Shown here piece after piece: positions 1 to 64,000 of a DNA stretch of 64,000 nucleotides; position 1 is the stretch's first letter; every line of letters begins with the position of its first letter. Under the pieces are notes generated by a model, which was given only the letters and a program-made list of their open reading frames with translations, had not been told where the DNA came from and made no database searches. Source of the stretch: Sideroxydans lithotrophicus ES-1 (lineage in GTDB: Bacteria > Pseudomonadota > Gammaproteobacteria > Burkholderiales > Gallionellaceae); contig NC_013959.1 of the NCBI RefSeq assembly GCF_000025705.1, forward strand, positions 2,798,001-2,862,000, in the 5' to 3' direction. The position numbers and the translations under genes are program-made.

Positions 1-761
1 AAGCGCTGCGCCAGTTGCCGGTCCAGCGCCTGCGCCGCGGCAGCGGTCTCGGCACAGTTGTCGAAATATCTCCCCGTCACACCGGCCACCTCGGGCGAGG
101 TGGCGAGATACACCGATGTGCGCGCGCCCGATGCCACCGAATCGCCTTGCATGCTGAATGCCGCATGCAGCAGTTTCGTACCGATCACGCCCGGATGCAG
201 GCTGTTCGAAGTCAGCCAGGGTTCGCGCCGCGCCAGCTCGTTGGCAAACAATGCGTTGGCCAGCTTGGAATTCGAATAGGCATGATAGCCGTTGAAACCC
301 CGCTCGCTGTTAATGTTGTCGAACTCGATGCGCCCGCTGCCATGCACCATCGAACTGACGGTGACCACACGCGGCGCGGCCGACCTTTTCAACAGCGGCA
401 GCAGCAGATCGGTGAGCAGGAAGTGCGCGAGATGGTTCACTGCCAGCGTCATCTCGAAGCCGTCGTGCGAAAGCTTGCGCTCGGTCATGTAGACGCCGGC
501 GTTGTTGATCAGCACATCCAGTTGCGGCAAACGTGCAGAAAGTTCATGCGCCATGCGCGCCACTGCGGCAAGGTCGGCCAGGTTCGCATAGGCCGTATGC
601 AAGCGCGCATCGGGCACCGTGGCGCGGATCGCGGCACTCGCACGCGCCGCCTTTTCTTCATTGCGCCCATGCAGCACCAGCTCGTGTCCCTGCCTGGCCA
701 GTTGCCTGGCAGTCTCCAGACCGATGCCGTCGGTCGCTCCGGTGATGAGTATCGTCTTCAT
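1..761 (-). CDS. SDR-family NAD(P)-dependent oxidoreductase (3' end outside the window)
   Basis: A short-chain dehydrogenase/reductase of the retinol-dehydrogenase-like type; substrate unknown. The N-terminus reads MKTILITGATDGIGLETA, which carries the TGxxxGIG nucleotide-binding loop at residues 7-14. An NNAG motif follows near residue 86, and the catalytic YxxxK (YSNSK) near residue 161. The start ATG at 759-761 lies two bases after the acylphosphatase stop codon, so the two are probably co-transcribed and translationally coupled. About 253 residues are visible and the reading frame runs off the left edge, so the C-terminus is missing. Family assignment is firm; the reaction is not known. 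Confidence 0.9.
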   Translation of the reverse strand, partial: MKTILITGATDGIGLETARQLARQGHELVLHGRNEEKAARASAAIRATVPDARLHTAYANLADLAAVARMAHELSARLPQLDVLINNAGVYMTERKLSHDGFEMTLAVNHLAHFLLTDLLLPLLKRSAAPRVVTVSSMVHGSGRIEFDNINSERGFNGYHAYSNSKLANALFANELARREPWLTSNSLHPGVIGTKLLHAAFSMQGDSVASGARTSVYLATSPEVAGVTGRYFDNCAETAAAAQALDRQLAQR

Positions 762-763
762 GG

Positions 764-1054
764 TCAATTGGTCACTTCGAAGCTGGAGTAACCGCCCGCG
801 GCAGGTTCGATGTCGACGCGCTCCACCTGCGCCCGCACCGGCCCGCGCTGCGCCCAGCGCACCAGTGCATCCACCGCGCCGGGCTCGCCCTGCACCATCG
901 CCTCCACCGTCCCGTCGCTGCGGTTGCGCACCCAGCCTGACACAGACAGACTCTGCGCCTCGCGGCGCATCGAGTCGCGGTAGAACACGCCCTGTACGCG
1001 GCCATGGATCACCAGATGCAAAGTCTTCAGGGTGGAAGCAGGTTGGATGGACAT
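764..1054 (-). CDS. acyP: Acylphosphatase
   Basis: A small (96 aa) enzyme that hydrolyses carboxyl-phosphate bonds of acylphosphates. The signature GRVQGVFYRDSMRR holds the phosphate-binding loop and the catalytic Arg. GWVRNRSDGTVE holds the catalytic Asn. Length matches the family (about 90-100 aa). The frame is open further upstream, but this start is chosen because a clear AGGAG lies about 8 bases before the ATG and the family motif begins about 15 residues in. It precedes the SDR gene by two bases, forming a two-gene unit. Confidence 0.95.
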   Translation of the reverse strand: MSIQPASTLKTLHLVIHGRVQGVFYRDSMRREAQSLSVSGWVRNRSDGTVEAMVQGEPGAVDALVRWAQRGPVRAQVERVDIEPAAGGYSSFEVTN

Positions 1055-1358
1055 GCAGTTGCTCCTGCAATAGATCGCGCGAACCGGGAAATGCCGCCGA
1101 CTTGGGTCAATCCTAGCAGCCGGAAAAAAGAATGCAAACTTCGCATACCGGATCGCGTTGCGAATTGCCCATACAGCCAACCTCGATAAAGAACTTAATA
1201 AAGCGATGCGACTCCAACTTTCGCGATCCAGCTGCCGGACCGATGCGTTCAACGATCCGCGTTCATGGCAGCCGGACGACATCCCGAATCATGTGTTGAA
1301 TATCCCGATTCACTGGCGCATGCTCTGGATTCAAAGATGGCTTCACAAGGAGCACATC

Positions 1359-2750
1359 ATGAACAAAGTCAAAACCCTGCTATCGGGCCTGATCCTGGCG
1401 ACCTGGGCGGGATGCGCGATGGCATCTGGGCCGGTAGTGGTCGTGCTCGATGTCGACGGGGCGATCAGTCCGGGAACGGCGGACTATGTGGTGCGCGGAA
1501 TGAGATCGGCAGCAGACCAGTCGGCGCAACTGATCGTGCTGAAGATGGATACACCCGGCGGCCTGGACACCTCCATGCGCCAGATCATCAAGCAGATCAT
1601 CGCCTCTCCGATTCCGGTTGCCGCTTTCGTCGCACCCAACGGGGCACGGGCTGCCAGCGCCGGAACCTATATCCTCTATGCCAGCCACATCGCCGCCATG
1701 GCGCCGGCCACCAATCTGGGCGCGGCCACGCCGGTCATGATCGGACTGGGTGGTGTGGGGACAGGCGACCAGCCGCAGAAGGAAGACAAGGACAACACGC
1801 AGGAAAAAGATGCCGGAGCAAATCCGGCGCCCGCCAAGACAGCCGCGCCGCTCACCGCGCTGGAACACAAACAGGTCAACGACGCCTCCGCATACATCCG
1901 CAGCCTGGCGCAGATGCGCGGTCGCAACGTGCAGTGGGCCGAGCAGGCGGTGCGGCAAGCGGTGAGCCTGACCGCCGCCGAAGCCCTGAAGCTCAAGGTC
2001 ATCGATGTGATCGCTGCCGACGTGCCCGACCTGTTGCGGCAACTGGACGGCCGCAAAGTGAACGTGCTGGGTGCAGAGCGCACGCTTGACGTCGCAGGCG
2101 CGCGCATCGTCGCACTGGAACCGGATTGGCGCAGTCGTCTCCTCTCTGTCATCGCCGATCCGAGCATCGCCTACCTGCTGATGCTCGCCGGCGTGTTCGG
2201 CATCTTCTTCGAATTCTCCAATCCGGGTTTCGTGCTGCCGGGCGTGACCGGGGCGATCTCGCTGTTGCTCGCGCTGTTCGCATTCCAGATGCTGCCCATC
2301 AACTATGCCGGGCTGGCGCTCATCCTGCTCGGCCTGGCCTTCATGACCGCCGAGGCGTTCGTGCCGAGCTTCGGCGTGCTCGGCATCGGCGGGATCCTTG
2401 CCTTCGTGATGGGATCCGTGATGCTGATCGATACCGATGTTTCAGGTTACGGTGTGCCATGGTCGGTCATCGTGCCGGTCGCCGTCGTCAGTGCGCTGTT
2501 CATCTTCCTGGTCGTCGGCGTGGCGCTGAAGGCGCGCAACCGTCCGGTGGTGAGCGGACGGGAAGAGTTGATCGGCGGCAGCGGCGAAGTGCTGGAGGAT
2601 TTCGACGGCAAGGATGGCTGGGCAAGATTGCACGGGGAGAGCTGGCACATCAGAAGCAAACAGCCTCTGCGCCGGGGACAACAGATCAGGGTCGTGCGTA
2701 TCGACGGTCTGATCCTCGACGTGGAGCCGGAGCAAGCACCGAAGGAATGA
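1359..2750 (+). CDS. nfeD: NfeD-family membrane-bound serine protease (ClpP-class)
   Basis: A 463-aa protein. It has an N-terminal signal segment (about residues 1-22), then a ClpP/crotonase-fold protease domain with the ASAG serine region, a low-complexity Asp/Lys/Glu/Gln-rich loop near residues 140-165, four or so membrane helices (about residues 265-390) and a C-terminal OB-fold NfeD domain. Known family members cleave the hydrophobic C-terminus of partner stomatins. That partner follows directly downstream, a classic gene pair. Start chosen for the AAGGAG six bases upstream of the ATG; the longer upstream frame lacks a signal-peptide-like start. Likely role is membrane quality control (family inference). 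Confidence 0.92.
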   Translation: MNKVKTLLSGLILATWAGCAMASGPVVVVLDVDGAISPGTADYVVRGMRSAADQSAQLIVLKMDTPGGLDTSMRQIIKQIIASPIPVAAFVAPNGARAASAGTYILYASHIAAMAPATNLGAATPVMIGLGGVGTGDQPQKEDKDNTQEKDAGANPAPAKTAAPLTALEHKQVNDASAYIRSLAQMRGRNVQWAEQAVRQAVSLTAAEALKLKVIDVIAADVPDLLRQLDGRKVNVLGAERTLDVAGARIVALEPDWRSRLLSVIADPSIAYLLMLAGVFGIFFEFSNPGFVLPGVTGAISLLLALFAFQMLPINYAGLALILLGLAFMTAEAFVPSFGVLGIGGILAFVMGSVMLIDTDVSGYGVPWSVIVPVAVVSALFIFLVVGVALKARNRPVVSGREELIGGSGEVLEDFDGKDGWARLHGESWHIRSKQPLRRGQQIRVVRIDGLILDVEPEQAPKE

Positions 2751-2785
2751 TGCTGCAGGTCGAATACTTCGATAAGGAGACTGAC

Positions 2786-3538
2786 ATGGAATGGGATCTG
2801 AGTTTCGTCGTTATAGTGTTGTTGCTCGTCTTGCTGCTGTTCTCGAGCCTGCGCATCTTTCGCGAGTACGAGCGCGGCGTCGTGTTCACCCTGGGCCGTT
2901 TCTGGAAGGTCAAGGGTCCCGGGCTCATCGTCATCATCCCGGGCATCCAGCAAGTGGTCCGGGTGGATCTGCGCACCATCGTGCTCGAGGTGCCGACGCA
3001 GGATGTGATCTCGCGCGACAACGTATCCGTCAAGGTCAGCGCAGTGGTGTATCTGCGCGTCATCGATCCGCAGAAAGCGATCATCCAGGTGGAGAACTAC
3101 CTCAACGCCACCAGCCAGCTGGCACAGACCATGCTGCGCTCGGTGCTGGGCAAGCACCAGCTGGACGACATGCTGGCCGAGCGCGAGAAGCTGAACAAGG
3201 ACATCCAGGAAGCGCTGGATTCGCAGACCGATTCATGGGGCATCAAGGTGGCCAACGTCGAGATCAAGCAGGTCGACCTGACCGAATCCATGATACGCGC
3301 GATCGCCAGACAGGCCGAGGCGGAGCGCGAACGGCGCGCGAAGGTCATACACGCCGAGGGCGAACTGCAGGCTTCGGAGAAACTGTTCCAGGCGGCCAAG
3401 ATACTTTCGCAGGAACCGCAGGCGATCCAGTTGCGTTACCTGGAGACACTGACGGTGATCGGCGCGGACAAGAACACGACCATCGTGTTCCCCTTGCCCA
3501 TGGATCTGGTGGCGCCTTTCCTGTCCAAGACCAAGTAG
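2786..3538 (+). CDS. Stomatin/slipin (SPFH-domain) membrane protein
   Basis: A 250-aa slipin. One N-terminal membrane segment (about residues 6-22) is followed by an SPFH/band-7 domain (FREYERGVVFTLGRF onward) and an Ala/Glu-rich helical region (RQAEAERERRAKVIHAEGE), and ends with the hydrophobic tail typical of NfeD substrates. It probably forms oligomers in membrane microdomains together with NfeD. An AAGGAGA lies five bases before the chosen ATG; an in-frame ATG pair at 2747-2752 overlapping the nfeD stop has no such site. Gap to nfeD is 35 bp, so the two form an operon. Confidence 0.93.
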   Translation: MEWDLSFVVIVLLLVLLLFSSLRIFREYERGVVFTLGRFWKVKGPGLIVIIPGIQQVVRVDLRTIVLEVPTQDVISRDNVSVKVSAVVYLRVIDPQKAIIQVENYLNATSQLAQTMLRSVLGKHQLDDMLAEREKLNKDIQEALDSQTDSWGIKVANVEIKQVDLTESMIRAIARQAEAERERRAKVIHAEGELQASEKLFQAAKILSQEPQAIQLRYLETLTVIGADKNTTIVFPLPMDLVAPFLSKTK

Positions 3539-3556
3539 CGCGCCACGGACTGGAGG

Positions 3557-4231
3557 CTACCTCCTGAACAGCCGCGCTTTGGGCAACCAGTATTTATCTT
3601 CCTGGTTCTCTTCCGCGGCGACGTAGATGCTGTTGCTGTCTTTCGGGCTGTACAGCACCACCAGTTGCAGATTTCCCCTGCCCCGGTAGCACTTGGAGAT
3701 GGCCTGCTCGAATGTCGAGACGCCTGCCTTCGCCCGGTGCTTGTCCAGCAGCAACTTGTCGTCACCCTGCGCCACCGGTTCACCGGTCTTGGTGGAGACC
3801 TCCGGGGCGATGTCGGCGAAGCGGGCCTGCTTGACCATCACGCTCAAGACAAAGTTCGCATACTCGGAGAACTCTTCACTCTTGCACATGTAGAACGGCT
3901 CCTGGATGGTGGCGCGGGTAACGGTCCTGGTTCCTGCTGCACATTCGGATGCCAGGCAACTCGTTTGTGAGACTGAACCTGCGGCTCCACTGCTATCCGC
4001 TCCCTGACCGGAGCCATTCGCTCGATCGTTATTCGAAAACCATTCGAACACCAGGATCAGCAGCGCGGCGAAAATGAATATCACCAACCCCGCGCTCATC
4101 AGGCCATCCTGCGGTTCTGCAGGCTCAGGTTCGACCTGATGTCCCCCGGGGTCCGCCTCGCCGCAATAGGGGCAGGGCTCGGTATCCGAGGTGATGATCT
4201 TCTTGCATTTCCTGCATACGAGTAACGACAT
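3557..4231 (-). CDS. Zinc-ribbon, single-pass membrane protein of unknown function
   Basis: I do not recognise this protein. The N-terminus has a zinc ribbon (CRKCKK then CPYCGEA, two CxxC knuckles about 15 residues apart). An acidic Pro/Glu-rich linker follows, then a membrane helix (about residues 48-66) and a Ser/Gly-rich region leading to a C-terminal domain of about 130 residues with four or more cysteines. That C-terminal part is probably extracytoplasmic (inference from topology). An in-frame ATG nine bases further upstream (4238-4240) is the alternative start; the chosen one has better spacing from a CAGG. It converges with the stomatin gene, ending 18 bp from it. Confidence 0.7.
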   Translation of the reverse strand: MSLLVCRKCKKIITSDTEPCPYCGEADPGGHQVEPEPAEPQDGLMSAGLVIFIFAALLILVFEWFSNNDRANGSGQGADSSGAAGSVSQTSCLASECAAGTRTVTRATIQEPFYMCKSEEFSEYANFVLSVMVKQARFADIAPEVSTKTGEPVAQGDDKLLLDKHRAKAGVSTFEQAISKCYRGRGNLQLVVLYSPKDSNSIYVAAEENQEDKYWLPKARLFRR

Positions 4232-4588
4232 CAAATTCATCCTGTGGCAACAGGGGCAAAATCTAACAGCAAAGTTTGTGCAAGGCTATAACTCAGGATC
4301 CTATTTATCCGGTTTTGATCCGGCGAGCGAGAACGTCTTCGCACCGCGTTTCCCCCAGCCGGCATGAACGCAGCCAATGCTGCATACATGAGGTATCCGT
4401 CAAGAAAGTGTAAAGGGTCCGTGAATAATTGAGTCAGTTTTCAAACATCCCGGCAACCCTGTCAACAATCCGCATGGATGCGCGTTGTTTGATTGCCGGC
4501 GTCAATAAGTTTGGCTAGTCGGGTATGAAAACAGACAGGAGGCACAGTCTCCACATCACTTGCATTAATCTTGATTCGAGGAGGAATT
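4232..4588. other. Intergenic region without a recognised gene
   Basis: About 350 bases between divergently transcribed genes. It should contain the promoters of the zinc-ribbon protein and of the cytochrome c gene. I see no convincing -35/-10 pair and no conserved short ORF. The only clear signal is the strong ribosome-binding site GAGGAGG at about 4578-4584 for the cytochrome. Confidence 0.5.
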
Positions 4589-4951
4589 ATGAAATCCGTC
4601 ATCCTTAGCATGGCCGCAACTGCAGGACTCTTGATCGCCGGTAGCACCTTCGCTATCGACATGCCGCCTCTGGCGAAAAAATACAATTGCGTCGCCTGCC
4701 ACGCGATCGACCACAAGATAGTTGGTCCCGCCTGGAAAGACGTTGCCGCAAGATACACCGGCAAAGGCGTCACCAAATATACCTACAAGGGCAAGGAATA
4801 TCCGCTCATCGAAGGTTTGGTGATGAAAGTATCCAAGGGCGGTTCCGGCAACTGGGGCTCCATGCCCATGCCGGCCAACGACCCGAGCGGCGCCCACAAG
4901 GCCGATATCACCGAACTGGTCAAATTCGAACAGAGCCTGGCCAATAAATAA
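4589..4951 (+). CDS. Periplasmic class I cytochrome c (c551/c552-like)
   Basis: A 120-aa monohaem cytochrome c. It has a signal peptide (about residues 1-22, ending STFA), the haem-attachment motif CVACH soon after, and a distal Met ligand in the WGSMPMPAN stretch. This is an electron carrier of the cytochrome c8/c551 type, which shuttles electrons between periplasmic donors and terminal oxidases or reductases. The start is chosen for the GAGGAGG five bases upstream and the signal peptide; an ATG six codons earlier lacks a site. A strong terminator follows directly, so the gene is probably monocistronic. Confidence 0.94.
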   Translation: MKSVILSMAATAGLLIAGSTFAIDMPPLAKKYNCVACHAIDHKIVGPAWKDVAARYTGKGVTKYTYKGKEYPLIEGLVMKVSKGGSGNWGSMPMPANDPSGAHKADITELVKFEQSLANK

Positions 4952-4971
4952 TCTCCAGCTCGATGTGCTTC

Positions 4972-5000
4972 AAAAAAGCCGGCGTCCAGCCGGCTTTTTT
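4972..5000 (+). terminator. Rho-independent terminator after the cytochrome c gene
   Basis: A 12-bp perfect stem AAAAAAGCCGGC / GCCGGCTTTTTT with a five-base loop, followed by T residues. It lies 21 bases after the cytochrome stop codon. The A/T-flanked stem could also work on the other strand. Confidence 0.9.
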
Positions 5001-5158
5001 GTCATCGCTCGCCGCAACGCAGTGCGACATTGGCTGAAGAACCGCGTCAATGCTCGATCTGCAGGCATTCGATGACAGCATTCGTCTCCCGGCCGTCCAG
5101 TCCGGTAAAATGCGCCCCGACAGCACCCTCACACACGCAATAGTTCAGCGAACAGACA

Positions 5159-7117
5159 ATGGCCACTTATAACGAAGCTAGCTTTAAAGTCCTGCGCGGC
5201 CTTGAGCCGGTGCGCCAGCGCCCGGGCATGTACACCAACCTCGAATCGCCCAACCACATCATCGCCGAGGTGGTGGATAACGCCTGCGACGAAGCGCTGG
5301 CCGGTCACGCGAAGAACATCTTTGTCACCGCGCATGCCGACGGCTCGGTCTCGGTAAAGGACGACGGCCGCGGCATCCCGGTCGGCATCCACAAGGAAGA
5401 AGGCCGCTCGGTGGTCGAAGTGGCGTTCACCGTGCTGCACTCCGGCGGCAAGTTCGACAAGGAATCGGACGGCGCCTACAAGTTCGCCGGCGGTCTGCAT
5501 GGCGTCGGCGTGGCGGTGACCAATGCGCTGTCGAAGCAGGTCGAAGTCACCGTGTTCCGCGAAGGCGGCCAGCATGAGCTGCGCTTCGTCGACGGCGTGG
5601 CCGAAAAGCCGCTGGCGAAAGTGGGCACTTGCCCGAAGAACCAGACCGGCACCATGGTGCGCGCCTGGCCCAACCCCAAGTATTTCGATGCGCCGAACGT
5701 CAACCTCGCCCAGCTCGAACTGTCGCTGCGCTCCAAGGCGGTGCTGCTGCCCGGCGTCACCATCACGCTGAATCTGGAAAAGACCGGCGAGACTAAATCG
5801 TGGACCTACCCCGACGGCCTGCGCGGCTACCTAGCCGAAGCACTGTCCGAATTCGAATTGGCCACGCCTATCCTGCTGCAGGAGAAGTTCACCCGCAAGG
5901 GCGACACCACCGGCTTTGCCGAAGGTGAAGGCGCCAGCTGGGCGCTAACCTGGAGCGCCGAAGGCAACGTAGTGCGCGAATCCTACGTCAACCTGATCCC
6001 CACCCCCGCCGGCGGCACGCATGAAGCCGGCCTGCGCGACGGCGTGTTCAACGCGGTGAAAGCGTTCGCCGAGATCCACAGCCTGTTGCCCAAGGGCGTG
6101 AAGCTGGTGCCGGAAGACGTGTTCTCGCGCGCCAGCTTCGTGCTCTCGGCCAAAGTGCTCGATCCGCAGTTCCAAGGCCAGACCAAGGAGAAGCTGGTGT
6201 CGCGCGACGCGCTGCGCCTGGTCTCCTCGATGATCAAGGACCCGCTCGAACTGTGGCTGAACGAACACCTCGAGCCGGCGAAGAAGATCGTCGAACTCGC
6301 CATCCAGCAGGCGCAGGCGCGCATGCGCTCGGCGCAGAAGGTGGAGAAGAAGAAAGGCTCCAGCGTCGCCGTGCTGCCCGGCAAGCTCACCGATTGCAGC
6401 TCCAGCGACCCATCGCGCACCGAGCTGTTTCTGGTTGAGGGCGACTCCGCCGGCGGCTCCGCCAAGCAGGGACGCAACAAGGAATTCCAGGCCGTGCTGC
6501 CGCTGCGCGGCAAGGTGCTGAACACTTTCGAGGTGGAGAAAGACCGCCTGTTCGCCAACAACGAGATTCACGATATCGCCGTCGCCATCGGCGTCGACCC
6601 GCATGCGCCGACCGACAGCGTCGACCTCTCCGGCCTGCGCTACAACGCCATCCTGATCATGGCCGATGCCGACGTGGACGGTTCGCACATCTCCACGCTG
6701 CTGCTGACCTTGTTCTATCGCCATTTCTACCGCGTGGTGGAAGCCGGCAAGATCTACATCGCACAGCCGCCGCTGTTCCGCATCGACGTGCCCGCGCATG
6801 GCAAGAAACAGGCGAGCAAGATCTACGCGCTGAACGAAGGCGAGATGACCGGCATCCTCGACCGCCTGCGCAAGGAAAAAATCCGCGAAGGCAGCTGGTC
6901 GATTTCGCGCTTCAAAGGCCTGGGTGAGATGAGCCCCGAGCAACTGTGGGACACCACGCTGAATCCGGATACCAGACGTGCGCTGTGCGTGAAGGCAGAC
7001 AGTGCTTCGTTCAAGGCGACGATGTCGATCTTCAATATGCTGATGGGCAAGCAGGAAGCGTCAACCCGCCGGGCGTGGCTGGAGTATCACGGGAATGAGG
7101 TTGAGGCGGATATATAG
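5159..7117 (+). CDS. parE: DNA topoisomerase IV subunit B
   Basis: ATPase subunit of topoisomerase IV, which decatenates daughter chromosomes. It is 652 aa, the ParE rather than GyrB length. It has an N-terminal GHKL ATPase (EVVDNACDEALAG, DDGRGIPVG, GGLHGVGVAV), a transducer region and a TOPRIM domain (LVEGDSAGGSAKQGR and MADADVDGSHI). The pairing with parC directly downstream confirms it is topoisomerase IV, not gyrase. The ribosome-binding site before the ATG is weak. A palindromic repeat separates it from parC. Confidence 0.97.
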   Translation: MATYNEASFKVLRGLEPVRQRPGMYTNLESPNHIIAEVVDNACDEALAGHAKNIFVTAHADGSVSVKDDGRGIPVGIHKEEGRSVVEVAFTVLHSGGKFDKESDGAYKFAGGLHGVGVAVTNALSKQVEVTVFREGGQHELRFVDGVAEKPLAKVGTCPKNQTGTMVRAWPNPKYFDAPNVNLAQLELSLRSKAVLLPGVTITLNLEKTGETKSWTYPDGLRGYLAEALSEFELATPILLQEKFTRKGDTTGFAEGEGASWALTWSAEGNVVRESYVNLIPTPAGGTHEAGLRDGVFNAVKAFAEIHSLLPKGVKLVPEDVFSRASFVLSAKVLDPQFQGQTKEKLVSRDALRLVSSMIKDPLELWLNEHLEPAKKIVELAIQQAQARMRSAQKVEKKKGSSVAVLPGKLTDCSSSDPSRTELFLVEGDSAGGSAKQGRNKEFQAVLPLRGKVLNTFEVEKDRLFANNEIHDIAVAIGVDPHAPTDSVDLSGLRYNAILIMADADVDGSHISTLLLTLFYRHFYRVVEAGKIYIAQPPLFRIDVPAHGKKQASKIYALNEGEMTGILDRLRKEKIREGSWSISRFKGLGEMSPEQLWDTTLNPDTRRALCVKADSASFKATMSIFNMLMGKQEASTRRAWLEYHGNEVEADI

Positions 7118-7204
7118 CCCCTCGCCCTCCGGGAGAGGGGTTGGGGTGAGGGCTTCACCTCAAGGAGTCCTCCCTCACCCTAGCCCTCTCCCAAAGGGAG
7201 AGGG
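7118..7204. repeat. BIME-like pair of inverted REP-type palindromes between parE and parC
   Basis: Two head-to-head copies of a G/C-rich unit. The first reads CCCTCGCCCTCCGGGAGAGG then GGTTGGGGTGAGGG. The second is its inverse, ending in CCCTCTCCC AAA GGGAGAGGG. The same unit occurs at about 21190-21370, 44621-44718 and 53261-53358, so it is a dispersed genomic repeat. It could fold as two hairpins in the parE-parC transcript. Confidence 0.88.
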
Positions 7205-7251
7205 AACTGATTCGGTGCTTTGTAACCAAATTTTTACGGCAAGAACAAAGA

Positions 7252-9624
7252 ATGACAACCAACGAAATCGACCCACAAGACAACCAACAACCCGAAGCCG
7301 CTGCACCAGCGCCGGTTGAGCCCACCCCCGGCAAGCGCGAATTCGCCCCCCTCGCCCCCCTGCCCGACGCCGACGAAGTGAAGATCGCCGAATACGCCGA
7401 GCGCGCCTATCTCGAATACGCCGTCTCCGTGGTCAAGGGCCGCGCGCTGCCTGAAGTCTGCGATGGACAGAAGCCGGTGCAGCGCCGCATCCTCTACGCC
7501 ATGCGCCAGATGGGTCTCACGCATGGCAACAAGCATGTGAAGTCGGCGCGCGTGGTCGGTGATGTACTGGGTAAATACCATCCGCATGGCGACTCTTCCG
7601 CGTATGAGGCGATGGTGCGGCTGGCGCAGGATTTTGCGATGCGTTATCCGCTGGTGGATGGCCAGGGCAATTTTGGTTCGCGCGATGGCGACAACGCGGC
7701 GGCGATGCGCTACACCGAGGCGCGGTTGACGCCGATCGCCGACTTGCTGCTGTCCGAGCTGGACATGGGCACGGTGGATTTCATTCCCAACTACGACGGC
7801 GCCTTCCAGGAACCGGCGATGTTGCCCGCGCGCCTGCCGATGGTGCTGCTGAACGGTGCCTCCGGTATCGCGGTGGGCATGGCGACCGAGATCCCTTCGC
7901 ACAACCTGAAGGAAGTCGCCAAGGCTGCCGTGGCGCTGGCGAAGAACCCCAACGTGAAAGACGACAAGCTGCTGTCCTACATCAGCGGGCCGGACTTCCC
8001 CGGTGGCGGCCAGATCATCTCTTCCGCCGCGGACATCCGCGATGCCTACGCCAGCGGACGCGGCTCGCTGAAGATGCGCGCACGCTGGAGCATCGAACAA
8101 CTGGCGCGCGGTCAGTGGCAGGTGGTGGTGAGCGAATTCCCGCACGGCGTTTCGGCGCAGAAGGTGCTGGAAGAGATCGACGAGCTGACCAACCCCAAGG
8201 TGAAGGCCAACAAGAAATCGCTCACGCCGGAGCAGACGCAGAACAAGCAGCTCATCCTCTCGGTGCTGGATGCAGTGGCCGACGAATCGGACAAATCGCA
8301 GAAGACCCGTCTGGTGTTCCAGCCCAAATCGTCGAAGCAGAGCCCTGACGACATGATGGCGGTGCTGCTCACCCACACCAGTTTGCAAAACTCGGTGTCG
8401 GTCAACCTCACCATGATCGGCCTCGACGGCCGCCCGCAGCAGAAAGCGCTGACGCAGGTATTGCGCGAGTGGGTCGAGTTCCGTTTGCGCACCGTTACGC
8501 GCCGCTGCGACTATCGACTGGGACAAGTCAACGACCGCCTGCACATCCTCGCCGGGCGCATGATCGTTTACCTGAACATCGACGAAGTCATCAAAGTCAT
8601 CCGCAATTCGGACGCGCCCAAAGAAGACTTGATGAAGAAGTTCGACCTGAGCGAACGCCAGGCCGAAGACATTCTGGAAATCCGTCTGCGCCAATTGGCA
8701 CGACTGGAAGGCATCAAGATCGAGCGCGAGATCAAGGAACTGAAGGCCGAAGCCAAGGAGCTCAAACGAGTATTGGGCAGCGAAGAAGCCTTGCGCGAAT
8801 TGGTCGTCGGCGAGATCGAAGCCGACGCCAAGCAATACGGCGACGAGCGCCGCACGCTGATCGAGGAAGCGCAGATCACCAAGGTGACCGCGCAAGTGAG
8901 CGACGAACCGGTGACGGTGTTCATCTCGCAACGTTTCTGGGTACGCACGCGCCTGGGCCACGGCATCGACGCTTCCGCCATCGCCTTCAAGGACGGCGAC
9001 AGCATCGCCGCCACCTACGAATGCCGCACCACCGACCAGTGCATCGTCATCTGCAGCAATGGCCGCGTGTGCAGCATCCCCGTCTCAGCGCTGCCCACCG
9101 GCCGCGGCGACGGCGCACCGCTGGCCACGTTCATCGAACTCGCCCCCGGCGCCAAGATCGCGCACGCCTTCTGCGGCAAGACCGAAACCCCCGTGCTGAT
9201 TTCCACCAGTGCGGGTTACGGATTCCCCTGCTTCATCGGCGACATGGTCGGACGCAACAAGGCGGGCAAACAGTTCATCAGCGTGAAGGAAGAAACCATC
9301 CTGCCGCCGGTGCTGCTGGCCCCGACGCAACACTCGCTGGTCGCCGCACTGAGCAAGAACGCAAGACTGCTGGTGTTCGTGTTGTCCGAACTGAAGCTGC
9401 TGCAAGGCGGCGGCAAAGGCATGATGCTGATCGACCTGAAAGAAGGCGACGAACTGACGGCCTGCACGGTCATCAACACCCCCGAGCTCACCTTGGGCGG
9501 CACGGTGGGCAGCAAGGTGCAGCAACTGAAGATCGGCGGGAAGGAGTTGCAGACTTACTTTGGAGCGAGGGCGAAGGCGGGTAAGGTGGTGGAAACGAAA
9601 CAGAAGGCGTTGCGGTTTGAGTAA
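7252..9624 (+). CDS. parC: DNA topoisomerase IV subunit A
   Basis: Breakage-reunion subunit of topoisomerase IV, 790 aa. The N-terminal about 40 residues are a Pro/Ala/Glu-rich extension. The winged-helix/tower domain follows, with the catalytic Tyr in [10 protein letters not shown]. The quinolone-resistance region reads [12 protein letters not shown], keeping Ser and Glu at the usual resistance positions. The C-terminal beta-pinwheel domain runs to the end. It works with ParE just upstream. The gene ends about 170 bp before the low-GC operon that starts at 9798, marking a clear compositional border. Confidence 0.97.
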
Positions 9625-9681
9625 TCCGTTATATAGATACAGGGCTCTGAATGACTCAATCAATCCCCCTAGAATGATATA

Positions 9682-9695
9682 AATATCAAGATATT
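9682..9695. promoter_or_regulatory. Short palindrome in the leader of the low-GC operon, possible operator
   Basis: AATATC-AA-GATATT, a perfect 6-bp inverted repeat in the AT-rich 170-bp leader upstream of the methylase-like gene. TTGATT- and TTGATA-like hexamers follow within 30 bases. It could bind a regulator of the operon, but in an AT-rich leader chance occurrence is also plausible. Confidence 0.3.
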
Positions 9696-9797
9696 CGGGT
9701 ATTATTTGATTGCTTTTTGATAACCTTGCCCAATTCCATCAGGATTAACCAGAGTGCGAAAAGTTAATGACAGATGTGCGTTACTTAACAATCAATA

Positions 9798-11147
9798 ATG
9801 AATATGAACCGCACAACTAGCTCTATCTCCCCAGCGCAACCATATAGCGCATTCGCATCCCAAGTAAAATATGCGGTAGCCTGCATTCTCGAAAATGGCT
9901 CAATAGATTCTGCTATTACAGAAAAACTTTTGAATGGGGCAGCTGCGGAAGCTTTAGTCAGTTATGTGTCCAACGAGTTGAGGGCCGCTGATGGCATCTA
10001 TTTCACCGGTCACGAACTGTCCAAATACGTTGCATCATGTATCGCTGACCGCTTGCAAAATGGGGCCTCTATCGCTGATCCGACGTGTGGTGCGGGTGAC
10101 CTCTTACTAGCGTGCGCCGCAACATTTGGTCTTGGGAGTGATTTATTACACACGATTCGCGCATGGGAAAAAAGAATTGTTGCATGCGACCTGCATGATT
10201 CTTTTGTCGAAGCGACGAAAGCGCGCCTTATGTTATTGGCTGCCAAGAGCCATTCTTCAGGGAAGGGTTCGAAAAACGTATCGATGAGTTCAGAAGCCCC
10301 ATTCGACCAAGTGCAAATGGGCGATTACTTCAATAATATTGAGCGAATTTCTCAAGTCGATTGCGTAGTAATGAATCCTCCTTTTGTTTCCGTTAGTTCT
10401 CCATCTGACTGCAAATGGGCTAAAGGTAATGTCCAACTGGCCGGCGTAATCTTGGATTGCGTTATTACTAATGCTAAAGATGGACAGGAAATAGTTGCAG
10501 TGCTACCAGACGTTTTACGTAGTGGAACTCGCTATGCGCGGTGGCGAAAGTATATTTCTAGCCAAGCGGAAATTAAGAACATTTCTTTATACGGGCGCTT
10601 TGATAAAAACACTGATGTCGATGTCTTTGTCATTCACCTGATAAAGAATAACGCCGCCAATATTTCACTTTGTGGCGACTGGTCAAATTTTGCCGGGCAT
10701 TGCCTTAGTGATCCAGAAACCATTCTTATGGAGAGCGTTTTTCGTGTTTCGGTAGGCGCATATGTCCCCTTTAGAGCCAAGGTGGCAGGTAAGAAAGTAC
10801 CCTATCTATGTGTATCACATGCAATTCCAGATGGTGAGACCGAAATAGACGAAAAGTGCATATTCGATGGGACGCTGCACCAAACACCATTTGTGGTCAT
10901 ACGCAGGACATCCAATCCATCTGATCCTAGGCGGGTGATACCGTCACTGATAACCAGCCCTCTGCAAGTTGCAGTTGAAAACCATTTGATTGTTCTCTCC
11001 CCAATTGACGGTAAATTGAGTACGTGTAAGAAGCTAATGAAATCGCTTCTCCGTCCCGAAGTAGATGAATGGATGAATAACGCAATTCGCTGCCGTCACT
11101 TAACTACTTCTGTAGTGAAAAAACTACCTTTGGTTGATTGGTTATGA
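9798..11147 (+). CDS. N6-adenine DNA methylase-like protein, first gene of the four-gene system
   Basis: A 449-aa protein with the amino-methyltransferase fold of Eco57I/HsdM-type enzymes. It has an IYFTGHELSKYVA segment (residues 67-79) like the one before the SAM domain in those families, the SAM-binding motif I DPTCGAGDL (94-102) and the catalytic NPPF (193-196). The C-terminal half could recognise DNA. No nuclease or helicase motif is present and no specificity subunit lies nearby. It is clearly lower in GC than parC. Its stop overlaps the next start (ATGA). Start uncertain: ATGs at 9798 and 9804, neither with a good ribosome-binding site. It may modify DNA or only sense it; neither is shown. 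Confidence 0.85.
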   Translation: MNMNRTTSSISPAQPYSAFASQVKYAVACILENGSIDSAITEKLLNGAAAEALVSYVSNELRAADGIYFTGHELSKYVASCIADRLQNGASIADPTCGAGDLLLACAATFGLGSDLLHTIRAWEKRIVACDLHDSFVEATKARLMLLAAKSHSSGKGSKNVSMSSEAPFDQVQMGDYFNNIERISQVDCVVMNPPFVSVSSPSDCKWAKGNVQLAGVILDCVITNAKDGQEIVAVLPDVLRSGTRYARWRKYISSQAEIKNISLYGRFDKNTDVDVFVIHLIKNNAANISLCGDWSNFAGHCLSDPETILMESVFRVSVGAYVPFRAKVAGKKVPYLCVSHAIPDGETEIDEKCIFDGTLHQTPFVVIRRTSNPSDPRRVIPSLITSPLQVAVENHLIVLSPIDGKLSTCKKLMKSLLRPEVDEWMNNAIRCRHLTTSVVKKLPLVDWL

Positions 11148-13213
11148 CTACCGCGACTTTCCGCTTTTCTCCCGCAATTTTAACTAGGCTCGGTGAGGAA
11201 TTAAACCAAAGTCCAGATCAAAGCATTTTGGAATTGGTAAAGAATTCGTATGACGCCAATGCTAACCTTTGCACTATCAAGATAACCAATACAACAACAA
11301 TTGGTGGCGAAATTAGTATCGTTGATGATGGTGATGGCATGGATGCCAATGCCATAAAGAATGGCTGGCTTATACTCGGAAAATCAAGTAAAGAAAGCGA
11401 CGTACCAACTCGTTTGGGTAGACGACCGGCAGGCAGCAAAGGCTTGGGTAGGTTAGCTGCTTTAAGAATGGGTAAAGAAGTTACCTTATCTGCAGTACAG
11501 CGCGGAAATTCAAGACGTATCCATCACTTAACTATTGACTGGTCAAAGTTTGACTCGGCGAATGTCGTGGAAGACGTCGAGTTGCAAATTTCAACAATGA
11601 AAAATGTTGAACTTGGCCAAGGGGTCACCATTGTACTTAAGGATTTGCGGGCAGCGGTTCGTCCGGACGAAGTAAAGCGCCTAGCAAGGTCGCTGTTACT
11701 GCTCACAGACCCTTTCGGTGACAAAGCCAATGGATTCCAAGTAAATTTGATTGCGCCAGAGTTTAAAGAAGTAGAAGCCTTGTTAAGTAAAAAATACTTT
11801 GATCAAGCCGACTACCATTTATACGCAAAGATAGATGCTAACGGCTCGGGATCCGCAAGAATTTTGGATTGGCAAGGAAAGGTCTTAGCCAAAGCAGATC
11901 ACGCAGAGCTAAGGAGAAAGAAGCAGGCTGAGCGGTACAAAGCCCCTCAGTCTGTCTTTGACCTATGGGCCTTTCTATTGGGAGGAACAGAGTTCAGCGC
12001 ACGTCGTGTTACCAAAACGGAAATCACTGATTGGTTAACCACCTTTGGTGGAGTACACGTGTATCAAGATGAAATACGTGTAGCGCCATATGGAAACCAA
12101 GGGAATGACTGGCTGGAAATGAACTTAGCGAGGGTCAAAAGCCCTGAGGAACGTCCAGGGACACACAATTCTATTGGTCGAATCACTGTTCCGGGTTCAG
12201 GCAAGTACTCGCTAAAGCAAAAAACGGATAGAACTGGATTTATAGAAAATGACACCTTTGGTGAGTTGAAGGAATTCGCGCAAGATGCACTTAACTGGAT
12301 GGCGAGGTGGCGCTTAGAAAAAGCGGAGCTGAGAAGACGGAACGAAAAAGAGGCAGCACCAAAAGCAGCTGTTATCCAAAAAGACAAAGTGGATGCGGCC
12401 ATTGCTCTGGCCGAACCCAAAGTACGTAAAATTATTGAATCCGCATTCTCTGGATATCAGAAAACTCGTGACAAAGAGACAGACGCTCTCAAGAAGGAAA
12501 TTCAACTTTATCGAACGTTAAGTACTGCCGGCATAACAGCAGCGACGTTCTCGCATGAGGCTCATGGCAATCCTCTAAAGACCATTGATCTTAGCGTTAC
12601 TGCACTTTCACAGCGAATACCTAAGATAGTAAAGGTAAAAACGGATCAAGCTAAGCTGCTAGCCCCTGTTGAAAGTATTAAATCTGCCTCATCCAGCTTG
12701 GCAACACTTGGAACTGCCACTTTAAGCCTAGTACGCGCATCAAAGCGGCGAATGGCGCGTGTATCCATCCATGAGACTATCGATCACATTACGAAGCTCA
12801 TGGAACCATTCATGTTAGGAAGAGACTCGAAAATCGAGCATCATTTGTGCAAAGGTGACCCTTACCTCCGCACTTCAGAAGCCGCGATTGAATCAGTTTT
12901 CGCTAACCTAATTAATAATTCTCTGGCAGCTTTTGAGCGAGCCGCAACAGCGAATCGCTTTATCACTATAACGACGAGCGTCAAGGATGAAGTTATTGAA
13001 ATCGTTTTTGCAGATACAGGTCCTGGAATTGCTGATCTAAAATTGTCTGAAATCTGGCTGCCAGGTGCCACGACGAATCCGGATGGAACTGGACTCGGTT
13101 TGACCATAGTTAGAGACACCGTCAAAGATATGGGGGGGAAGATTGATGCAGTATCCAACGGCCCTCTTGGTGGGGCGGAATTCACGATTCTTCTCCCAAT
13201 ATTAGGATCTTAA
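11144..13213 (+). CDS. Double-GHKL protein: paraMORC/MutL-like ATPase fused to histidine kinase
   Basis: A 689-aa protein with two ATPase modules of the GHKL superfamily. The N-terminal one is Hsp90/MutL/MORC-like: ELVKNSYDA (about 30-38), DDGDGM (61-66) and GSKGLGRLA (97-105). A Lys/Glu-rich, coiled-coil-like segment lies at about 390-460. The C-terminal half looks like a sensor kinase: FSHEAHGNPL with the candidate phospho-His near 471, an N-box ANLINNSLAAF (near 587), a G1 box ADTGPGI (near 624) and a G2 box DGTGLGL (near 648). There is no membrane segment. It is coupled to the methylase gene by ATGA and followed after one base by the receiver-like gene. The N-terminal module may act as a DNA clamp that controls kinase output (inference). 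Confidence 0.85.
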   Translation: MTTATFRFSPAILTRLGEELNQSPDQSILELVKNSYDANANLCTIKITNTTTIGGEISIVDDGDGMDANAIKNGWLILGKSSKESDVPTRLGRRPAGSKGLGRLAALRMGKEVTLSAVQRGNSRRIHHLTIDWSKFDSANVVEDVELQISTMKNVELGQGVTIVLKDLRAAVRPDEVKRLARSLLLLTDPFGDKANGFQVNLIAPEFKEVEALLSKKYFDQADYHLYAKIDANGSGSARILDWQGKVLAKADHAELRRKKQAERYKAPQSVFDLWAFLLGGTEFSARRVTKTEITDWLTTFGGVHVYQDEIRVAPYGNQGNDWLEMNLARVKSPEERPGTHNSIGRITVPGSGKYSLKQKTDRTGFIENDTFGELKEFAQDALNWMARWRLEKAELRRRNEKEAAPKAAVIQKDKVDAAIALAEPKVRKIIESAFSGYQKTRDKETDALKKEIQLYRTLSTAGITAATFSHEAHGNPLKTIDLSVTALSQRIPKIVKVKTDQAKLLAPVESIKSASSSLATLGTATLSLVRASKRRMARVSIHETIDHITKLMEPFMLGRDSKIEHHLCKGDPYLRTSEAAIESVFANLINNSLAAFERAATANRFITITTSVKDEVIEIVFADTGPGIADLKLSEIWLPGATTNPDGTGLGLTIVRDTVKDMGGKIDAVSNGPLGGAEFTILLPILGS

Positions 13214-13214
13214 T

Positions 13215-13910
13215 ATGACATTGACCTACCAAGACCGAACAATAGAACGAGTCCGCCTTATAGATGACAATGCTGAAGTTCGACAGACTTACCGATACCC
13301 GGTCGAGGAGCTTGAGATCGCTGCGGAAGAAGTTATTGGACCAATAGTAGACATCTCAACTTTACTTGCTACGTTTGATAAAGCCCATGACGCAGTAATA
13401 TGTGATTTCAATTTAAAAGTAAAAAACTATTCCACCATTAACGGTGACGAGATTGTCTCAGGACTCTACAAGAACAATTTCCCGGCTGTTCTGTGTACTA
13501 GGATAGATAAACACTTACCCGAGGCAATTCGTCGCAGCCGCCGTCACATTCCTGTTGTTATATCACCGAGCGATCTCTCATCTGAAACGCTAGAAAACGC
13601 TTTTCAAACTTGCGTTGCCGAATTTAAGGGCAATTTTTCCCCCATACGGCGGCCATGGAAAACACTTATTAGGATTGAGGGTGGTGAGTTACTTGGCAAT
13701 GGCGACCTGATACAAGTGAACGCTATCATTCCTGAGTGGAGTCCTTCCATACTGGTCAGTTTTGAATGGCGAATAAATCATAACGCAGCACTCATAAATG
13801 TTCGAGATCGCCTTGCAAAAGGTGAAATCGTTCGACTTTATGCCACAGTAAATGTGGGTGCGGAGGATGCAGACGATTTGTTCGTCGAAGACTGGTCGTT
13901 AAGTAAATAG
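13215..13910 (+). CDS. Receiver-like protein with unknown C-terminal domain
   Basis: A 231-aa protein. The N-terminal about 125 residues resemble a two-component receiver: an acidic pair in LIDDN (17-18), a candidate phospho-Asp in AVICDFNL (residue 64) and a Ser/Thr position in VLCTRID (Thr95). The usual Lys before Pro (KP) appears as SP in VVISPSD, so phosphorylation chemistry may be altered. The C-terminal about 90 residues look beta-rich and match no domain I know. AGGA precedes the ATG. Its place directly after the histidine-kinase-like gene suggests a phosphorelay partner (inference). Confidence 0.65.
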   Translation: MTLTYQDRTIERVRLIDDNAEVRQTYRYPVEELEIAAEEVIGPIVDISTLLATFDKAHDAVICDFNLKVKNYSTINGDEIVSGLYKNNFPAVLCTRIDKHLPEAIRRSRRHIPVVISPSDLSSETLENAFQTCVAEFKGNFSPIRRPWKTLIRIEGGELLGNGDLIQVNAIIPEWSPSILVSFEWRINHNAALINVRDRLAKGEIVRLYATVNVGAEDADDLFVEDWSLSK

Positions 13911-13912
13911 TT

Positions 13913-14911
13913 ATGAACACCACACACGATCCCAGCTTGGTTGTACTCGATGTCGGGCACGGTAATGCCAATATTATTCACGAGAATGGCGTAACTGTCG
14001 TCGTTGATACAGGACTGAAAGGACGGCTACTTGAGTATCTGCTTCATAGAAATATCTCACAAATCGAACTTGTAATTTTATCCCACTCCGATGCGGATCA
14101 TATTAGCGGATTAGCTGGGATGCTGAGTGCTGGGATTAGTGTGAACGCGGTGGTATTAAATGCTGATGCAGACAAGAACAGTGAAGCTTGGCGTGATCTA
14201 ATTTTCGTTTTGGATGAAGAGCACTATAAGAATGGTCCAAAGTTAACTGTAGGTCTCGCTGATGGCCCGTTGCCCATCCCTGGTTTCAAAAATGCATTGC
14301 TTGAAGTTGCCGCACCAACAAGGCTTCTCGCAGCATTTGGCGTCGGAGGGAAGGATAAACAAGATAGATTGATAACAAGCAATTCACTAAGTGCTGTCAT
14401 CAGAGTACTTTACAACGGTACGCCAGTAGCTTTGCTCAGCGGCGATATGGATGAAATTACTCTTGATGAGATTATTTCAAAAAAAATAAACGCAAAAGCA
14501 CTTTTTTTGGTTTTCCCCCATCACGGCGGCCTTCCAAATGCGGCGAATCCGACAGCATTCGCCAGTAAATTGATGGATACGGTTCAACCGCAAACAGTAA
14601 TATTTTCTCTAGGTCGAGAGAAGCATGCGAATCCAAATGCCGCTATTCTCGAAACCATTTTGAAGCATACGAATAGCGTTCGAATTGGATGCACCCAGCT
14701 TTCAAAACAATGCTCCGAGGAAATACCATCCGCAACGCGAACATTTGCCCCTGCACTATTTTCTGCCGGCTGGAAAGGCAGCTTGTGTTGCGCCGGGACG
14801 ATGGAAATCAGGTTGCTCCAGCCGGATATATCTGAGCCGACCAAAACCGAGCATCAACAATTCATAATTGAACACGTACCTCAAGCGCTCTGCCAGCAAA
14901 GGCAACGTTAA
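13913..14911 (+). CDS. ComEC/Rec2-like metallo-beta-lactamase-fold hydrolase, last gene of the system
   Basis: A 332-aa soluble MBL-fold protein. The metal-binding motif is HSDADH (58-63), the HxDxDH variant typical of the ComEC/Rec2 hydrolase branch. Other ligands are probably in LLSGDMD and VFPHHGG, and the N-terminal LDVGHGNANII matches the usual DVGxGxA strand. No channel helices are present, so it is the hydrolase domain alone. ComEC-type domains are thought to degrade DNA; here it may be the effector of the operon (inference). It lies two bases after the receiver-like gene. The last 25 or so residues are unlike the family and may reflect a frame-tail extension. Confidence 0.82.
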   Translation: MNTTHDPSLVVLDVGHGNANIIHENGVTVVVDTGLKGRLLEYLLHRNISQIELVILSHSDADHISGLAGMLSAGISVNAVVLNADADKNSEAWRDLIFVLDEEHYKNGPKLTVGLADGPLPIPGFKNALLEVAAPTRLLAAFGVGGKDKQDRLITSNSLSAVIRVLYNGTPVALLSGDMDEITLDEIISKKINAKALFLVFPHHGGLPNAANPTAFASKLMDTVQPQTVIFSLGREKHANPNAAILETILKHTNSVRIGCTQLSKQCSEEIPSATRTFAPALFSAGWKGSLCCAGTMEIRLLQPDISEPTKTEHQQFIIEHVPQALCQQRQR

Positions 14912-15094
14912 GTGAGTTAAAGAAGATCAAACGGGTCGAAGCAAAAGGGGGCAGGTTTGCATTGTCGCAGCAACCAAATCTGCCAACCATTTCGAGTTGC
15001 AAAACCAAAAAAAGTCCTCAAAGGGTCTAGAAACGATGCGCTGCAAAAAAAGACCTGAACGATTTAAGAAAACCTCAGCTTCGCATTTATTTTG

Positions 15095-15205
15095 TTACGC
15101 CCAAGACCGCGTAAACAGTTCATCCATCGCAGCAGTAATGCGGTCGCCTTCTTGTTCAAGTGTGGCAATTTTTTCACCCGGCTGATCCGTGGCGACGGAA
15201 ATGGA
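15095..15205 (-). pseudogene. C-terminal remnant of an unidentified protein
   Basis: On the minus strand one frame reads GEKIATLEQEGDRITAAMDE and then LFTRSWA before a TAA at 15095-15097. It is an amphipathic, charged, plausible protein C-terminus with no start upstream, where the frame runs into the short tandem repeats beside the IS element. It is probably the tail of a gene destroyed by rearrangement. The original protein cannot be named from this much sequence. Confidence 0.35.
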
Positions 15206-15245
15206 ACAACAGGGGACAGACCAAATGGAACAACAGGGGACAGAC
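15199..15245. repeat. Two tandem copies of a 23-nt unit abutting the IS left end
   Basis: The unit starts AAATGGAACAACAGG and ends GGACAGAC. Copies lie at 15199-15221 and 15223-15245, one base apart. The second copy ends five bases before the IS terminal repeat. Confidence 0.85.
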
Positions 15246-15307
15246 TGAACTGACCCGGGCCTTTCGGACACATTTAAGTGGAGTCACAATACACTTGGAG
15301 GTGTCAG

Positions 15308-15634
15308 ATGGGCAAGGAACGAAGAGCAGTCAATCCTGAGCGAGTGCGTCAGCGTTTCAACCGGGAATTCAAACTGGAAGCGGTACGGTTGCTGGAACTG
15401 GGCGAGAAGCCGGCAACGCAACTGGCGATGGAACTGGGCATTCCCCGCAACCGGCTCTACAAATGGCAGAAGGAACTGAGCACCAAAGGGCCGGAAGCGT
15501 TTCAGGGAACAGGACGCAAACCCTTGGAACAGCAAAGCGAAGTGGCCCGGCTCAAAGCGGAACTGAAGCGTGTCACGGAAGAGCGGGACATCCTAAAAAA
15601 GGCCGCAGCGTACTTTGCCAAGGAACTCGGGTGA
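15308..15634 (+). CDS. IS3-family transposase OrfA (helix-turn-helix protein)
   Basis: A 108-aa DNA-binding protein. The N-terminal helix-turn-helix lies in FNREFKLEAVRLLELGE followed by TQLAMELGIPRNRLYKWQKE. The C-terminal leucine-zipper-like helix (EVARLKAELKRVTEERDILK) mediates dimerisation in this family. Codons CTA AAA AAG about 40 bases before the stop form the A-AAA-AAG heptamer for -1 frameshifting into orfB, giving the OrfAB transposase. Its TGA overlaps a possible GTG start of orfB. Confidence 0.93.
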   Translation: MGKERRAVNPERVRQRFNREFKLEAVRLLELGEKPATQLAMELGIPRNRLYKWQKELSTKGPEAFQGTGRKPLEQQSEVARLKAELKRVTEERDILKKAAAYFAKELG

Positions 15635-16491
15635 AGTACGCCTTCATACAGAAATACGAGAACGAGTACCGGGTCAGCAGCCTGTGCCGCGTGATGCAGG
15701 TATCGCGCAGCGGCTACTACACATGGCGTGATCGACCTGCAAAGAGCGATGCGCCGCAGAATGAGTTGCTGTCGCAGATACGCCGTGTGCATATGCAATC
15801 GCGGCAAGCCTACGGGGCGAAGAAGACCTGGCTTGCGCTGAAGTCGCGAGGCGTTACCTGCGGCAAACATAGTGTGGCGCGGTTGCGCAAACAGGCGGGG
15901 ATAGAAGCAAGGCGCAAACGCCGCTTCCGGATAACGGTTGAGAACCATGCCACCGCTCCGGCAGCACCCAACCTGGTGCAACAGCAGTTCCGGGTGGATC
16001 ACCCGAATCGCATCTGGGTGGGCGACATGACCTACATTCGCACTCGTCAGGGATGGTTGTACCTGGCCATATTGCTGGATCTGTACTCGCGGAGGGTGGT
16101 CGGCTGGTCAATGAGCGACCGACCTGACTTGGCCTTGATCTTGAACGCGCTCGACATGGCGCTGGAGCAACGCCAACCGCGTGCGGGATTGATCCACCAC
16201 ACCGATCAGGGGCCGATCTATGCGGCACGGAAATATCGTGAGAGGATGGCGGCGCACGGCATCCAGCCCAGCATGAGCGCCAAGGGCAATGCGTACGATA
16301 ACGCGGTGGCGGAAAGCTTCTTCGGCAACCTGAAGAACGAAGTGATCCACCATATCGACTTCGAGAGCCGTGATACAGCCAGGGCGGCTGTATTTGATTA
16401 CATCGAGCTGTTCTATAACCGTAGCCGGATGCACCAGTCGCTAGGTTATGTCAGTCCGGTAGAGTTCGAGCGAAGCATGTGTGTCGCTTGA
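15631..16491 (+). CDS. IS3-family transposase OrfB (DDE integrase catalytic domain)
   Basis: Catalytic part of the transposase, 286 aa from the GTG that overlaps the orfA stop. It has an HTH_21-like N-terminal segment (QSRQAYGAKKTWLAL), then the rve core with catalytic Asp in WVGDMTYI, Asp in IHHTDQG and Glu in AVAESFFGNLKNE, the DD(35)E spacing of the family. The frame is open upstream through the slippery site, so the functional product is probably the OrfAB fusion. No internal stop or frameshift is seen. Confidence 0.93.
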   Translation: MKYAFIQKYENEYRVSSLCRVMQVSRSGYYTWRDRPAKSDAPQNELLSQIRRVHMQSRQAYGAKKTWLALKSRGVTCGKHSVARLRKQAGIEARRKRRFRITVENHATAPAAPNLVQQQFRVDHPNRIWVGDMTYIRTRQGWLYLAILLDLYSRRVVGWSMSDRPDLALILNALDMALEQRQPRAGLIHHTDQGPIYAARKYRERMAAHGIQPSMSAKGNAYDNAVAESFFGNLKNEVIHHIDFESRDTARAAVFDYIELFYNRSRMHQSLGYVSPVEFERSMCVA

Positions 16492-16562
16492 TTGGAGTGT
16501 CCGAAAGGCCCGGGTCAATTCAGACCACAATTTTTTCAGAGCCTTCCCTCAAGGAGTTTGCC

Positions 16563-16643
16563 ATGCAATTTTCAAAGAAACTTTTCTCTATTGTTGCCGG
16601 CCTACAGAGGCCAAAGGGGTCGGGTTCGGATTATTTTCCATAA
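16563..16643 (+). pseudogene. Possible truncated gene start after the IS element
   Basis: A strong AAGGAG (16551-16556) precedes an ATG at 16563 that opens a 26-codon frame beginning MQFSKKLFSIVAG, a signal-like or membrane-anchor-like N-terminus. It then runs into a Gly/Ser stretch and stops. It looks like the 5' end of a gene whose remainder was lost. It could instead be a small membrane peptide; I cannot tell. Confidence 0.3.
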
Positions 16644-16701
16644 CCAATTCCGTCAGGCATTTTCTGCACAACTGCATCAAGCCCATCATCCATAAGCCCA
16701 C

Positions 16702-16730
16702 TTGATTGTTAGTAGCTTTTAAGCTACATT
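16702..16730 (+). promoter_or_regulatory. Promoter with overlapping operator for the first toxin-antitoxin pair
   Basis: TTGATT (16702-16707), 17 bases, then TACATT (16725-16730). A perfect palindrome GTAGCT-TTTA-AGCTAC (16712-16727) sits across the spacer and -10 element. The predicted start of transcription is about 16737, which is the first base of the toxin ATG, so the message may be leaderless. Autorepression through this palindrome is inferred. Confidence 0.65.
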
Positions 16731-16736
16731 GTTCTC

Positions 16737-17060
16737 ATGATCGAAGTCTTCCGTTACCAGACTGAGGATGGCACCGAGCCAATGACTGATTGGCTGCAGT
16801 CGCTACGAGACAAGCAAGCACAGGCCAAGATTCGCGTCCGCCTCAAACGTCTGGAAGCGGGAAATTTTGGAGACTGCGATCCGGTAGGCGATGGTGTGCT
16901 GGAGTTGCGCGAGCATATTGGCGCTGGGTATCGGGTGTACTTTGGTCGCCATGGACAGACGGTTGTCATCTTGCTATGCGGTGGTTCCAAGAGATCGCAA
17001 GCGTCAGACATCAAGACCGCCAAGGAATATTGGCAAGATTGGAAGCGGAGGCAAATATGA
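16737..17060 (+). CDS. RelE/ParE-superfamily toxin (HI1419-type killer protein)
   Basis: A 107-aa addiction-module toxin of the HI1419 type. It opens with IEVFRYQTEDGTEPMTDWL, the characteristic N-terminus, and has the RLKRLEAGNFGDCDPVGDGV and GYRVYFGR strands. Related toxins are ribosome-dependent mRNA nucleases. Gene order is toxin first, then antitoxin, overlapping by ATGA. No ribosome-binding site precedes the ATG, in line with a leaderless message. The patch lies between an IS element and other accessory genes. Confidence 0.9.
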   Translation: MIEVFRYQTEDGTEPMTDWLQSLRDKQAQAKIRVRLKRLEAGNFGDCDPVGDGVLELREHIGAGYRVYFGRHGQTVVILLCGGSKRSQASDIKTAKEYWQDWKRRQI

Positions 17061-17389
17061 GCAAAAAAATCAAAGCAGCGGTATCACACCACGAACTCGA
17101 AGTAGCCGAACTGCGTGCAGATCGTGAACTGGCTGTCGAATATCTCAAAGCCGCCATGGAATCTCTCGATGATCCCGATGATCGCGCAGCCGGGTTGCTC
17201 GCACTGCGCACTGTTGCCGAGGCATATGGCGGATTAGGTGCGGTTGCCGCCGAGGCCGGTATCAGTCGCGAATCGTTGTATCGCACACTCTCGGCCAATG
17301 GCAACCCAACACTGAAAACGTTGCTCGCTGTGCTGAAGGCGGTAGGTATGAAGCTCTCGGTAGAGCCGGATCAACACGTGGCCGCGTAA
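17057..17389 (+). CDS. HI1420-type antitoxin with helix-turn-helix domain
   Basis: A 110-aa antitoxin partner of the preceding toxin. The C-terminal half holds an XRE-like helix-turn-helix (GAVAAEAGISRESLYRTLSA then GNPTLKTLLAVLKAVGMKL), the pattern of the HI1420 family. It should neutralise the toxin and repress the operon through the palindrome at 16712-16727 (inference). Its ATG overlaps the toxin stop (ATGA), with GGAGG ten bases upstream inside the toxin gene. Confidence 0.92.
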   Translation: MSKKIKAAVSHHELEVAELRADRELAVEYLKAAMESLDDPDDRAAGLLALRTVAEAYGGLGAVAAEAGISRESLYRTLSANGNPTLKTLLAVLKAVGMKLSVEPDQHVAA

Positions 17390-17415
17390 ACTGAAAGAAA
17401 ACAGAATCAAGCAGA

Positions 17416-17455
17416 TCACCACGTTTTTCTATTGCGCAGGCAACTATTCCAATTT
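17416..17455. repeat. Copy 1 of a dispersed repeat of about 35 bp (CACCACGTTTT type)
   Basis: The stretch CACCACGTTTTTCTATTGCG continuing to CAACTATTC recurs with three substitutions at about 19232-19268. Each copy lies between accessory genes, just upstream of the DUF1398 gene and of HigBA respectively. Function unknown. Confidence 0.6.
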
Positions 17456-17469
17456 GAGGAGAATCCTTA

Positions 17470-17883
17470 ATGAGCATAGCAATTGAGAATCTTAAATCTG
17501 CCCAACAGCGGGCGATGGCTGGCAGGCCCAAGGTCAGTGGTTTTCCTTACTTGGCCGAAACGCTTCGGCGTGCGGGCGTAACGCGAAACATCTGGTCATT
17601 GCCTTCGTGCCAAAGCCTGTATCTGACTGAGAAAGGCCCAGTCGTTGTTCAAGGATCACCTCTGGTTACCGGCATGGCAGACGTGCCTCCATTCAGCCGC
17701 GATGCGCTCATCACTGCGTTGCGTACTGATCAGGCTGGGAACAGTACGTTTCCCGAGTTCTTGACAGCGACATGGAGAGCCGGTGTTGTTAAGTACGATG
17801 TGGACTTTGCAGCGCGAACCTGCACTTATTATGGCGTTGGCGAAGAAAAATACGTTGAGTCGTATCCTGCGGTTGAAATATGA
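17470..17883 (+). CDS. DUF1398-family protein
   Basis: A 137-aa protein strongly resembling the DUF1398 family, sometimes labelled phage envelope protein without functional proof. Typical stretches are FPYLAETLRRAGVTRNIWSL and the C-terminal ARTCTYYGVGEEKYVESYP. A TTGAGGAGAA lies about 7 bases before the ATG. A strong terminator follows. The gene sits between two toxin-antitoxin pairs. Biochemical role is unknown. Confidence 0.85.
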   Translation: MSIAIENLKSAQQRAMAGRPKVSGFPYLAETLRRAGVTRNIWSLPSCQSLYLTEKGPVVVQGSPLVTGMADVPPFSRDALITALRTDQAGNSTFPEFLTATWRAGVVKYDVDFAARTCTYYGVGEEKYVESYPAVEI

Positions 17884-17889
17884 ACTGAG

Positions 17890-17917
17890 AAAAAGCCCGG
17901 CATCGCCGGGCTTTTTT
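17890..17917 (+). terminator. Rho-independent terminator after the DUF1398 gene
   Basis: Perfect stem AAAAAGCCCGGC / GCCGGGCTTTTT with a three-base loop and a T run, six bases after the stop codon. Near-symmetric A/T flanks mean it may also serve the opposing methyltransferase gene. Confidence 0.9.
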
Positions 17918-17999
17918 GTTTAACACTACGCTAGCAATCCAACCTTCCCTTCAAAGCGTCATGCCACCGGATAATCCAATGCCTGCTTTCATCGGGCAG

Positions 18000-18857
18000 T
18001 CAGTGCAGGCGTGGCTTTTCTCCGCAGATGACCAGCGCCGACCAGTGGAGCCTTGCTTGTCCGTCGTTTGAGGTTTGCTGCGCAATTTCATGCACCGTGC
18101 GCCGGATCTTCTCGCGCGTTGGTTCGTCTGCCTTGGCCAACCCGGCGACGACCGGGGCAGCAACCGAGGTCATGAAATTCCAGTACTGTTCCGCGGATTC
18201 GAACACCAGCTCCCCGGCGACCTCTGTTTCGGCGACGTTTTCGAGCCCCACTTCGCGGTACGCTTCGGTCATGAGGCCCGGTGTCGCGCACCTGAACAGT
18301 CCCGGTGCGTCGCGCGGCGTGGGCGGCATCTCCACATTGGCGGCGATGGCGCCCATGATGGTGGTGGCCCATGAATTCTTCTCGGGGGCGCCCCAAACTG
18401 CCGTGCAAATATGTGCTCCCGTGCGGGACACGCGCGCCATTTCTCTGAGTCCGAGGTTTATGTCGGGAAAGAACATGAACCCAAAACGGCACATGACGGC
18501 GTCAAAACTTTGATCCGCGAAAGGCAATTCACAGGCATCGCATTGCCTGGTAGCAACGTTGGCAAGCCCACGATGTGCGGCATTTTCGTTGGCGACTTCG
18601 AGCATGCGTTCGGAGAGGTCTGTGAGGGTCACCTTTCCCCTGGGTGTGAGCTTTGCGGCAGACAATCCCGGTTCACCTGTGCCCGCAGCTATGTCGAGCA
18701 CTTGGGACGTGTCCCGTAGTTTGGCGCTGCGAATGAGTTGCTCTCCGATCGGGGCCATCCAGTCCACCACGAACTTGTCCCACTGTTTCCAACCGGCGGA
18801 AAATCGGTCCCAGGTCTGGCGTTGCTGATCCCTGATTTGAATTAATTGTTGATTCAT
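18000..18857 (-). CDS. Class I SAM-dependent methyltransferase (UbiE-like)
   Basis: A 285-aa methyltransferase. Motif I is VLDIAAGTGEPGL, followed by TLTDLSERML (acidic end of strand beta 2) and FDAVMCRFGFMFFPD. The architecture matches the UbiE/COQ5 type, but the substrate cannot be inferred. Start chosen for AAGGAG six bases before the ATG; an in-frame ATG 16 codons upstream has no site. It stands alone on the minus strand, facing the DUF1398 gene across the terminator. The region upstream (18858-19400) is gene-poor. Confidence 0.88.
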   Translation of the reverse strand: MNQQLIQIRDQQRQTWDRFSAGWKQWDKFVVDWMAPIGEQLIRSAKLRDTSQVLDIAAGTGEPGLSAAKLTPRGKVTLTDLSERMLEVANENAAHRGLANVATRQCDACELPFADQSFDAVMCRFGFMFFPDINLGLREMARVSRTGAHICTAVWGAPEKNSWATTIMGAIAANVEMPPTPRDAPGLFRCATPGLMTEAYREVGLENVAETEVAGELVFESAEQYWNFMTSVAAPVVAGLAKADEPTREKIRRTVHEIAQQTSNDGQARLHWSALVICGEKPRLH

Positions 18858-19396
18858 GATCATCTCCTTCACTAAAGGGGTCTGAATCGCACTGCTATCC
18901 CGCATTCAAATCCCAACACGAATTAGGTTTGTCGAATCACATCAGAATGCGCAAGTAAGCGTAGTACTTCTCGCCCATTTTGAAAAGACGGACCGTTGCC
19001 AACTACTGACGCTTTTGCTCAGACTGAGCCGATGCGCGGTAGTTCTCGTATTGCGCTACTGTGAATAGGGGGATTTTGACTGCAGAAAAGATCGATTGGG
19101 AACTGAGCACAGTTTCCGAATCAATGAGGACATGTCGAAGCGCTCTCGTTTCATGAGAATAAAAGGGGCCAATCAAAGGAGCCAGGCTCGATTTGATTTT
19201 TCAGGAAACCATACGAGAGCTAAAGGAGTCAGCACCACGTTTTCCTATTGCGCAAACAACTATTCAACGAACGGCAAACGATTGGGGTCAGCATCGGAAT
19301 ATGTGCGGATACCAAATTCGTCAGCCTTTTCGAGTTGGGGTAACCACTGGCACGTATCACGGCTCCCTTTCTCTGCCCGCCACCCCAAAACACACA
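18858..19396. other. Gene-poor stretch with a dispersed repeat
   Basis: About 540 bases with no credible gene on either strand. It contains copy 2 of the CACCACGTTTT repeat and AAAGGAGTCAGC-like filler common around rearranged accessory loci. The promoter of the methyltransferase should lie at its left end. Confidence 0.5.
19232..19268. repeat. Copy 2 of the CACCACGTTTT dispersed repeat
   Basis: Reads CACCACGTTTTCCTATTGCG continuing to CAACTATTC, matching copy 1 at about 17418-17453 in the same orientation apart from three substitutions. Confidence 0.6.
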
Positions 19397-19418
19397 ATAT
19401 CTCTAATTGAGATATAAT
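19397..19418 (+). promoter_or_regulatory. HigBA promoter -10 with overlapping operator palindrome
   Basis: Perfect inverted repeat ATATCTC-TAATT-GAGATAT (19397-19415) overlaps a consensus TATAAT (19413-19418). Seven bases after the -10 lies the toxin ATG (19425), so transcription probably starts at the start codon. No good -35 hexamer is visible. HigA binding here is inferred from position. Confidence 0.6.
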
Positions 19419-19424
19419 GCCTCC

Positions 19425-19709
19425 ATGCACATCATCACTCACCGCCGCATCGTGACTGCGCAGCAAGAGCATCCGCAATGCGCGAGTGCTTTGGAACAGT
19501 GGTACCGGCTGTGCAAAAAGGCCGAATGGCGCAATTTCTCGGAGTTGCGAAAGCTGTTCCCCAGCACTGACAAGGTGGGCGATGTATTCGTGTTCGACAT
19601 TGGCGGAAACAAGCTGCGCCTGATTGCCGCTATCCACTTCAATACGGGACGGGTGTTTGTCAGAGCGGTATTGCCGCATAAGGAATACGACCAAGGAGGT
19701 TGGAAATGA
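19425..19709 (+). CDS. higB: HigB-family mRNA-interferase toxin
   Basis: A 94-aa HigB toxin (HigB_toxin family). It has the IVTAQQEHPQCASALEQWY N-terminal region, KLFPSTDKVGDVFVFDIGGN and the conserved LRLIAAIHFNTGRVFVRAVL strand, ending HKEYDQGGWK. It cleaves mRNA on the ribosome by family analogy. Start chosen at this ATG because an upstream in-frame ATG lies inside the promoter -10. It overlaps higA by ATGA. Confidence 0.92.
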   Translation: MHIITHRRIVTAQQEHPQCASALEQWYRLCKKAEWRNFSELRKLFPSTDKVGDVFVFDIGGNKLRLIAAIHFNTGRVFVRAVLPHKEYDQGGWK

Positions 19710-20107
19710 ACGCACGAGTCAAAGCAGCAATCGAGCATTGGAGCTATGTCGCACCGCTGTTGCAGCCTGCGCGCAATGCCAAGGAGTATGCGCAGTTGGT
19801 TGAGGCGCTGGACGCAGCTATCGATGCAGGCGGTGCGGATGAGAAACATCCGCTCGCGCGTCTGGTTGATTACCTCGGCGATCTGGTTGCCGAATATGAA
19901 GCCAAAGACAAAATGCCGAAGGCTGCGACTGGCGCGGATGCGCTACGTTACCTGATGCAGTGCGATGGCTTGCGCCAGGTTGATCTGCCGGAATTGGGTA
20001 GCCAGGGCGTGGTATCCGAGTTGCTTTCTGGGCGGCGCGAGTTCAATACCCGCCAGGCAAAAGCTTTGGCAGAACGGTTTGGTGTTTCGGCGGCATTGTT
20101 TTTGTGA
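19706..20107 (+). CDS. higA: HigA-family antitoxin
   Basis: A 133-aa antitoxin. It has an N-terminal toxin-binding region and a C-terminal XRE-type helix-turn-helix (QVDLPELGSQGVVSELLSGR, then NTRQAKALAERFGVSAALFL). The AAGGAGG six bases before the ATG is strong, unlike the toxin, which would favour antitoxin excess. It likely represses the operon at the palindrome 19397-19415. A further small gene follows 17 bases later. Confidence 0.93.
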   Translation: MNARVKAAIEHWSYVAPLLQPARNAKEYAQLVEALDAAIDAGGADEKHPLARLVDYLGDLVAEYEAKDKMPKAATGADALRYLMQCDGLRQVDLPELGSQGVVSELLSGRREFNTRQAKALAERFGVSAALFL

Positions 20108-20124
20108 TTCAAAAAGTCATGGTA

Positions 20125-20325
20125 ATGAATCTAAATGATGTGCTGACTGCGCTACCAGCCAAGCACCGGGCGAAAGTGCCGCAACGGGCAAATGAACTGT
20201 CAGCATTCTTATCGCCGGAGTGGCACGGGTTGGCATTGAAGGAGGCGGAACGTGCGGTCGCTGAAAATAAGGCTGGCTTTATTCCTTTGGATGCAGCCAA
20301 GAAGACATTGCGTAACGGCACTTAA
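20125..20325 (+). CDS. Small protein downstream of HigBA, unknown
   Basis: A 66-aa protein beginning MNLNDVLTALPAKHRAKVPQ, with helical charged sequence. It resembles in style the short components of addiction modules, but I cannot assign a family. The frame is open back to a GTG at 20104 overlapping the higA stop; the ATG at 20125 is preferred on composition. It could be a third member of the HigBA operon or an antitoxin whose toxin has been lost. Confidence 0.5.
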   Translation: MNLNDVLTALPAKHRAKVPQRANELSAFLSPEWHGLALKEAERAVAENKAGFIPLDAAKKTLRNGT

Positions 20326-20409
20326 ACAAATTAATGAACAATTCGATGTGGTCAGTCTCCATTGATCCACATTGAATCATTACACCCAAGCAACTTCGGC
20401 CAACCCTCC

Positions 20410-21156
20410 TCAATCTTCCCCCTGAGCCGCCCCGCAGCACTTCTTGTACTTCCTCCCGCTGCCGCAACTGCAAGGTGCATTGCGGCTTATCTTTGGAATC
20501 TCGGCTGCAGCGGCTTTGCCATTGGCACTGTCTGCCGCACGGCGTTGCGGCGCCCAGAATTTGTAGATCCAGCCGATGCTGGCCGGGATCTGTTTTGAGA
20601 GTTCTTCACGCTGGGCCGGTGTCTTTACCAGCTCTTCTTCTGCCTCGCTGATCTCCGGCGCACCCAGCAGGTAGATCGGTCGCAATGCCACGGGGCCGTG
20701 TTTTGATTCGAACAGGGACTGCCAGCCAGAGCGCTGCATGTCGATGCCGGTCATGAATCCATGCGCCCACATCTCGCCGTCCATGTATTCGCGCTCGTCG
20801 CCTTCGAAGACTTGCAGATCAAACACGGGCTCGAAATGCTCGGCGTCCTGTTGCAGGCTCCAGACGATTGCGTTCATGTGGCGCGCGAGCAGGTCGGTGA
20901 TTCGTGCTGCCTGGGCAGCGGATACGAATGCCGGTGCGTCTGCCGCTGTCGGGCCCCACACGCGCGGCATCCACTCTTCCGGTTTTGGCAGCGCCGGGCC
21001 GCAAGCAAGGGCAGTGAGGAATCCATCCAGACAGTCCAGCAGCATGACTTCGTTGGTGGTGGCGTCCGACATCAGAAAGCTGTCGAGCTCGTCCATCTCC
21101 TGTTCGGAGAGCGCGGGGGTGACTTCTTCATCATCGAAGGATTCTTGGTTTGACAT
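20410..21156 (-). CDS. UPF0149/YecA-family protein with SEC-C zinc motif
   Basis: A 248-aa protein. The N-terminal and central UPF0149 domain includes LLDCLDGFLTALACGP and MWAHGFMTGIDMQ. The C-terminal SEC-C metal-binding motif is CSCGSGRKYKKCC (about residues 231-243), as in the tail of SecA. YecA-like proteins bind ribosomes and may help target nascent proteins; the role here is inferred. It stands alone; its 5' side carries a palindromic repeat cluster. Confidence 0.92.
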   Translation of the reverse strand: MSNQESFDDEEVTPALSEQEMDELDSFLMSDATTNEVMLLDCLDGFLTALACGPALPKPEEWMPRVWGPTAADAPAFVSAAQAARITDLLARHMNAIVWSLQQDAEHFEPVFDLQVFEGDEREYMDGEMWAHGFMTGIDMQRSGWQSLFESKHGPVALRPIYLLGAPEISEAEEELVKTPAQREELSKQIPASIGWIYKFWAPQRRAADSANGKAAAAEIPKISRNAPCSCGSGRKYKKCCGAAQGED

Positions 21157-21192
21157 GATGCTTATTCCAATTCTGTTTGGTTATTTGAATTT

Positions 21193-21370
21193 ACTCCCTT
21201 CGCCCGCAGGCGGGATAACCAGCGACTTGGTTGACGTTGTTTGGCAGCCTAGTCGAATGGCTAGTAGTTACATCAGAAGGGCTGGGGATGAGGGACTGAG
21301 CTTCACCCTCAAACTGGCTTCAACCTGCCGCCCCTCACCCTAACCCTCTCCCGCTTGCGAGAGAGGGAAT
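21193..21370. repeat. REP-type palindrome cluster holding copy A of the 62-bp core
   Basis: The left palindrome arm (CTCCCTTCGCCCGC AGGCGGG) is followed by the 62-bp core at 21215-21276 (starts ATAACCAGCGACTTGG, ends TTACATCAG) and the right arm AAGGGCTGGGGATGAGGG. A second, inverted unit with CCCTCACCCTAACCC and CTCTCCCGC TTGC GAGAGAGGG ends at about 21367, just before the dUTPase-like stop. The layout mirrors the cluster between parE and parC. Confidence 0.85.
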
Positions 21371-22069
21371 TTATTTCCCTTCCTGAACGATCAGGTATCT
21401 CGCCTTGAGCGAGCGGTAGAGCTCGTCGCGGACATTGGCGGAATCCAGATCGGCGATCTCCAGCACCTCGACCAGATGTTCGTTGTCCTCGCGGCCATCC
21501 CATATCTTGATGTAGGTGCCGGCCTTGTAGCCGTGGTCCTGGCGGAACACGTTGAGCACGTTCTTGCCGACATATTGTTTGAACAGGTCGTTCCATTCCA
21601 TGTCGCAGTCGTGCAGCAGCGATTCGAACAGCGCGAGGCTGGTGCGCCTGGCTGCGGCGAGGCCCACCAGCAGGTCGAGCTTGTCCAGCAGGTTCAGTTG
21701 GGCGAGCACATAGTTCTGGTTATCGAACTGCACCGACTTGTGGTGCAGAGCGAGTTCGGCCTGCATCTCCATCTGCGCCTGGGCGATGTTGCCGAGTTTG
21801 ACCTGTATGGCTGCGGACAGGATGAAGTGCCAGATATCGACCAGCTCCATGCGCAGTTGCGCCCAGTCGCATTCCTGCTTCTTCCACCACTTCCAGCCGT
21901 GGTGCTCGACCGCTTCGACGCCTTCGACCTGGATGGCGCGATGCCAGTTGTTGTTGGCGGCAACCCAGGCGGGGTTGACCTTGCTGTTCATGCCGTCCTG
22001 CAGTTCGAGCATGGTGAGGAGTTGGGTCTCGGAGATCGTCATTTTGCCGGCCTTGGGTAAAGCGGTCAT
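21371..22069 (-). CDS. dUTP diphosphatase-like protein, dimeric (MazG-related) type
   Basis: A 232-aa all-alpha dUTPase-like enzyme that would convert dUTP to dUMP and keep uracil out of DNA. Features of the dimeric dUTPase family: LLTMLELQDGMNSKVNPAW at the start, then EAVEHHGWKWWKK and MELVDIWHFILSA with the metal-binding acidic residues. Starts at 22069 or nine codons later at 22042 are both possible; the longer upstream frame looks non-coding. The gene ends right at the palindromic repeat cluster. Confidence 0.85.
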   Translation of the reverse strand: MTALPKAGKMTISETQLLTMLELQDGMNSKVNPAWVAANNNWHRAIQVEGVEAVEHHGWKWWKKQECDWAQLRMELVDIWHFILSAAIQVKLGNIAQAQMEMQAELALHHKSVQFDNQNYVLAQLNLLDKLDLLVGLAAARRTSLALFESLLHDCDMEWNDLFKQYVGKNVLNVFRQDHGYKAGTYIKIWDGREDNEHLVEVLEIADLDSANVRDELYRSLKARYLIVQEGK

Positions 22070-22199
22070 TTTACAGTATGGCTCTCTTTTGATTCCTGCT
22101 ACATCAAGCAAACCGAATGCAGGCCACGAAGCAGAAGACGCGACGGTTTGGGTGTTGTATAAAGGCACCATCTAAAGACACGCCCATCAGGAAATTCAA

Positions 22200-22685
22200 A
22201 TGAACAGATCGCTTCTGCTTGCCTTGGTCTTCATCGCACCGACCTTCAATGCTTTCGCTGATGACCAGAGTCTGGTCTACGTCGCTGCAGGCACTGGTAC
22301 CGGGAAGGCCAATCTTGCCATCGGTGCCGGGACTACTGTGGATGTGCTGGAGGTCAGTTCCATCGACCTCGGCAAGGTCGGCGGGAATTACACCGTGAAG
22401 TTCCAGGGCTTGTCGCTGGTGCAGAATGCCGTGCCCGTGAAGAACATGAACCTGATGTTCCGCGTGGGTCTCGGCAAGACCACGACGACTTTTACCAGCG
22501 GACTCACCGCGAGCAGGACCGGGATCGGCAGCGGTGTGATCTTCGGACTTGGTGCGCAGTATCATCCCCTACCCCACCTGGCCTTTCGCGGCGAAGTGAA
22601 CCGGATCACCTATGCAACCGCCCCCGATGGCAGTTCGCACGCGGCAACCTACCCGGTGACGATCAGCGCGCTGTATATATTCTGA
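22200..22685 (+). CDS. Small outer-membrane beta-barrel-like secreted protein
   Basis: A 161-aa protein with a clear signal peptide (MNRSLLLALVFIAPTFNAFA). Alternating polar/hydrophobic strands follow (NYTVKFQGLSLV, NLMFRVGLGKTTTTF, GVIFGLGAQYHPLPHLAFRG), and the C-terminal residue is Phe (ALYIF), the usual barrel-assembly signal. It resembles OmpA/OmpW-type eight-stranded barrels; function unknown. AGGA lies 7 bases before the ATG. Divergent from the dUTPase-like gene. Confidence 0.75.
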   Translation: MNRSLLLALVFIAPTFNAFADDQSLVYVAAGTGTGKANLAIGAGTTVDVLEVSSIDLGKVGGNYTVKFQGLSLVQNAVPVKNMNLMFRVGLGKTTTTFTSGLTASRTGIGSGVIFGLGAQYHPLPHLAFRGEVNRITYATAPDGSSHAATYPVTISALYIF

Positions 22686-22739
22686 CGCGGCCTGCCTGCA
22701 TGCATGTGCATGCCCAGAACAGATAGCGACATCCGATGA

Positions 22740-23393
22740 TCACTTCGGTGTTGCAACAACCACTTCGGTGGGCACGCCGAACTTGACCACCACGTTGCGC
22801 CGATCCGGCGACCAGTTTGCAAAATCAAAGAACCGGTCGAGCCGGAGCGGACGGCAGCCGCCCACCAGCGCGGGATGCAGGCGAAAGGCCAGCGACCACA
22901 GCGTGCTGACGATGCGCGAAGCCACTGTCACCCCTTGTGTCAGGCTCGCCACGCAAAGCTTGCCGCCGGGCTTGAGCACGCGGTGCGCCTCGGCGATGGC
23001 CTGGCGGATGTCGTCTTCGGGCAGGATGTCGAACAGGTAGACGCAGACGACGCGGTCGACGGAATGATCGGGCAGCGGGAACTGCATGGTGCCGTCGGTC
23101 TGCATCACTTTCGCGCGGTCGGCGTAGGGTGCGATGCGCTGTGTGGCAAGCCCGATCATGGTGCTGCTGAGGTCGATGCCGAGGTAGGAGGCCGTTGCAG
23201 GCAGGTGCCTGCCCAACAGGCGTAAGGCGAAGCGCCCGGTGCCGCTGGCAAGCTCGAACACGCTGGCAGCCTGTTCGAAAGCGGCGTGTGCGATGAGGTC
23301 GTCGAGCGCCGCATCTTCATAGAATGCCTGCGCATCCTGCTTGCTGCCGAAGCGGTCATAGAAGGCCTGTGCCTGTGGTCGGGTGAAGAGCAT
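22740..23393 (-). CDS. Class I SAM-dependent methyltransferase
   Basis: A 217-aa methyltransferase with motif I VFELASGTGRFALRLL, a post-I acidic strand (YLGIDLSSTMI) and motif DRVVCVYLFDILPEDD followed by EAHRVLKPGGKLCVASL. It probably acts on a small molecule or lipid; the substrate is unknown. Start chosen for AAGGAGA six bases before the ATG; an upstream ATG eight codons earlier lacks a site. Divergent from the cyclic-nucleotide-binding gene. Confidence 0.88.
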   Translation of the reverse strand: MLFTRPQAQAFYDRFGSKQDAQAFYEDAALDDLIAHAAFEQAASVFELASGTGRFALRLLGRHLPATASYLGIDLSSTMIGLATQRIAPYADRAKVMQTDGTMQFPLPDHSVDRVVCVYLFDILPEDDIRQAIAEAHRVLKPGGKLCVASLTQGVTVASRIVSTLWSLAFRLHPALVGGCRPLRLDRFFDFANWSPDRRNVVVKFGVPTEVVVATPK

Positions 23394-23531
23394 GCGGTCT
23401 CTCCTTGCGTTGGGCATCGAGAGCCTTCAGGTTACTTCCACATCGCCCCGCTTTTCAAGTTGACGCCCTTTCGCCCTCGCAGTAAATTCCGCGCCCCCAG
23501 CCAGAATCAACGAAGGCGCTCAGCACCAGAC

Positions 23532-24377
23532 ATGGACAATCTCGATTTCACTGCCCCACCGCCAAAACCGACTTTCGATACCAGGGTCGCGCTGAAATAT
23601 TTCAAGGCTTCGGGCAGCCCGCTGGATGTGGCCGCAGGCACGACGCTCTTTGCCAAGGGCGACAGGGCCAATGCACTGCTCTTCCAGCGCGACAGGATGT
23701 ATTTCCTGGTGGAAGGCGATGTGGAGCTGACGGTGAATCGTGCCGCTATCGGCACGGTATGCAACGGCGACATCTTCGGCGAGATGACGCTGATCACGCG
23801 CATGCCGCGCACGGCGACAGCCAGGGCCAAGACCGACTGCCGCCTCTACACGCTGGACAAGGACCAGCTCCATGCCGCACTCGGCGCTGCGCCTGAATTC
23901 GGCCTGTTGCTGATGAGCATCATGATCACACGCTTGCGCGACACCATCGCCGCCGTGAAGTCCTCAGGCATGCTGTCCGGCGAGGCCGGCGCGGAAGATG
24001 CGGGAGTGTTCGACAAGAAGCTGCTCAACAAGCTGGTGGATGAGCTGGACGACAGCACGCGCGTGCCCTACCAGGCCACACGCAAGATCATGGAAGAAGG
24101 CCAGGCCGGCGTGATGATGTATGTGGTGCTGGAGGGCAGCGTGGCGATCGCGATCCAAGGCAGCACGGTGGCGACCATCGGACCGGGCGGCATGTTCGGA
24201 GAGATGGCGCTGATCACGCGCGGCGAGCGCATCGCCAGTGCGATCGCACAGACCGATTGCGTATTGCTGGCGATCAGCCGCAATGTGTTCCTCGACCTGG
24301 TCTGTTCCAATCCGAAGTTTGCGGTGTCGCTGCTGGGTGCGGTGGGCAACCGCGCACGGCAACTGGCGGCGCGGTAG
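23532..24377 (+). CDS. Protein with two cyclic-nucleotide-binding domains
   Basis: A 281-aa protein with two tandem CNB domains. The first phosphate-binding cassette reads FGEMTLITRMPRTATA (about residues 81-96), the second FGEMALITRGERIASA (near 220). Both keep the Gly-Glu and Arg of the cassette. No DNA-binding or kinase domain is attached, so it is a stand-alone sensor or regulatory subunit. Start inferred from where similarity begins; the upstream frame is open but Arg/Pro-rich and non-coding in style. Confidence 0.85.
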   Translation: MDNLDFTAPPPKPTFDTRVALKYFKASGSPLDVAAGTTLFAKGDRANALLFQRDRMYFLVEGDVELTVNRAAIGTVCNGDIFGEMTLITRMPRTATARAKTDCRLYTLDKDQLHAALGAAPEFGLLLMSIMITRLRDTIAAVKSSGMLSGEAGAEDAGVFDKKLLNKLVDELDDSTRVPYQATRKIMEEGQAGVMMYVVLEGSVAIAIQGSTVATIGPGGMFGEMALITRGERIASAIAQTDCVLLAISRNVFLDLVCSNPKFAVSLLGAVGNRARQLAAR

Positions 24378-24394
24378 GTTGGATCTCTTTCGCT

Positions 24395-24616
24395 TCAGCG
24401 GAACGTACGCAACACCTGTCTCTCGGCCTTGAGCCAGTCTTCCAGTTCGTAACCGGGTTCGAAGCCGCGTTTTTCCGCCAGGTAATAAGCAGTCTGCCGG
24501 ATCCTTGACCGCAATTCCGTGGCCTTCTTCTTTGCTTGCTCGTGGAAGTCTGGCTGGCCTTCGGCGTTGAAAGGGATGACCAGTTCCCCGTACAGTGGCG
24601 TCTCTTCCTGGCTCAT
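24395..24616 (-). CDS. DUF2934-family small protein
   Basis: A 73-aa protein. The C-terminal half (RIRQTAYYLAEKRGFEPGYE followed by DWLKAERQVL) has the RxxAYxxxExRG and DWxxAE pattern of the DUF2934 family. Function unknown. The ATG at 24616 gives MSQEETPLYGELV; an ATG 13 codons upstream is less likely. Located between the CNB protein and the isochorismatase-like gene on the opposite strand. Confidence 0.75.
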   Translation of the reverse strand: MSQEETPLYGELVIPFNAEGQPDFHEQAKKKATELRSRIRQTAYYLAEKRGFEPGYELEDWLKAERQVLRTFR

Positions 24617-24712
24617 GGTGAATGCCCCGCAAATAAGGGCATCCATTAGTAGCAAACCTTGGTTACAAAAAAATGAATGCCGCTGATGTGGCCGGGCAGC
24701 GCCCCAGCCATC

Positions 24713-25279
24713 TCACTTGACCAGTTTCGACAGCTTCTTGAACGATGCGGTGCCGGCGATCTTCAGCAACTGGAACACGACTGCCTCTGTGCAGGTGGGC
24801 ACGGCTCCGGCCAGCACCATGGCCTCCATTGCGGTTTGCTTGTTATCGGCGCTGCGGCTCAGCACGGCGTCCTTGACGACATGCACGTTGAATCCTTCTT
24901 CCAGCAGTTCGATGACGGTTTGCAGCACGCAGACATGCGTTTCCATGCCGGCGACGATGAGCTGCGTCCTGCCGCTCTCTTCCAGTCGGTCGACGAAGGC
25001 CTCGTTGCCGCAACAGCTGAAGGTCATCTTTTCATGGCAGGGTGCGGCAGGCGCCCTGTTCTTCAGTTCGCTCAATGTCGGGCCCAGCCCTTTGACATAC
25101 TGTTCGGTGAACACCACCGGTATCGCCAGTTCATTCGCGGCCTCGAGCAGGATGCCGGCATTCCTGGTGAGTTGGCTCAGCCCTGCCTGATCCATGGCGG
25201 CGCAGAGTTTTTCCTGCACATCGATGACGAGCAGCACGGCTTTTTCCGGTTCGAGCATGAATTTGTTCTGGATAGACAT
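24713..25279 (-). CDS. Isochorismatase-family cysteine hydrolase
   Basis: A 188-aa enzyme of the isochorismatase/nicotinamidase-like superfamily, closest in style to YcaC. The nucleophile Cys lies in ETHVCVLQTVIE, and the catalytic Asp in LLVIDVQEKL. A Lys in the HEKMTF region may complete the triad. Substrate unknown. GGAG precedes the ATG. It neighbours a PEBP-type gene on the same strand, 137 bp away. Confidence 0.9.
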   Translation of the reverse strand: MSIQNKFMLEPEKAVLLVIDVQEKLCAAMDQAGLSQLTRNAGILLEAANELAIPVVFTEQYVKGLGPTLSELKNRAPAAPCHEKMTFSCCGNEAFVDRLEESGRTQLIVAGMETHVCVLQTVIELLEEGFNVHVVKDAVLSRSADNKQTAMEAMVLAGAVPTCTEAVVFQLLKIAGTASFKKLSKLVK

Positions 25280-25416
25280 GGTTTCTCCATTGCATGGCGT
25301 GATTCGGTGGCGGAATTATGATGGAAGACCAATGGCGAGGATAGGCGACGGCAGCATCAGCTTCATTTTTCCGCTGCTGTGGTCATCCCGCTCTCTGCGT
25401 CATGCACCCGGCGAGT

Positions 25417-25893
25417 TCAATGCTGGCGCTGGTAACGACCGATCAGTTCGGCGCGGCTGATCGTGTAGCCCTGCATCATGGTTTCCAGTGCGGCCTTGGT
25501 GGGCGACTTCAGGTCCGGCAGCACGATGTCGAGGGCGATCAGTTTGTGGAAGTAGTGGTGGTTCCCTGTCGGCGGGCAGGGTCCACGATAGCCGATGGCC
25601 TGCCAGTCGTTCTTGCCCTGCAATGTGCCCGGCGGCAGCGCAGCAGCGGCGATGCCTTCGGGCAGTTCGTGCGTGTCGGGCGGGATGTTGTAGAGCACCC
25701 AGTGTACCCAGGTCATTTTCGGCGCCCTGGGGTCGGGTGCGTCCGGGTCGTCGATGATCAGGACCAGGCTTTTGGTGTTTTCCGGCACGCCGCTCCAGCC
25801 CAGTTGCGGGGAGACGTTCATGCCGTCGCAGGTATGGCGCTCGGGGATCGCACCGTGGTTGGGAAAGGATGCCGAGGTGATGGTGAATGGCAT
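25417..25893 (-). CDS. YbhB/YbcL-family (PEBP, Raf-kinase-inhibitor-like) protein
   Basis: A 158-aa phosphatidylethanolamine-binding-fold protein. Diagnostic stretches are CDGMNVSPQLGWSGVPENTK then LVLIIDDPDAPDP, WVHWVLYNIPP, and IGYRGPCPPTGNHHYFHKLI, the ligand-pocket loops of the family. AAGGAG precedes the ATG. No signal peptide, so cytoplasmic. Function in bacteria is poorly defined. Confidence 0.93.
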   Translation of the reverse strand: MPFTITSASFPNHGAIPERHTCDGMNVSPQLGWSGVPENTKSLVLIIDDPDAPDPRAPKMTWVHWVLYNIPPDTHELPEGIAAAALPPGTLQGKNDWQAIGYRGPCPPTGNHHYFHKLIALDIVLPDLKSPTKAALETMMQGYTISRAELIGRYQRQH

Positions 25894-26035
25894 GATGTTC
25901 TCCTTGTCGAGGAACAGGCCAGTCTGAGTGATCAGGCGGGATGGGGACGCGTGCTATGGCGATCTGCGTCGGTTCAACTTTATGCGCATTTGCCGGTTCT
26001 GCCAAGCAGCGAACAACCCGCTTGGCGACATTGCT

Positions 26036-28051
26036 TCATTCCTGGCTGCACACCCGGTTGCGCCCTGATCTCTTTGCCTGATACATGGCCTCGTCGGCGC
26101 GCTTGAGCATGTCTGCTATATCGCTGTCTTTTGCCACCAGGCCGGTCACCCCGATCGAGATGGTGAAGGAAAGGGTCTGGCCCTGCTCCAGCGGCATCGC
26201 TATCGCTGCAACCGCCAGGCGCAAGCGTTCGGCTGCATCGAACGCTTGTGCGGCGGTCGCTTCCGGCAGCAGGATAGCGAACTCCTCGCCGCCGAGGCGG
26301 CCGATGATGTCGATCTCGCGCATCGTCTGCAGGCAGACGGCACCCAGTGTCTGCAGGACAGTATCGCCCACATGGTGCCCATAGGTATCGTTGATGTCCT
26401 TGAAGTGATCCACATCCAGCATCATCAATGCCAGCGGCTTGCCGTAACGTTTGGTGCGCAATATCTCCTGTTCTGCCAGTTCGTAGAAATGGCGCCGGTT
26501 GTTGAGACTGGTCAATGCGTCGATCTGCGCACGCCGCTCCAGTTCCTGCTCGAATTTCTTTCTTTCGGTGATGTCGTGGAATGCCACCACGATGCCTGCG
26601 GCCTGCTGTTCCCTGATGATCGCGGAGACGCTCACCGAGATCGGCAACAGCTGCCCGTTCTTGCACCTGAATATCTCTTCCACCGCACGGTAGGTCTCCC
26701 CGGTCCGCGCCACGCGCAGCATGCTGCACTCGTGCTTTTCCTTTTGCTTGCCGTCACCATGGACATGCAACGTGCCATGCATGTCCTTGCCCAGGAGTTC
26801 GTTCTCGCTGTAGCCCAGCAATCGGCATGCTTCAGGATTGGCAAATGTGATCTTGCCTTCCAGGTCGGCGACCAGCAGGCCGTCGCTCATGGTGACGGCG
26901 ATCTCGCGCAGGCGCGCCTCTTCTTCTTCCATCCTGACCCGCGCCTGCTTGCGGCTCAGGCTGAAAAAGGCGATGGCCAACGACCCGAACGCAAGCAGCA
27001 GGTAAGCGACACCGTACAGGATGTCCCTGCCCACCTCATTGATCTCGGCAGCCTCGGTGAAGGTTGCATAGGGGGTGAACGAAACGATCTTCCAGTAATA
27101 TTCGCGCGCTGACAGTTCGTGCTTGCTGGGAGACCGCGGCAACGGCGAGCCAGTGGATGAGCGCTGCCCGGGTTGCAATGGATAGACCGTGGAATACACG
27201 AACAGCCCGGCATCTGTCTGCAGCGCCCCGCTGTCGCCGGTCGATATGGCGTTCCATACGTCGGGGTATTTCTTTCCGAACCTGAGTTCCGGCTTGCCCA
27301 GCATGAAACCCCATTCTTCATCTTGCTTCGCGCTGCTCAACCAGTAACCATCGCGGTTGAGCAGCATGCCGCGGCGCCGATCGCCGCCGCGCATGACATC
27401 GCGGAAGTGCTGCAGCAGCTCTCCGCCAAAGTAATTGAGCAGGATAACGCCGCGTTTGTGCCCGGCACCATCGAACACCGGCATGCCGAAACGGATCATC
27501 GGTTTGTAGGGGAGTTCCAGCTGGTCGTGCTCGATGTTCAGGTCCAACGGAGAGACGAATATCTCGTTGCGGTCGAGCTTGATGCTGTCGCGGAAGAAAT
27601 ATCTGCCGGATTTATCCTGCAGCTGGCTGCGCGGAACGATGGCCGGGCTGCCCTCATTGAAGTTGACACGGACGATCTCGCGACCGGAGGTGTCCAGGTA
27701 GCGCACCTGGTCGTAGTTCCCCGATATCCTGCACAATTCCAGAAACAGATTGGCCAGTTCGTCGAAGCGCTCCTCGCCGCCATGATCGAGGAAGCGCCGC
27801 AGTGACGGGGTGGACGCAAGCAGGCGCAGATCCGAAGTGACCGTGGAAAAATCACGCGCCACCAGATTCTTCGCGGTGTCGACCCGTGCCGCTTCTCTTA
27901 CCTTGGCGTTGTTGATCCGGTCCTGTACATCAAACCGTATGCTGAGAAAGATCGCGACGGTGAGCACGATCGCGGCAGACAGGTAGATCAGGACGAATCG
28001 CCGCAGCAGTGCCGGAACAGGCATTCTCGCAGCAGCGCTTGGTTGCAACAT
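26036..28051 (-). CDS. Membrane diguanylate cyclase with periplasmic sensor, PAS and GGDEF domains
   Basis: A 671-aa enzyme predicted to make c-di-GMP. It has a membrane helix near residues 18-40, a periplasmic Cache-like sensor domain, a second helix (about 330-355), a PAS domain (LREIAVTMSDGLLVADLEGK onward) and a C-terminal GGDEF domain with an intact GGEEF active site. An RxxD inhibitory site (REID) lies in the canonical position before it, so product feedback is expected. Start chosen for GGAGG five bases before the ATG; a GTG four codons upstream is the alternative. It belongs to the c-di-GMP cluster of this region. Confidence 0.93.
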   Translation of the reverse strand: MLQPSAAARMPVPALLRRFVLIYLSAAIVLTVAIFLSIRFDVQDRINNAKVREAARVDTAKNLVARDFSTVTSDLRLLASTPSLRRFLDHGGEERFDELANLFLELCRISGNYDQVRYLDTSGREIVRVNFNEGSPAIVPRSQLQDKSGRYFFRDSIKLDRNEIFVSPLDLNIEHDQLELPYKPMIRFGMPVFDGAGHKRGVILLNYFGGELLQHFRDVMRGGDRRRGMLLNRDGYWLSSAKQDEEWGFMLGKPELRFGKKYPDVWNAISTGDSGALQTDAGLFVYSTVYPLQPGQRSSTGSPLPRSPSKHELSAREYYWKIVSFTPYATFTEAAEINEVGRDILYGVAYLLLAFGSLAIAFFSLSRKQARVRMEEEEARLREIAVTMSDGLLVADLEGKITFANPEACRLLGYSENELLGKDMHGTLHVHGDGKQKEKHECSMLRVARTGETYRAVEEIFRCKNGQLLPISVSVSAIIREQQAAGIVVAFHDITERKKFEQELERRAQIDALTSLNNRRHFYELAEQEILRTKRYGKPLALMMLDVDHFKDINDTYGHHVGDTVLQTLGAVCLQTMREIDIIGRLGGEEFAILLPEATAAQAFDAAERLRLAVAAIAMPLEQGQTLSFTISIGVTGLVAKDSDIADMLKRADEAMYQAKRSGRNRVCSQE

Positions 28052-28253
28052 GAGTTCCTCCACGTCCGGGTTCGACAGTTTTTATACTATGAGCCGCCTC
28101 ATACGCTGAACCTGTGTTTGCAGGTTTGCCTACAACATGATCATGATACCCCACGTGAAATGCAGCAGGTGATCAAAGCGGCTTGTTTCGCTCGAAGATT
28201 CAGGGGGAATGACACCGGAGAAGCCGGGAAGGATCCGGCATCCGTGATTCGAG

Positions 28254-28829
28254 TCAGTCGTTCGGGGCGAGCTGCAGCGAACAGGACATGACACCGGCAA
28301 CGATCAGGTTCACACCGTGTCCGACTGCCGGATTCTTCGCCAGTTCGAAACAGACCAGGGTGGCGATCACGTTGCGAACCTTTTGTTGCGTCATCAGGTT
28401 CCAGGTCGCGTCGAATTCATCCTGGGTGAATACCAGTTCCAGATCGATGCGGAGCTGGTTCGGCAATTCGGCGATATATATGCGACCGATCTCACCGCTG
28501 CCAGTCCCTTTTTGCTCCGCAACATAGCCTGAAAGACCGTAAGCGATATTGACGCTGGAGACATCGACTGTCGTATGGGTCGTCAGGTAGGTAAACAGTC
28601 TTTCATCGAATTCCTTGTCGGAATCGGCCTGAGTCTCACGCTTGCTGGCGGAAGCCAGAAACGCAAAGTCGGCAGTCGGCTTGTTCTCGGTCATCTGCCG
28701 CGCGGCAACAACTTTTTCGCATGAAAGTTTCAATGCCCGGACAGACATCTGACTCGATACATCCTCAGACTTGCCCATGCTGTTGACCAGGAAGGAGTCG
28801 AGTTTAAGTGCAAGCGAGATTTCAATCAT
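28254..28829 (-). CDS. Uncharacterised 191-aa protein
   Basis: I do not recognise it. It has no signal peptide or membrane helix. It contains charged helical stretches (VRALKLSCEKVVAARQMTEN) and a beta-rich centre (VNIAYGLSGYVAEQ, IYIAELPNQLRIDLELVF). No ribosome-binding site is evident before the ATG, and an in-frame ATG at residue 18 is an alternative start. It lies between two c-di-GMP enzymes, but there is no sequence basis to link it to them. Confidence 0.6.
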   Translation of the reverse strand: MIEISLALKLDSFLVNSMGKSEDVSSQMSVRALKLSCEKVVAARQMTENKPTADFAFLASASKRETQADSDKEFDERLFTYLTTHTTVDVSSVNIAYGLSGYVAEQKGTGSGEIGRIYIAELPNQLRIDLELVFTQDEFDATWNLMTQQKVRNVIATLVCFELAKNPAVGHGVNLIVAGVMSCSLQLAPND

Positions 28830-29061
28830 TTTGTCTGCAGTCGATCCTGATCGACTTTCTCCTTAAGTATCCAGATTGGGCGGTGCCGATGATTATTGCA
28901 TCATTTGATCAGGCCGGCACCACGTCGACCATGGTTGTGCACGTTTCGTTGAAAGCCGGGCAAGCCGGAATGGCACTCGCGAGAACCGCGTCAGGATGGT
29001 ATTGAGGCGCGGGTGCCGAAGCGTAACACCTTCGAAGCTTTACCTGATGGATAGATGCCAG
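28830..29061. other. Intergenic stretch, nothing recognised
   Basis: About 230 bases. A 65-codon plus-strand frame is present but has unconvincing composition and no ribosome-binding site. It may contain the promoter of the 191-aa protein. Confidence 0.4.
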
Positions 29062-29397
29062 CTAGAGGCATCCGCCGCAGCTGCCGCAGCGCCAGTCATG
29101 CCGATTCACTGCCTGGTAGAACCAGCGCATGTGTGCCACATCGCAGGGAATATCGTGCTGCAGGAACAGCTCCGCCAGCCAGGATGCATTCGCCTCTATC
29201 CACCGGTCTTCCGGCAGGCCCTCGGCATAGTCTTCGTCGTCGGGAAAGATATAGCTGTAAATGCCGTAGGTGTCCATATCCTCGTCGCGCTTGGCGGGGC
29301 TGAGCTCCAGCATCCGTCCCTGGAAAGTGATCTCCCAATGGCCGTTGCAGAGATTGTTGCCTGTGGCTGTCCAGGTTGCAGAGAATGGATTAGGCAT
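29062..29397 (-). CDS. Uncharacterised protein with Cys-rich C-terminus
   Basis: A 111-aa protein beginning MPNPFSATWTATGNNLCNGH and ending in CGSCGGCL, a possible metal or redox site. The centre is acidic and aromatic (YIFPDDEDYAEGLPEDRW). Not recognised as a named family. A TTG nine codons upstream extends the frame, but the ATG is preferred. Divergently placed from the GGDEF-EAL gene that follows. Confidence 0.6.
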   Translation of the reverse strand: MPNPFSATWTATGNNLCNGHWEITFQGRMLELSPAKRDEDMDTYGIYSYIFPDDEDYAEGLPEDRWIEANASWLAELFLQHDIPCDVAHMRWFYQAVNRHDWRCGSCGGCL

Positions 29398-29559
29398 GGC
29401 GATGGGCTGCTCGTGAATTTGCAAAGTTAAGGTAATGGAACCGGCTGATGAACAAGCCGCGTACGTTAGTCCCGCCGCACTGCAAATGATTCATGAAAAA
29501 TCGCCGTATCCCGCCACGGCCGCAATGGTGCACGGTGGGGTGATATTTTTCATTGTCCC

Positions 29560-32004
29560 ATGAAGGACATACAGGATGGCAGGGCATTTGCAACAAAACT
29601 GAAACGTTGCCGCTGGATTTTAAGGCATAATCCGTACGAATCCATCAACCTTCAGCCCGAATCCGCATCGCCTTTCGCCCAAGACTTTTTCGATCTCCGA
29701 TCGGAAGCAATAATAAAATTGAAAGACAAGACGGCAATACAATCTGCACAGCTGCGACAGTTGCTTTCCGTTAGCAAGGTGTCGCTGATCACCAGCATCT
29801 CTCTTGCTGCCATACTCGCTTATATACAACGAACGGTGGTTCCTTCCAGCGAACTGCTCGTCTGGTGTTTGCTGATGGTGCTGGCCTCGCTTTTGCGGGC
29901 CGCGCTGGTCTATTCCCCGCAAACCCTCCGACTCGATGACGCTGCTGCGGTGCAAGCCAGGCTGCAGAAGTTCCGCATCGGCGTCGTGGTTGCAGGAGCA
30001 GTATGGGGTTCGGCCGGCCTCCTGCTGTTCCCGGCCCATCATCCGCAATATGTGATGTTCCTGATCTTCACGCTGGCGGGCATGACGGCCGGCGGCGTGA
30101 TCTCTTTTTCTGCCGACTTGGTCAGCGCTGTTGCTTTCTCGGTGTTGCTCAGCCTGCCGGTCGCGATCCGCCTGTTCGTTACGGGAGACCATCTGTCAGA
30201 AGCGATGGGCGTGGCGGTGCTGCTGTATCTGGGCTTCATGATCGCGAGCATCCGGCGCATCAACCAGAACATATGCGAGAACATCATCCTGCGCATCGAA
30301 GCCGCAGCGCGCGAAGGCAAGGTGCGGGAAAGCGAAGAACGCTATCGTTTGCTGCTGAGCCATTTGCCGGTCGGCATCTTTCATTACAACACCGATCTGG
30401 TCATCACCTATTGCAACGACCGCCTCGCCGAGCTGCTGCACAACTCCGTCGAGCACGTGATCGGCCTGGATATGAAACTGGTCAAGGACCAGGCCATCCT
30501 GCCCAGCCTGCGCAAGGCGCTGGAGGGCGAGAGAAGCAATTTTGAAGGACATTACCTCGCCACCTACAGCGATGCCGAGGGATGGGCATACATCACTTGC
30601 ACGCCTTTCCACGACCACAATGGTCAGATCGCCGGCGGCATCGCCATCGTCCAGGACATCACCGAACACAAGGCGGCCGAGGAGAAGATCAACAACCTGG
30701 CGTTCTACGACCCGCTCACCGGGCTGCCCAACCGCCGGCTGCTGCTGGACAGGCTGCAGCATGCGCTGGCTTCGAGCGCGCGCAGCGGCAGGGAAGGTGC
30801 ACTGCTGTTCATCGACCTGGACAATTTCAAGGCGCTCAACGACACGCTGGGCCACGACATGGGCGACCTGCTGCTGCGGCAGGTCGCCCAACGCCTGGCT
30901 TCCTGCGTGCGCGAAGGCGATTCCATCGCACGCCTGGGCGGGGACGAATTCGTGGTGATGCTGGAAGACCTGGGCGGACACGATCTCGAAGCGGCGGCGC
31001 AGACGGAAGCCGTCGGCGAGAAGATACTCGCCATGCTCGGTCTGCCTTACCAGCTCGTTGCACATGAATACCGCTGCACTCCCAGCATCGGCGCAACGCT
31101 GTTCAGCGGCCACGAGCTGGCCAAGGAAGAGCTGCTGAAGCGCGCCGATATCGCCATGTACCAGGCCAAGCAGGCGGGCCGCAACACGGTGCGCTTCTTC
31201 GACCAGCAGATGCAGGACGCGGTCACCGCCCGTGTCGCGCTGGAAGGCGAATTGCACAAGGCGCTCGACCGGCAGCAATTCCGATTGCATTACCAGATCC
31301 AGGTGGACGCATCGGGCCGGCCGCTGGGTGCGGAGGCATTGATACGCTGGATGCACCCCGAGCGCGGCTTGGTGCCGCCCGACCAGTTCATCGGCATGGC
31401 GGAAGAGACGGACCTGATCTTGCCCATCGGACAATGGGTGATGGACACTGCCTGCGCCCAGCTCAAGACATGGCAGCAGCATGCACCCACCCGCGATCTC
31501 GTGCTTGCGGTGAACGTGAGCGCGACCCAATTCCACCAGCTGGATTTCGTCTTCCAGGTGCGGGCCACCGTGCAGCGCCACGCCATCGATCCGAAGTTGC
31601 TCAAGCTGGAGCTGACCGAGAGCATGCTGCTGGAGAACATCGAAGACACGATCAGGACCATGAACGCACTGAAGGAGATCGGGGTGCAGTTCTCGCTGGA
31701 CGACTTCGGTACCGGCTATTCGTCCCTGCAATACCTGAAACGGCTACCGCTGGACCAGATCAAGATCGACCAGTCGTTCGTGCGCGATATCGCGTCCGAC
31801 AGCAACGACCGCGAGATCGTCGGCACCATCATCGCCATGGCGCAGAACCTGTACCTGGATGTGATCGCCGAGGGCGTGGAGACGGAAGAACAACGACAGT
31901 TCCTGCAGGATAACGGCTGCACCCATTTCCAGGGATACCTGTTCGGGAAACCGGTGCCAGTCGAACAGTTCGAGGCGATGCTGCAGCCGGATCGAGCATC
32001 CTGA
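29560..32004 (+). CDS. GGDEF-EAL c-di-GMP enzyme with membrane and PAS domains (module copy 1)
   Basis: An 814-aa protein. A membrane block of about five helices (about residues 75-230) is followed by a PAS domain (RLLLSHLPVGIFHYNTD) with its C-cap, a GGDEF domain with intact ARLGGDEF and an RxxD inhibitory site (REGD), then an EAL domain with GAEALIRW, ELTES, DDFGTGYSSL, IKIDQSFV and AEGVETEEQ. Both halves look catalytically competent, so it may be bifunctional. The N-terminal start is uncertain: no clear ribosome-binding site precedes the ATG. The GGDEF-EAL half is nearly the same as in the gene at 34518, and each is followed by the same small gene family. Confidence 0.92.
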   Translation: MKDIQDGRAFATKLKRCRWILRHNPYESINLQPESASPFAQDFFDLRSEAIIKLKDKTAIQSAQLRQLLSVSKVSLITSISLAAILAYIQRTVVPSSELLVWCLLMVLASLLRAALVYSPQTLRLDDAAAVQARLQKFRIGVVVAGAVWGSAGLLLFPAHHPQYVMFLIFTLAGMTAGGVISFSADLVSAVAFSVLLSLPVAIRLFVTGDHLSEAMGVAVLLYLGFMIASIRRINQNICENIILRIEAAAREGKVRESEERYRLLLSHLPVGIFHYNTDLVITYCNDRLAELLHNSVEHVIGLDMKLVKDQAILPSLRKALEGERSNFEGHYLATYSDAEGWAYITCTPFHDHNGQIAGGIAIVQDITEHKAAEEKINNLAFYDPLTGLPNRRLLLDRLQHALASSARSGREGALLFIDLDNFKALNDTLGHDMGDLLLRQVAQRLASCVREGDSIARLGGDEFVVMLEDLGGHDLEAAAQTEAVGEKILAMLGLPYQLVAHEYRCTPSIGATLFSGHELAKEELLKRADIAMYQAKQAGRNTVRFFDQQMQDAVTARVALEGELHKALDRQQFRLHYQIQVDASGRPLGAEALIRWMHPERGLVPPDQFIGMAEETDLILPIGQWVMDTACAQLKTWQQHAPTRDLVLAVNVSATQFHQLDFVFQVRATVQRHAIDPKLLKLELTESMLLENIEDTIRTMNALKEIGVQFSLDDFGTGYSSLQYLKRLPLDQIKIDQSFVRDIASDSNDREIVGTIIAMAQNLYLDVIAEGVETEEQRQFLQDNGCTHFQGYLFGKPVPVEQFEAMLQPDRAS

Positions 32005-32042
32005 ATACCCATCTCCACAGTAGTTAATCGAACCCGCCGGAA

Positions 32043-32072
32043 TTGACGCCGCTGCGCGCCCGGGTCTACGCT
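32043..32072 (+). promoter_or_regulatory. Promoter of small-gene copy 1
   Basis: TTGACG (32043-32048), 18-bp spacer, TACGCT (32067-32072), followed by G/A-rich sequence. The identical hexamers with the same 18-bp spacing and partly conserved spacer (GGGTC) precede the paralogous small gene at 36896-36925. Conservation between copies supports a sigma-70-type promoter. Confidence 0.6.
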
Positions 32073-32141
32073 ATGCGGCACACGGGGGTTCGCGCGATTC
32101 ATGCACGACCGTGAGTGATCTAATGACAATGGAGAACAGCC

Positions 32142-32402
32142 ATGATCAATAGAAACGTCGTCCTGCAAACGCTGAAATGCAGCCCCAGCCAGTACCCGCA
32201 AACGCTTGATGAACGCTTCCCCCACGTGCTGGAAAAGGTCGTCAAACTGTGGAATTCACCCGATGCTGAATCCTACTTCGCCGATCTGCTGCAGCCCAAT
32301 GGTCGCGGCGGCGGCAGATTCGACCGCGACGGTTTTCCGGACAAGGCGTGGGAAGAGATCCTGCAACTGCAAATACTCTACGGCAGACAGCGCCCCCATT
32401 AG
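32142..32402 (+). CDS. Small conserved protein paired with GGDEF-EAL gene (copy 1)
   Basis: An 86-aa cytoplasmic protein, starting MINRNVVLQTLKCSP. It contains the stretch ADLLQPNGRGGGRFDRDGFP, which is almost identical in its paralogue at 36996. The C-terminus is helical (DKAWEEILQLQILYG). Not recognised as a named domain. It has its own promoter about 70 bases upstream. Retention of the pair after each GGDEF-EAL gene suggests a shared role, perhaps as partner or regulator of the enzyme (inference). Confidence 0.8.
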   Translation: MINRNVVLQTLKCSPSQYPQTLDERFPHVLEKVVKLWNSPDAESYFADLLQPNGRGGGRFDRDGFPDKAWEEILQLQILYGRQRPH

Positions 32403-32421
32403 GCGGATCAATGGCGGCAAC

Positions 32422-33414
32422 TCATTGCCTGTCCCGGTTGCGCTCCTGGTTCCATCCCGGCCCGCGATTCGAGTCGCGCTCGCCTTCATAGCGCTGCTGC
32501 CTCGAGTCCCGCTCCTGCTGTCTGATCTCCCTGTCCTGCTGCCTGGTCTCGCGCTCTTGCGGCCTTTGCATCTGCTGCTCGCGCCGCATCGTTTCCGGCT
32601 GGGTCTGCTGCTTGCGATCCTGCGCTTCCGTGCGTCCCTGCCGCGGCGTGACGACGATCGGACTTTGTTCATTCGCGCCGCCTCGTTGCGGTGAAGTGGC
32701 GCGAGGAACAGCCTGTGCACCCTGCGGAGTGGGGCGAGAGAACGGTGCGTTCTGCTGCATCGCGCCACCTTCCTGCGGTGCACGTTGTCTTTGCTGCATG
32801 ACCGGCCCGCCTTGCACCGGTTGCTGCTGGAAGCGCTGCTGCAGGTAGGGATCGCGGGACTGGTAACGATAATGCCTTTGTTCCAGTTCGCGCTGCTGCT
32901 CCAGTTGCCGAGGATAGCGATCGCCCGAATATTGGCGCTGATAGTCCGGCAACGGGGCCGGCCTGTGGTGGACGTTGCGGTTCCACCTGTTCCAGCCGCT
33001 TCTGCGCTGTTCCCATTCATGACCCCAGTGTTCGCCCCAGTGCGGCGGTTCATTCGACAGCCAGACCTGGAAGTACACCGGCGGCATGCGGTAGTAGCGC
33101 ACCGGCACCCTGAGGATGAACACCGGTACATCGTCCGGATCCACCAGCCACCAGGGGCCGTTGTACCACGTGCTGACGTACCAGCTGTCATCCTGGTAGA
33201 GCCAGTACTCGCCGTCGTAGAAGAACAGGTTCGCTTCCAGCTGCGGAGCGTAATAGACCGGGTAACCCGGCACGAGGACAAAGTCCGGGTAGTTCGACAG
33301 GGCGAACCCGATGCTGACATTCGGCGTCGCGATCCGGACGCTCAGCTGATCGGCATGCGATGGCGCCGAGCACAGCATCAGCAACACTACGAGCAGATAA
33401 CGGATGTGTTTCAT
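32422..33414 (-). CDS. Secreted Gln/Arg-rich low-complexity protein
   Basis: A 330-aa exported protein with a signal peptide ending SHADQ at about residue 21. A Tyr/Trp-rich N-terminal domain (GEYWLYQDDSWYVSTWYNGP) is followed from about residue 135 by a long Gln/Arg/Pro-rich disordered tail (QQQREL, RETRQQDREIRQQERDSR). GGAGG six bases before the ATG gives a strong start. It may be a matrix or polyanion-binding surface protein (inference). It is followed on the same strand side by a second secreted Arg-rich gene. Confidence 0.75.
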   Translation of the reverse strand: MKHIRYLLVVLLMLCSAPSHADQLSVRIATPNVSIGFALSNYPDFVLVPGYPVYYAPQLEANLFFYDGEYWLYQDDSWYVSTWYNGPWWLVDPDDVPVFILRVPVRYYRMPPVYFQVWLSNEPPHWGEHWGHEWEQRRSGWNRWNRNVHHRPAPLPDYQRQYSGDRYPRQLEQQRELEQRHYRYQSRDPYLQQRFQQQPVQGGPVMQQRQRAPQEGGAMQQNAPFSRPTPQGAQAVPRATSPQRGGANEQSPIVVTPRQGRTEAQDRKQQTQPETMRREQQMQRPQERETRQQDREIRQQERDSRQQRYEGERDSNRGPGWNQERNRDRQ

Positions 33415-33531
33415 GATGTGACCTCCAGTCCGATAAACCAGTGACTCATGCATGCAGGTGCCGAACCATCCCCGGCGACGGGATCATCCGACTCTGTCGG
33501 GATCCCGCAATGACCGATCGATCAGCGTCGG

Positions 33532-34008
33532 CTAATCGCGATCGCGTCTGTGCTCGCCGCTATTACCGCGGCGATCGCCGTCGCGGCCTTCATCGCGACG
33601 GCCTTGGTAATTTCCGCGTCCTTCATCCCTGCGCTCGTCCCGACGTTCGTCGCGGCGCTCGTCACCGCGATGTTCTTCCCGGTAGCGTGGAGCATATTCG
33701 CGGTTATACCAACCGTCCTGCACAAAGAAGACGCGCTCGCCGCAAGCGTTGTATTCGTGGCAATGCCTGCTCCAGTGCTTGGCATGTCCAGGCGGCACGC
33801 GCAGGTAGATCGGCGGACGCTCGTCCCTGCCCCGCTGCACGATCACCGGCTGGGCATTGATGACTACCGGCTGGGGGAAGTTGCCGATGTCGATCCGGCC
33901 ATAGAAACCGGGTTGGCCTACGCTGACCGAAACGCCTACGTCGGCAGCATAAGATGTAGTGGTGAGAGTTGCGGCAGCCACTGCTGCTGCGATCAGTATA
34001 CGTTTCAT
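33532..34008 (-). CDS. Secreted Arg/Asp/Glu-repeat protein
   Basis: A 158-aa exported protein. Signal peptide MKRILIAAAVAAATLTTTSY then AAD. A short beta-rich domain (FPQPVVINAQPVIVQRGRDE, RPPIYLRVPPGHAKHWSRHC) carries two Cys. The C-terminal tail is made of repeated DERR/DEGR units (about residues 115-158). AGGAG precedes the ATG. It resembles small periplasmic proteins that often sit near envelope-stress genes, but the function is unknown. It is probably related in role to the neighbouring secreted protein at 32422. Confidence 0.75.
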   Translation of the reverse strand: MKRILIAAAVAAATLTTTSYAADVGVSVSVGQPGFYGRIDIGNFPQPVVINAQPVIVQRGRDERPPIYLRVPPGHAKHWSRHCHEYNACGERVFFVQDGWYNREYAPRYREEHRGDERRDERRDERRDEGRGNYQGRRDEGRDGDRRGNSGEHRRDRD

Positions 34009-34056
34009 GTTGAAGCTCCTGTTGTGGTGAAGTTCAGACAGATAGCATCGGCTCAC

Positions 34057-34517
34057 GTTCGCAGCAATTTTTTGCAGGGATCGAACGAGCCTGCTCGAAT
34101 TATTCTCCTATTTTTGCCGGGCCGTTGCCTTTATCGACAACAACTTCGACAGATGTATCAATTTGCGCAGCATCGACAGGATTGCACCGTGGACCAGCGG
34201 CGTCGACATCCCTGTCGATGCGGCGGAAAACAATTGGAAAACAATCGGCTTTGTTACATTTGCCCTTATTGTCCATCAGCATATTTCAGTCAGGACTTCG
34301 TCGGAAACTGTCCTGGTTCCGTCATCGCCGCACGGGGATCTCGGCGGCATCCCCTGTATGCGCCTGCATTGGCGGATTTTCATCGTCTGGCGCGCGTCTT
34401 GCTGTAAACAATACCCAAACAAAGAACGGAAGGACATGGCATGCCGAAGCCGACTCTGCGCATTGGACCAATGGAAGGCACGACTGTTCATTTTCCGCAT
34501 ATGCTCGAGATTACCGA
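34057..34517. other. Intergenic region of about 460 bp, no convincing gene
   Basis: Open frames exist on both strands but none has a ribosome-binding site or recognisable composition, and the frame of the downstream GGDEF-EAL gene stays open through most of it without similarity to a domain. It probably holds the divergent promoters of the Arg-repeat protein and the GGDEF-EAL gene. Confidence 0.45.
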
Positions 34518-36659
34518 ATGAGTGAACAGGACATCAATCAGGAACGCCTGGAGCTCGCTCTTGAAGCGGCAGGTCTCGACCTGTGGGAGAACAACCTGAT
34601 CACTGGCGAGGTTTCGCGCAGCGCAGCCAAGACCTTTATGGAGCTTGGCTACAGCAATGAAGAAATCACCGACTGTCTGGACAATTATTTCACGCTCATC
34701 CATTCCGACGATGTTCCGGTGGTCCAGTCTGCCATCAACGACCATCTGAGCGGCAGCAAGGAACAATATCGTTGCGAATTCAGGATCCGCGCCAAGAATG
34801 GCAGCTGGGTCTGGTTTGCCAACTACGGCAAGATCATGGATCGTCATGGTGACGACCGGGGCCAGCGCTTCGTCGGCGTGACGTTCAACATCGATGAGCG
34901 GAAACGCAAGGAAGAACAGCTCATCGTCCTGGAACAGGATACGCGCACCCTGATCGAGAACTCACCCGACACGGTTGCCCGCTACGACCACGAATGCCGG
35001 CGCATCTACGTCAATCCCGCTTTAGCCTCATCGTTCCCCGGCGGCGCCGAAAAAATTCTGGGCAAGAAGCCATCCGAAATTCCGGGCGGCCCGGAATTCG
35101 ACAAGTTTGAAGCAAAGATCGTCGAAGTGTTCGCTACCGGCAACAATGCCCTGTTCGAATTGAAATGGCAGGGCAAGGATGGCAAGGAGCTTTGCAACCA
35201 TATCCGGCTGACGGCAGAACGCGATTCGTCCGGCAGGCTGACCTCGGTCCTGGCGATCGGGCGCGACATCACCGAGCTGTACGAATCGCGGGCTGCACTG
35301 AAGCGCGCGAACGCTCAGCTCGAAAACATGAACGACCTGCTGCAATCGCAGGCGACCAGCGACCCGCTCACCGGATTGCCGAACCGGCGCTTCATGCTCG
35401 ACCGGCTCAAACATGCATTGGCGTCCAGTTCGCGCAGCGGCAGGGAAGGCGCGCTGTTGTTCATCGACCTGGACAATTTCAAGACGCTGAACGACACGCT
35501 GGGACACGATGTCGGCGACCAGTTGCTGCAGCAGGTCGCGCATCGCCTGGAAACCTGCGTGCGGGAAGGCGATACCGTGGCCCGTCTGGGCGGCGACGAG
35601 TTCGTGGTGATGCTGGAGGATCTGAGCGAAAAGGACCTGGAAGCCGCAGCGCAGACCGAGGCAGTCGGCGAAAAGATACTCGCTGCACTCAACCAGCCCT
35701 ACCAGCTGGGCAAGCACGAATACCGCAACACACCCAGCATCGGCGCGACGCTGTTCAACGATCACCAGCAATCGTTGGACGAGTTGCTGAAACAGGCCGA
35801 CATCGCCATGTACCAGGCCAAGCGTGCTGGCCGCAACGCACTGCGCTTCTTCGATCCGCAGATGCAGGAGACCATCAATTCGCGCGCCACCCTGGAAAAT
35901 GAATTGCGCAAGGCACTCGAGCTGCACCAGTTCTATCTGTTCTACCAGGTCCAGGTGGACAGCGTGCAGGAAGACGGTTCGCACCGCGCGACAGGAGCGG
36001 AAGCTCTGATCCGCTGGGCACACCCCGAACGCGGCCTGGTGTCGCCAGCGCAATTCATTCCGCTGGCGGAAGAGACCGGGCTGATCGTTCCCATCGGGCT
36101 ATGGGTGCTGGATACGGCCTGCGCCCAGCTCAAGACTTGGCAGCACGATGCGCTGACGCGCGGACTGGTTCTGGCGGTGAACGTGAGTGCCAAGCAGTTC
36201 CGCCAGCCCGATTTCGTCGCGCAGGTCGATGCTGCCGTGCAGCGCCATGGCATCGACCCGAAACTTCTCAAGCTGGAACTGACCGAGAGTCTGTTGCTGG
36301 AAAACATCCAGGACACCATCGCCACCATGAACGCGCTGCGCGAGATCGGCATCAGGTTCTCGCTGGACGACTTCGGCACCGGCTATTCATCCCTGCAATA
36401 CCTGAAGCAATTGCCGCTCGACCAGCTCAAGATCGACCAGTCGTTCATCTGCGACCTGGTCTCCGACAGCAGCGACCGGGCGATCGTGCGCACCATCATT
36501 GCCATGGCGCAAAGCCTGAACCTGAACGTGATCGCCGAAGGTGTGGAGACGGAAGCGCAACGGCAGATCCTTCTGGAAAAAGGTTGCATCCATCACCAGG
36601 GCTACCTGTTCAGCAAGCCGGTACCGATCAATCAGTTCGAAGCACAGTTGCGGAGGTGA
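34518..36659 (+). CDS. PAS-PAS-GGDEF-EAL c-di-GMP enzyme, cytoplasmic (module copy 2)
   Basis: A 713-aa soluble protein. Two PAS domains (LALEAAGLDLWENNLITGEV onward; LIENSPDTVARYDHECRRIY onward) are followed by GGDEF (ARLGGDEF, with REGD inhibitory site) and EAL (GAEALIRW, ELTES, DDFGTGYSSL, LKIDQSFI, AEGVETEAQ). The catalytic halves closely match the 29560 gene while the N-terminal sensors differ, implying duplication with sensor exchange. The start is the first ATG in frame after which domain similarity begins; the upstream open frame looks non-coding. A strong ribosome-binding site for the next small gene overlaps its end. Confidence 0.92.
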   Translation: MSEQDINQERLELALEAAGLDLWENNLITGEVSRSAAKTFMELGYSNEEITDCLDNYFTLIHSDDVPVVQSAINDHLSGSKEQYRCEFRIRAKNGSWVWFANYGKIMDRHGDDRGQRFVGVTFNIDERKRKEEQLIVLEQDTRTLIENSPDTVARYDHECRRIYVNPALASSFPGGAEKILGKKPSEIPGGPEFDKFEAKIVEVFATGNNALFELKWQGKDGKELCNHIRLTAERDSSGRLTSVLAIGRDITELYESRAALKRANAQLENMNDLLQSQATSDPLTGLPNRRFMLDRLKHALASSSRSGREGALLFIDLDNFKTLNDTLGHDVGDQLLQQVAHRLETCVREGDTVARLGGDEFVVMLEDLSEKDLEAAAQTEAVGEKILAALNQPYQLGKHEYRNTPSIGATLFNDHQQSLDELLKQADIAMYQAKRAGRNALRFFDPQMQETINSRATLENELRKALELHQFYLFYQVQVDSVQEDGSHRATGAEALIRWAHPERGLVSPAQFIPLAEETGLIVPIGLWVLDTACAQLKTWQHDALTRGLVLAVNVSAKQFRQPDFVAQVDAAVQRHGIDPKLLKLELTESLLLENIQDTIATMNALREIGIRFSLDDFGTGYSSLQYLKQLPLDQLKIDQSFICDLVSDSSDRAIVRTIIAMAQSLNLNVIAEGVETEAQRQILLEKGCIHHQGYLFSKPVPINQFEAQLRR

Positions 36660-36668
36660 TCGGTGCAA

Positions 36669-36872
36669 ATGGATTGGGGTCTGGTGGTGGTCCTGCTGTG
36701 CATTTCCGTTCCGGTATCGATCGTGTTCGGCCTCTATTTCTGGAGCAACCGCAACGACAGGCGGGACGGCACGCGTTTTCTGGGCACGCAGATGGACATC
36801 GCCATCCTTGTCTTCGGGATATTCATATTGCTGCTGATGGTCGGCTGGATACGCAAGGCATTCTTTGGATGA
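36669..36872 (+). CDS. Small two-helix membrane protein
   Basis: A 67-aa protein with two membrane helices (about residues 5-24 and 44-62) separated by a charged loop (WSNRNDRRDGTRF). GGAGGTGAT lies eight bases before this ATG at the very end of the GGDEF-EAL gene, so translation is probably coupled to it. A GTG six bases earlier is a less likely start. Not recognised; copy 1 of the module has no counterpart. Confidence 0.7.
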   Translation: MDWGLVVVLLCISVPVSIVFGLYFWSNRNDRRDGTRFLGTQMDIAILVFGIFILLLMVGWIRKAFFG

Positions 36873-36895
36873 GACGGGCTGGTCAATAAGGGGTA

Positions 36896-36925
36896 TTGAC
36901 GCATCCAGCGGCTGGGTCTTACGCT
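36896..36925 (+). promoter_or_regulatory. Promoter of small-gene copy 2
   Basis: TTGACG (36896-36901), 18-bp spacer, TACGCT (36920-36925): the same elements and spacing as at 32043-32072 upstream of the paralogue. Confidence 0.6.
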
Positions 36926-36995
36926 GTGAACAGGAGCATGGCTGGGCTCTATGCAAGCACTGCCATGGAAGTGATCAGATAACAAAGGGGAAGCA

Positions 36996-37262
36996 ATGAT
37001 CAGCAGGGAAGTCGTTTTGCAAACGCTCAAATGCAGTCCGAAGGAATATCCGAAAACGCTCAGCGAGAAATTCCCGCACATCCTGGAAAAGATCGTCCAG
37101 CTGTGGAACTCGCCGGAAGCGGAACCCTACTTCGCCGACCTGTTGCAGCCCAACGGCCGCGGCGGCGGCAGGATGGATCGCGATGGCTTCCCGGAGCAGG
37201 CATGGCAGGAGATATTCGAATTGAAACTGCTCTATGCCAAACCGCGCGTCAAAGGCAGGTAG
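36996..37262 (+). CDS. Small conserved protein paired with GGDEF-EAL gene (copy 2)
   Basis: An 88-aa paralogue of the 32142 product. It starts MISREVVLQTLKCSP and shares ADLLQPNGRGGGRMDRDGFP in the centre, with mostly conservative changes elsewhere. AAGGGGAA lies before the ATG. The C-terminus is more basic (KPRVKGR). Function unknown. Position after a GGDEF-EAL gene and promoter layout match copy 1. Confidence 0.8.
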   Translation: MISREVVLQTLKCSPKEYPKTLSEKFPHILEKIVQLWNSPEAEPYFADLLQPNGRGGGRMDRDGFPEQAWQEIFELKLLYAKPRVKGR

Positions 37263-37274
37263 GCCGGGCAGCCG

Positions 37275-38420
37275 TCACTTCGGGCGGTTGCTTCCCGCCA
37301 CGATCTTATACTCGAACAATCTGCATTCGATCGCGCCGTTGTAGAGCGGCGTGCGTCTGGATGGGGTCAGGCGCATCAGCTTGGCGATGCGCAGATCGGC
37401 AGTGAACAGGTAGGCGCTCCAGCCGCCGAATCTTTTCTTCAGCACATCGCCGAGTTGCGGATACAGCTCGGCCAATTCGTCTTCGTCGCCCATGCGTTCG
37501 CCATAGGGCAGGTTCGCCACGAGAACGCCTTCCTTTTCCGGCGGCGAGACTTCCAGCGCGTTGCATTGCTTCAGATCGACCGTTTCACGGATACCCGCCT
37601 CTTCCAGGTTCTGGTGCGCAGCCTTGAGTGCATCGCCATAGAGGTCGCTGCCGTAGATGGGCAGTTCGCTCACCGGCAGTTGCGCGGCGATGGCGCTTTC
37701 GCGCATCGCGTTCCACGTCCTGGCATCGAAGTTCTTCAGTTTCTCGAACGCGAAATTGCGCGCGATACCGGGCTGGATGTTGAGCGAGATCTGCGCCGCC
37801 TCGATGAGGAACGTACCGCTGCCGCACATCGGGTCGAGCAGCGGGATGCCGGGCTTCCAGCCGGTCATCTTGAGGATGCCCGCAGCCAGGTTCTCGCGCA
37901 GCGGTGCGATGTTGGTGTGGATGCGCACGCCGCGCTTATACAGCGCATCGCCGGAGGTATCCAGATACAGCGTGAACTTCTCGCCTTCGAAGAATGCATG
38001 GATGCGCATGTCCGGATCGAGCTTGGCCACGCTGGGACGCGCATCCTTCTCAGCGCGGAACTTGTCGCACACCGCGTCCTTGATCTTCAGCGTGATGAAC
38101 TCCAGGCTCTTCAATGGACATTTGATCGCGGTGACCTTGACCAGGATGGTGCAGCTCACATCGAACCACTTCGTCCACGGCAGATCGTAAACAGCTTTAT
38201 ACACATCCTGCTCGTCGCGGAAATAAGTGGCGTCTTTTACACGCCAAAGGATGCGCGAAGCGAGTCGGCTTTGCAGGTTGACGCGGTAGCAAGTCGGCCA
38301 GTCGCCGGCGAAGGAGATACCGCCGGCGCTGATGCGCACATCGGTGGCACCGAAAGAAATCAGTTCGTCGGCGAGGAGTTTTTCCAGTCCGCGTGGGCAA
38401 GTAGCAAAAAAGTCAGGCAT
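37275..38420 (-). CDS. THUMP-domain 23S rRNA (guanine-N2) methyltransferase, RlmL N-half-like
   Basis: A 381-aa RNA methyltransferase. The N-terminal THUMP domain (about residues 1-160) begins MPDFFATCPRGLEKLLADEL. The SAM-binding motif is LLDPMCGSGTFLIEAA and the catalytic motif is VANLPYGERMGD (an NLPYG form of NPPY). It corresponds to the m2G2445-forming half of RlmKL; the RlmK half is absent here. Encoded alone on the minus strand behind a large CACAGAG palindrome. Confidence 0.92.
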   Translation of the reverse strand: MPDFFATCPRGLEKLLADELISFGATDVRISAGGISFAGDWPTCYRVNLQSRLASRILWRVKDATYFRDEQDVYKAVYDLPWTKWFDVSCTILVKVTAIKCPLKSLEFITLKIKDAVCDKFRAEKDARPSVAKLDPDMRIHAFFEGEKFTLYLDTSGDALYKRGVRIHTNIAPLRENLAAGILKMTGWKPGIPLLDPMCGSGTFLIEAAQISLNIQPGIARNFAFEKLKNFDARTWNAMRESAIAAQLPVSELPIYGSDLYGDALKAAHQNLEEAGIRETVDLKQCNALEVSPPEKEGVLVANLPYGERMGDEDELAELYPQLGDVLKKRFGGWSAYLFTADLRIAKLMRLTPSRRTPLYNGAIECRLFEYKIVAGSNRPK

Positions 38421-38442
38421 CTAATGAACCTTGAGAACTATT

Positions 38443-38511
38443 GCCACAGAGACCACAGAGTACACAGAGATGAACGGCGGTTTTCTCTGTGGTCTCTGTG
38501 TACTCTGTGGC
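38443..38511. repeat. CACAGAG-type long inverted repeat (copy 1)
   Basis: Arms of about 28 bases: GCCACAGAGACCACAGAG running to CACAGAGA, and TCTCTGTGGTCTCTGTGTAC running to TCTGTGGC. They flank a 13-base centre. Related palindromes lie at about 41104-41170 and 63008-63123, always between genes. In RNA it would form a long hairpin. Confidence 0.85.
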
Positions 38512-38921
38512 TAAAATGGTTTTACAACAACCAGAATAACCACGGCCAGCAGCACCAGCACCGGCACTTCATTGAAGAAGCGGAACCAGACATGGCTGCG
38601 GGTGTTGCGGTCTGCGGCGAACACCTTCACCAGATGGCCGCAATACAGGTGGTAGGCGACCAGCCCGGCAACCAGCGTGGTCTTCGCATGCAACCAGCCG
38701 CCGCTGAAGCCGAAGCCGAACCACAGCCACAGTCCGGTGATGACGGCCAGCAGGCCGATGGGGGTGACGAACTTGTACAGTTTGCGTTCCATCAGCTTCA
38801 GTCGTTCGCGCACCGCCTGCTCTTCCGCCATCGCATGATTGACGAAGATGCGCGGCAGGTAGAACAGGCCGGCGAACCAGCTGACGACGAAAAAGATATG
38901 GAAAGCTTTCAGCCACAACAT
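38511..38921 (-). CDS. hemJ: HemJ-type protoporphyrinogen IX oxidase
   Basis: A 136-aa membrane protein with four helices, the UPF0093/HemJ family. The conserved His in MLWLKAFHIFFVVSWFAGLF and the conserved region WLHAKTTLVAGLVAYHLYCG with its Lys are in place. It would oxidise protoporphyrinogen IX for haem synthesis. GAGGTGATC precedes the ATG. It begins five bases after the ABC permease stop, making it the last gene of that operon, an unusual partner. Confidence 0.9.
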   Translation of the reverse strand: MLWLKAFHIFFVVSWFAGLFYLPRIFVNHAMAEEQAVRERLKLMERKLYKFVTPIGLLAVITGLWLWFGFGFSGGWLHAKTTLVAGLVAYHLYCGHLVKVFAADRNTRSHVWFRFFNEVPVLVLLAVVILVVVKPF

Positions 38922-38926
38922 GATGA

Positions 38927-39712
38927 TCACCTCGATAGACGACGACGGAACAACACCAGCGAAATATAAAAAGCGCTCAGGGTATACGCCAGCAACACCC
39001 CGATATGCAATCCCGCTTGCGGCGGCACGTTGCCGCTCATCAACGGCCTGGCCAGGTCGACCGCGTGCGTCAGCGGCAGCATGCCGGCGACCATTTGCAT
39101 GCTTTCCGGCAGCTGGGTGACCGGAAAAAAGACGCCGCATAGTAGCATCATCGGCGTGATCACCAGCGTGAAGTAGTACATGAAGAAGTCATAGGCGGGT
39201 GCCAGCGCAGTCATGATCAACCCGATGGCGGCAAAGGCCAAACCGATCAGCAAGGCCAGCGGGATCATCCACAGCGACATCAGCGAATGCGACAGCCCCA
39301 GCAGCCAGATCACCGCCAGCACCGCCGCACCGGACATCAGGCTCTTGGTGGCCGCCCACAATATCTCGGACAGCACCACGTCATCCAGCGAGACCGGCGT
39401 GTTGAGGATGGCCTCCCAGGTACGCTGTTCGTGCATGCGCGCGAAGCCGGAATACAACGCCTCGAAGCTGGCGCTGTTCATGGTGCTGTAGCACACCGTG
39501 CCGGCGGCAAGGAACGCCATGTACGGCAAACCGCCCATGCTCGGCAGCAGGCTGCCCAGGCCGTAGCCGAGGCCCAGCATGTAGATCACCGGGTCGGCCA
39601 GATGGCCGAGGATGGAAGGTGCCGCGATCTTTTTCCATACCAGCCAATGACGCTGCCAGATGGGAAAGAAACGCAGGCTCAGGCGCGGCAATGCATAGTC
39701 GCTGTTGCTCAT
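38927..39712 (-). CDS. ABC-2 type transporter permease (NodJ-like)
   Basis: A 261-aa permease with about six membrane helices, of the ABC-2/NodJ family. Conserved segments include IYMLGLGYGLGSLLPSMGGL, MHEQRTWEAILNTPVSLDDV and LCGVFFPVTQLPESMQ. It would form the channel of an exporter with the ATPase at 40173. The start overlaps the thioesterase stop (ATGA). Exported substrate unknown; NodIJ relatives move polysaccharides or lipids. Confidence 0.93.
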   Translation of the reverse strand: MSNSDYALPRLSLRFFPIWQRHWLVWKKIAAPSILGHLADPVIYMLGLGYGLGSLLPSMGGLPYMAFLAAGTVCYSTMNSASFEALYSGFARMHEQRTWEAILNTPVSLDDVVLSEILWAATKSLMSGAAVLAVIWLLGLSHSLMSLWMIPLALLIGLAFAAIGLIMTALAPAYDFFMYYFTLVITPMMLLCGVFFPVTQLPESMQMVAGMLPLTHAVDLARPLMSGNVPPQAGLHIGVLLAYTLSAFYISLVLFRRRLSR

Positions 39713-40176
39713 TTCGATCTGTCCTGTTCCACTGCGGCGATGGCGTCGGCCGGACTGACCACACCGATGCCGCGTGCATACACGCAACCCTTCGATGTGC
39801 CTTCCGCCGCGATGCGCTCGTCCTTGCTGAAGTTGTGTTTCATGTAGAAATATTTCTCGTCCCAGTGCGTCACTTCGGTCTTCACCCTGTAACGCTCGAA
39901 GATGCCCAGCGGTTTCTTGTAAGTCATGGTGTGCTCGGCGATGACCGGTATCCAGTTGCGCCTGAACATGGCTTTCAGCAAGCCGCTGCGCGCGAAGATG
40001 TCCACCCGGTTGAGATCGCAGATGGTCAGGTAGCGTCCGTTGTTCATGTGGAAATTGATGTCGATATCGTTGGGCAATACATGCAGGCTGAATTCGCTGA
40101 CGAAACGGTTGTCTTCGATGCGCGCACAGAACAGCGAACGGATGAGCACCCACAGCATGCGGAAGATCAGGTTCAT
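39709..40176 (-). CDS. Hotdog-fold thioesterase-like protein
   Basis: A 155-aa acyl-CoA thioesterase-like protein. The family signature [20 protein letters not shown] carries the Asp and His/Asn active-site region of the hotdog fold, followed by [17 protein letters not shown]. Its stop overlaps the permease start by ATGA, and its own start overlaps the ATPase stop, so it is embedded in the ABC operon. That context suggests it may act on an acylated compound handled by the exporter (inference). Confidence 0.87.
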
Positions 40177-41087
40177 TCGCGCATCTCCCGGCCTGTTAGC
40201 TTGAGAAACACGTCTTCCAGGTTCGCCGGGCGATGCAGGTAGCGCAATTCGCTTTGCTTTTGCAGGTGTTCCACCAGCGGTTGCGCATCCTTCACGTAGC
40301 AGAACACCGACTCGCCACTGACCTCGAAGCGGTGCGAGAATCCGGCAGCACATTCGCCGGCCCATTGCGCGGCCGTTTCGCCGAACACCTCTACCACCTG
40401 CGGCTCGATATTGCCCTCGATCAGTTCGCGCGGCGTGCCCTGGCTGATGAGCCTGCCGTTATCCATCACCGCAAGGCGGTGGCACAGGCGCTCGGCCTCG
40501 TCCATGAAGTGCGTGGTGAGCAGCAGCGTCTTGCCCTGCTGCGTGAGTTCGCGCAGGCGCTGCCAGATCAGGTGGCGCGCCTGCGGATCGAGCCCGGTGG
40601 TCGGCTCGTCGAGGAAGATCACATCGGGATCGTTCACCAGCGCCCGCGCCAGCGTGAGGCGGCGCTTCATGCCACCGGACAGCGTCGGCACCTTGGCATC
40701 GCGCTTGTGGGTGAGGCTGGCGAATTCCAGCAGCGACGGGATGCGCGCCTCGATCTCGCTGTCGTGCAGACCAAAGTAGCGCCCGTACACCAGCAGGTTC
40801 TCGGCCACGCTGAAGTCGGGATCGAGGTTGTCCATCTGCGGCACCACACCGACGCGAATGCGCGCCTCGCGCGCCGCCTGCGGCACCGGCAGGTCGAGCA
40901 GCATGGCTTTGCCTGCATCAGGCGTGATCAGCCCCAGCAGCATGCGCAGCGTGGTGGTCTTGCCCGCGCCGTTCGGGCCGAGCAGGCCGAAGCATTCGCC
41001 CTTGTGGATGGACAGGTCGAGACCGTCCACCACGCGCTGCCCGCCGTAGGATTTTTGCAGCCCGATAGCTTTGATCACTGCATTCAT
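40173..41087 (-). CDS. ABC transporter ATP-binding protein (NodI-like)
   Basis: A 304-aa ATPase. Walker [11 protein letters not shown], signature LSGGMKRRL, Walker [14 protein letters not shown]-loop TTHFMDEA, and a C-terminal extension typical of drug/polysaccharide ABC-2 exporters. It powers the permease encoded at 38927. Operon order: ATPase, thioesterase, permease, hemJ, with ATGA overlaps between the first three. Preceded by a CACAGAG palindrome. Confidence 0.96.
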
Positions 41088-41103
41088 TCTGCTAAACCTT
41101 TTC

Positions 41104-41170
41104 AGCCACAGAGAACACAGCGCTCACAGAGAAAATCCCGTTCTGCCCTCTCTGTGTTCTCTGTGGCTGA
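41104..41170. repeat. CACAGAG-type long inverted repeat (copy 2)
   Basis: Arms AGCCACAGAGAACACAG continuing to CACAGAGA, and CTCTCTGTGTTCTCTGTGGC. It lies between the alpha/beta hydrolase gene and the ABC operon, both minus strand. Confidence 0.8.
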
Positions 41171-41189
41171 TTGCTCTTGTGTTTTTGCT

Positions 41190-41810
41190 TCACAGTTCCA
41201 CCCCGTTGAAATGCCGCTTCACGATGTCGCGCAACTGCGTCAGCCGCCCGTGGAAGAAATGCTCCGCCTGCGGCAGCACCACGATGGGCAGGTGTTGCGG
41301 GCGCGCCCATTCCAGTGCGTCGGCCAGCGGCACCACATCGTCATGCTCGCCGTGGATGACCAGCGTGTCGGGCGCGACCGCGGGCATGGCGAAGCGGCCC
41401 ACCGCGGGAGCAGCCAGGATCAAGTGCTGCGGATGCACTTGCTGTGCGGTGCGTGCGGCGACATAACCGCCGAAGGAGAAACCGGACAGGATCAGCGACA
41501 GTTCCTGGCCGAACTGTTCCTGCGCATAGCGCACGACGGCGACCATGTCCTGCTCTTCGCCGTCGCCGCCGGTGAATTCGCCTGCGCTCGCGCCGACGCC
41601 GCGAAAATTGAATCGCAGTGCCACGCAGCCGAGTTCGGTGAACGTCTTGGCCAGCATGACGGCCACCTTGTTCTCCATGGTGCCGCCCATGGTCGGCAGC
41701 GGATGCGCCACCACGGCGATGCCGCAGGTGATCTCATCCGGCATGTGCACGATGCCCTCGATATCGCCTGCCGTGCCGCTGGTGGTGAATTTTTCCAGTA
41801 CTGTCGCCAT
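41190..41810 (-). CDS. Alpha/beta hydrolase (dienelactone-hydrolase/YfhR-like)
   Basis: A 206-aa serine hydrolase. The nucleophile elbow is SGFSFGG, the Asp lies in IHGEHDDVVP and the His in AEHFFHG, with an oxyanion region near VVAHPLPTMGGTMENK. It matches small bacterial hydrolases of the COG2945 type; substrate unknown. Its start codon overlaps the ferredoxin-like stop (ATGA), making it the last gene of a VanZ-ferredoxin-hydrolase operon. Confidence 0.9.
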   Translation of the reverse strand: MATVLEKFTTSGTAGDIEGIVHMPDEITCGIAVVAHPLPTMGGTMENKVAVMLAKTFTELGCVALRFNFRGVGASAGEFTGGDGEEQDMVAVVRYAQEQFGQELSLILSGFSFGGYVAARTAQQVHPQHLILAAPAVGRFAMPAVAPDTLVIHGEHDDVVPLADALEWARPQHLPIVVLPQAEHFFHGRLTQLRDIVKRHFNGVEL

Positions 41811-42121
41811 CAGATCTTCAAGCGCTCGACGACTCGCCCGTTCCTGATATGTTCCTCGATGATCTCGTCGAGGTCGCTGCGGTCGACGTAGGTGTACCAG
41901 ACTGCATCGGGATAGACGACCAGTACCGGTCCCAGCTCGCAACGCCCCAGGCAGCCTGCCGAATTGATGCGAACCTGGTGCTTTTCGGTGGAGATACCGA
42001 GCTGCTTGACCTTGTCCTTGACATAATCGCGCGCCGCCTGCGCATCATGGTTGTTGCAGCAATCCTCTCCCGCCGGACGCTGGTTCACGCAAAAAAACAC
42101 ATGTTTGTCGTAATGACTCAT
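41810..42121 (-). CDS. Thioredoxin-like [2Fe-2S] ferredoxin
   Basis: A 103-aa ferredoxin of the thioredoxin-fold type. The cluster ligands are in FFCVNQRPAGEDCC and SAGCLGRCELGPVLVVYPD, the C-x(11-12)-C and CxxxC pattern of the family. It would carry single electrons; partner unknown. Start and stop both overlap neighbours by ATGA. Confidence 0.93.
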   Translation of the reverse strand: MSHYDKHVFFCVNQRPAGEDCCNNHDAQAARDYVKDKVKQLGISTEKHQVRINSAGCLGRCELGPVLVVYPDAVWYTYVDRSDLDEIIEEHIRNGRVVERLKI

Positions 42122-43203
42122 TCTCGTTCCTGTTTGTATGATGCCCGCGCCCACCACAGGTAACCGCCCAACAGCAGCGGGAACACCAGCGACACGGTAT
42201 GCGACAGGCCGTTGTAATTGCGCAGATGACCGAAATGCCAATGGTACAGTCTCATTGCGGCAGACGGGGTGCCGCTGTCCAGCACCCAGTTCGCCAGTAT
42301 CACATAACTCAGCGCCGCCAGTGCAGTCGCCCAGATCAGCCGCGGCGGCGGCAACCATGCGGCACCGGTGATCAGCAGCAAGCCGATCACGATACCCAGT
42401 ATCGCCTCGCTGTTCAGCCACAGCAGCAACGCCCACGATTTAAGCAGCAATGCCGCCGCGATGAACTTCACCAATGCCACGATGCCCAGCATGAGCATCA
42501 GGCCAACGGCCACATGCCGGCGGGTGCGCAGCAAGGTCAGCAGCAAGGTGCCCACCATCAGCAGGTTCAATGCGACGGCCAGGCTTTCCCACGGGCTGAA
42601 CGGTTCCGGCGGGCTCGCAATGAACATGCGATAGGCCGGCTCGGTGATGAACACATTGCCCAGCATCGGCAATGACGGGTTGATCTGCGCGAACATCCAT
42701 AGCATCACCAGTGCCAGGCCGAAGTCCACTCCATTGCCTTGCCGAAACAGCCCGATGCGCCACTGGGTCACCCGTACGAACCACGCGCGCCGCTTGATGG
42801 ACACCGCCAGCAGCCCTCCGCACAAGGAGCCACAGGAGTTGCTCAATATGTCTGCATTGGAGCTGGTGCGCATGGGCAGGTACATCTGCAGGTACTCCAT
42901 GGCCACCGACAGCGACACGGCGGCAAGGGTGGCCAGCAGCACGCTGGCCGCGTTGCCGAAATACGTGCGGAAAGTGAGTGCCAGCAGCAGACCGAAAGGG
43001 AAATAGGCCAACAGATTGCTCAGTGCGTCGAAACCGGTGTAAGTGAGGCCCAATGGCGAAGTGAGCACCGCCCAGAACTCCAGCCCCTGCTCCTCCCATC
43101 CGGTGAATGGCGTCAGGCTGGCGTATATGATGAACACGGCATAACCCGCCACCAGGTAGCGGCGCAACAGGCTGCGTGGCTTGTCAGGTAAGGAAGTGCT
43201 CAT
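42118..43203 (-). CDS. VanZ-family multi-spanning membrane protein
   Basis: A 361-aa membrane protein with about nine to ten helices. The VanZ-like N-terminal half includes FDALSNLLAYFPFGLLLALT and SVAMEYLQMYLPMRTSSNAD followed by ILSNSCGSLCGG. Family members influence glycopeptide tolerance or envelope properties; this is not shown here. First gene of the operon with ferredoxin and hydrolase. Confidence 0.9.
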   Translation of the reverse strand: MSTSLPDKPRSLLRRYLVAGYAVFIIYASLTPFTGWEEQGLEFWAVLTSPLGLTYTGFDALSNLLAYFPFGLLLALTFRTYFGNAASVLLATLAAVSLSVAMEYLQMYLPMRTSSNADILSNSCGSLCGGLLAVSIKRRAWFVRVTQWRIGLFRQGNGVDFGLALVMLWMFAQINPSLPMLGNVFITEPAYRMFIASPPEPFSPWESLAVALNLLMVGTLLLTLLRTRRHVAVGLMLMLGIVALVKFIAAALLLKSWALLLWLNSEAILGIVIGLLLITGAAWLPPPRLIWATALAALSYVILANWVLDSGTPSAAMRLYHWHFGHLRNYNGLSHTVSLVFPLLLGGYLWWARASYKQERE

Positions 43204-43322
43204 GCATGGAGCCCGGCAGGGCTTAATATACTGTTTATGATTGACGCCAAAGTGCGGGTGATAAACAATGCCCCCGCTTCAGAAATCAGACCAATATAAA
43301 TTGGCTTTTACTAGGAGGAATT

Positions 43323-43787
43323 ATGGCATACCTGCACTGGTCCAACGATTTGGATACCGGTATCGAGGTCATCGACAAGCAGCACCAGCGCATCGTCGAT
43401 TACCTGAACGAGCTCAATAATGCCAATGACACCGGCGACCAAACCGCAACCAATCATGTTCTGAACGAACTGGTCGATTACACCTTGACTCATTTTGCCT
43501 TTGAAGAAGAACTGCAGGAAAAGGCCCAATATCCATTCCTGAAGGCGCACAAGCGCGTGCATGAGATCTTCACCAAGCGCGTCGCGGAATTCCAGCAACG
43601 CGCTGCCGCCGGCGAGAATGTCGCTCCCGAGCTGCTCTCGATGCTGAAGATCTGGCTGGTCAACCACATCAAGGGCGACGACGCGGACTACGTGGAAAGC
43701 GTCAAGAAGATGCTGGGGTTCGAAGGCACCGGCAACAAGGTGGACGGCGGCTGGCTGGGCACGGCACTGAAGAAGTTCTTCGGCTGA
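43323..43787 (+). CDS. Bacteriohemerythrin
   Basis: A 154-aa O2-binding di-iron protein. The iron ligands are in VIDKQHQRIVDYLNEL, LTHFAFEEELQ (HxxxE), AHKRVHEIF and LVNHIKGDDADY, the full hemerythrin set. AGGAGGAATT gives a strong start. A stand-alone hemerythrin such as this may store or deliver O2 or act as a sensor; a microaerophile would benefit. It converges with the DUF167 gene, adjacent to its stop. Confidence 0.96.
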   Translation: MAYLHWSNDLDTGIEVIDKQHQRIVDYLNELNNANDTGDQTATNHVLNELVDYTLTHFAFEEELQEKAQYPFLKAHKRVHEIFTKRVAEFQQRAAAGENVAPELLSMLKIWLVNHIKGDDADYVESVKKMLGFEGTGNKVDGGWLGTALKKFFG

Positions 43788-44096
43788 TCATATTCGCGAA
43801 GCGGCGCCCTGCTGCTTCGCGATCGCCGCAGGCAACCGTTTCGGCGCAACGATGCGCAGTTGCTTGTTGACGTTGTACACGCCGAACACCACCGTGATCG
43901 AACTTTCAGTCACATCGAACTCCCCTGCCAGGAATTTGACCAGATGCGCCGTCGCGCGTCCGCGCACCGGGTTTTCGGCGACATGCACTTCCAGCTGATT
44001 TCCGATGACCTTGCCGATCTTCGTTTTCTTCGCGCGCGGGCGGCCAAGGATGTTCAGCACCAGCGTGTCGCCTTCCCACTGGCAGAACGAAGACAT
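43788..44096 (-). CDS. DUF167/YggU-family protein
   Basis: A 102-aa protein of the YggU fold, with GDTLVLNILGRPRAKKTKIG, the central VHVAENPVRGRATAHLVKFL and VVFGVYNVNKQLRI, the usual DUF167 pattern. Function unknown. An ATG nine codons upstream (44121-44123) overlaps the pseudouridine synthase end; this start matches the family N-terminus better. It follows that gene on the same strand. Confidence 0.82.
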   Translation of the reverse strand: MSSFCQWEGDTLVLNILGRPRAKKTKIGKVIGNQLEVHVAENPVRGRATAHLVKFLAGEFDVTESSITVVFGVYNVNKQLRIVAPKRLPAAIAKQQGAASRI

Positions 44097-44109
44097 TTCC
44101 AGGCCTGAC

Positions 44110-44928
44110 TTAGAACTTTTCATACGGCATCAAATAGCGCCATTGCCCGAGCGGCAATTTGCACATCGACATGCGCCCGATACGCAAGCGCTTCATCGCT
44201 TGCACCTGCAGCCCGACTGCCAGGCACATATGGGCGACCTGGCCTGGTTGCGCGCCTTTGAGGGCGAAACGCAAATGTGTTTCGTTCTGCCAGCTCACCT
44301 TGACCGGAGGCAACGGCTTGCCGTTGAAACTGAGCCCGTGGTTGAGCAGCTTGAACCCATCGGGCACCAGCTCGCCGGCAACCTCGACGACATACTCCTG
44401 TTCGATCGTGGCAGCATCCTCGGTCAACTTGCGGATGACACGATAATCCTGGGTAAATACGGTCAGGCCGCTCGCGTGCAATTGCAGCGGCAAGCATTGC
44501 GTCAGTCGCACAAAATGCTGCTTGAGCAAGCGGATACCGGAACGGTCGTCCGCTGCGCGCGTATCGGCACTGGGCAATTGCCTGATCGAGTCGGCAAGGA
44601 TTAAAGATTGCCCTTCACGATCGCTCCCTCTCCCGCTGGGATAACCAGCGACTTGGTCGCCGTTTTTTGGCGGCCTAGTCGAATGGCTAGTAGTTCCATC
44701 AGAGGGTTGGGGTGAGGGTTGATGAAATAAAATGGTCACCGACTCAACCGGAACCAGCGTGGCATCGGGGTGCAGCTCGACCTTCTGCTGCGACACCATG
44801 AACTGCGGTTCTTCCACCACCTGTCCGTCCACGCTCACCCAGCCACCGGCAATATACAGCTCCGCCTCGCGGCGCGAGCAGTGAACCAGTTCGGCCAGAC
44901 GCCTGGCGAGACGGACGGGGACGGTCAT
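44110..44928 (-). CDS. RsuA/RluF-type pseudouridine synthase with in-frame repeat insertion
   Basis: A 272-aa RNA-modifying enzyme. N-terminal S4 RNA-binding domain (about 1-60: LARRLAELVHCSRREAELYI), then the synthase core from about residue 120. Residues about 71-103 are encoded by a palindromic REP unit containing the 62-bp core, which adds a low-complexity Ser/Pro/Gly/Arg linker (PSPQPSDGTTSHSTRPP) between the domains without breaking the frame. Where relatives usually have RLDxxTSGL, this one reads PLQLHASGL, so the catalytic Asp appears to be Gln. It may be inactive or use another residue. Confidence 0.85.
   Translation of the reverse strand: MTVPVRLARRLAELVHCSRREAELYIAGGWVSVDGQVVEEPQFMVSQQKVELHPDATLVPVESVTILFHQPSPQPSDGTTSHSTRPPKNGDQVAGYPSGRGSDREGQSLILADSIRQLPSADTRAADDRSGIRLLKQHFVRLTQCLPLQLHASGLTVFTQDYRVIRKLTEDAATIEQEYVVEVAGELVPDGFKLLNHGLSFNGKPLPPVKVSWQNETHLRFALKGAQPGQVAHMCLAVGLQVQAMKRLRIGRMSMCKLPLGQWRYLMPYEKF
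44621..44718. repeat. REP-type palindrome with copy B of the 62-bp core, inside a coding gene
   Basis: Left arm CTCCCTCTCCCGCTGGG, core 44641-44702 (ATAACCAGCGACTTGGTCGC continuing to TTCCATCAG), right arm AGGGTTGGGGTGAGGG. It lies in frame within the pseudouridine synthase gene. Confidence 0.88.
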
Positions 44929-45001
44929 GTGAGGTATGTCCTGGAAGCGAAGGCTCGCATTGTAAACGCTCAGTTCCGGCGTTCACCTGTAAAATCCGGA
45001 C

Positions 45002-45232
45002 ATGAATTCCAATACGAAACCTCAAAGCCGCCCCAACCTCGACGGCATCACCCTGGAGATGATCGTCACGCAGCTTTCCGAAAGCATGGGATGGGCAGCG
45101 ATGGGAGAGGCGGTACCGATCCGCTGCTTCACGCACGACCCCAGCATCAAATCCAGCCTGAAGTTCCTGCGCAGGACGCCGTGGGCGAGAAAGAGGGTGG
45201 AGGAGCTGTATCTGCAACGCGCACAAAGATAG
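45002..45232 (+). CDS. VF530-family (DUF2132) DNA-binding-like protein
   Basis: A 76-aa protein with the VF530 pattern: [20 protein letters not shown], then [20 protein letters not shown] and [13 protein letters not shown]. Family members are small helical proteins annotated as DNA-binding from structure. Function unknown. Divergent from the pseudouridine synthase. Confidence 0.88.
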
Positions 45233-45267
45233 GCGTCCTGCGGCGACCCATCTTTGGTTGCAGACAA

Positions 45268-46605
45268 TTATTGCCCGGTGCGCTTGAAGCCGGTGATATC
45301 GAAGACCACCGACCGGCTCATCACGAAGCGGCCCTTATCCTTGACCGCATTGGCGTTCAGCAATACCGGCAACCTGGCGCCATCCTTGCGCACGATCTCC
45401 AGCTCGAGATTGCGCACCCAGCCGTGCTCCTTGAAGTGCCGGTAGCTGTCCTGGAATTTCTTCACGCTGGCTGGCGTCAATATATCGGTCAGCCTGATCT
45501 TCCCCACCACTTCCTCCCGGGCGAGGCCCAGCCATGCGAGTTCGGTGTCGTTGACCTGGACGAACACCCCGTCCAGGTCGAGCGAATGACAACCGCAGGG
45601 AGCGTTGTGATAGAGATCCGCAAACTGGTCGGCGCATTTCTTTTGCGCGCTCCCGGCCTGCGTGCACTCGCCCAGCTTGCTGACAAGGTTGGCGTTGGCC
45701 GACTCCAGGATCGCGATTCTTCTCTCGAACTGTACCGTGCGGCTTTCCACCAGCTCTTCGAGCCGTCGGCGATGCTGCTGCAGTTCCTCTTCGACTTCCT
45801 TGTCCTTGGTGATGTCGATCAGGATACCCTGCAGGAATAACGGCTCCTCCGATTCATGGCGTACCAGCACCGCTTCGTTCAGGAACCAGCGCACTTTGCC
45901 TTCGCGGGTGAGCAGACGGCATTCACATCGCAACGGCTCGCCGCTCTCGTAACAGTGCGAGATCTGGGTGTAGGCACCGGTCCGGTCTTCCGGATGCAGC
46001 AGCTTGAGAATACCTTCCGGGTCGGCCAGCAATTCTTCGGGAGCGTAACCGAGCTGGCGTATCTGCGGGCTTATATAGATCAGTTTGCCGGTCACATTCA
46101 GCGCGGTCGAGTAAGTGATCGCAGGGATCTGCTCTACCAGTGAACGGTACTTCGCCTCGGCCCGGGCCAGGGATGATTCCATCAGCTGCTTTTCTTTCAA
46201 TGCCAGCTGCTCGCGAAGCACCCTCTCGATGACTGCGGGCAGCAGTTCCAGGTATTGAAGGTTGGGGTCCTTGACCACGTAGTCCTGGGCACCGAGCTTG
46301 ATCGCTTCCACGGCTACCGCGGCATTGTCGGCGCCGGTCAGCATGATGACCGGCAGCGGGATCGCCCCAAGGTCGTCTTTCAGTTCGGCCAGGAATTCCA
46401 GGCCATTCAGGTCGGGCAGGTTGTAGTCGAGCAGCACGCAGTCCAGTTTCTCCGTATGCACCAGTTGCAGGCCGTCACGCGCGGTTTCAGCCTCGACCAG
46501 AACGAATTCGAAATCATGCGTGTCTTGCGCAAAAGAGCGGCGGCAGGCCATGCGGTCCACAACGTCGTCTTCGACTATGAGCACGTGTATCTGTGGTTTT
46601 GTCAT
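45268..46605 (-). CDS. Response regulator with two PAS domains, no output enzyme
   Basis: A 445-aa protein. The N-terminal receiver (about 1-125) has VLIVEDDVVD, phospho-Asp in CVLLDYNLPDLNG, Thr in VIMLTGADN and Lys in DYVVKDPN. A PAS/PAC domain (about 150-275, YRSLVEQIPAITYSTALNVT) and a coiled coil follow, then a second PAS/PAC (about 330-445, LYHNAPCGCHSLDLDGVFVQ). No HisKA, GGDEF, EAL or DNA-binding domain follows, so it must signal through partners. Its start overlaps the upstream response-regulator stop (ATGA); third gene of a two-component operon. Confidence 0.9.
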   Translation of the reverse strand: MTKPQIHVLIVEDDVVDRMACRRSFAQDTHDFEFVLVEAETARDGLQLVHTEKLDCVLLDYNLPDLNGLEFLAELKDDLGAIPLPVIMLTGADNAAVAVEAIKLGAQDYVVKDPNLQYLELLPAVIERVLREQLALKEKQLMESSLARAEAKYRSLVEQIPAITYSTALNVTGKLIYISPQIRQLGYAPEELLADPEGILKLLHPEDRTGAYTQISHCYESGEPLRCECRLLTREGKVRWFLNEAVLVRHESEEPLFLQGILIDITKDKEVEEELQQHRRRLEELVESRTVQFERRIAILESANANLVSKLGECTQAGSAQKKCADQFADLYHNAPCGCHSLDLDGVFVQVNDTELAWLGLAREEVVGKIRLTDILTPASVKKFQDSYRHFKEHGWVRNLELEIVRKDGARLPVLLNANAVKDKGRFVMSRSVVFDITGFKRTGQ

Positions 46606-47018
46606 TGTGGCACCTCGCTGATCGTCCAATAAGCGTCGAGAGTGCGCATGACTTCGACGAATTGACGGTAATCCACCGGTTTTGCCATATAGCCGGCCAC
46701 GCCGAGGTCGAAACTCCTGATCTTGTCCTGTTGCTCCTCGGATGTGGTCAGCACGACCACCGGGATGCGCTTCAGATTTTCGTCCTGCTTCACGATCTGC
46801 AGGAACTCGATTCCGTTCATGATGGGCATGTTGAGATCGAGCAGGATGATGCACGGCCTCTCGCTGCCGGGATCGCGCAGGTACTTCAGGGCTTCCTCGC
46901 CATTTTCCCGATTCACTATCGGGTTGGTGACGCGAATCTCCCCCAGGGCGCGGATGACCGTCATGACATCCACCTGGTCGTCTTCCACCAGCAGTATCGG
47001 CTTGTCTGCAGTTCTCAT
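46602..47018 (-). CDS. Single-domain response regulator (Rcp1-like)
   Basis: A 138-aa receiver. LLVEDDQVD, phospho-Asp in IILLDLNMPIMNGIEF, Thr/Ser in VVVLTTSEEQ and Lys in GYMAKPVDY are all present. The long form with an extra C-terminal helix resembles the phytochrome-partner Rcp1 group. Both its ends overlap neighbours by ATGA (kinase upstream, RR-PAS-PAS downstream). Likely the first phosphoacceptor of the kinase. Confidence 0.94.
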   Translation of the reverse strand: MRTADKPILLVEDDQVDVMTVIRALGEIRVTNPIVNRENGEEALKYLRDPGSERPCIILLDLNMPIMNGIEFLQIVKQDENLKRIPVVVLTTSEEQQDKIRSFDLGVAGYMAKPVDYRQFVEVMRTLDAYWTISEVPQ

Positions 47019-48367
47019 GTTTTCTCCCCCTTGTCCTGATTCGGGGGCGCGGGCTTGCGCGGAAGCGTGAAGAAGAATGTGCTCCCTTCCCCGACGACAG
47101 ATTCCACCCAGATGGTCCCGCCGTACATCTCGACGATCTTCTTCACCAGCGCCAGGCCGACACCCGAACTTTCCACGCGATCGCGCGGTGCCAGCGTCTG
47201 GAACAGCTGGAAGATCTTTTCGAAATGCTGCTGCTTGATGCCGGGGCCATTGTCCGAGACGCTGAATTTCCACTGCTTCCCTTCGGCGCAGCAGTTGATG
47301 CGTATCCTGCCCTCGGGTTTGTCCATGTACTTGATGGCGTTCGAGAGCAGGTTCTGGAACAGCTGCTGGATACGCGTGGGCTCTGCCATGACGGTCGGCA
47401 AGGGATCTTCGATGGTGACGGCGATGTTTGCCGGCGGGGCCAGCAAGTCGATCACCTCCGGCACCAGCCTGCCGATATCCACTGCTGTCATCGTCTCCTT
47501 GACCCTGCCCACGCGCGAATACAGCAGGATCCCGTCTATCAATCCATCCATGCGGTGCACCCGGTTGATCAGCAGACGCATCTGCTCCTTGCCGTCTTCG
47601 TCGAACTTGTCGGCATAGTCCGTGGACAGCCAATCTGCCAGGGAGCTGATGCCGCGCAGCGGGGCCTTGAGGTCATGCGAGACGACGTAGGCAAAATTGT
47701 TGAGCTCTTCGTTGGCGCTTCCCAGTTCCTGCAGCAACTGGGCACGATGTGCCTCGACCTGTTTGCGCTCGGTTATATCGCGCAGGAAACAATAGACTCG
47801 CCCGCCATGCAGATCGCTGTAATTCGAGCTTTCCTCGACGATCTGTATCTGTCCGTCTTTGCGGCGCAAGCGGGATTCGAATCGGTCGCTGCCCTTCTGC
47901 ATCAGGGTGCCGATGTGCCGCACCACCCCATCCTCCGTTTCGGCCGCCTCCACATCGGCTATGTTCATGCCTATCAATTCTGCGCGGCTGTAGCCCAGCA
48001 TATTGCAATAGGCATCGTTCACTTCCAGGATGCGGCCCTGCATATCCATGATCAAGAAGGCATCCAGCGAGGTCCTGATCATGACCTTGAATTGTTCTTC
48101 CTCGTTCTTGCGCAACATATCCTCGATCCGCTTGCGCTCGCGAATCTGGATGACCAGCGGTCGGAACAGGAAGAAATACAGGGACGGCGAGATCAGCGCG
48201 ACCAGCAGCGATGCGTCGAGGATCGCTTCATCGATCAAGGATTCCCGCGGCAGGAAGTAGAGCAGCAGCATCACCGACGCTTCCGAGACAAAGACCGACA
48301 CTGCGACTATCAGGAAGATTAAAGCCGGTGATTTCGTAAGACGCGATTGTTTTTGTGGGGTATCCAT
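47015..48367 (-). CDS. Membrane PAS sensor histidine kinase
   Basis: A 450-aa kinase. Two membrane helices (about residues 14-36 and 50-72), one PAS domain (about 90-205, VMIRTSLDAFLIMDMQGRIL), HisKA with the phospho-His in FAYVVSHDLKAPLRG, and HATPase with QNLLSNAIKY, DNGPGI and SSGVGLALVKKIV. The periplasmic loop is very short, so sensing is probably by the PAS domain or membrane. First gene of the operon with the two response regulators. Confidence 0.94.
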   Translation of the reverse strand: MDTPQKQSRLTKSPALIFLIVAVSVFVSEASVMLLLYFLPRESLIDEAILDASLLVALISPSLYFFLFRPLVIQIRERKRIEDMLRKNEEEQFKVMIRTSLDAFLIMDMQGRILEVNDAYCNMLGYSRAELIGMNIADVEAAETEDGVVRHIGTLMQKGSDRFESRLRRKDGQIQIVEESSNYSDLHGGRVYCFLRDITERKQVEAHRAQLLQELGSANEELNNFAYVVSHDLKAPLRGISSLADWLSTDYADKFDEDGKEQMRLLINRVHRMDGLIDGILLYSRVGRVKETMTAVDIGRLVPEVIDLLAPPANIAVTIEDPLPTVMAEPTRIQQLFQNLLSNAIKYMDKPEGRIRINCCAEGKQWKFSVSDNGPGIKQQHFEKIFQLFQTLAPRDRVESSGVGLALVKKIVEMYGGTIWVESVVGEGSTFFFTLPRKPAPPNQDKGEKT

Positions 48368-48669
48368 CTCTCACGACCGCCTATCTGTCTGATGCGTGTT
48401 ACTAAAGCATCCCAACGGGGATATATCGGAGCGAGCGTCGTACCTTCTTTTGCAATCTGCCGGGACGTTCGAGAATGAACCATGTTCAGGCAGGCAACTG
48501 CCCTCGGTTTTGATTCTGCATCTTTGACAAGACGATGTCCACTCTTGCCTGAGAAACCCTGAGCCAGGCTTCCAGTGATCGTTGCGCTACCGTCCAATCT
48601 TGCGACATGACAGGCGTGTCATGAATCCATACGGGAGGAAACACCCCCGCTTACAACCTCGTTTCCTGG
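48368..48669. other. Region of about 300 bp with no convincing gene
   Basis: A minus-strand frame spans most of it but has no ribosome-binding site and no recognisable composition. It probably contains the promoter of the histidine-kinase operon. Confidence 0.45.
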
Positions 48670-48876
48670 TCACTTGTCCGCGATTTTGTCCTGCTGCTGC
48701 GCAGGAGCCTGGTCTGATTTCAGCGCGTCGTCCGTAGCCCCTTCCTGGTCCGCGAATGAACCGGGACGCAGACCCGAGAATGCCGTGCTGAACACGCGTA
48801 CGGCAATCACCGCCGGCACGACCAGAGTGAGAACCAGGAATACAGTTATCAATAGCCAATGATGTCCCATGATCAT
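48670..48876 (-). CDS. Small single-pass membrane protein
   Basis: A 68-aa protein. A membrane helix (about residues 7-28, WLLITVFLVLTLVVPAVIAV) is followed by an acidic, Gln-rich cytoplasmic or periplasmic tail. AAGGAG precedes the paired ATG codons at 48876 and 48870; either could be used. Not recognised. Confidence 0.6.
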   Translation of the reverse strand: MIMGHHWLLITVFLVLTLVVPAVIAVRVFSTAFSGLRPGSFADQEGATDDALKSDQAPAQQQDKIADK

Positions 48877-49063
48877 GTTCTCCTTGCAGATTGAAAATGT
48901 CGGTCCGGATCATATGCAGACATCCGGATATCTTTCTTGACTGGGGAATCCCGGTTAAGTTTCAAAACTGATCAATTCCCAATGGCCATGCTGCTGAAAT
49001 ATATTTGGGGCAAGGCAGAACAAAGGAAAAAGATCGGGGAGTTGTGCCTGCGACTAACCGCGG

Positions 49064-49519
49064 TCAACGATCAGCCGGGGTCTCGCGCTCGCTCTCTGCA
49101 GGCTTTGGGATGATGATCGGTTTTTTGTATTTCCAGTCATTGTCATACATCGACTCGACCGAATCCTTGACGATCTGCTTTCTGAACGCATTATCTATGC
49201 GTAGCCAGCGCACCCTCAAGGCTTCATCGAGGCCGGCTTCTTGCAGGGATTGTTCCAGCAGATCGTTGCGCAGATCGAACAGCTCAGGGGTGATATACAT
49301 TGCTTCGTGGACCATTTTGATGTCCTTGCCGGTGTAAGCGGCAGGGCCGCCCATCTTCTCGGCCATGAAACTGGTTTGCCGGTCTTCTATCGCTTTCTGG
49401 TCGTGCCCGGCAAAGAACTGTTTCAACCATGCATGGGCATAGACCTTGTCATAGAAGATCTTGTGCACCCTCTGCAGGACAGGCAGTCCGCCCATGGTTT
49501 CAAATAACGTCTGGCTCAT
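49064..49519 (-). CDS. Truncated-haemoglobin family protein
   Basis: A 151-aa globin. LFETMGGLPVLQRVHKIFYD is the truncated-globin N-terminus. The proximal His is in KMVHEAMYITPELFDLRNDL, and FFAGHDQKAIEDRQTSFMAEKMGGPA is the E-helix region. The C-terminal tail of about 20 residues is Lys/Pro-rich. It would bind O2 or NO. A GGGGGAAG precedes the ATG; upstream in-frame starts lack one. Divergent from the DsrC-like gene. Confidence 0.88.
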   Translation of the reverse strand: MSQTLFETMGGLPVLQRVHKIFYDKVYAHAWLKQFFAGHDQKAIEDRQTSFMAEKMGGPAAYTGKDIKMVHEAMYITPELFDLRNDLLEQSLQEAGLDEALRVRWLRIDNAFRKQIVKDSVESMYDNDWKYKKPIIIPKPAESERETPADR

Positions 49520-49724
49520 GAAATCTTCCCCCGGTTTGAAGCCCCTGATCACCCCTCCGCACTCGATCGAACGGCAACCAGTGTCAAGCGAACGTGAAAT
49601 TTTGAAGCGAGATCTGAACAATCACGATAATAATGTATCGGAGATATATGTATTGTCCGGATTCTAATTTATTATTGAATCGCCGTTGATTGCATGCGTC
49701 CATGAAACTCATGAGGAGGAAGAT

Positions 49725-50039
49725 ATGCAGCTACCTGACATCGATGAAGAAGGATATCTGATCGACCCTTCGGCCTGGAATGAAGAGCTCGCCAGAAGGT
49801 TCGCCGATCAGGAGAACATCCAGCTTAACGAGGATCACTGGGATGCGATCCATTTCATGCGCCAATATTACGCGGAGCATCAGGTCGCTCCGGATGTCCG
49901 CCACGTGACCAAACACCTGGCACAGCGATTGGGCGCCGAATCGCGCAACAAGGTATTCGAGTTGTTCCCCTATGGTTATGTGAAACAGGCCTGCAAGATC
50001 GCCGGGATGAAACGGCCCAGGGCATGGAGTACCGGGTAA
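49725..50039 (+). CDS. DsrC/TusE-family sulfur-relay-like protein lacking the penultimate Cys
   Basis: A 104-aa DsrC-fold protein: LPDIDEEGYLIDPSAWNEEL, LNEDHWDAIHFMRQYY and the C-terminal arm FPYGYVKQACKIAGMKRPRA ending WSTG. True DsrC has two Cys on this arm; TusE keeps only the penultimate Cys. Here the opposite holds: the first (KQAC) is present but the penultimate is missing. It may therefore be a regulatory relative rather than a sulfur carrier (inference). GAGGAGGA gives a strong start. Confidence 0.88.
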   Translation: MQLPDIDEEGYLIDPSAWNEELARRFADQENIQLNEDHWDAIHFMRQYYAEHQVAPDVRHVTKHLAQRLGAESRNKVFELFPYGYVKQACKIAGMKRPRAWSTG

Positions 50040-50044
50040 CTGGT

Positions 50045-50330
50045 GCCGTTCGTGCTGAGCCTGTCGAAGCATGAACGTTCCACCAAAACCAACACCGTCG
50101 GGGGTTGCCCGACAGCAAGTTACTTTCTTTTGCTTCGCCAAAAAGAAAGTAACCAAAGAAAAGGCGCCCCCGGTTTGCCGCCCTTCGGGTTCCCTCGATA
50201 TTTCGCCAACAAGCGGGGCTGCGCAACTCGCCCTAGCAGGGCACACAAAGCGTGCCCTGCCGCGGAGCTCAAACAGTGCTCGCCCAAACCTCCGCTTGTT
50301 GGTGAAATATCGAGGCGGCGCTCAGGGGAA
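50045..50330. repeat. Structured repeat arm 1 flanking the HEPN-like gene
   Basis: Contains GTGCTGAGCCTGTCGAAGC, then GGGGGTTGCCCGACAGCAAG and TTTCTTTTGCTTCGCC, all matched in inverse in arm 2 (about 51145-51275). Inside lies a nested palindrome: CCTCGATATTTCGCCAACAA (about 50192) pairs with CCGCTTGTTGGTGAAATATC (about 50285), enclosing GCAGGGCAC / GTGCCCTGC. Such segments are a dispersed structured repeat. Confidence 0.75.
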
Positions 50331-50398
50331 AGAAAGTCAAAACCCGAAACCTCAGCGTGGGCACTTCGTGCCCACTCGGTTTGGATATTGATTAGAGA

Positions 50399-50887
50399 TT
50401 ACTTTCTAGTAATCTTTGAGTGAGTTGCGTAGCTGCTGATTTTTGCTGCAAACCATACGCACACCATAGATGTGAATAGACTAAGTTTTTCTTTAGGCGT
50501 ATCAGGCAGGGGCTTATCATTCCCACAACATTTCTCTAAATACTGAGATATTGGAATCAAACCCTCATCGGTTATCTTGAATTCAATTTTGTGGCTTATC
50601 TTGTTCCTAAGGCCATTTAGATATTTTATGGCAGGAATGGAATTGTACTTTTCTGGGTATTTCTCTTTGGATAACAACGCGATCTTCTGAGCGAAAGTTT
50701 GCTTGGAATTTTCCCAGTCTAATGTTGGGTATCTGGTCTGCAGGTACTCATCCATGTAGTACTCAATAATGAGGTGACATGAAAGAAAATATCCCAGTAA
50801 TTCATAGTCGATGCTTTCAATTTTTTTCCAAGTAACATCCCCGTCACGGATATTTGAAACTAGTGGTGGCAATCCTAACTTGTCCAT
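50399..50887 (-). CDS. HEPN-like protein of unknown function
   Basis: A 162-aa low-GC gene. Its helical sequence (SIDYELLGYFLSCHLIIEYY) and the motif GLRNKISHK (about residues 94-102) give an Rx4H core as in HEPN-domain RNases and abortive-infection proteins. Two or more helices end in a hydrophobic Trp-containing helix near the C-terminus. The ATG lies three bases after a duplicated polA 3' end, whose terminal codons supply a GAGGTG ribosome-binding site. Compositional contrast and flanking inverted repeats point to transfer. RNase activity is inferred only from the motif. Confidence 0.65.
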   Translation of the reverse strand: MDKLGLPPLVSNIRDGDVTWKKIESIDYELLGYFLSCHLIIEYYMDEYLQTRYPTLDWENSKQTFAQKIALLSKEKYPEKYNSIPAIKYLNGLRNKISHKIEFKITDEGLIPISQYLEKCCGNDKPLPDTPKEKLSLFTSMVCVWFAAKISSYATHSKITRK

Positions 50888-50890
50888 ATC

Positions 50891-50943
50891 TCAATGCACC
50901 TCATCACAATTCCCGCCTTCATCCAAACCAACTTCCAGCAAGA
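50891..50943 (-). pseudogene. Duplicated fragment of the polA 3' end
   Basis: On the minus strand it encodes LLEVGLDEGGNCDEVH and stop, matching the true PolA C-terminus LEVGMGEGGNWDEAH at 51411. Over 51 aligned bases 39 are identical by eye. The fragment directly precedes the HEPN-like gene and supplies its ribosome-binding site, as if an ancestral polA end with that gene downstream had been displaced. Confidence 0.8.
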
Positions 50944-50974
50944 CTGAATGTACTGGAGTTAAATTGTTTTGACT

Positions 50975-51000
50975 ATGGAGGGCAGCTTGCTGCCCTCCAT
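50975..51000. terminator. Perfect 26-nt palindrome, possible terminator
   Basis: ATGGAGGGCAGC-TT-GCTGCCCTCCAT, a perfect 12-bp stem, followed on the plus strand by GGTTTTGTT. It lies between the polA remnant and repeat arm 2. It may also be a small REP-like unit. Confidence 0.6.
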
Positions 51001-51019
51001 ACGGTTTTGTTCTTCGCCT

Positions 51020-51280
51020 TACCTTCCCCTGTGCGCCGCCGAGTAGCGGAGACTGGTCAGGGGTAGTCGGCGAGGACTGTCTGAGCGCGTAGCGCGAGTT
51101 CCGCAGCCGCCTGACCAGTCGAGCAACACAGGGAACTGCGAAGCAGCGGCGTACCGGGGTCGCCTTCTTTTTGGTTACTTTTTCTTTGGCGAAGCAAGAA
51201 AAAGTGACTTGCCGCCGGGCAACCCCCGGCAAGCTATGCGCACCGCCATTCATGGTTCGACAGGCTCACCACGAAAGGCT
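51020..51280. repeat. Structured repeat arm 2 (inverse relative of arm 1)
   Basis: Contains GACTGGTCAGG paired with CCTGACCAGTC about 70 bases later, then CTTTTTGGTTACTTTTTC TTTGGCGAAGCAAG and GGGCAACCCCCGG, and GGTTCGACAGGCTCACC, all inverse to arm 1. The two arms enclose the HEPN-like gene and the polA remnant. Confidence 0.75.
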
Positions 51281-51320
51281 TTAGCTGTCGGGCTAGCCCC
51301 GACGGTTTTTGTTTTGACTG

Positions 51321-51402
51321 GATTCCGGCCTGATGGAACTACTAGCCATTCGACTAAGCTGGCAAACAACGCCAGCAAAGTCGCTGGTTATACGCCGGAA
51401 TG
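51321..51402. repeat. Palindromic repeat with copy C of the 62-bp core
   Basis: Terminal arms GATTCCGGCC and CGCCGGAATGAC form an inverted repeat of a family different from the CCCTCACCC units. Between them lies the 62-bp core (51330-51391) on the minus strand: ATAACCAGCGACTTTGCTGG continuing to TTCCATCAG. It ends nine bases before the polA stop. Confidence 0.88.
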
Positions 51403-51410
51403 ACGGAGCG

Positions 51411-54200
51411 CTAATGCGCCTCATCCCAATTCCCGCCCTCCCCCATCCCCACTTCCAGCGGCACCTTCAACTCCGCCACATTGCACATCAACTCCCGCAC
51501 CTTATCTTTCACGCGAGCCAATTCCCCCTGCGGCACTTCCAGCACCAGTTCGTCATGCACCTGCATGATGAGTTTGGTTGCCAACTTCTCTGTTTCCAGC
51601 CAATCCTGCACCGCGATCATCGCCAGCTTGATCAGGTCGGCGGCGGTACCTTGCATCGGCGCGTTGATGGCAGCGCGTTCGGCAGCTTGTCTTCTCATTC
51701 CATTCGCACCGTTGATCTCGGGCAACCACAGCCTGCGCCCGAACCAGGTCTCGACGAAACCCTGCGCCTTGGCCTGCTCGCGCGTGCTGTCCATGTAGCG
51801 CTTCACGCCGGGGTAACGCGCGAAGTAGAGGTCGATGTATTGCTTGGCGGCGCTGGTCTCGATATTGAGTTGCGCAGCCAGGCCATAAGCGGACATGCCG
51901 TAGATCAATCCGAAATTGATGACCTTGGCATAGCGGCGCTGCTCGCTGCTCACGGCATCGAGTGCCACGCTGAACACTTCGGCGGCGGTGGCGCGGTGGA
52001 TGTCTTCGCCGGCGGCGAAGGCCTTGAGCAGCCCTTCGTCGCCGGAGAGGTGCGCCATGATGCGCAGCTCGATCTGCGAATAGTCGGCGGAGACGATGCG
52101 AGAACCGGCGGGTGTGATGAACGCTTCGCGGATGCGGCGGCCTTCCGGCGTGCGGATCGGGATGTTCTGCAGGTTGGGGTCGCTGGAGGCCAGGCGCCCG
52201 GTCACCGCCACGGCCTGCGCGTAGCTGGTGTGCACACGCCCGGTTTTGGCGTTCACCATCTGCGGCAGCTTGTCGGTGTAGGTGGATTTGAGTTTTGCCA
52301 TGCCGCGATATTCGAGCAGCAGTTTCGGCAGCGGGTAATCGAGCGCCAACTCCTGCAGCACTTCTTCGTCGGTGGAGGGTGTGCCGCTCGGCGTTTTTTT
52401 CTTCACCGGCAATTGCAGCTTGTCGAACAGGATCTCGCTGAGTTGCTTGGGCGAGTTGAGGTTGAACGGCTGTCCCGCCGCTTCGAACGCCTGTTTCTCG
52501 ATCTCGTTCAGTTTCAGCCCCAGCTCGTGGCTCTGCCGCCCCAGCATGGCGCTGTCGATCAGCACGCCGTTGCGCTCCATCTTGAACAGCACCTCGCGCA
52601 CGGGCAATTCGATTTGCCTGTAGACCGCATCCAGACGGCCTTGCAGCTGAGGCGACAATGTCTGGTGCAGCTGCAGCGTGATGTCGGCGTCTTCCGCCGC
52701 ATAGCGAGTGGCAGTCTCGAGGTCGACCTGATCGAAGCCGATCTGCTTGGCGCCCTTGCCCACCACATCGGCATAGCTGACCGTCGACAGCCCCAGATGA
52801 CGCAACGCCAGGTTGCCCATCTCGTGCGGCTTGTGCGATTCCAGCACATAGGATTGCAGCAGCGTGTCTTCGGCGATGCCGGCGAAAGCGATGCCGTGGT
52901 TGGCGAAGATGTGCTGGTCGTATTTGAGGTTCTGCCCCAGCTTCTTGTGGGCCGGGCTTTCCAGCCAGTGTTTGAGCTTCTGCAGCGCATGCTCGCGTCC
53001 AAGCTGGTCCGGCGCACCTGGATAATGGTGCGCCAGCGGCAGGTAGGCGGCCTGATGTGCTTCGATGCTGAACGAGATGCCGACCAGTTGCGCGGTCATC
53101 CCGTCGAGTCCGGTGGTCTCGGTGTCGAGGCTCACCAGCGGTGCCGCCATCAGCTTGTGCAGCCAGGCATCGAGCTGGGCATCGGTGAGGATGGTTTGGT
53201 AATTCGAGGTGTCGTTGGTGGTCGAAGGCAACGCCGGCTGTTCGAACTGGCGCTGCTCTTGCCCCCTCGCCCCCTGGGAGAGGGTTGGGGTGAGGGACGA
53301 TGATGCGTCACCGGAACGACCCTCACCCCCAGCCCCTCTCCCGCTTGCGGGCGAGGGGTAAGAAACTTCACGCAGCCAGGATTTGAAGCCGAAGCGTTCG
53401 AACAACGCTTTCATCTTTTCGATGTCGGCCGCAGGTGCGGACAGTTCGTCGAACTTCCTGTCCAGCGCCACGTCGCATTTCACCGTGACCAGACGGCGCC
53501 CCTGCGGCAGCCAGTCTCTGGCCGCACGCAGGTTCTCGCCGACCGCACCGCCCACTTCATCCGCGTGCGCCAACAGGTTGTCCAGCGTGCCGTACTGGGT
53601 GAGCCATTTCACCGCGGTCTTGGGGCCGCACTTGGCCACACCGGGCACGTTGTCCACCGTGTCGCCGACCAGTGCCAGATAATCCACGATGCGTGCAGGC
53701 TCCACGCCGAACTTGGCCAGCACGCCCGCTTCGTCCAGCACTTCGTTGCTCATGGTGTTGACCAGCATGACATGCGGATTGACCAGCTGAGTGAGGTCCT
53801 TGTCGCCGGTGGAGACGATGCAGTGCGCGCCGTTGCTCGATGCCTGATGAGTCAGGGTGCCGATGACATCGTCGGCTTCCACGCCATCCACCATCAGGAT
53901 GTTCCAGCCCGCCGCCGCGACGACTTCATGCAGGGGCTCGATCTGCGCGCGCAGATCGTCCGGCATCGGCGGACGATGCGCCTTGTATTCCGGATACCAG
54001 TCGTCGCGGAACGTTTTGCCCTTCGCATCGAACACGCAGGCGCTATAATCTGCCGGGTAGTCGGCACGCAAGCGGCGCAGCATGTTCAGAACGCCGTAGA
54101 TCGCGCCAGTAGGTTCGCCCTGTGGGCTGCGCAGATCCGGCATGGCATGAAAAGCGCGATATAAATAGGACGAGCCATCCACCAACAACAGAGTCTTCAT
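51411..54200 (-). CDS. polA: DNA polymerase I with in-frame repeat insertion
   Basis: A 929-aa replication/repair polymerase. 5'-3' exonuclease (about 1-280, LLVDGSSYLYRAFHAM, STGDKDLTQLV), 3'-5' exonuclease with all carboxylates (SLDTETTGLDG, NLKYDQHIFANH, YAAEDADITL), and the polymerase domain (SADYSQIELRIMAHLSGDEG, KVINFGLIYGMSAYGLA, MQVHDELVLEV). Residues about 282-314 (PSPASGRGAGGEGRSGDASS onward) are encoded by a REP-type inverted-repeat pair, lying in the linker before the proofreading domain. The frame is preserved. The C-terminal end has a diverged duplicate at 50891. Confidence 0.97.
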   Translation of the reverse strand: MKTLLLVDGSSYLYRAFHAMPDLRSPQGEPTGAIYGVLNMLRRLRADYPADYSACVFDAKGKTFRDDWYPEYKAHRPPMPDDLRAQIEPLHEVVAAAGWNILMVDGVEADDVIGTLTHQASSNGAHCIVSTGDKDLTQLVNPHVMLVNTMSNEVLDEAGVLAKFGVEPARIVDYLALVGDTVDNVPGVAKCGPKTAVKWLTQYGTLDNLLAHADEVGGAVGENLRAARDWLPQGRRLVTVKCDVALDRKFDELSAPAADIEKMKALFERFGFKSWLREVSYPSPASGRGAGGEGRSGDASSSLTPTLSQGARGQEQRQFEQPALPSTTNDTSNYQTILTDAQLDAWLHKLMAAPLVSLDTETTGLDGMTAQLVGISFSIEAHQAAYLPLAHHYPGAPDQLGREHALQKLKHWLESPAHKKLGQNLKYDQHIFANHGIAFAGIAEDTLLQSYVLESHKPHEMGNLALRHLGLSTVSYADVVGKGAKQIGFDQVDLETATRYAAEDADITLQLHQTLSPQLQGRLDAVYRQIELPVREVLFKMERNGVLIDSAMLGRQSHELGLKLNEIEKQAFEAAGQPFNLNSPKQLSEILFDKLQLPVKKKTPSGTPSTDEEVLQELALDYPLPKLLLEYRGMAKLKSTYTDKLPQMVNAKTGRVHTSYAQAVAVTGRLASSDPNLQNIPIRTPEGRRIREAFITPAGSRIVSADYSQIELRIMAHLSGDEGLLKAFAAGEDIHRATAAEVFSVALDAVSSEQRRYAKVINFGLIYGMSAYGLAAQLNIETSAAKQYIDLYFARYPGVKRYMDSTREQAKAQGFVETWFGRRLWLPEINGANGMRRQAAERAAINAPMQGTAADLIKLAMIAVQDWLETEKLATKLIMQVHDELVLEVPQGELARVKDKVRELMCNVAELKVPLEVGMGEGGNWDEAH
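53261..53358. repeat. BIME-like inverted pair of REP palindromes inside polA
   Basis: Unit 1: CCCCCTCGCCCCCTGGGAGA GGGTTGGGGTGAGGG (53261-53296). Unit 2, inverted: CCCTCACCCCCAGCCCCTCT CCCGC TTGC GGGCGAGGGG (about 53320-53358). Same arrangement as between parE and parC, but translated here. Confidence 0.9.
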
Positions 54201-54223
54201 GCGTATGCCTTTATAAATTCGTT

Positions 54224-54326
54224 TTTTGGGCGCATCGCTGCGTTGCGCGGTACTCGCAACCTCGCCTATCTACATGATATGTTTCGGTTGCTGCGTTCCG
54301 TGCGCCTTGCGCTGCATCCCAAAAAT
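54224..54326. repeat. Long imperfect palindrome between polA and the LOG gene
   Basis: TTTTTTGGGCGCATCGCTGC through GGTACTCGCAACC on the left, and GGTTGCTGCGTTCCGTGCGC through GCATCCCAAAAA on the right. Arms of about 35 bases pair imperfectly. It lies between divergent genes and could be a repeat family or a cruciform-forming element. Confidence 0.6.
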
Positions 54327-54366
54327 TCAAATTTCTAAAAGCATCCATTGCTAACTGAGGTCCGAG

Positions 54367-55083
54367 ATGAACAACGATATGAAACTTCCGCCCATGCAAT
54401 CGCCCGAGCTGATGCAGTCGAAGGAATCCTGGCGTGTGTTCGGCATTATGTCAGAATTCGTGTCGGCGACCGAACGCCTGCGCGACATCCACCCGGCGGT
54501 CAGCATCTTCGGCAGTGCGCGCACGCCGCACGACCATCCCTATTACAAGCTCACCGAAGAGATCGCGCGACTGCTCTCCGACGCTGGATTCTCGGTCATC
54601 TCCGGCGGCGGCCCCGGCATCATGGAAGCAGCAAACAAGGGCGCGTTCTACGGCAAATCGTCCAGTGTCGGCCTCAACATCCAGTTGCCGCACGAACAGC
54701 ACAACAACCCCTACCAGAACATCAGCCAGACATTTCACCATTTCTTCACACGCAAGGTGATGTTCGTCAAATTCGCCAGCGCCTATGTGGTGATGCCCGG
54801 CGGCTTCGGTACAATGGACGAGCTGATGGAAGCGCTGACACTGGTGCAGACCGGCAAGACGCGCAAGATGCCCATCATCCTGGTCGGCAGCAAGTTCTGG
54901 GGCGGCATGGTGGAATGGTTCAAGACCAGCCTGCTGGAAGAGCAGATGATCGCGCCCGGCGACATGGAGCTGATCAAGGTCATCGACGAACCGGAACAAG
55001 TGGTCGCCGCCATCTTCAAGCATTATGAGACACGCGGTTTCGAGCCTTCGATCGCCGAACTCGAGATGCAACTCAATCTTTAA
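54367..55083 (+). CDS. LOG-family (TIGR00730) nucleotide phosphoribohydrolase
   Basis: A 238-aa Rossmann-fold protein with SGGGPGIMEAANKGA and the family signature PGGFGTMDE, which bind and cleave nucleoside 5'-monophosphates (cytokinin riboside monophosphate in plants, AMP-like in bacteria). FGSARTPHDHPYY marks the N-terminal strand. The bacterial physiological role is uncertain. It leads a plus-strand run with DUF2782, thrB and membrane proteins. Confidence 0.92.
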   Translation: MNNDMKLPPMQSPELMQSKESWRVFGIMSEFVSATERLRDIHPAVSIFGSARTPHDHPYYKLTEEIARLLSDAGFSVISGGGPGIMEAANKGAFYGKSSSVGLNIQLPHEQHNNPYQNISQTFHHFFTRKVMFVKFASAYVVMPGGFGTMDELMEALTLVQTGKTRKMPIILVGSKFWGGMVEWFKTSLLEEQMIAPGDMELIKVIDEPEQVVAAIFKHYETRGFEPSIAELEMQLNL

Positions 55084-55120
55084 CGTAGAATCCGCCCATT
55101 CATTGCAACCGGAAAACATC

Positions 55121-55450
55121 ATGCGTCCTATCTTATTCGCCACCCTAGCCTGCCTGAGCCTGAGCGCCTATGCAGCCCAGCCGGAAGCTCCCGCCAGGGC
55201 CGAACCGCCTCCGCCACCGCCGATGAGTGAAGATTCGCCTGCCGATGCGCCGCAGGTGACCATCATCAAGGAGACCGAACTCAGCGTCGAGGAATATCGC
55301 GCGAACGGCAAGCTGTACATGATCAAGATCACGCCCAAGCATGGCGCACCTTATTATCTGGTCGACGATCGGGGCGACGGCAAGTTCGCCCGCCAGGAAA
55401 GCCTGGATTCCGGTTTCCGCGTGCCGCGCTGGATCATCAAGAGATTCTGA
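55121..55450 (+). CDS. DUF2782-family exported protein
   Basis: A 109-aa protein with a signal peptide ending AYA (about residue 18), a Pro-rich linker (EPPPPPPMSEDS), and the DUF2782 domain (EEYRANGKLYMIKITPKHGA, PYYLVDDRGDGKF, VPRWIIKRF). Function unknown. It lies between the LOG gene and thrB, a conserved place for this family in betaproteobacteria as far as I recall. Confidence 0.85.
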   Translation: MRPILFATLACLSLSAYAAQPEAPARAEPPPPPPMSEDSPADAPQVTIIKETELSVEEYRANGKLYMIKITPKHGAPYYLVDDRGDGKFARQESLDSGFRVPRWIIKRF

Positions 55451-55465
55451 GGCGAGATCCGACGT

Positions 55466-56407
55466 ATGGCTGTTTTCACACGCGTTTCCGAAGCCGACAT
55501 CGCTGCCTGGCTCAGTAATTATTCCCTGGGTACTCTGATCGAATTGCAGGGCATCCCTGCAGGCATCGAGAACACCAACTATTTCGTCACCACCAGCAAC
55601 GGGCGTTTCGTTCTGACGCTGTTCGAAAAGCTCACCTCGGACGATCTGCCGTTCTTCCTCAACCTGATGGCCCACCTCGCGCGGCACGGCATCCCCTGCC
55701 CCTGCCCGGTCGCGGACAAACAGAACCATTTTCTCGGCAAACTGAACGACAAGCCCGCCTGCATCGTCAGCCGCCTTTCCGGCAAATCCGTGACGCAGCC
55801 CAACACTGCCCAATGTGCCGCCGTCGGCGCGATGCTGGGACAGATGCACAGCGCCGGCCAGAGCTTCGGCGACCAGATGCTGAACCCGCGCGGTTCCTCC
55901 TGGCGTGCCGAAGCTGCAAATAAGGTGAAAAGGTTCCTGCCTGCACAGGATGCGGCATTGCTGGAAAGCGAAGTCGCGCTGCATGCCGCAAATCCGCTGA
56001 ACGGCCTGCCTCGCGGCATCATCCATGCCGACCTGTTCCGCGACAACGTGCTGATGGATGGAGAACATGTCGGCGGGTTGATCGATTTCTATTTTGCCTG
56101 CACCGGCAACCTGCTGTATGACGTCGCCATCACCGTCAACGACTGGTGCATGACGCCCGAAGGCAAGCTGGACGCGACCCACACGCGCGCAATGCTGAAC
56201 GCCTATCATGCCGCGCGCCCGTTCACCGCCAGGGAAGCTGAAGCATGGCCGATGGCGTTGCGCGTGGCCGCCTTGCGCTTCTGGATATCGCGGCTGTATG
56301 ACTTGTATCTGCCGCGGGAAGGCGAGATGGTACATCCGCACAACCCGGAACAGTTCAAGCGTATCCTGCAAAACCACATCGCCACGCCGCAACCCGCCTG
56401 GCTATGA
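55466..56407 (+). CDS. thrB: Homoserine kinase (APH-fold type)
   Basis: A 313-aa kinase for threonine synthesis: homoserine to O-phosphohomoserine. It is the aminoglycoside-phosphotransferase-like type found in many proteobacteria. Motifs: GIENTNYFVTTSNGRFVLTL (nucleotide-binding), HADLFRDNVLMDG (catalytic Asp and Asn) and GLIDFYFACTG (metal Asp). It starts 15 bp after DUF2782, so probably co-transcribed. Confidence 0.95.
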   Translation: MAVFTRVSEADIAAWLSNYSLGTLIELQGIPAGIENTNYFVTTSNGRFVLTLFEKLTSDDLPFFLNLMAHLARHGIPCPCPVADKQNHFLGKLNDKPACIVSRLSGKSVTQPNTAQCAAVGAMLGQMHSAGQSFGDQMLNPRGSSWRAEAANKVKRFLPAQDAALLESEVALHAANPLNGLPRGIIHADLFRDNVLMDGEHVGGLIDFYFACTGNLLYDVAITVNDWCMTPEGKLDATHTRAMLNAYHAARPFTAREAEAWPMALRVAALRFWISRLYDLYLPREGEMVHPHNPEQFKRILQNHIATPQPAWL

Positions 56408-56419
56408 ACTGAGGTGCAA

Positions 56420-57196
56420 ATGGAAATCAAGAAACTGAACGCCGCACGCGGCTGGACCTGGGTGAAACAGGGCTACCAGCTCATCATGCTCAGTCCGCTG
56501 ATGGCGATCATCCTGGCGCTGATCGGCGCAACGGTCATGTTCCTCACGCTCAGGATCCCGGTGCTCGGGCCAATCTTCGCCATCGTACTGATGCCGATGA
56601 TGGTGGCGGGATACGCGCGCGTCTGCCGCGCGCTGGAAGAAGAAGAGGAAGTCGAGCTGACCCACCTCTTCGCCGGATTCCGCAAGCATGCAGCCCAACT
56701 GGTCGCACTCGGCGGCTTCCTGATGCTGGGGGTGCTGGCCGCCTCGATGGTGATGGTGTTCCTCGGCGGCGAACCGTTGCGCACCCTGCTGGACAACGTG
56801 AATGCGGCCAGCGATCCGCAGATGTTGCTGGATTCGATGTGGGCGGCCGGAGCGGGAGTGGCGTTCAGCCTGGCGGTCGGATTCACGCTGATGTGCCTGT
56901 TGATGCTGGCATTCCAGTATGCGCCGATGCTGGTGTTCTTCAATGATGGCATCTCGCCGTTTGCGGCTTTGCGCGCCAGCCTGACCGGCTCGCTGCGCAA
57001 CCTCATCCCTTACACCGTGTACAACGTCATCATGCAGGTCATCGCACTGGTGCTCAGCATGCTGCCGTACAGTATCGGCCTCATCGTGCTGCTGCCGCTC
57101 GGCCTGACCTCGCTCTATGTCAGCTACCGCAACATCTTCCCGTTCGCGCATGAACTTGCGGCGATCGGACCGGTTACCCACGATCCGGAGGTTTGA
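56420..57196 (+). CDS. BPSS1780-family membrane protein
   Basis: A 258-aa membrane protein with about five to six helices. It has the family start (ARGWTWVKQGYQLIMLSPLM), VAGYARVCRALEEEEEVELT as a cytoplasmic loop, and FQYAPMLVFFNDGISPFAAL near the C-terminus. Function unknown; common next to thrB and uvrD in betaproteobacteria. GAGGTG precedes the ATG. It is 12 bp after thrB. Confidence 0.85.
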   Translation: MEIKKLNAARGWTWVKQGYQLIMLSPLMAIILALIGATVMFLTLRIPVLGPIFAIVLMPMMVAGYARVCRALEEEEEVELTHLFAGFRKHAAQLVALGGFLMLGVLAASMVMVFLGGEPLRTLLDNVNAASDPQMLLDSMWAAGAGVAFSLAVGFTLMCLLMLAFQYAPMLVFFNDGISPFAALRASLTGSLRNLIPYTVYNVIMQVIALVLSMLPYSIGLIVLLPLGLTSLYVSYRNIFPFAHELAAIGPVTHDPEV

Positions 57197-57198
57197 CC

Positions 57199-57690
57199 AT
57201 GCGATATGCCAATGCAACCGATACCGAAGTCAGGCAGGCACAGTTCCCGCACAATCTTTTCGTCGGCGGACTGTTCCTGTTCGACCTGCTGATGACCCCG
57301 GCGGTGCTCGCGCTCAAGGTGGGCATGGTGGGGCTGTTCATTCCGCTGGTATTTTCCGGCGCGCTGATCGCCTGGATCTATCTGCGCAGCAAAAAGACCA
57401 CCACCTGGTTCGTCGATGCGCACTGGAAACTCGCCTTCACGCGCGCCCAATGGCTGATGATCGGTTATGCGATCTCGGCGGCGCTGATCCTGGTCGCATG
57501 GCTGATCAGTCTCGCATCGAGCGACCACAACATGCGGCATATCCTGTGGACTGCGCTTACGCGCATCGCGCTGATGCCCACGGTGATTCTGGTGCTGATC
57601 ACCGCAGTGATGGAGGCCAGCGCGATCCCGATGGCCACCAGACGGGAAGTCCCCGACAAGCTGGCTGCGAGTTTCCCGCCACCGGCTTGA
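57199..57690 (+). CDS. Uncharacterised four-helix membrane protein
   Basis: A 163-aa membrane protein with about four helices (FVGGLFLFDLLMTPAVLALK, MVGLFIPLVFSGALIAWIYL, WLMIGYAISAALILVAWLIS, ALMPTVILVLITAVMEASAI). GGAGG precedes the ATG two bases after the previous gene's end, so it is the last gene of the LOG-DUF2782-thrB-BPSS1780 run. Not assigned to a family. Confidence 0.75.
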   Translation: MRYANATDTEVRQAQFPHNLFVGGLFLFDLLMTPAVLALKVGMVGLFIPLVFSGALIAWIYLRSKKTTTWFVDAHWKLAFTRAQWLMIGYAISAALILVAWLISLASSDHNMRHILWTALTRIALMPTVILVLITAVMEASAIPMATRREVPDKLAASFPPPA

Positions 57691-57917
57691 TTTGAACTCG
57701 AAGTTGGGAGCCCGGTTTTTCAATTGATGTCCGCTCCACTCCCGAAAGCAGCCACTCATCTCTTGTGTTTCGAAGATGATTGGCCGTCGCTTCCTAACCC
57801 AAAGCGGTCATCTCCTACCGCCTAAGCACAGAGTTAACGCTTCTTTTCCTTGAGCACGATTAGAACTGCGCATCTACAAGCCTGCTTGTAGCACGGGGGC
57901 AGCCCGCCTACCGTTAT

Positions 57918-58460
57918 CTAGCGGCACTGCCATCGCTTTAGTTTGCATTCCTTAGTGCGCATATCGATTCGTTGAGTTTCGCTTTCAATTTGATACTTTT
58001 TTTCAATAGAGTTAATTATGAAACTAGCGTTATAAACCATGCCTGATGTATTTTCCGGCTTGTCTTTGTAGCAAACAATTGTGTTTGTTGTTGACGGCTT
58101 GCTCGAAGTGGAAGATGAACTTGCATATGAGCCCAATGAAGTTGATCGTGAGGTTTGGAAGCCAGTACCGACGCCACTCCCATCTGATATGGTTCCATCA
58201 GAGCGAGAAGTACCGTTCGAAATAACAAAATACATAAATCCGTTATCTTGAGTCACCTCGGCACTTCGCAATAATGTCATGTCCTCCGCATAATCTGCAC
58301 GCGTCGAAGCATTGGCATGAAACGACACTCTGAAAACATTGGTTTCGAGTTGTGTTTCAGTATAACCTTCGCCCCACTCGTTGAGTGGCACGTATGCCGA
58401 TGGTGGACTAGCACAAGCAGATAAAAATAGCGCAAGAACGATCACATATATGGTTCTCAT
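57918..58460 (-). CDS. CC0125/CC1285-type lipoprotein
   Basis: A 180-aa lipoprotein. Signal sequence MRTIYVIVLALFLSAC has a clear lipobox (LSAC). The body starts SPPSAYVPLNEWGEGYTETQ, characteristic of the family, and has a Ser/Thr-rich linker (SYASSSSTSSKPSTTN) and three further Cys. The gene is lower in GC than its neighbours. Function unknown. Confidence 0.8.
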   Translation of the reverse strand: MRTIYVIVLALFLSACASPPSAYVPLNEWGEGYTETQLETNVFRVSFHANASTRADYAEDMTLLRSAEVTQDNGFMYFVISNGTSRSDGTISDGSGVGTGFQTSRSTSLGSYASSSSTSSKPSTTNTIVCYKDKPENTSGMVYNASFIINSIEKKYQIESETQRIDMRTKECKLKRWQCR

Positions 58461-58585
58461 CCGAACATTCTCCCTTGTAATTTAACTTTAAAGACTATGT
58501 CTGCATTTGGCCGACTTCTGCCTGTTTTCATTCGCTAAAACCAATGGCAGCTTCCTTACCCATTTCAGTCACTCGTATTCATCAA

Positions 58586-59263
58586 CTATGTCAAAGACTG
58601 CTCACGAGGCAGCATGAGCCGATTAACGTAACGCATGGCTTTCCCCAGCAGCAGGGGCTGGCTTGAAGCTTGAGCTTCAAAAGATTTAGCCCAGTGGCCA
58701 TGTGTTTCAGCTGAAATGAACTTTCGACTGATAAAGCTAACGCAAATCAATCCAAGAATAATGCCCAATCCCAAACCACCGAAGAGCATCACAGGTTCGA
58801 CTATTTTCCCAACTGAATCCCTTGGTGTGCAATTGGAAACACCAAGTACAAGCGGCGTTAAGTATGCTGCTGAAATTAACATGGTTCCGAACATACAAAC
58901 GAACAGACAGGCAAACATGACCAAAAACCAAAACTTGTCAGCGATGGTTGCTAAGCCTGACCACTGGCTGGCTGGCGGATTATTATCCAATGATTCATCG
59001 TTAATTGAGTTTGGGTCACTATATGTTTTCCAACCCGCGTATGCCAGTGCTGGCAACATTGCGATGAAAACATAAATTGTTGCGTAATGGAAAAATGGTT
59101 GCACATGCTCATTAATGAATAGTGCACATGTCAAGGCAGAAAAACCCAAGATCAATAGCCAAAGAGAATTGCGCCTGGCTGGGTCAAGTGCTTTATATTG
59201 AATAAGCAACCCAATAAGCAATGCCAACACAAATATCGAAGAAGCAATTAGTTGTTTAGACAT
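58586..59263 (-). CDS. Uncharacterised five-helix membrane protein
   Basis: A 225-aa membrane protein with about five helices (IASSIFVLALLIGLLIQYKA, SLWLLILGFSALTCALFI, IYVFIAMLPALAYAG, FWFLVMFACLFVCMFGTM, VMLFGGLGLGIILGLICV). It is low in GC and has no ribosome-binding site before its ATG. Not recognised. It may belong with the low-GC lipoprotein next to it. Confidence 0.65.
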   Translation of the reverse strand: MSKQLIASSIFVLALLIGLLIQYKALDPARRNSLWLLILGFSALTCALFINEHVQPFFHYATIYVFIAMLPALAYAGWKTYSDPNSINDESLDNNPPASQWSGLATIADKFWFLVMFACLFVCMFGTMLISAAYLTPLVLGVSNCTPRDSVGKIVEPVMLFGGLGLGIILGLICVSFISRKFISAETHGHWAKSFEAQASSQPLLLGKAMRYVNRLMLPREQSLT

Positions 59264-59400
59264 ATATCAATTTCAAATTGAAAGTATTAGCGACCGTCTG
59301 GTTGTGGCCGAATCTTGTCTCATCACTATTGCTAGTACTAAAGGCGGCTTCTCTCCCTTTAGCGGACCCGGCCCAAGATTCCGTAGTCCCATCAATACCC

Positions 59401-59820
59401 TTATCCCCTCTGGATAGGCATGCCGGACTTGGCCCAGCCTTCAATCCCGGACTCCAGGTTGACTGCCTTCGCAAACCCGGCTTTCTGCAAGATCGCGGTT
59501 CCTTCAGGTCCATGCGAAAGACCTTCGTTGCAATAGATGACTATGGGCCTGCTTTTGAATGCCGCCAGGGAAAGAGGTATGCCAGCGCGCAGAACTTCGA
59601 GTGGAATCAGGATGGCACCGGGTATATGGCGGAAGTTGAATTTGTCTTGATCGCGTACGTCGATAACCAGCGCACCCGCTTTGATCAGTGAATCTGCCTC
59701 AGATATCGTTACGTTCTTGATGTCATAGTGGTGGCTGTTTACATTTGCCATCCAGATGCCGGCGAGAAAAATGACGCTTAGCGCTATCAAAGTTTGACGC
59801 AGATTGATCGAACCGTACAT
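59401..59820 (-). CDS. Membrane-anchored rhodanese-domain protein
   Basis: A 139-aa protein with an N-terminal membrane anchor (about residues 9-24) and one rhodanese domain. The active-site loop is VIYCNEGLSHGPEGT, with the Cys in place, preceded by VIDVRDQDKFNFRHIPGAIL. It would transfer sulfane sulfur or sense redox at the membrane. GGGGG lies five bases before the ATG. Confidence 0.9.
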   Translation of the reverse strand: MYGSINLRQTLIALSVIFLAGIWMANVNSHHYDIKNVTISEADSLIKAGALVIDVRDQDKFNFRHIPGAILIPLEVLRAGIPLSLAAFKSRPIVIYCNEGLSHGPEGTAILQKAGFAKAVNLESGIEGWAKSGMPIQRG

Positions 59821-59944
59821 TTGAGCCCCCTTTTAAAGGCCCAAACGCTACCCTAGAGATGTTCGCAGGACAATATGCCAAACGGTCTAGATATCTAGAT
59901 ATATAAAGCGAATTGCTGCGCAACGAACTCCACTCACCATCGGA

Positions 59945-60289
59945 TCACTGCTGCTGGAATTCCTCGAAGGCATGCAGTACTTCCGCCGCATACATCAGCG
60001 ACGGGCCGCCGCCCATATACACCGCCACTGCCAGCATCTCGTTGACCTGTTCGCGCGTCGCACCCAGCTTTACCAGTCCACGCACGTGATAGCCGACGCA
60101 ACCTTCGCAGCGCGTGGCCACTGCGATCGCCGTGGCGATCAGTTCCTTGTTTAATGCCGACAGCACGCCCTCTGCCATGGCGGATTTTGCCATCGCGTCG
60201 AATCCCGCCATGGGTACGGATACCTCTTTGCGAAACCGTGAAAGCTCCTTGCTGATCTCCTGCGTGAGTGCTTTGTATGATGTGCTCAT
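59945..60289 (-). CDS. AhpD-like carboxymuconolactone-decarboxylase family protein
   Basis: A 114-aa all-helical protein with the AhpD active-site pair CEGCVGYH (CxxC plus His) in the context LIATAIAVATRCEGCVGYHV, and KLGATREQVNEMLAVAVYMG. It probably acts as a peroxidase-type thiol protein. AGGAGCC precedes the ATG. Next to the MEKHLA gene on the same strand. Confidence 0.92.
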   Translation of the reverse strand: MSTSYKALTQEISKELSRFRKEVSVPMAGFDAMAKSAMAEGVLSALNKELIATAIAVATRCEGCVGYHVRGLVKLGATREQVNEMLAVAVYMGGGPSLMYAAEVLHAFEEFQQQ

Positions 60290-60325
60290 GAATGGCTCCT
60301 GCTGAACGTTGAAAGAGTTTGAAAA

Positions 60326-60790
60326 CTATCCCTGCGCAACAAACACGGCTGCCTGTCCCTGATGATTTCCCTGTTCATCGACAAGGTTCCACACCGTGGT
60401 GTCCGCGATCATGAAACGCCGGCCGCTCTTGGCGATGCGCATGCCGGAATAGCCATCCACATAACCTTGCAGTGAGACTTTCTCCAACAGCTTCACGCGC
60501 GCTTCCTGCGCCAGCGGCTCGGCAGAAAGGCGCGAGGGCAGGCGCGCGAATTCTTCGAAGCTCATCTCGAACAGTTGCAATGCCAGTCGGTTGCCATAGA
60601 AGAATATGGGGTCGTCCTCGGTACCGTGTGCAACGATGGCGCGCGGCACGTGCCACATAGCATCGCGCAATGCCGTCATATCCGCCGGCGCATCGGCAAT
60701 CAGCGGCTTGCCGGTGAGCTGCCGGTAGCTCGAAACGATGAGACGCAAGCGCGCATCCAGCCCGGCATCAGATGGCGGTAAGCTTGGCAT
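60326..60790 (-). CDS. MEKHLA-domain (PAS-like) protein
   Basis: A 154-aa cytoplasmic protein with the MEKHLA pattern: GTEDDPIFFYGNRLALQLFE, MSFEEFARLPSRLSAEP, and GYSGMRIAKSGRRFMIADTT followed by VWNLVDEQG. The domain is related to PAS sensors; ligand unknown. Its start lies inside the 3' end of uvrD (23-bp overlap), so the two are likely co-transcribed. Confidence 0.88.
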   Translation of the reverse strand: MPSLPPSDAGLDARLRLIVSSYRQLTGKPLIADAPADMTALRDAMWHVPRAIVAHGTEDDPIFFYGNRLALQLFEMSFEEFARLPSRLSAEPLAQEARVKLLEKVSLQGYVDGYSGMRIAKSGRRFMIADTTVWNLVDEQGNHQGQAAVFVAQG

Positions 60791-62936
60791 ATTCGAGTGC
60801 GAGCCATTTGCTGCCCGCGCGTTTGAAGTTGACCTGCACGCGACCTTCGTTGCCGCCGCCTTCGCTGTCCGTTACCACGCCCTCGCCGAATTTCTGGTGG
60901 AACACGCGCTGGCCGATGCGCCACACCGAACTGGGCGCGGGCGGCGCTTTTTCCAACGCCGGAGTCGCGGCGAACGCGTTGACATAGCTGTTGGTCTCGA
61001 AACTGCTGGTATGGAAGGTCTTGCGCGCGCTCACCCGCGGCGTGATCCAGTGCAGCAGCTCTTCGGGCAACTCGCGCAGAAAACTCGATGCCATGCCATA
61101 GTGCGTCTGCCCGTGCAGCATGCGACTCTGCGCGAAGGTGAGGTAGAGGCGGCGGCGCGCACGGGTGATCGCCACGTACATCAGGCGACGTTCTTCGTCG
61201 AGGTCGCCGTTGTCGATGCTGTTCTGGTGCGGGAACAGGCTTTCCTCCAGCCCGGTGATGAACACGGTGTGGAACTCCAGGCCTTTCGCGGCATGCACCG
61301 TCATCAGGTGCAGCGCGTCCTCGCTGTCGCCGGCCTGGTGCTCGCCCGCTTCCAGCGAGGCATGGGTGAGGAAGGCAGTGAGGCTGTCATCCTCGTTCTC
61401 GTGCACGAACATGGTCGCCGCGGTGATCAGTTCGTTCAGGTTCTCCAGCCGTTCTTCTGCTTCGCGTTTCTTGGCACCGGTCTCGTTCTTGTAGTGATCC
61501 GCCAGCCCGCTGTGCTGCAGCACATGCTCGATGATCTCCGGCAGCGGCAGGTTCTGCGTGCCACTGCGCAGCGATTCGATGATGCCGACGAAGGCGGTGA
61601 CCTTGCCGCCCGCCCGCGCCGCTGCATCCCACAGTGTGGTGTTGTATTGCTTGGCCGCTTCCTGCAACTGCTCGATGCTGCGCGCGCCGATGCCGCGGGT
61701 GGGGAAGTTGATGATGCGCAATAGAGCATTGTCGTCGTCGGTGTTCTCCATCAGCCGCAGGTAGGCCAGCGCGTGCTTGATCTCCTGCCGCTCGAAGAAG
61801 CGCAGGCCGCCATAGACGCGATATGACAAGCCCGCCGACACCAGCGCATGCTCCAGCACGCGCGACTGTGCGTTGGAGCGGTACAACAGCGCCATCTCCG
61901 ACAAGCGCACACCTTCGCGATTGAGTTGCCGGATCTCCTCGACGAGGAAGGCGGCCTCATCCACGTCGGTCCCGGCCTCATACACGCGGATCTGTTCGCC
62001 TTTGTCGGCATCGGTCCACAGGTTCTTGCCGAGGCGGTTGCGGTTGTTTTGAATGAGCGCGTTGGCGGCATCGAGAATGTTGCCGTGCGAGCGGTAGTTC
62101 TGTTCCAGCTTGATCACGTTCTCGACTTGAAAGTCGCGCAGCAGCTCCTGCATGTTGCCGACGTTGGCGCCGCGGAAGGCGTAGATCGACTGGTCGTCGT
62201 CACCCACGGCGAACAAGGCATTGTTCTGCCCGGCCAACAACTTTAGCCAGCGATATTGCAGCGGGTTGGTGTCCTGGAACTCGTCCACCAGGATGTGCTT
62301 GAAACGCTCCTGGTAATGCTCGCGCAACGGTTGGTTGCGCGACAGCAGCTCGTAGCAGCGCAGCAGCAGTTCGGAAAAATCCACCACGCCTTCGCGCTGG
62401 CATTGCGCGTCGTACTCAGCGAACACCTCGACCTTGCGCCGCGTGTAGGGATCGTAGGCTTCCACCTCGTGCGCGCGCAAGCCCTGCTCCTTGCTGCCAC
62501 TGATGAAATTCTGCATCTCGCGCGGTGGATACTTCTCATCGTCGACGTTCATCGCCTTCATCAGGCGCTTGATGGCGGAAAGCTGGTCACCGGAATCGAG
62601 GATCTGGAAGGTCTGCGGCAGGTTGGCCTCGCGGTGATGCGCGCGCAGCATGCGGTTGCACAAGCCGTGGAAGGTGCCTATCCACATGCCGCGCGTGTTG
62701 ATTGGCAGCATGGCGGAGAGGCGCGTGACCATCTCCTTGGCCGCTTTGTTGGTGAAGGTCACCGCGAGGATACCGTGCGGCGAAACCTGCCCAGTGCTGA
62801 TGAGCCAGGCGATGCGCGTGGTCAATACGCGCGTCTTGCCGCTGCCCGCGCCGGCCAGGATCAGCGCGGATCGGGCAGGAAGTTCGACGGCGGCACGTTG
62901 TTCGGGATTGAGACCGGAAAGCAGGGATGAATTCAT
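60768..62936 (-). CDS. uvrD: UvrD/PcrA-type ATP-dependent DNA helicase
   Basis: A 722-aa superfamily 1A helicase. Walker A GAGSGKTRVLTTR, motif Ia TFTNKAAKEM, motif II VDEFQDTNPLQY, motif III GDDDQSIYAFRGA, motif IV EQNYRSHGNIL, motif V VHAAKGLEFHTVFI and motif VI EERRLMYVAITRARRRL are all present. A C-terminal Tudor-like domain (RVFHQKFGEGVVTDSEGGGN) matches UvrD/PcrA rather than Rep. It acts in nucleotide-excision and mismatch repair. Start chosen at the ATG where the family begins; the ten upstream codons look spurious. Confidence 0.96.
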   Translation of the reverse strand: MNSSLLSGLNPEQRAAVELPARSALILAGAGSGKTRVLTTRIAWLISTGQVSPHGILAVTFTNKAAKEMVTRLSAMLPINTRGMWIGTFHGLCNRMLRAHHREANLPQTFQILDSGDQLSAIKRLMKAMNVDDEKYPPREMQNFISGSKEQGLRAHEVEAYDPYTRRKVEVFAEYDAQCQREGVVDFSELLLRCYELLSRNQPLREHYQERFKHILVDEFQDTNPLQYRWLKLLAGQNNALFAVGDDDQSIYAFRGANVGNMQELLRDFQVENVIKLEQNYRSHGNILDAANALIQNNRNRLGKNLWTDADKGEQIRVYEAGTDVDEAAFLVEEIRQLNREGVRLSEMALLYRSNAQSRVLEHALVSAGLSYRVYGGLRFFERQEIKHALAYLRLMENTDDDNALLRIINFPTRGIGARSIEQLQEAAKQYNTTLWDAAARAGGKVTAFVGIIESLRSGTQNLPLPEIIEHVLQHSGLADHYKNETGAKKREAEERLENLNELITAATMFVHENEDDSLTAFLTHASLEAGEHQAGDSEDALHLMTVHAAKGLEFHTVFITGLEESLFPHQNSIDNGDLDEERRLMYVAITRARRRLYLTFAQSRMLHGQTHYGMASSFLRELPEELLHWITPRVSARKTFHTSSFETNSYVNAFAATPALEKAPPAPSSVWRIGQRVFHQKFGEGVVTDSEGGGNEGRVQVNFKRAGSKWLALEYAKLTAI

Positions 62937-63007
62937 GACGGGATTATCCCACACGATCACCGGCAAATAGACAGATCGGCTGGCCGATTTCTCGCCTGAA
63001 CCTCATT

Positions 63008-63123
63008 AGCCACCGGGCGCACAGAGAAAGCAAGGAATACCTGCGAACTGCAATCAAAATTCAACGGGCGGCTCAGGGAACCGAGCCGGACATCTCTGTG
63101 AACTCTGTGTTCTCTGTGGCTGA
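63008..63123. repeat. CACAGAG-type inverted repeat (copy 3)
   Basis: Left arm AGCCACCGGGCGCACAGAGA, right arm ACATCTCTGTGAACTCTGTG then TTCTCTGTGGCT, about 60 bases apart. It lies between uvrD and the MazG-like gene and is related to the palindromes at 38443 and 41104. Confidence 0.65.
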
Positions 63124-63125
63124 AT

Positions 63126-63488
63126 TCAGGTTTTCTTGTGTTCAGTATATTTTTTCGAATTCCCGCGCGCTTTTTCCACCGGGTATTTCTGCGCATTCAG
63201 CACCAGCTTCTTCTCGACGGCGGCGACGATATCCAGCTTCAGCTTCTCCGCAAGGCTGATGAGGTAGACCTGGATATCCGCCAGCTCCTGTTCGACCTCG
63301 GTGAGTTTTTCCGGCGACAGGTTGCAGCTCTGCTCCTCGGTCAGCCACTGGAAGTGCTCCACCAGTTCAGCGGCCTCGACGATGAGTGCCATGGACAGGT
63401 TCTTGGGCGAATGGAACTGATCCCAGTCGCGCTCGACGACGAACTGGCGCACCTGCTTCCTTATCCGGTCAAAATCAGATTCTGCCAC
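63126..63488 (-). CDS. MazG-like nucleotide pyrophosphohydrolase
   Basis: A 120-aa all-alpha NTP pyrophosphohydrolase. Metal-binding ExxE motifs lie in LIVEAAELVEHFQWLTEEQS and EQELADIQVYLISLAEKL. It probably cleans up non-canonical nucleotides. The start is a GTG (63486-63488) with GGAGAG upstream; no closer ATG fits. Transcribed away from uvrD on the same strand. Confidence 0.9.
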   Translation of the reverse strand: MAESDFDRIRKQVRQFVVERDWDQFHSPKNLSMALIVEAAELVEHFQWLTEEQSCNLSPEKLTEVEQELADIQVYLISLAEKLKLDIVAAVEKKLVLNAQKYPVEKARGNSKKYTEHKKT

Positions 63489-63571
63489 CGCGATCTCTCC
63501 TGCAATGTGAACAATGGGTTCATTTTGGCGCAGCGGCAGGGCTAACGCAATTTGCGGAACTCCGCCGCAAA

Positions 63572-63600
63572 CAAAACGGGGAAGCGTTGCCGCTTCCCCG
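63572..63600 (-). terminator. Rho-independent terminator of the phosphoribulokinase gene
   Basis: Stem CGGGGAAGCG / CGCTTCCCCG with a four-base loop, followed on the minus strand by TTTTGTTT. It lies 40 bases after the gene. Confidence 0.9.
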
Positions 63601-63639
63601 TGCTGTTGCTGCCGGATCGAATCCGGCCTGCCGCATCGC

Positions 63640-64000
63640 TTACTTCTTCTTGTTCTGGATCATGTCGTGCATGATCGGAGCAAGGATGATCTCCATCGAA
63701 TGGCTCATCTTGCCGCCGGGCACCACCAGGGTGTTGGCGCGGGACATGAACGAGTTCGGGATCATGTTGAGCATGTAAGGGAAATCCACGCCTTTGGGAT
63801 CGCGGAAGCGGATGACCACGAAGCTTTCATCCGGCGTCGGGATGTCGCGGGCGATGAAAGGGTTGGAAGTGTCCACCGTGGCCACGCGCTGGAAGTTGAT
63901 GTGGGTGCGCGAGAACTGCGGGGTGATGTACTTGATGTAGTCCGGCATGCGGCGCAGGATGGTATCCACGGTCGCTTCAGCGGAATAGCCGCGCTCGGCC
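63640..64000 (-). CDS. prk: Phosphoribulokinase, C-terminal part (5' end outside the window)
   Basis: The visible about 120 residues match the C-terminus of proteobacterial phosphoribulokinase, which makes ribulose 1,5-bisphosphate in the Calvin cycle: ILRRMPDYIKYITPQFSRTH, INFQRVATVDTSNPFIARDI, and NMIPNSFMSRANTLVVPGGK. The frame continues past the right edge (AERGYSAEATVDT before the first internal Met). Its presence implies autotrophic CO2 fixation. The nucleotide-binding part is outside the window. Confidence 0.95.
   Translation of the reverse strand, partial: AERGYSAEATVDTILRRMPDYIKYITPQFSRTHINFQRVATVDTSNPFIARDIPTPDESFVVIRFRDPKGVDFPYMLNMIPNSFMSRANTLVVPGGKMSHSMEIILAPIMHDMIQNKKK

What the first reader, a model, noticed from the sequence alone, without database searches (positions are those of the whole stretch)
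21215..51391. A 62-bp core found three times, each inside a palindrome, with compensatory base changes in its stem
Copies at 21215-21276, 44641-44702 and 51330-51391 (minus) are all exactly 62 bp. Positions 10-21 and 29-40 form a hairpin in each. Stem positions 18/32 are T-A, T-A and C-G, and positions 20/30 change from C-G (copy B) to G-C (copy C), so pairing is kept while sequence changes. The core sits near the apex of REP-type hairpins of two different families (CCCTCACCC type, and ATTCCGGC type). That suggests either a mini-element that targets hairpins or a conserved structured module.
Basis: seen in the sequence. Interest (0 to 1): 0.78.

Follow-up and report, generated by a model that had tools for sequence, protein, structure and literature searches.

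The report
Tiny hairpin-targeting mobile DNA element
A roughly 60-letter piece of DNA that folds into a hairpin has copied itself around the genomes of iron-oxidising bacteria and their relatives, landing inside other DNA hairpins and sometimes inside its own copies, with no enzyme yet identified that moves it.

Summary
The three copies lie where stated. They belong to a family with at least 23 places in this genome, seen in 43 of 60 genomes of the same family, own included.

The unit is TAACC...CATCA, mostly 54 or 60 nt. One strand folds into a single imperfect hairpin with a conserved 3' tail. Pairing survives sequence change: 97.7% of cells paired, 14 of 17 pairs with changes on both sides.

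It is mobile. Relatives carry the palindrome empty at the same gene for copy C (three genomes) and copy B (one). Nine of 219 copies clearly sit inside another copy. Insertion adds about 60 bp without target duplication, mostly at A^G or A^A, preferring the loop or 3' arm of a hairpin.

The length is not fixed. The mover is not found: six element-bearing genomes of 92-100% completeness have no Y1-transposase hit; integron integrase is below cut-off in 5 of 14.

Best reading: a non-autonomous single-strand hairpin transposon moved in trans, probably by a TnpA/RAYT-like enzyme (inferred). It works like a REP but fails two REP membership tests.

The parts
21216..21275 (+). Copy A, mobile unit TAACC...CATCA (60 bp)
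21194..21215 (+). Left part of the CCCTC-type palindrome that hosts copy A (ends ...GCGGGA)
   Evidence: sequence read directly
21276..21294 (+). Right part of the palindrome that hosts copy A (GAAGGGCTGGGGATGAGGG)
   Evidence: sequence read directly
44642..44701 (+). Copy B, mobile unit (60 bp)
   Evidence: empty palindrome at the same gene in L379
44624..44641 (+). Left part of the CCCTC-type palindrome that hosts copy B
44702..44718 (+). Right part of the palindrome that hosts copy B (GAGGGTTGGGGTGAGGG)
51331..51390 (-). Copy C, mobile unit (60 bp)
   Evidence: empty palindromes at the same gene in L323, L328, L334
51391..51405 (-). Left arm of the CGTC-tagged REP that hosts copy C (CGTCATTCCGGCGTA)
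51318..51330 (-). Right arm of the REP that hosts copy C (GGCCGGAATCCAG)

Best explanation
This is a family of non-autonomous mobile elements of mostly 54 or 60 bp. Shown: the unit TAACC...CATCA has conserved ends and no inverted repeats; one strand (the one written 5'-TAACC...CATCA-3') folds into a single imperfect hairpin followed by a conserved 12-nt tail, GTNGTTNCATCA; units have inserted, without duplicating the target, mostly between A and a purine and preferentially in the loop or 3' arm of another hairpin (REPs of several sequence families, and copies of itself). Inferred: when the strand is single-stranded, during replication or by hairpin extrusion, the folded element and the folded target are both held by a single-strand DNA strand-transfer enzyme, which cuts at CATCA^ and joins the unit to the target. 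The most likely enzyme class is a Y1 HUH enzyme (TnpA of IS200/IS605, or RAYT/TnpA-REP) supplied in trans and often absent from the genome today.
For: Mobility: empty palindromes at the same gene in relatives, for C in L323, L328 and L334 (3 of 29 relatives fetched) and for B in L379 (1 of 29), each lacking the 60-bp unit apart from point differences. Nine of 219 distinct copies clearly lie inside another copy, at CTTA^GT or GGCTA^GT. In G003, six near-identical copies sit at the same point of variant REP hairpins (GCGGCT/AGCCGC, GCGGTT/AACCGC), so several events look recent and independent. Structure: 97.7% of 2027 cells paired, 14 of 17 pairs changed on both sides, covariation 0.360 against 0.120 in shuffles (0 of 500) and at most 0.059 when slid. 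In other families even the outer stem is replaced with pairing kept (CAAGCA/TGCTTG, CAGCCA/TGGCTG) while the tail stays. Strand: in 116 elements chosen by their ends only, the inner stem has 72 G.T against 12 A.C cells, and the top strand folds better than the bottom in all three window copies with DNA parameters. Target: A^G 148, A^A 26, other 18 of 192; a perfect stem of 8 bp or more encloses the junction in 26% against 3.7% and 1.8% of A^R controls; among stems of 6 bp or more, loop 43, 3' arm 42, 5' arm 6.
Against: No mover was found. Element-bearing genomes G040, G044, G028, G046, G176 and G022 (92-100% complete) have no PF01797 hit, and four of five genomes of genus g8 tested have Y1 hits although none of the ten g8 genomes showed a copy by the strict pattern. 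Copies turned up at only 2 places among 102 stretches around Y1 hits, some overlapping, and at one of these the copy lies in a local hairpin. Known Y1 elements use a tetranucleotide guide 5' of the hairpin (passages) and a fixed short target (recalled); here only A^R is fixed. More than half of the targets (101 of 192) have no perfect stem of 6 bp or more. The near-constant A.C at 4/47 would be a G.T on the other strand.
Confidence: 0.55

Rival explanations
1. The element moves through RNA: a short structured transcript of the same strand is reverse-transcribed or reverse-ligated into single-stranded hairpins.
For: G.T (G.U) over A.C bias on one strand fits RNA as well as single-stranded DNA. 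No Y1 is needed, and some near-complete genomes lack Y1 hits.
Against: Right ends without a left partner were few (8 listed, most of them from nested copies, two loci listed twice), whereas target-primed reverse transcription would leave 5' truncations. The 182 left-end matches without a partner were not sorted one by one; many look like chance. No Rfam match. No reverse transcriptase was looked for.
Confidence: 0.15
2. Copies arise without a dedicated enzyme, by replication template switching between hairpins, or by duplication of whole palindromes that already hold a copy.
For: Six G145 copies lie in two shared longer contexts. Several G040 copies lie in a 54-kb stretch with shared flanks. 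L104 and L199 hold alike inner-in-outer pairs in different surroundings. No mover was found.
Against: The boundaries are the same across many different palindromes and families, and the fixed tail of the unit is not part of any target read.
Confidence: 0.12
3. An integron integrase or another tyrosine recombinase moves the unit by recognising its folded strand, as it does attC sites.
For: Single-strand hairpin with unpaired spacer, extrahelical bases and a variable terminal stem, as recalled for attC. Integron integrase is over the cut-off in 9 of 14 element genomes examined, including this one, G003, G046 and G176, and in 0 of 14 control genomes. A copy lies within 3 kb of intI in G003, G046 and G120.
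Against: No GTTRRRY/RYYYAAC boxes at the junctions read. Integrase is below the cut-off in G040, G044, G028, G004 and G022. The attC-like sites of this genome are a different 88-nt sequence. No copy in the 18.9 kb read around this genome's integron. G003 and G120 were singled out because a copy was near.
Confidence: 0.08
4. A static, host-maintained RNA or DNA module (terminator, sRNA or protein site), not a mobile element.
For: Strong covariation.
Against: Empty palindromes at the same gene in relatives, self-nesting, presence scattered between sister genomes.
Confidence: 0.03

Closest known systems
REP / REPIN elements and their RAYT (TnpA-REP) enzymes
   Same: Small, dispersed, non-coding hairpins acting on one strand; no terminal repeats; conserved stem mismatches as in the E. 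coli REP (passages of PMC8266576); GTAG-like letters next to the stem. REPs inserted in palindromes, with empty copies of the palindrome elsewhere, are on record for T. roseum GTAG-23 (section 7 of PMC3733652).
   Different: REPs are about 20-40 bp with GTAG or CGTC at one end (PMC3733652, start of abstract and passages). Here GTNG is at the 3' foot and is followed by a fixed TTNCATCA tail. The unit has exact ends and sits inside REPs. No RAYT-type gene was flanked by it on both sides in the stretches searched.
IS200/IS605 insertion sequences and their small derivatives
   Same: Subterminal hairpin, strand-specific single-strand transposition (passages of PMC8266576); no target duplication (recalled).
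   Different: No gene, a single hairpin, no fixed 4-base target, and no autonomous copy with these ends seen in the loci read.
Very small mobile repeats of cyanobacteria (Elhai 2008; recalled, seen only as a citation hit) and double-hairpin / GC-cluster elements of mitochondria (passages of PMC4478555)
   Same: Tens of bases, hairpin, merging of units, AG beside the insertion point for yeast GC clusters, mover unknown.
   Different: Different genomes and sequences. GC clusters are flanked by AG or ACT repeats taken as target duplication; here the target is not duplicated. Preference for hairpin targets is measured here.
Integron attC sites
   Same: Folded single strand with spacer, bulges and variable terminal stem (recalled).
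   Different: No GTTRRRY/RYYYAAC boxes at the junctions read; the local attC-like repeats are a different sequence.

Membership tests
REP (GTAG- or CGTC-tagged) | GTAG or CGTC tetranucleotide at the 5' foot of the hairpin | tested here: not met
   The stem begins at the first base of the unit, so the 5' side is target DNA. GTNG lies at the 3' foot, with third base A in 67, T in 34, G in 7 and C in 6 of 114 rows with a letter there.
REP (GTAG-tagged) | Flanks a RAYT gene (REPtron) in at least some genomes | tested here: not met
   102 stretches around Y1 hits, some overlapping, searched with model R1: copies at two places only, neither on both sides of the gene. Not all Y1 hits were fetched.
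REP (GTAG-tagged) | Cut at CT/CA by its RAYT | not testable with these tools
   Needs protein and oligonucleotides.
IS200/IS605 | Y1 HUH transposase in or with the element | tested here: not met
   No PF01797 hit in six element-bearing genomes of 92-100% completeness; no autonomous copy in the loci read.
IS200/IS605 | No target duplication; hairpin used on one strand | tested here: met
   Empty sites at the same gene differ by 60 bp with no duplication; G.T/A.C asymmetry 72:12.
IS200/IS605 | Fixed 4-5-base target 5' of the left end (recalled) | tested here: not met
   Only A^R is shared: A before the unit in 174 of 192, purine after it in 192 of 192.
MITE | Terminal inverted repeats and target duplication | tested here: not met
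   Ends TAACC and CATCA are not complementary; no duplication.
Integron attC | GTTRRRY and RYYYAAC boxes at the recombination point (recalled) | tested here: not met
   Absent from the junctions listed, by reading.
Integron attC | Present with an integron integrase | tested here: inconclusive
   Integrase over the cut-off in 9 of 14 element genomes, below it in 5.
Known structured RNA family (Rfam 15) | Match to a covariance model | tested here: not met
   No match at gathering score in the window and none with E up to 1 at 44600-44760.

The most novel reading that the evidence does not exclude
A distinct class of single-strand mobile element whose target is DNA structure rather than sequence: it prefers a hairpin and A^R, keeps its own fold while replacing nearly all of its stem sequence, inserts into its own copies, and is moved by an enzyme that is neither a recognised Y1 transposase nor an integron integrase.
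Probability: 0.3. Interest if true: 0.82.

Novelty: new variant of a known kind. Interest (0 to 1): 0.64.

Why it matters
How REP-like and other very small repeats spread is an open question. This family offers unusually clean material: exact ends, empty sites in sister genomes, nested copies, about 200 distinct copies in hand with strong covariation, and a target defined largely by shape. It makes it testable whether extruded or single-stranded hairpins are insertion targets in cells, and points to an unidentified enzyme that reads hairpins. Such an enzyme could write short DNA into structured sites.

Tried and rejected
Fixed 62-bp module: rejected; among 216 distinct units the lengths are 60 nt in 127, 54 in 58, 57 in 13, 59 in 12 and other in 6. 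Known RNA family: none. Y1 transposase as resident mover: PF01797 sought in this genome (2 hits) and in 46 others; the full-length copy in this genome is bounded by a different repeat (AAAGGGGTCAG...). Integron integrase: see rivals. Autonomous long copies: right ends without a partner were mostly nested fragments; left-end matches without a partner (182) were read by eye and look like nested fragments, the tandem variant with right end GGCTATGCAAAGC, degenerate copies or chance, but were not sorted one by one. L186 was read for a transposase-like gene beside its lone right end and none was seen by eye. Spread by plasmids or phages: no match in PLSDB or INPHARED with one 62-bp query, one IMG/VR contig by pattern. 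Empty site for copy A: of 11 relatives printed (L404-L414) none has the CCCTC-type palindrome there; L404 and L407 have ATTCCGG-type palindromes instead and some others carry further repeats, so A is not tested; L415-L420 were not read. A first automatic count of nested copies (2 of 216) was wrong because a literal N in my pattern counted as a mismatch; one search replaces it. It flags 11 of 219, of which I count nine as clear (L020, L044, L063, L104, L109, L118 twice, L199, L287); in L155 the host copy is incomplete and L192 shows only a doubled tail. The two L118 cases are alike, and L287 was fetched for its transposase. The palindrome classes printed are too crude to use. Literature: (Gallionellaceae, repetitive, palindromic) found no paper; (any two of Sideroxydans, transposable, palindrom) gave 2,286 papers of which 10 were listed, none with a title on this.
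Full report
OBSERVATION. They fold as one long imperfect hairpin: stem 5-7/44-46, bulge (one base on the left, two on the right), stem 9-13/37-41, a T.T mismatch at 14/36, then an inner stem 15-21/29-35, followed by an unpaired tail; copy C also has T.T at 15/35 and copy A A.G at 20/30. A covariance model built from ten copies of this genome (R1) finds these three and no others in the window at E up to 1.

FAMILY. The whole genome, one contig of 3,003,656 bp, holds 20 BLAST matches, one more from a pattern (1,761,781) and two more from the model (207,866 and 928,488): at least 23 places. A strict pattern is present in 43 of 60 genomes of the same family, own included, with zero matches to the reversed control pattern in every row. 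With model R1, 27 of 399 genomes of the order match, 16 of them outside the own family, and of 369 class genomes only 4 besides the own one. Both of these last searches used strict filters and E up to 1e-5 and are lower bounds.

STRUCTURE IS WHAT IS CONSERVED. On an alignment of 130 matches (122 distinct), 97.7% of 2,027 cells pair, 14 of 17 pairs have changes on both sides, and the covariation score is 0.360 against 0.120 in shuffles and at most 0.059 for slid partners. That alignment was fitted to the model, which favours the structure. A second set, chosen by its two ends only and left unaligned (116 distinct units of 60 nt), shows the same pairing in the inner stem, for example 108 of 116 Watson-Crick at 18/32 and at 19/31; the weakest inner pairs are 15/35 (76 of 116) and 20/30 (89 of 116). 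In other families of the order the outer stem is replaced as well, with pairing kept: CAAGCA/TGCTTG, CAGCCA/TGGCTG, TAAGC/GCTTA, while the tail GTNGTTNCATCA largely stays. The inner stem tolerates G.T far more often than A.C on the strand written here (72 against 12 cells, p about 1e-11 if cells were independent, which they are not). That strand also folds better as DNA than its complement in all three window copies (-9.6/-5.6, -14.1/-10.8, -13.6/-12.7 kcal/mol). Against this, the near-constant A.C at 4/47 (115 of 116) would be a G.T on the other strand.

IT MOVES. Copy C lies downstream of a gene that reads like the end of DNA polymerase I (recalled motif). Of 29 relatives fetched, three (L323, L328, L334) have the same gene followed by the same CGTC-type palindrome, GCGCTCCGTCATTCCGG(C/T)GGA^GGCCGGAATCCAG, without the element; two run off their contig and the others show no such palindrome in the stretch printed. 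The own sequence differs by the 60-bp unit and one base beside it. Copy B: L379 has CCCTCTCCCACTGGGA^GAGGGTTGGGGTGAGGG at the same place, empty; in the other 28 relatives printed I see neither palindrome nor element in the 200 bases shown. So a palindrome arrived first and the element entered it later. Copy A could not be tested: none of 11 relatives printed has the CCCTC-type palindrome there, though L404 and L407 have ATTCCGG-type palindromes. Nine of 219 distinct copies are clearly inserted into another copy, either in its 3' arm (CTTA^GT) or at its 3' foot (GGCTA^GT), not all of them independent. One is in the own genome at 820.9 kb. In G003 six near-identical units sit at the same point of variant hairpins GCGGCTA^AAGCCGC and GCGGTTG^AAACCGC, which points to recent and repeated insertion.

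TARGET. Over 192 distinct copies with at least 320 bp on both sides, the junction is A^G in 148, A^A in 26, G^A in 8, G^G in 6, T^G in 3 and C^A in 1. With the unit removed, a perfect stem of 6 bp or more encloses the junction in 91 of 192, against 215 of 960 and 190 of 960 A^R controls near and far. For 8 bp or more the shares are 26%, 3.7% and 1.8%. Of the 91, the junction is in the loop in 43, the 3' arm in 42 and the 5' arm in 6. Because REPs are themselves repeated, the copies are not independent draws. More than half of the sites have no perfect stem of 6 bp, so a hairpin is strongly preferred, not required.

MOVER. PF01797 (Y1 transposase) has two hits in the own genome. The longer one is framed by a different repeat with the letters AAAGGGGTCAG; this resembles the GGGGWSAS motif of the TIR-flanked tyrosine transposases in PMC3733652 (passages). 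Among 26 and 20 further genomes, 19 and 16 have hits, but element-bearing genomes G022, G040, G028, G044, G046 and G176 (92 to 100% complete) have none, while four of five genus-g8 genomes tested have Y1 hits and no copy by the strict pattern. Among 102 stretches around Y1 hits, some overlapping, copies lie at two places; at one (L284) the copy sits in a hairpin 67 bases from the listed reading frame. Integron integrase is over the family cut-off in 9 of 14 element genomes and in none of 14 control genomes, but not in G004, G022, G028, G040 and G044. This genome has an integron with eight attC-like repeats of a different 88-nt sequence and no copy within the 18.9 kb read around it. So neither enzyme need be resident today. 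G003, with recent copies, is 85% complete, so its lack of Y1 is weak evidence; G040 is 99% complete.

MECHANISM. Shown: exact ends, no target duplication, structure kept, one strand preferred, hairpin targets preferred. Inferred: a strand-transfer enzyme for folded single-stranded DNA, supplied in trans. The nearest well-studied enzymes are TnpA of IS200/IS605 and TnpA-REP, which cut beside hairpins; the E. coli enzyme needs a stem bulge and the GTAG tetranucleotide (passages of PMC8266576). The element works like a REP, but it is not filed as one because the tag position and the RAYT association were tested and not met. The RNA route, enzyme-free template switching and an integron-like recombinase remain open in that order.

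LITERATURE. Sections or passages seen: PMC3733652 (section 7 and passages), PMC8266576 (passages), PMC4478555 (passages). REPs lying inside palindromes, with empty palindromes elsewhere, are already in print for T. roseum, so hairpin targeting as such is not new. This element, its covariation and its self-nesting did not turn up in the listings; these searches cover open-licence papers only and their lists are capped.

Noticed in passing
own genome L009 from 1565 (+), L019 1460-1485 (-), G046 L432 11425-11450 (-); a related form in L038 near 2550-2620: A second short hairpin element, ACCCGCAAGGGGTAGGCCGTGGTTGT...ACAACCACG, also sits in or beside CCCTC-type or ATTCCGG-type palindromes, in L009 and L019 right next to a copy of the first element. 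It contains GGTAGG and may be a separate hairpin-targeting family. Not in the window.
   Followed up: partly
L014 1501-1612, L063 479-595, L109 minus 2760-3010, L179 minus 6680-6735: A variant with the same hairpin but right end GGCTATGCAAAGC occurs singly or in tandem, as if the hairpin could be linked head to tail.
   Followed up: partly
own genome C1:388278-393250 (L429): A chromosomal integron: integrase (502 bits) and eight attC-like repeats of 88 nt, ends GCCTAAC/GTTAGGC, with 280-699 bp spacing.
   Followed up: partly
G003 C2, G046 C8, G120 C3 (L430, L432, L431): A copy of the element lies about 0.6, 2.1 and 2.7 kb beyond the 3' end of the integron integrase gene in three of the six genomes read over several kb; two of the three were chosen because of it. 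In G013 and G272 only 1.5-kb flanks were searched, in G176 none.
   Followed up: partly
54-nt units, e.g. L007, L009, L012: Many of the short units (54 nt: 58 of 216) carry an inner hairpin GCCCGCTTGCGGGC that resembles the tip of the CCCTC-type palindromes in these genomes; exchange of hairpin tips is possible and unexplained.
   Followed up: no
window 51050-51310 (minus) and downstream of the same gene in many relatives: A longer repeat beginning CCGTCGGGG..CCCGACAGC..AGTCACTTTTTCTTGCTTCGCCAAAGAAAAAGTAACCAAA recurs after the gene across the genus.
   Followed up: no
L318 (IMG/VR contig of 6,933 bp), 5596-5655 minus: The only copy found in viral contigs by the strict pattern; its neighbours look by eye like phage tail genes, no family search made.
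   Followed up: no
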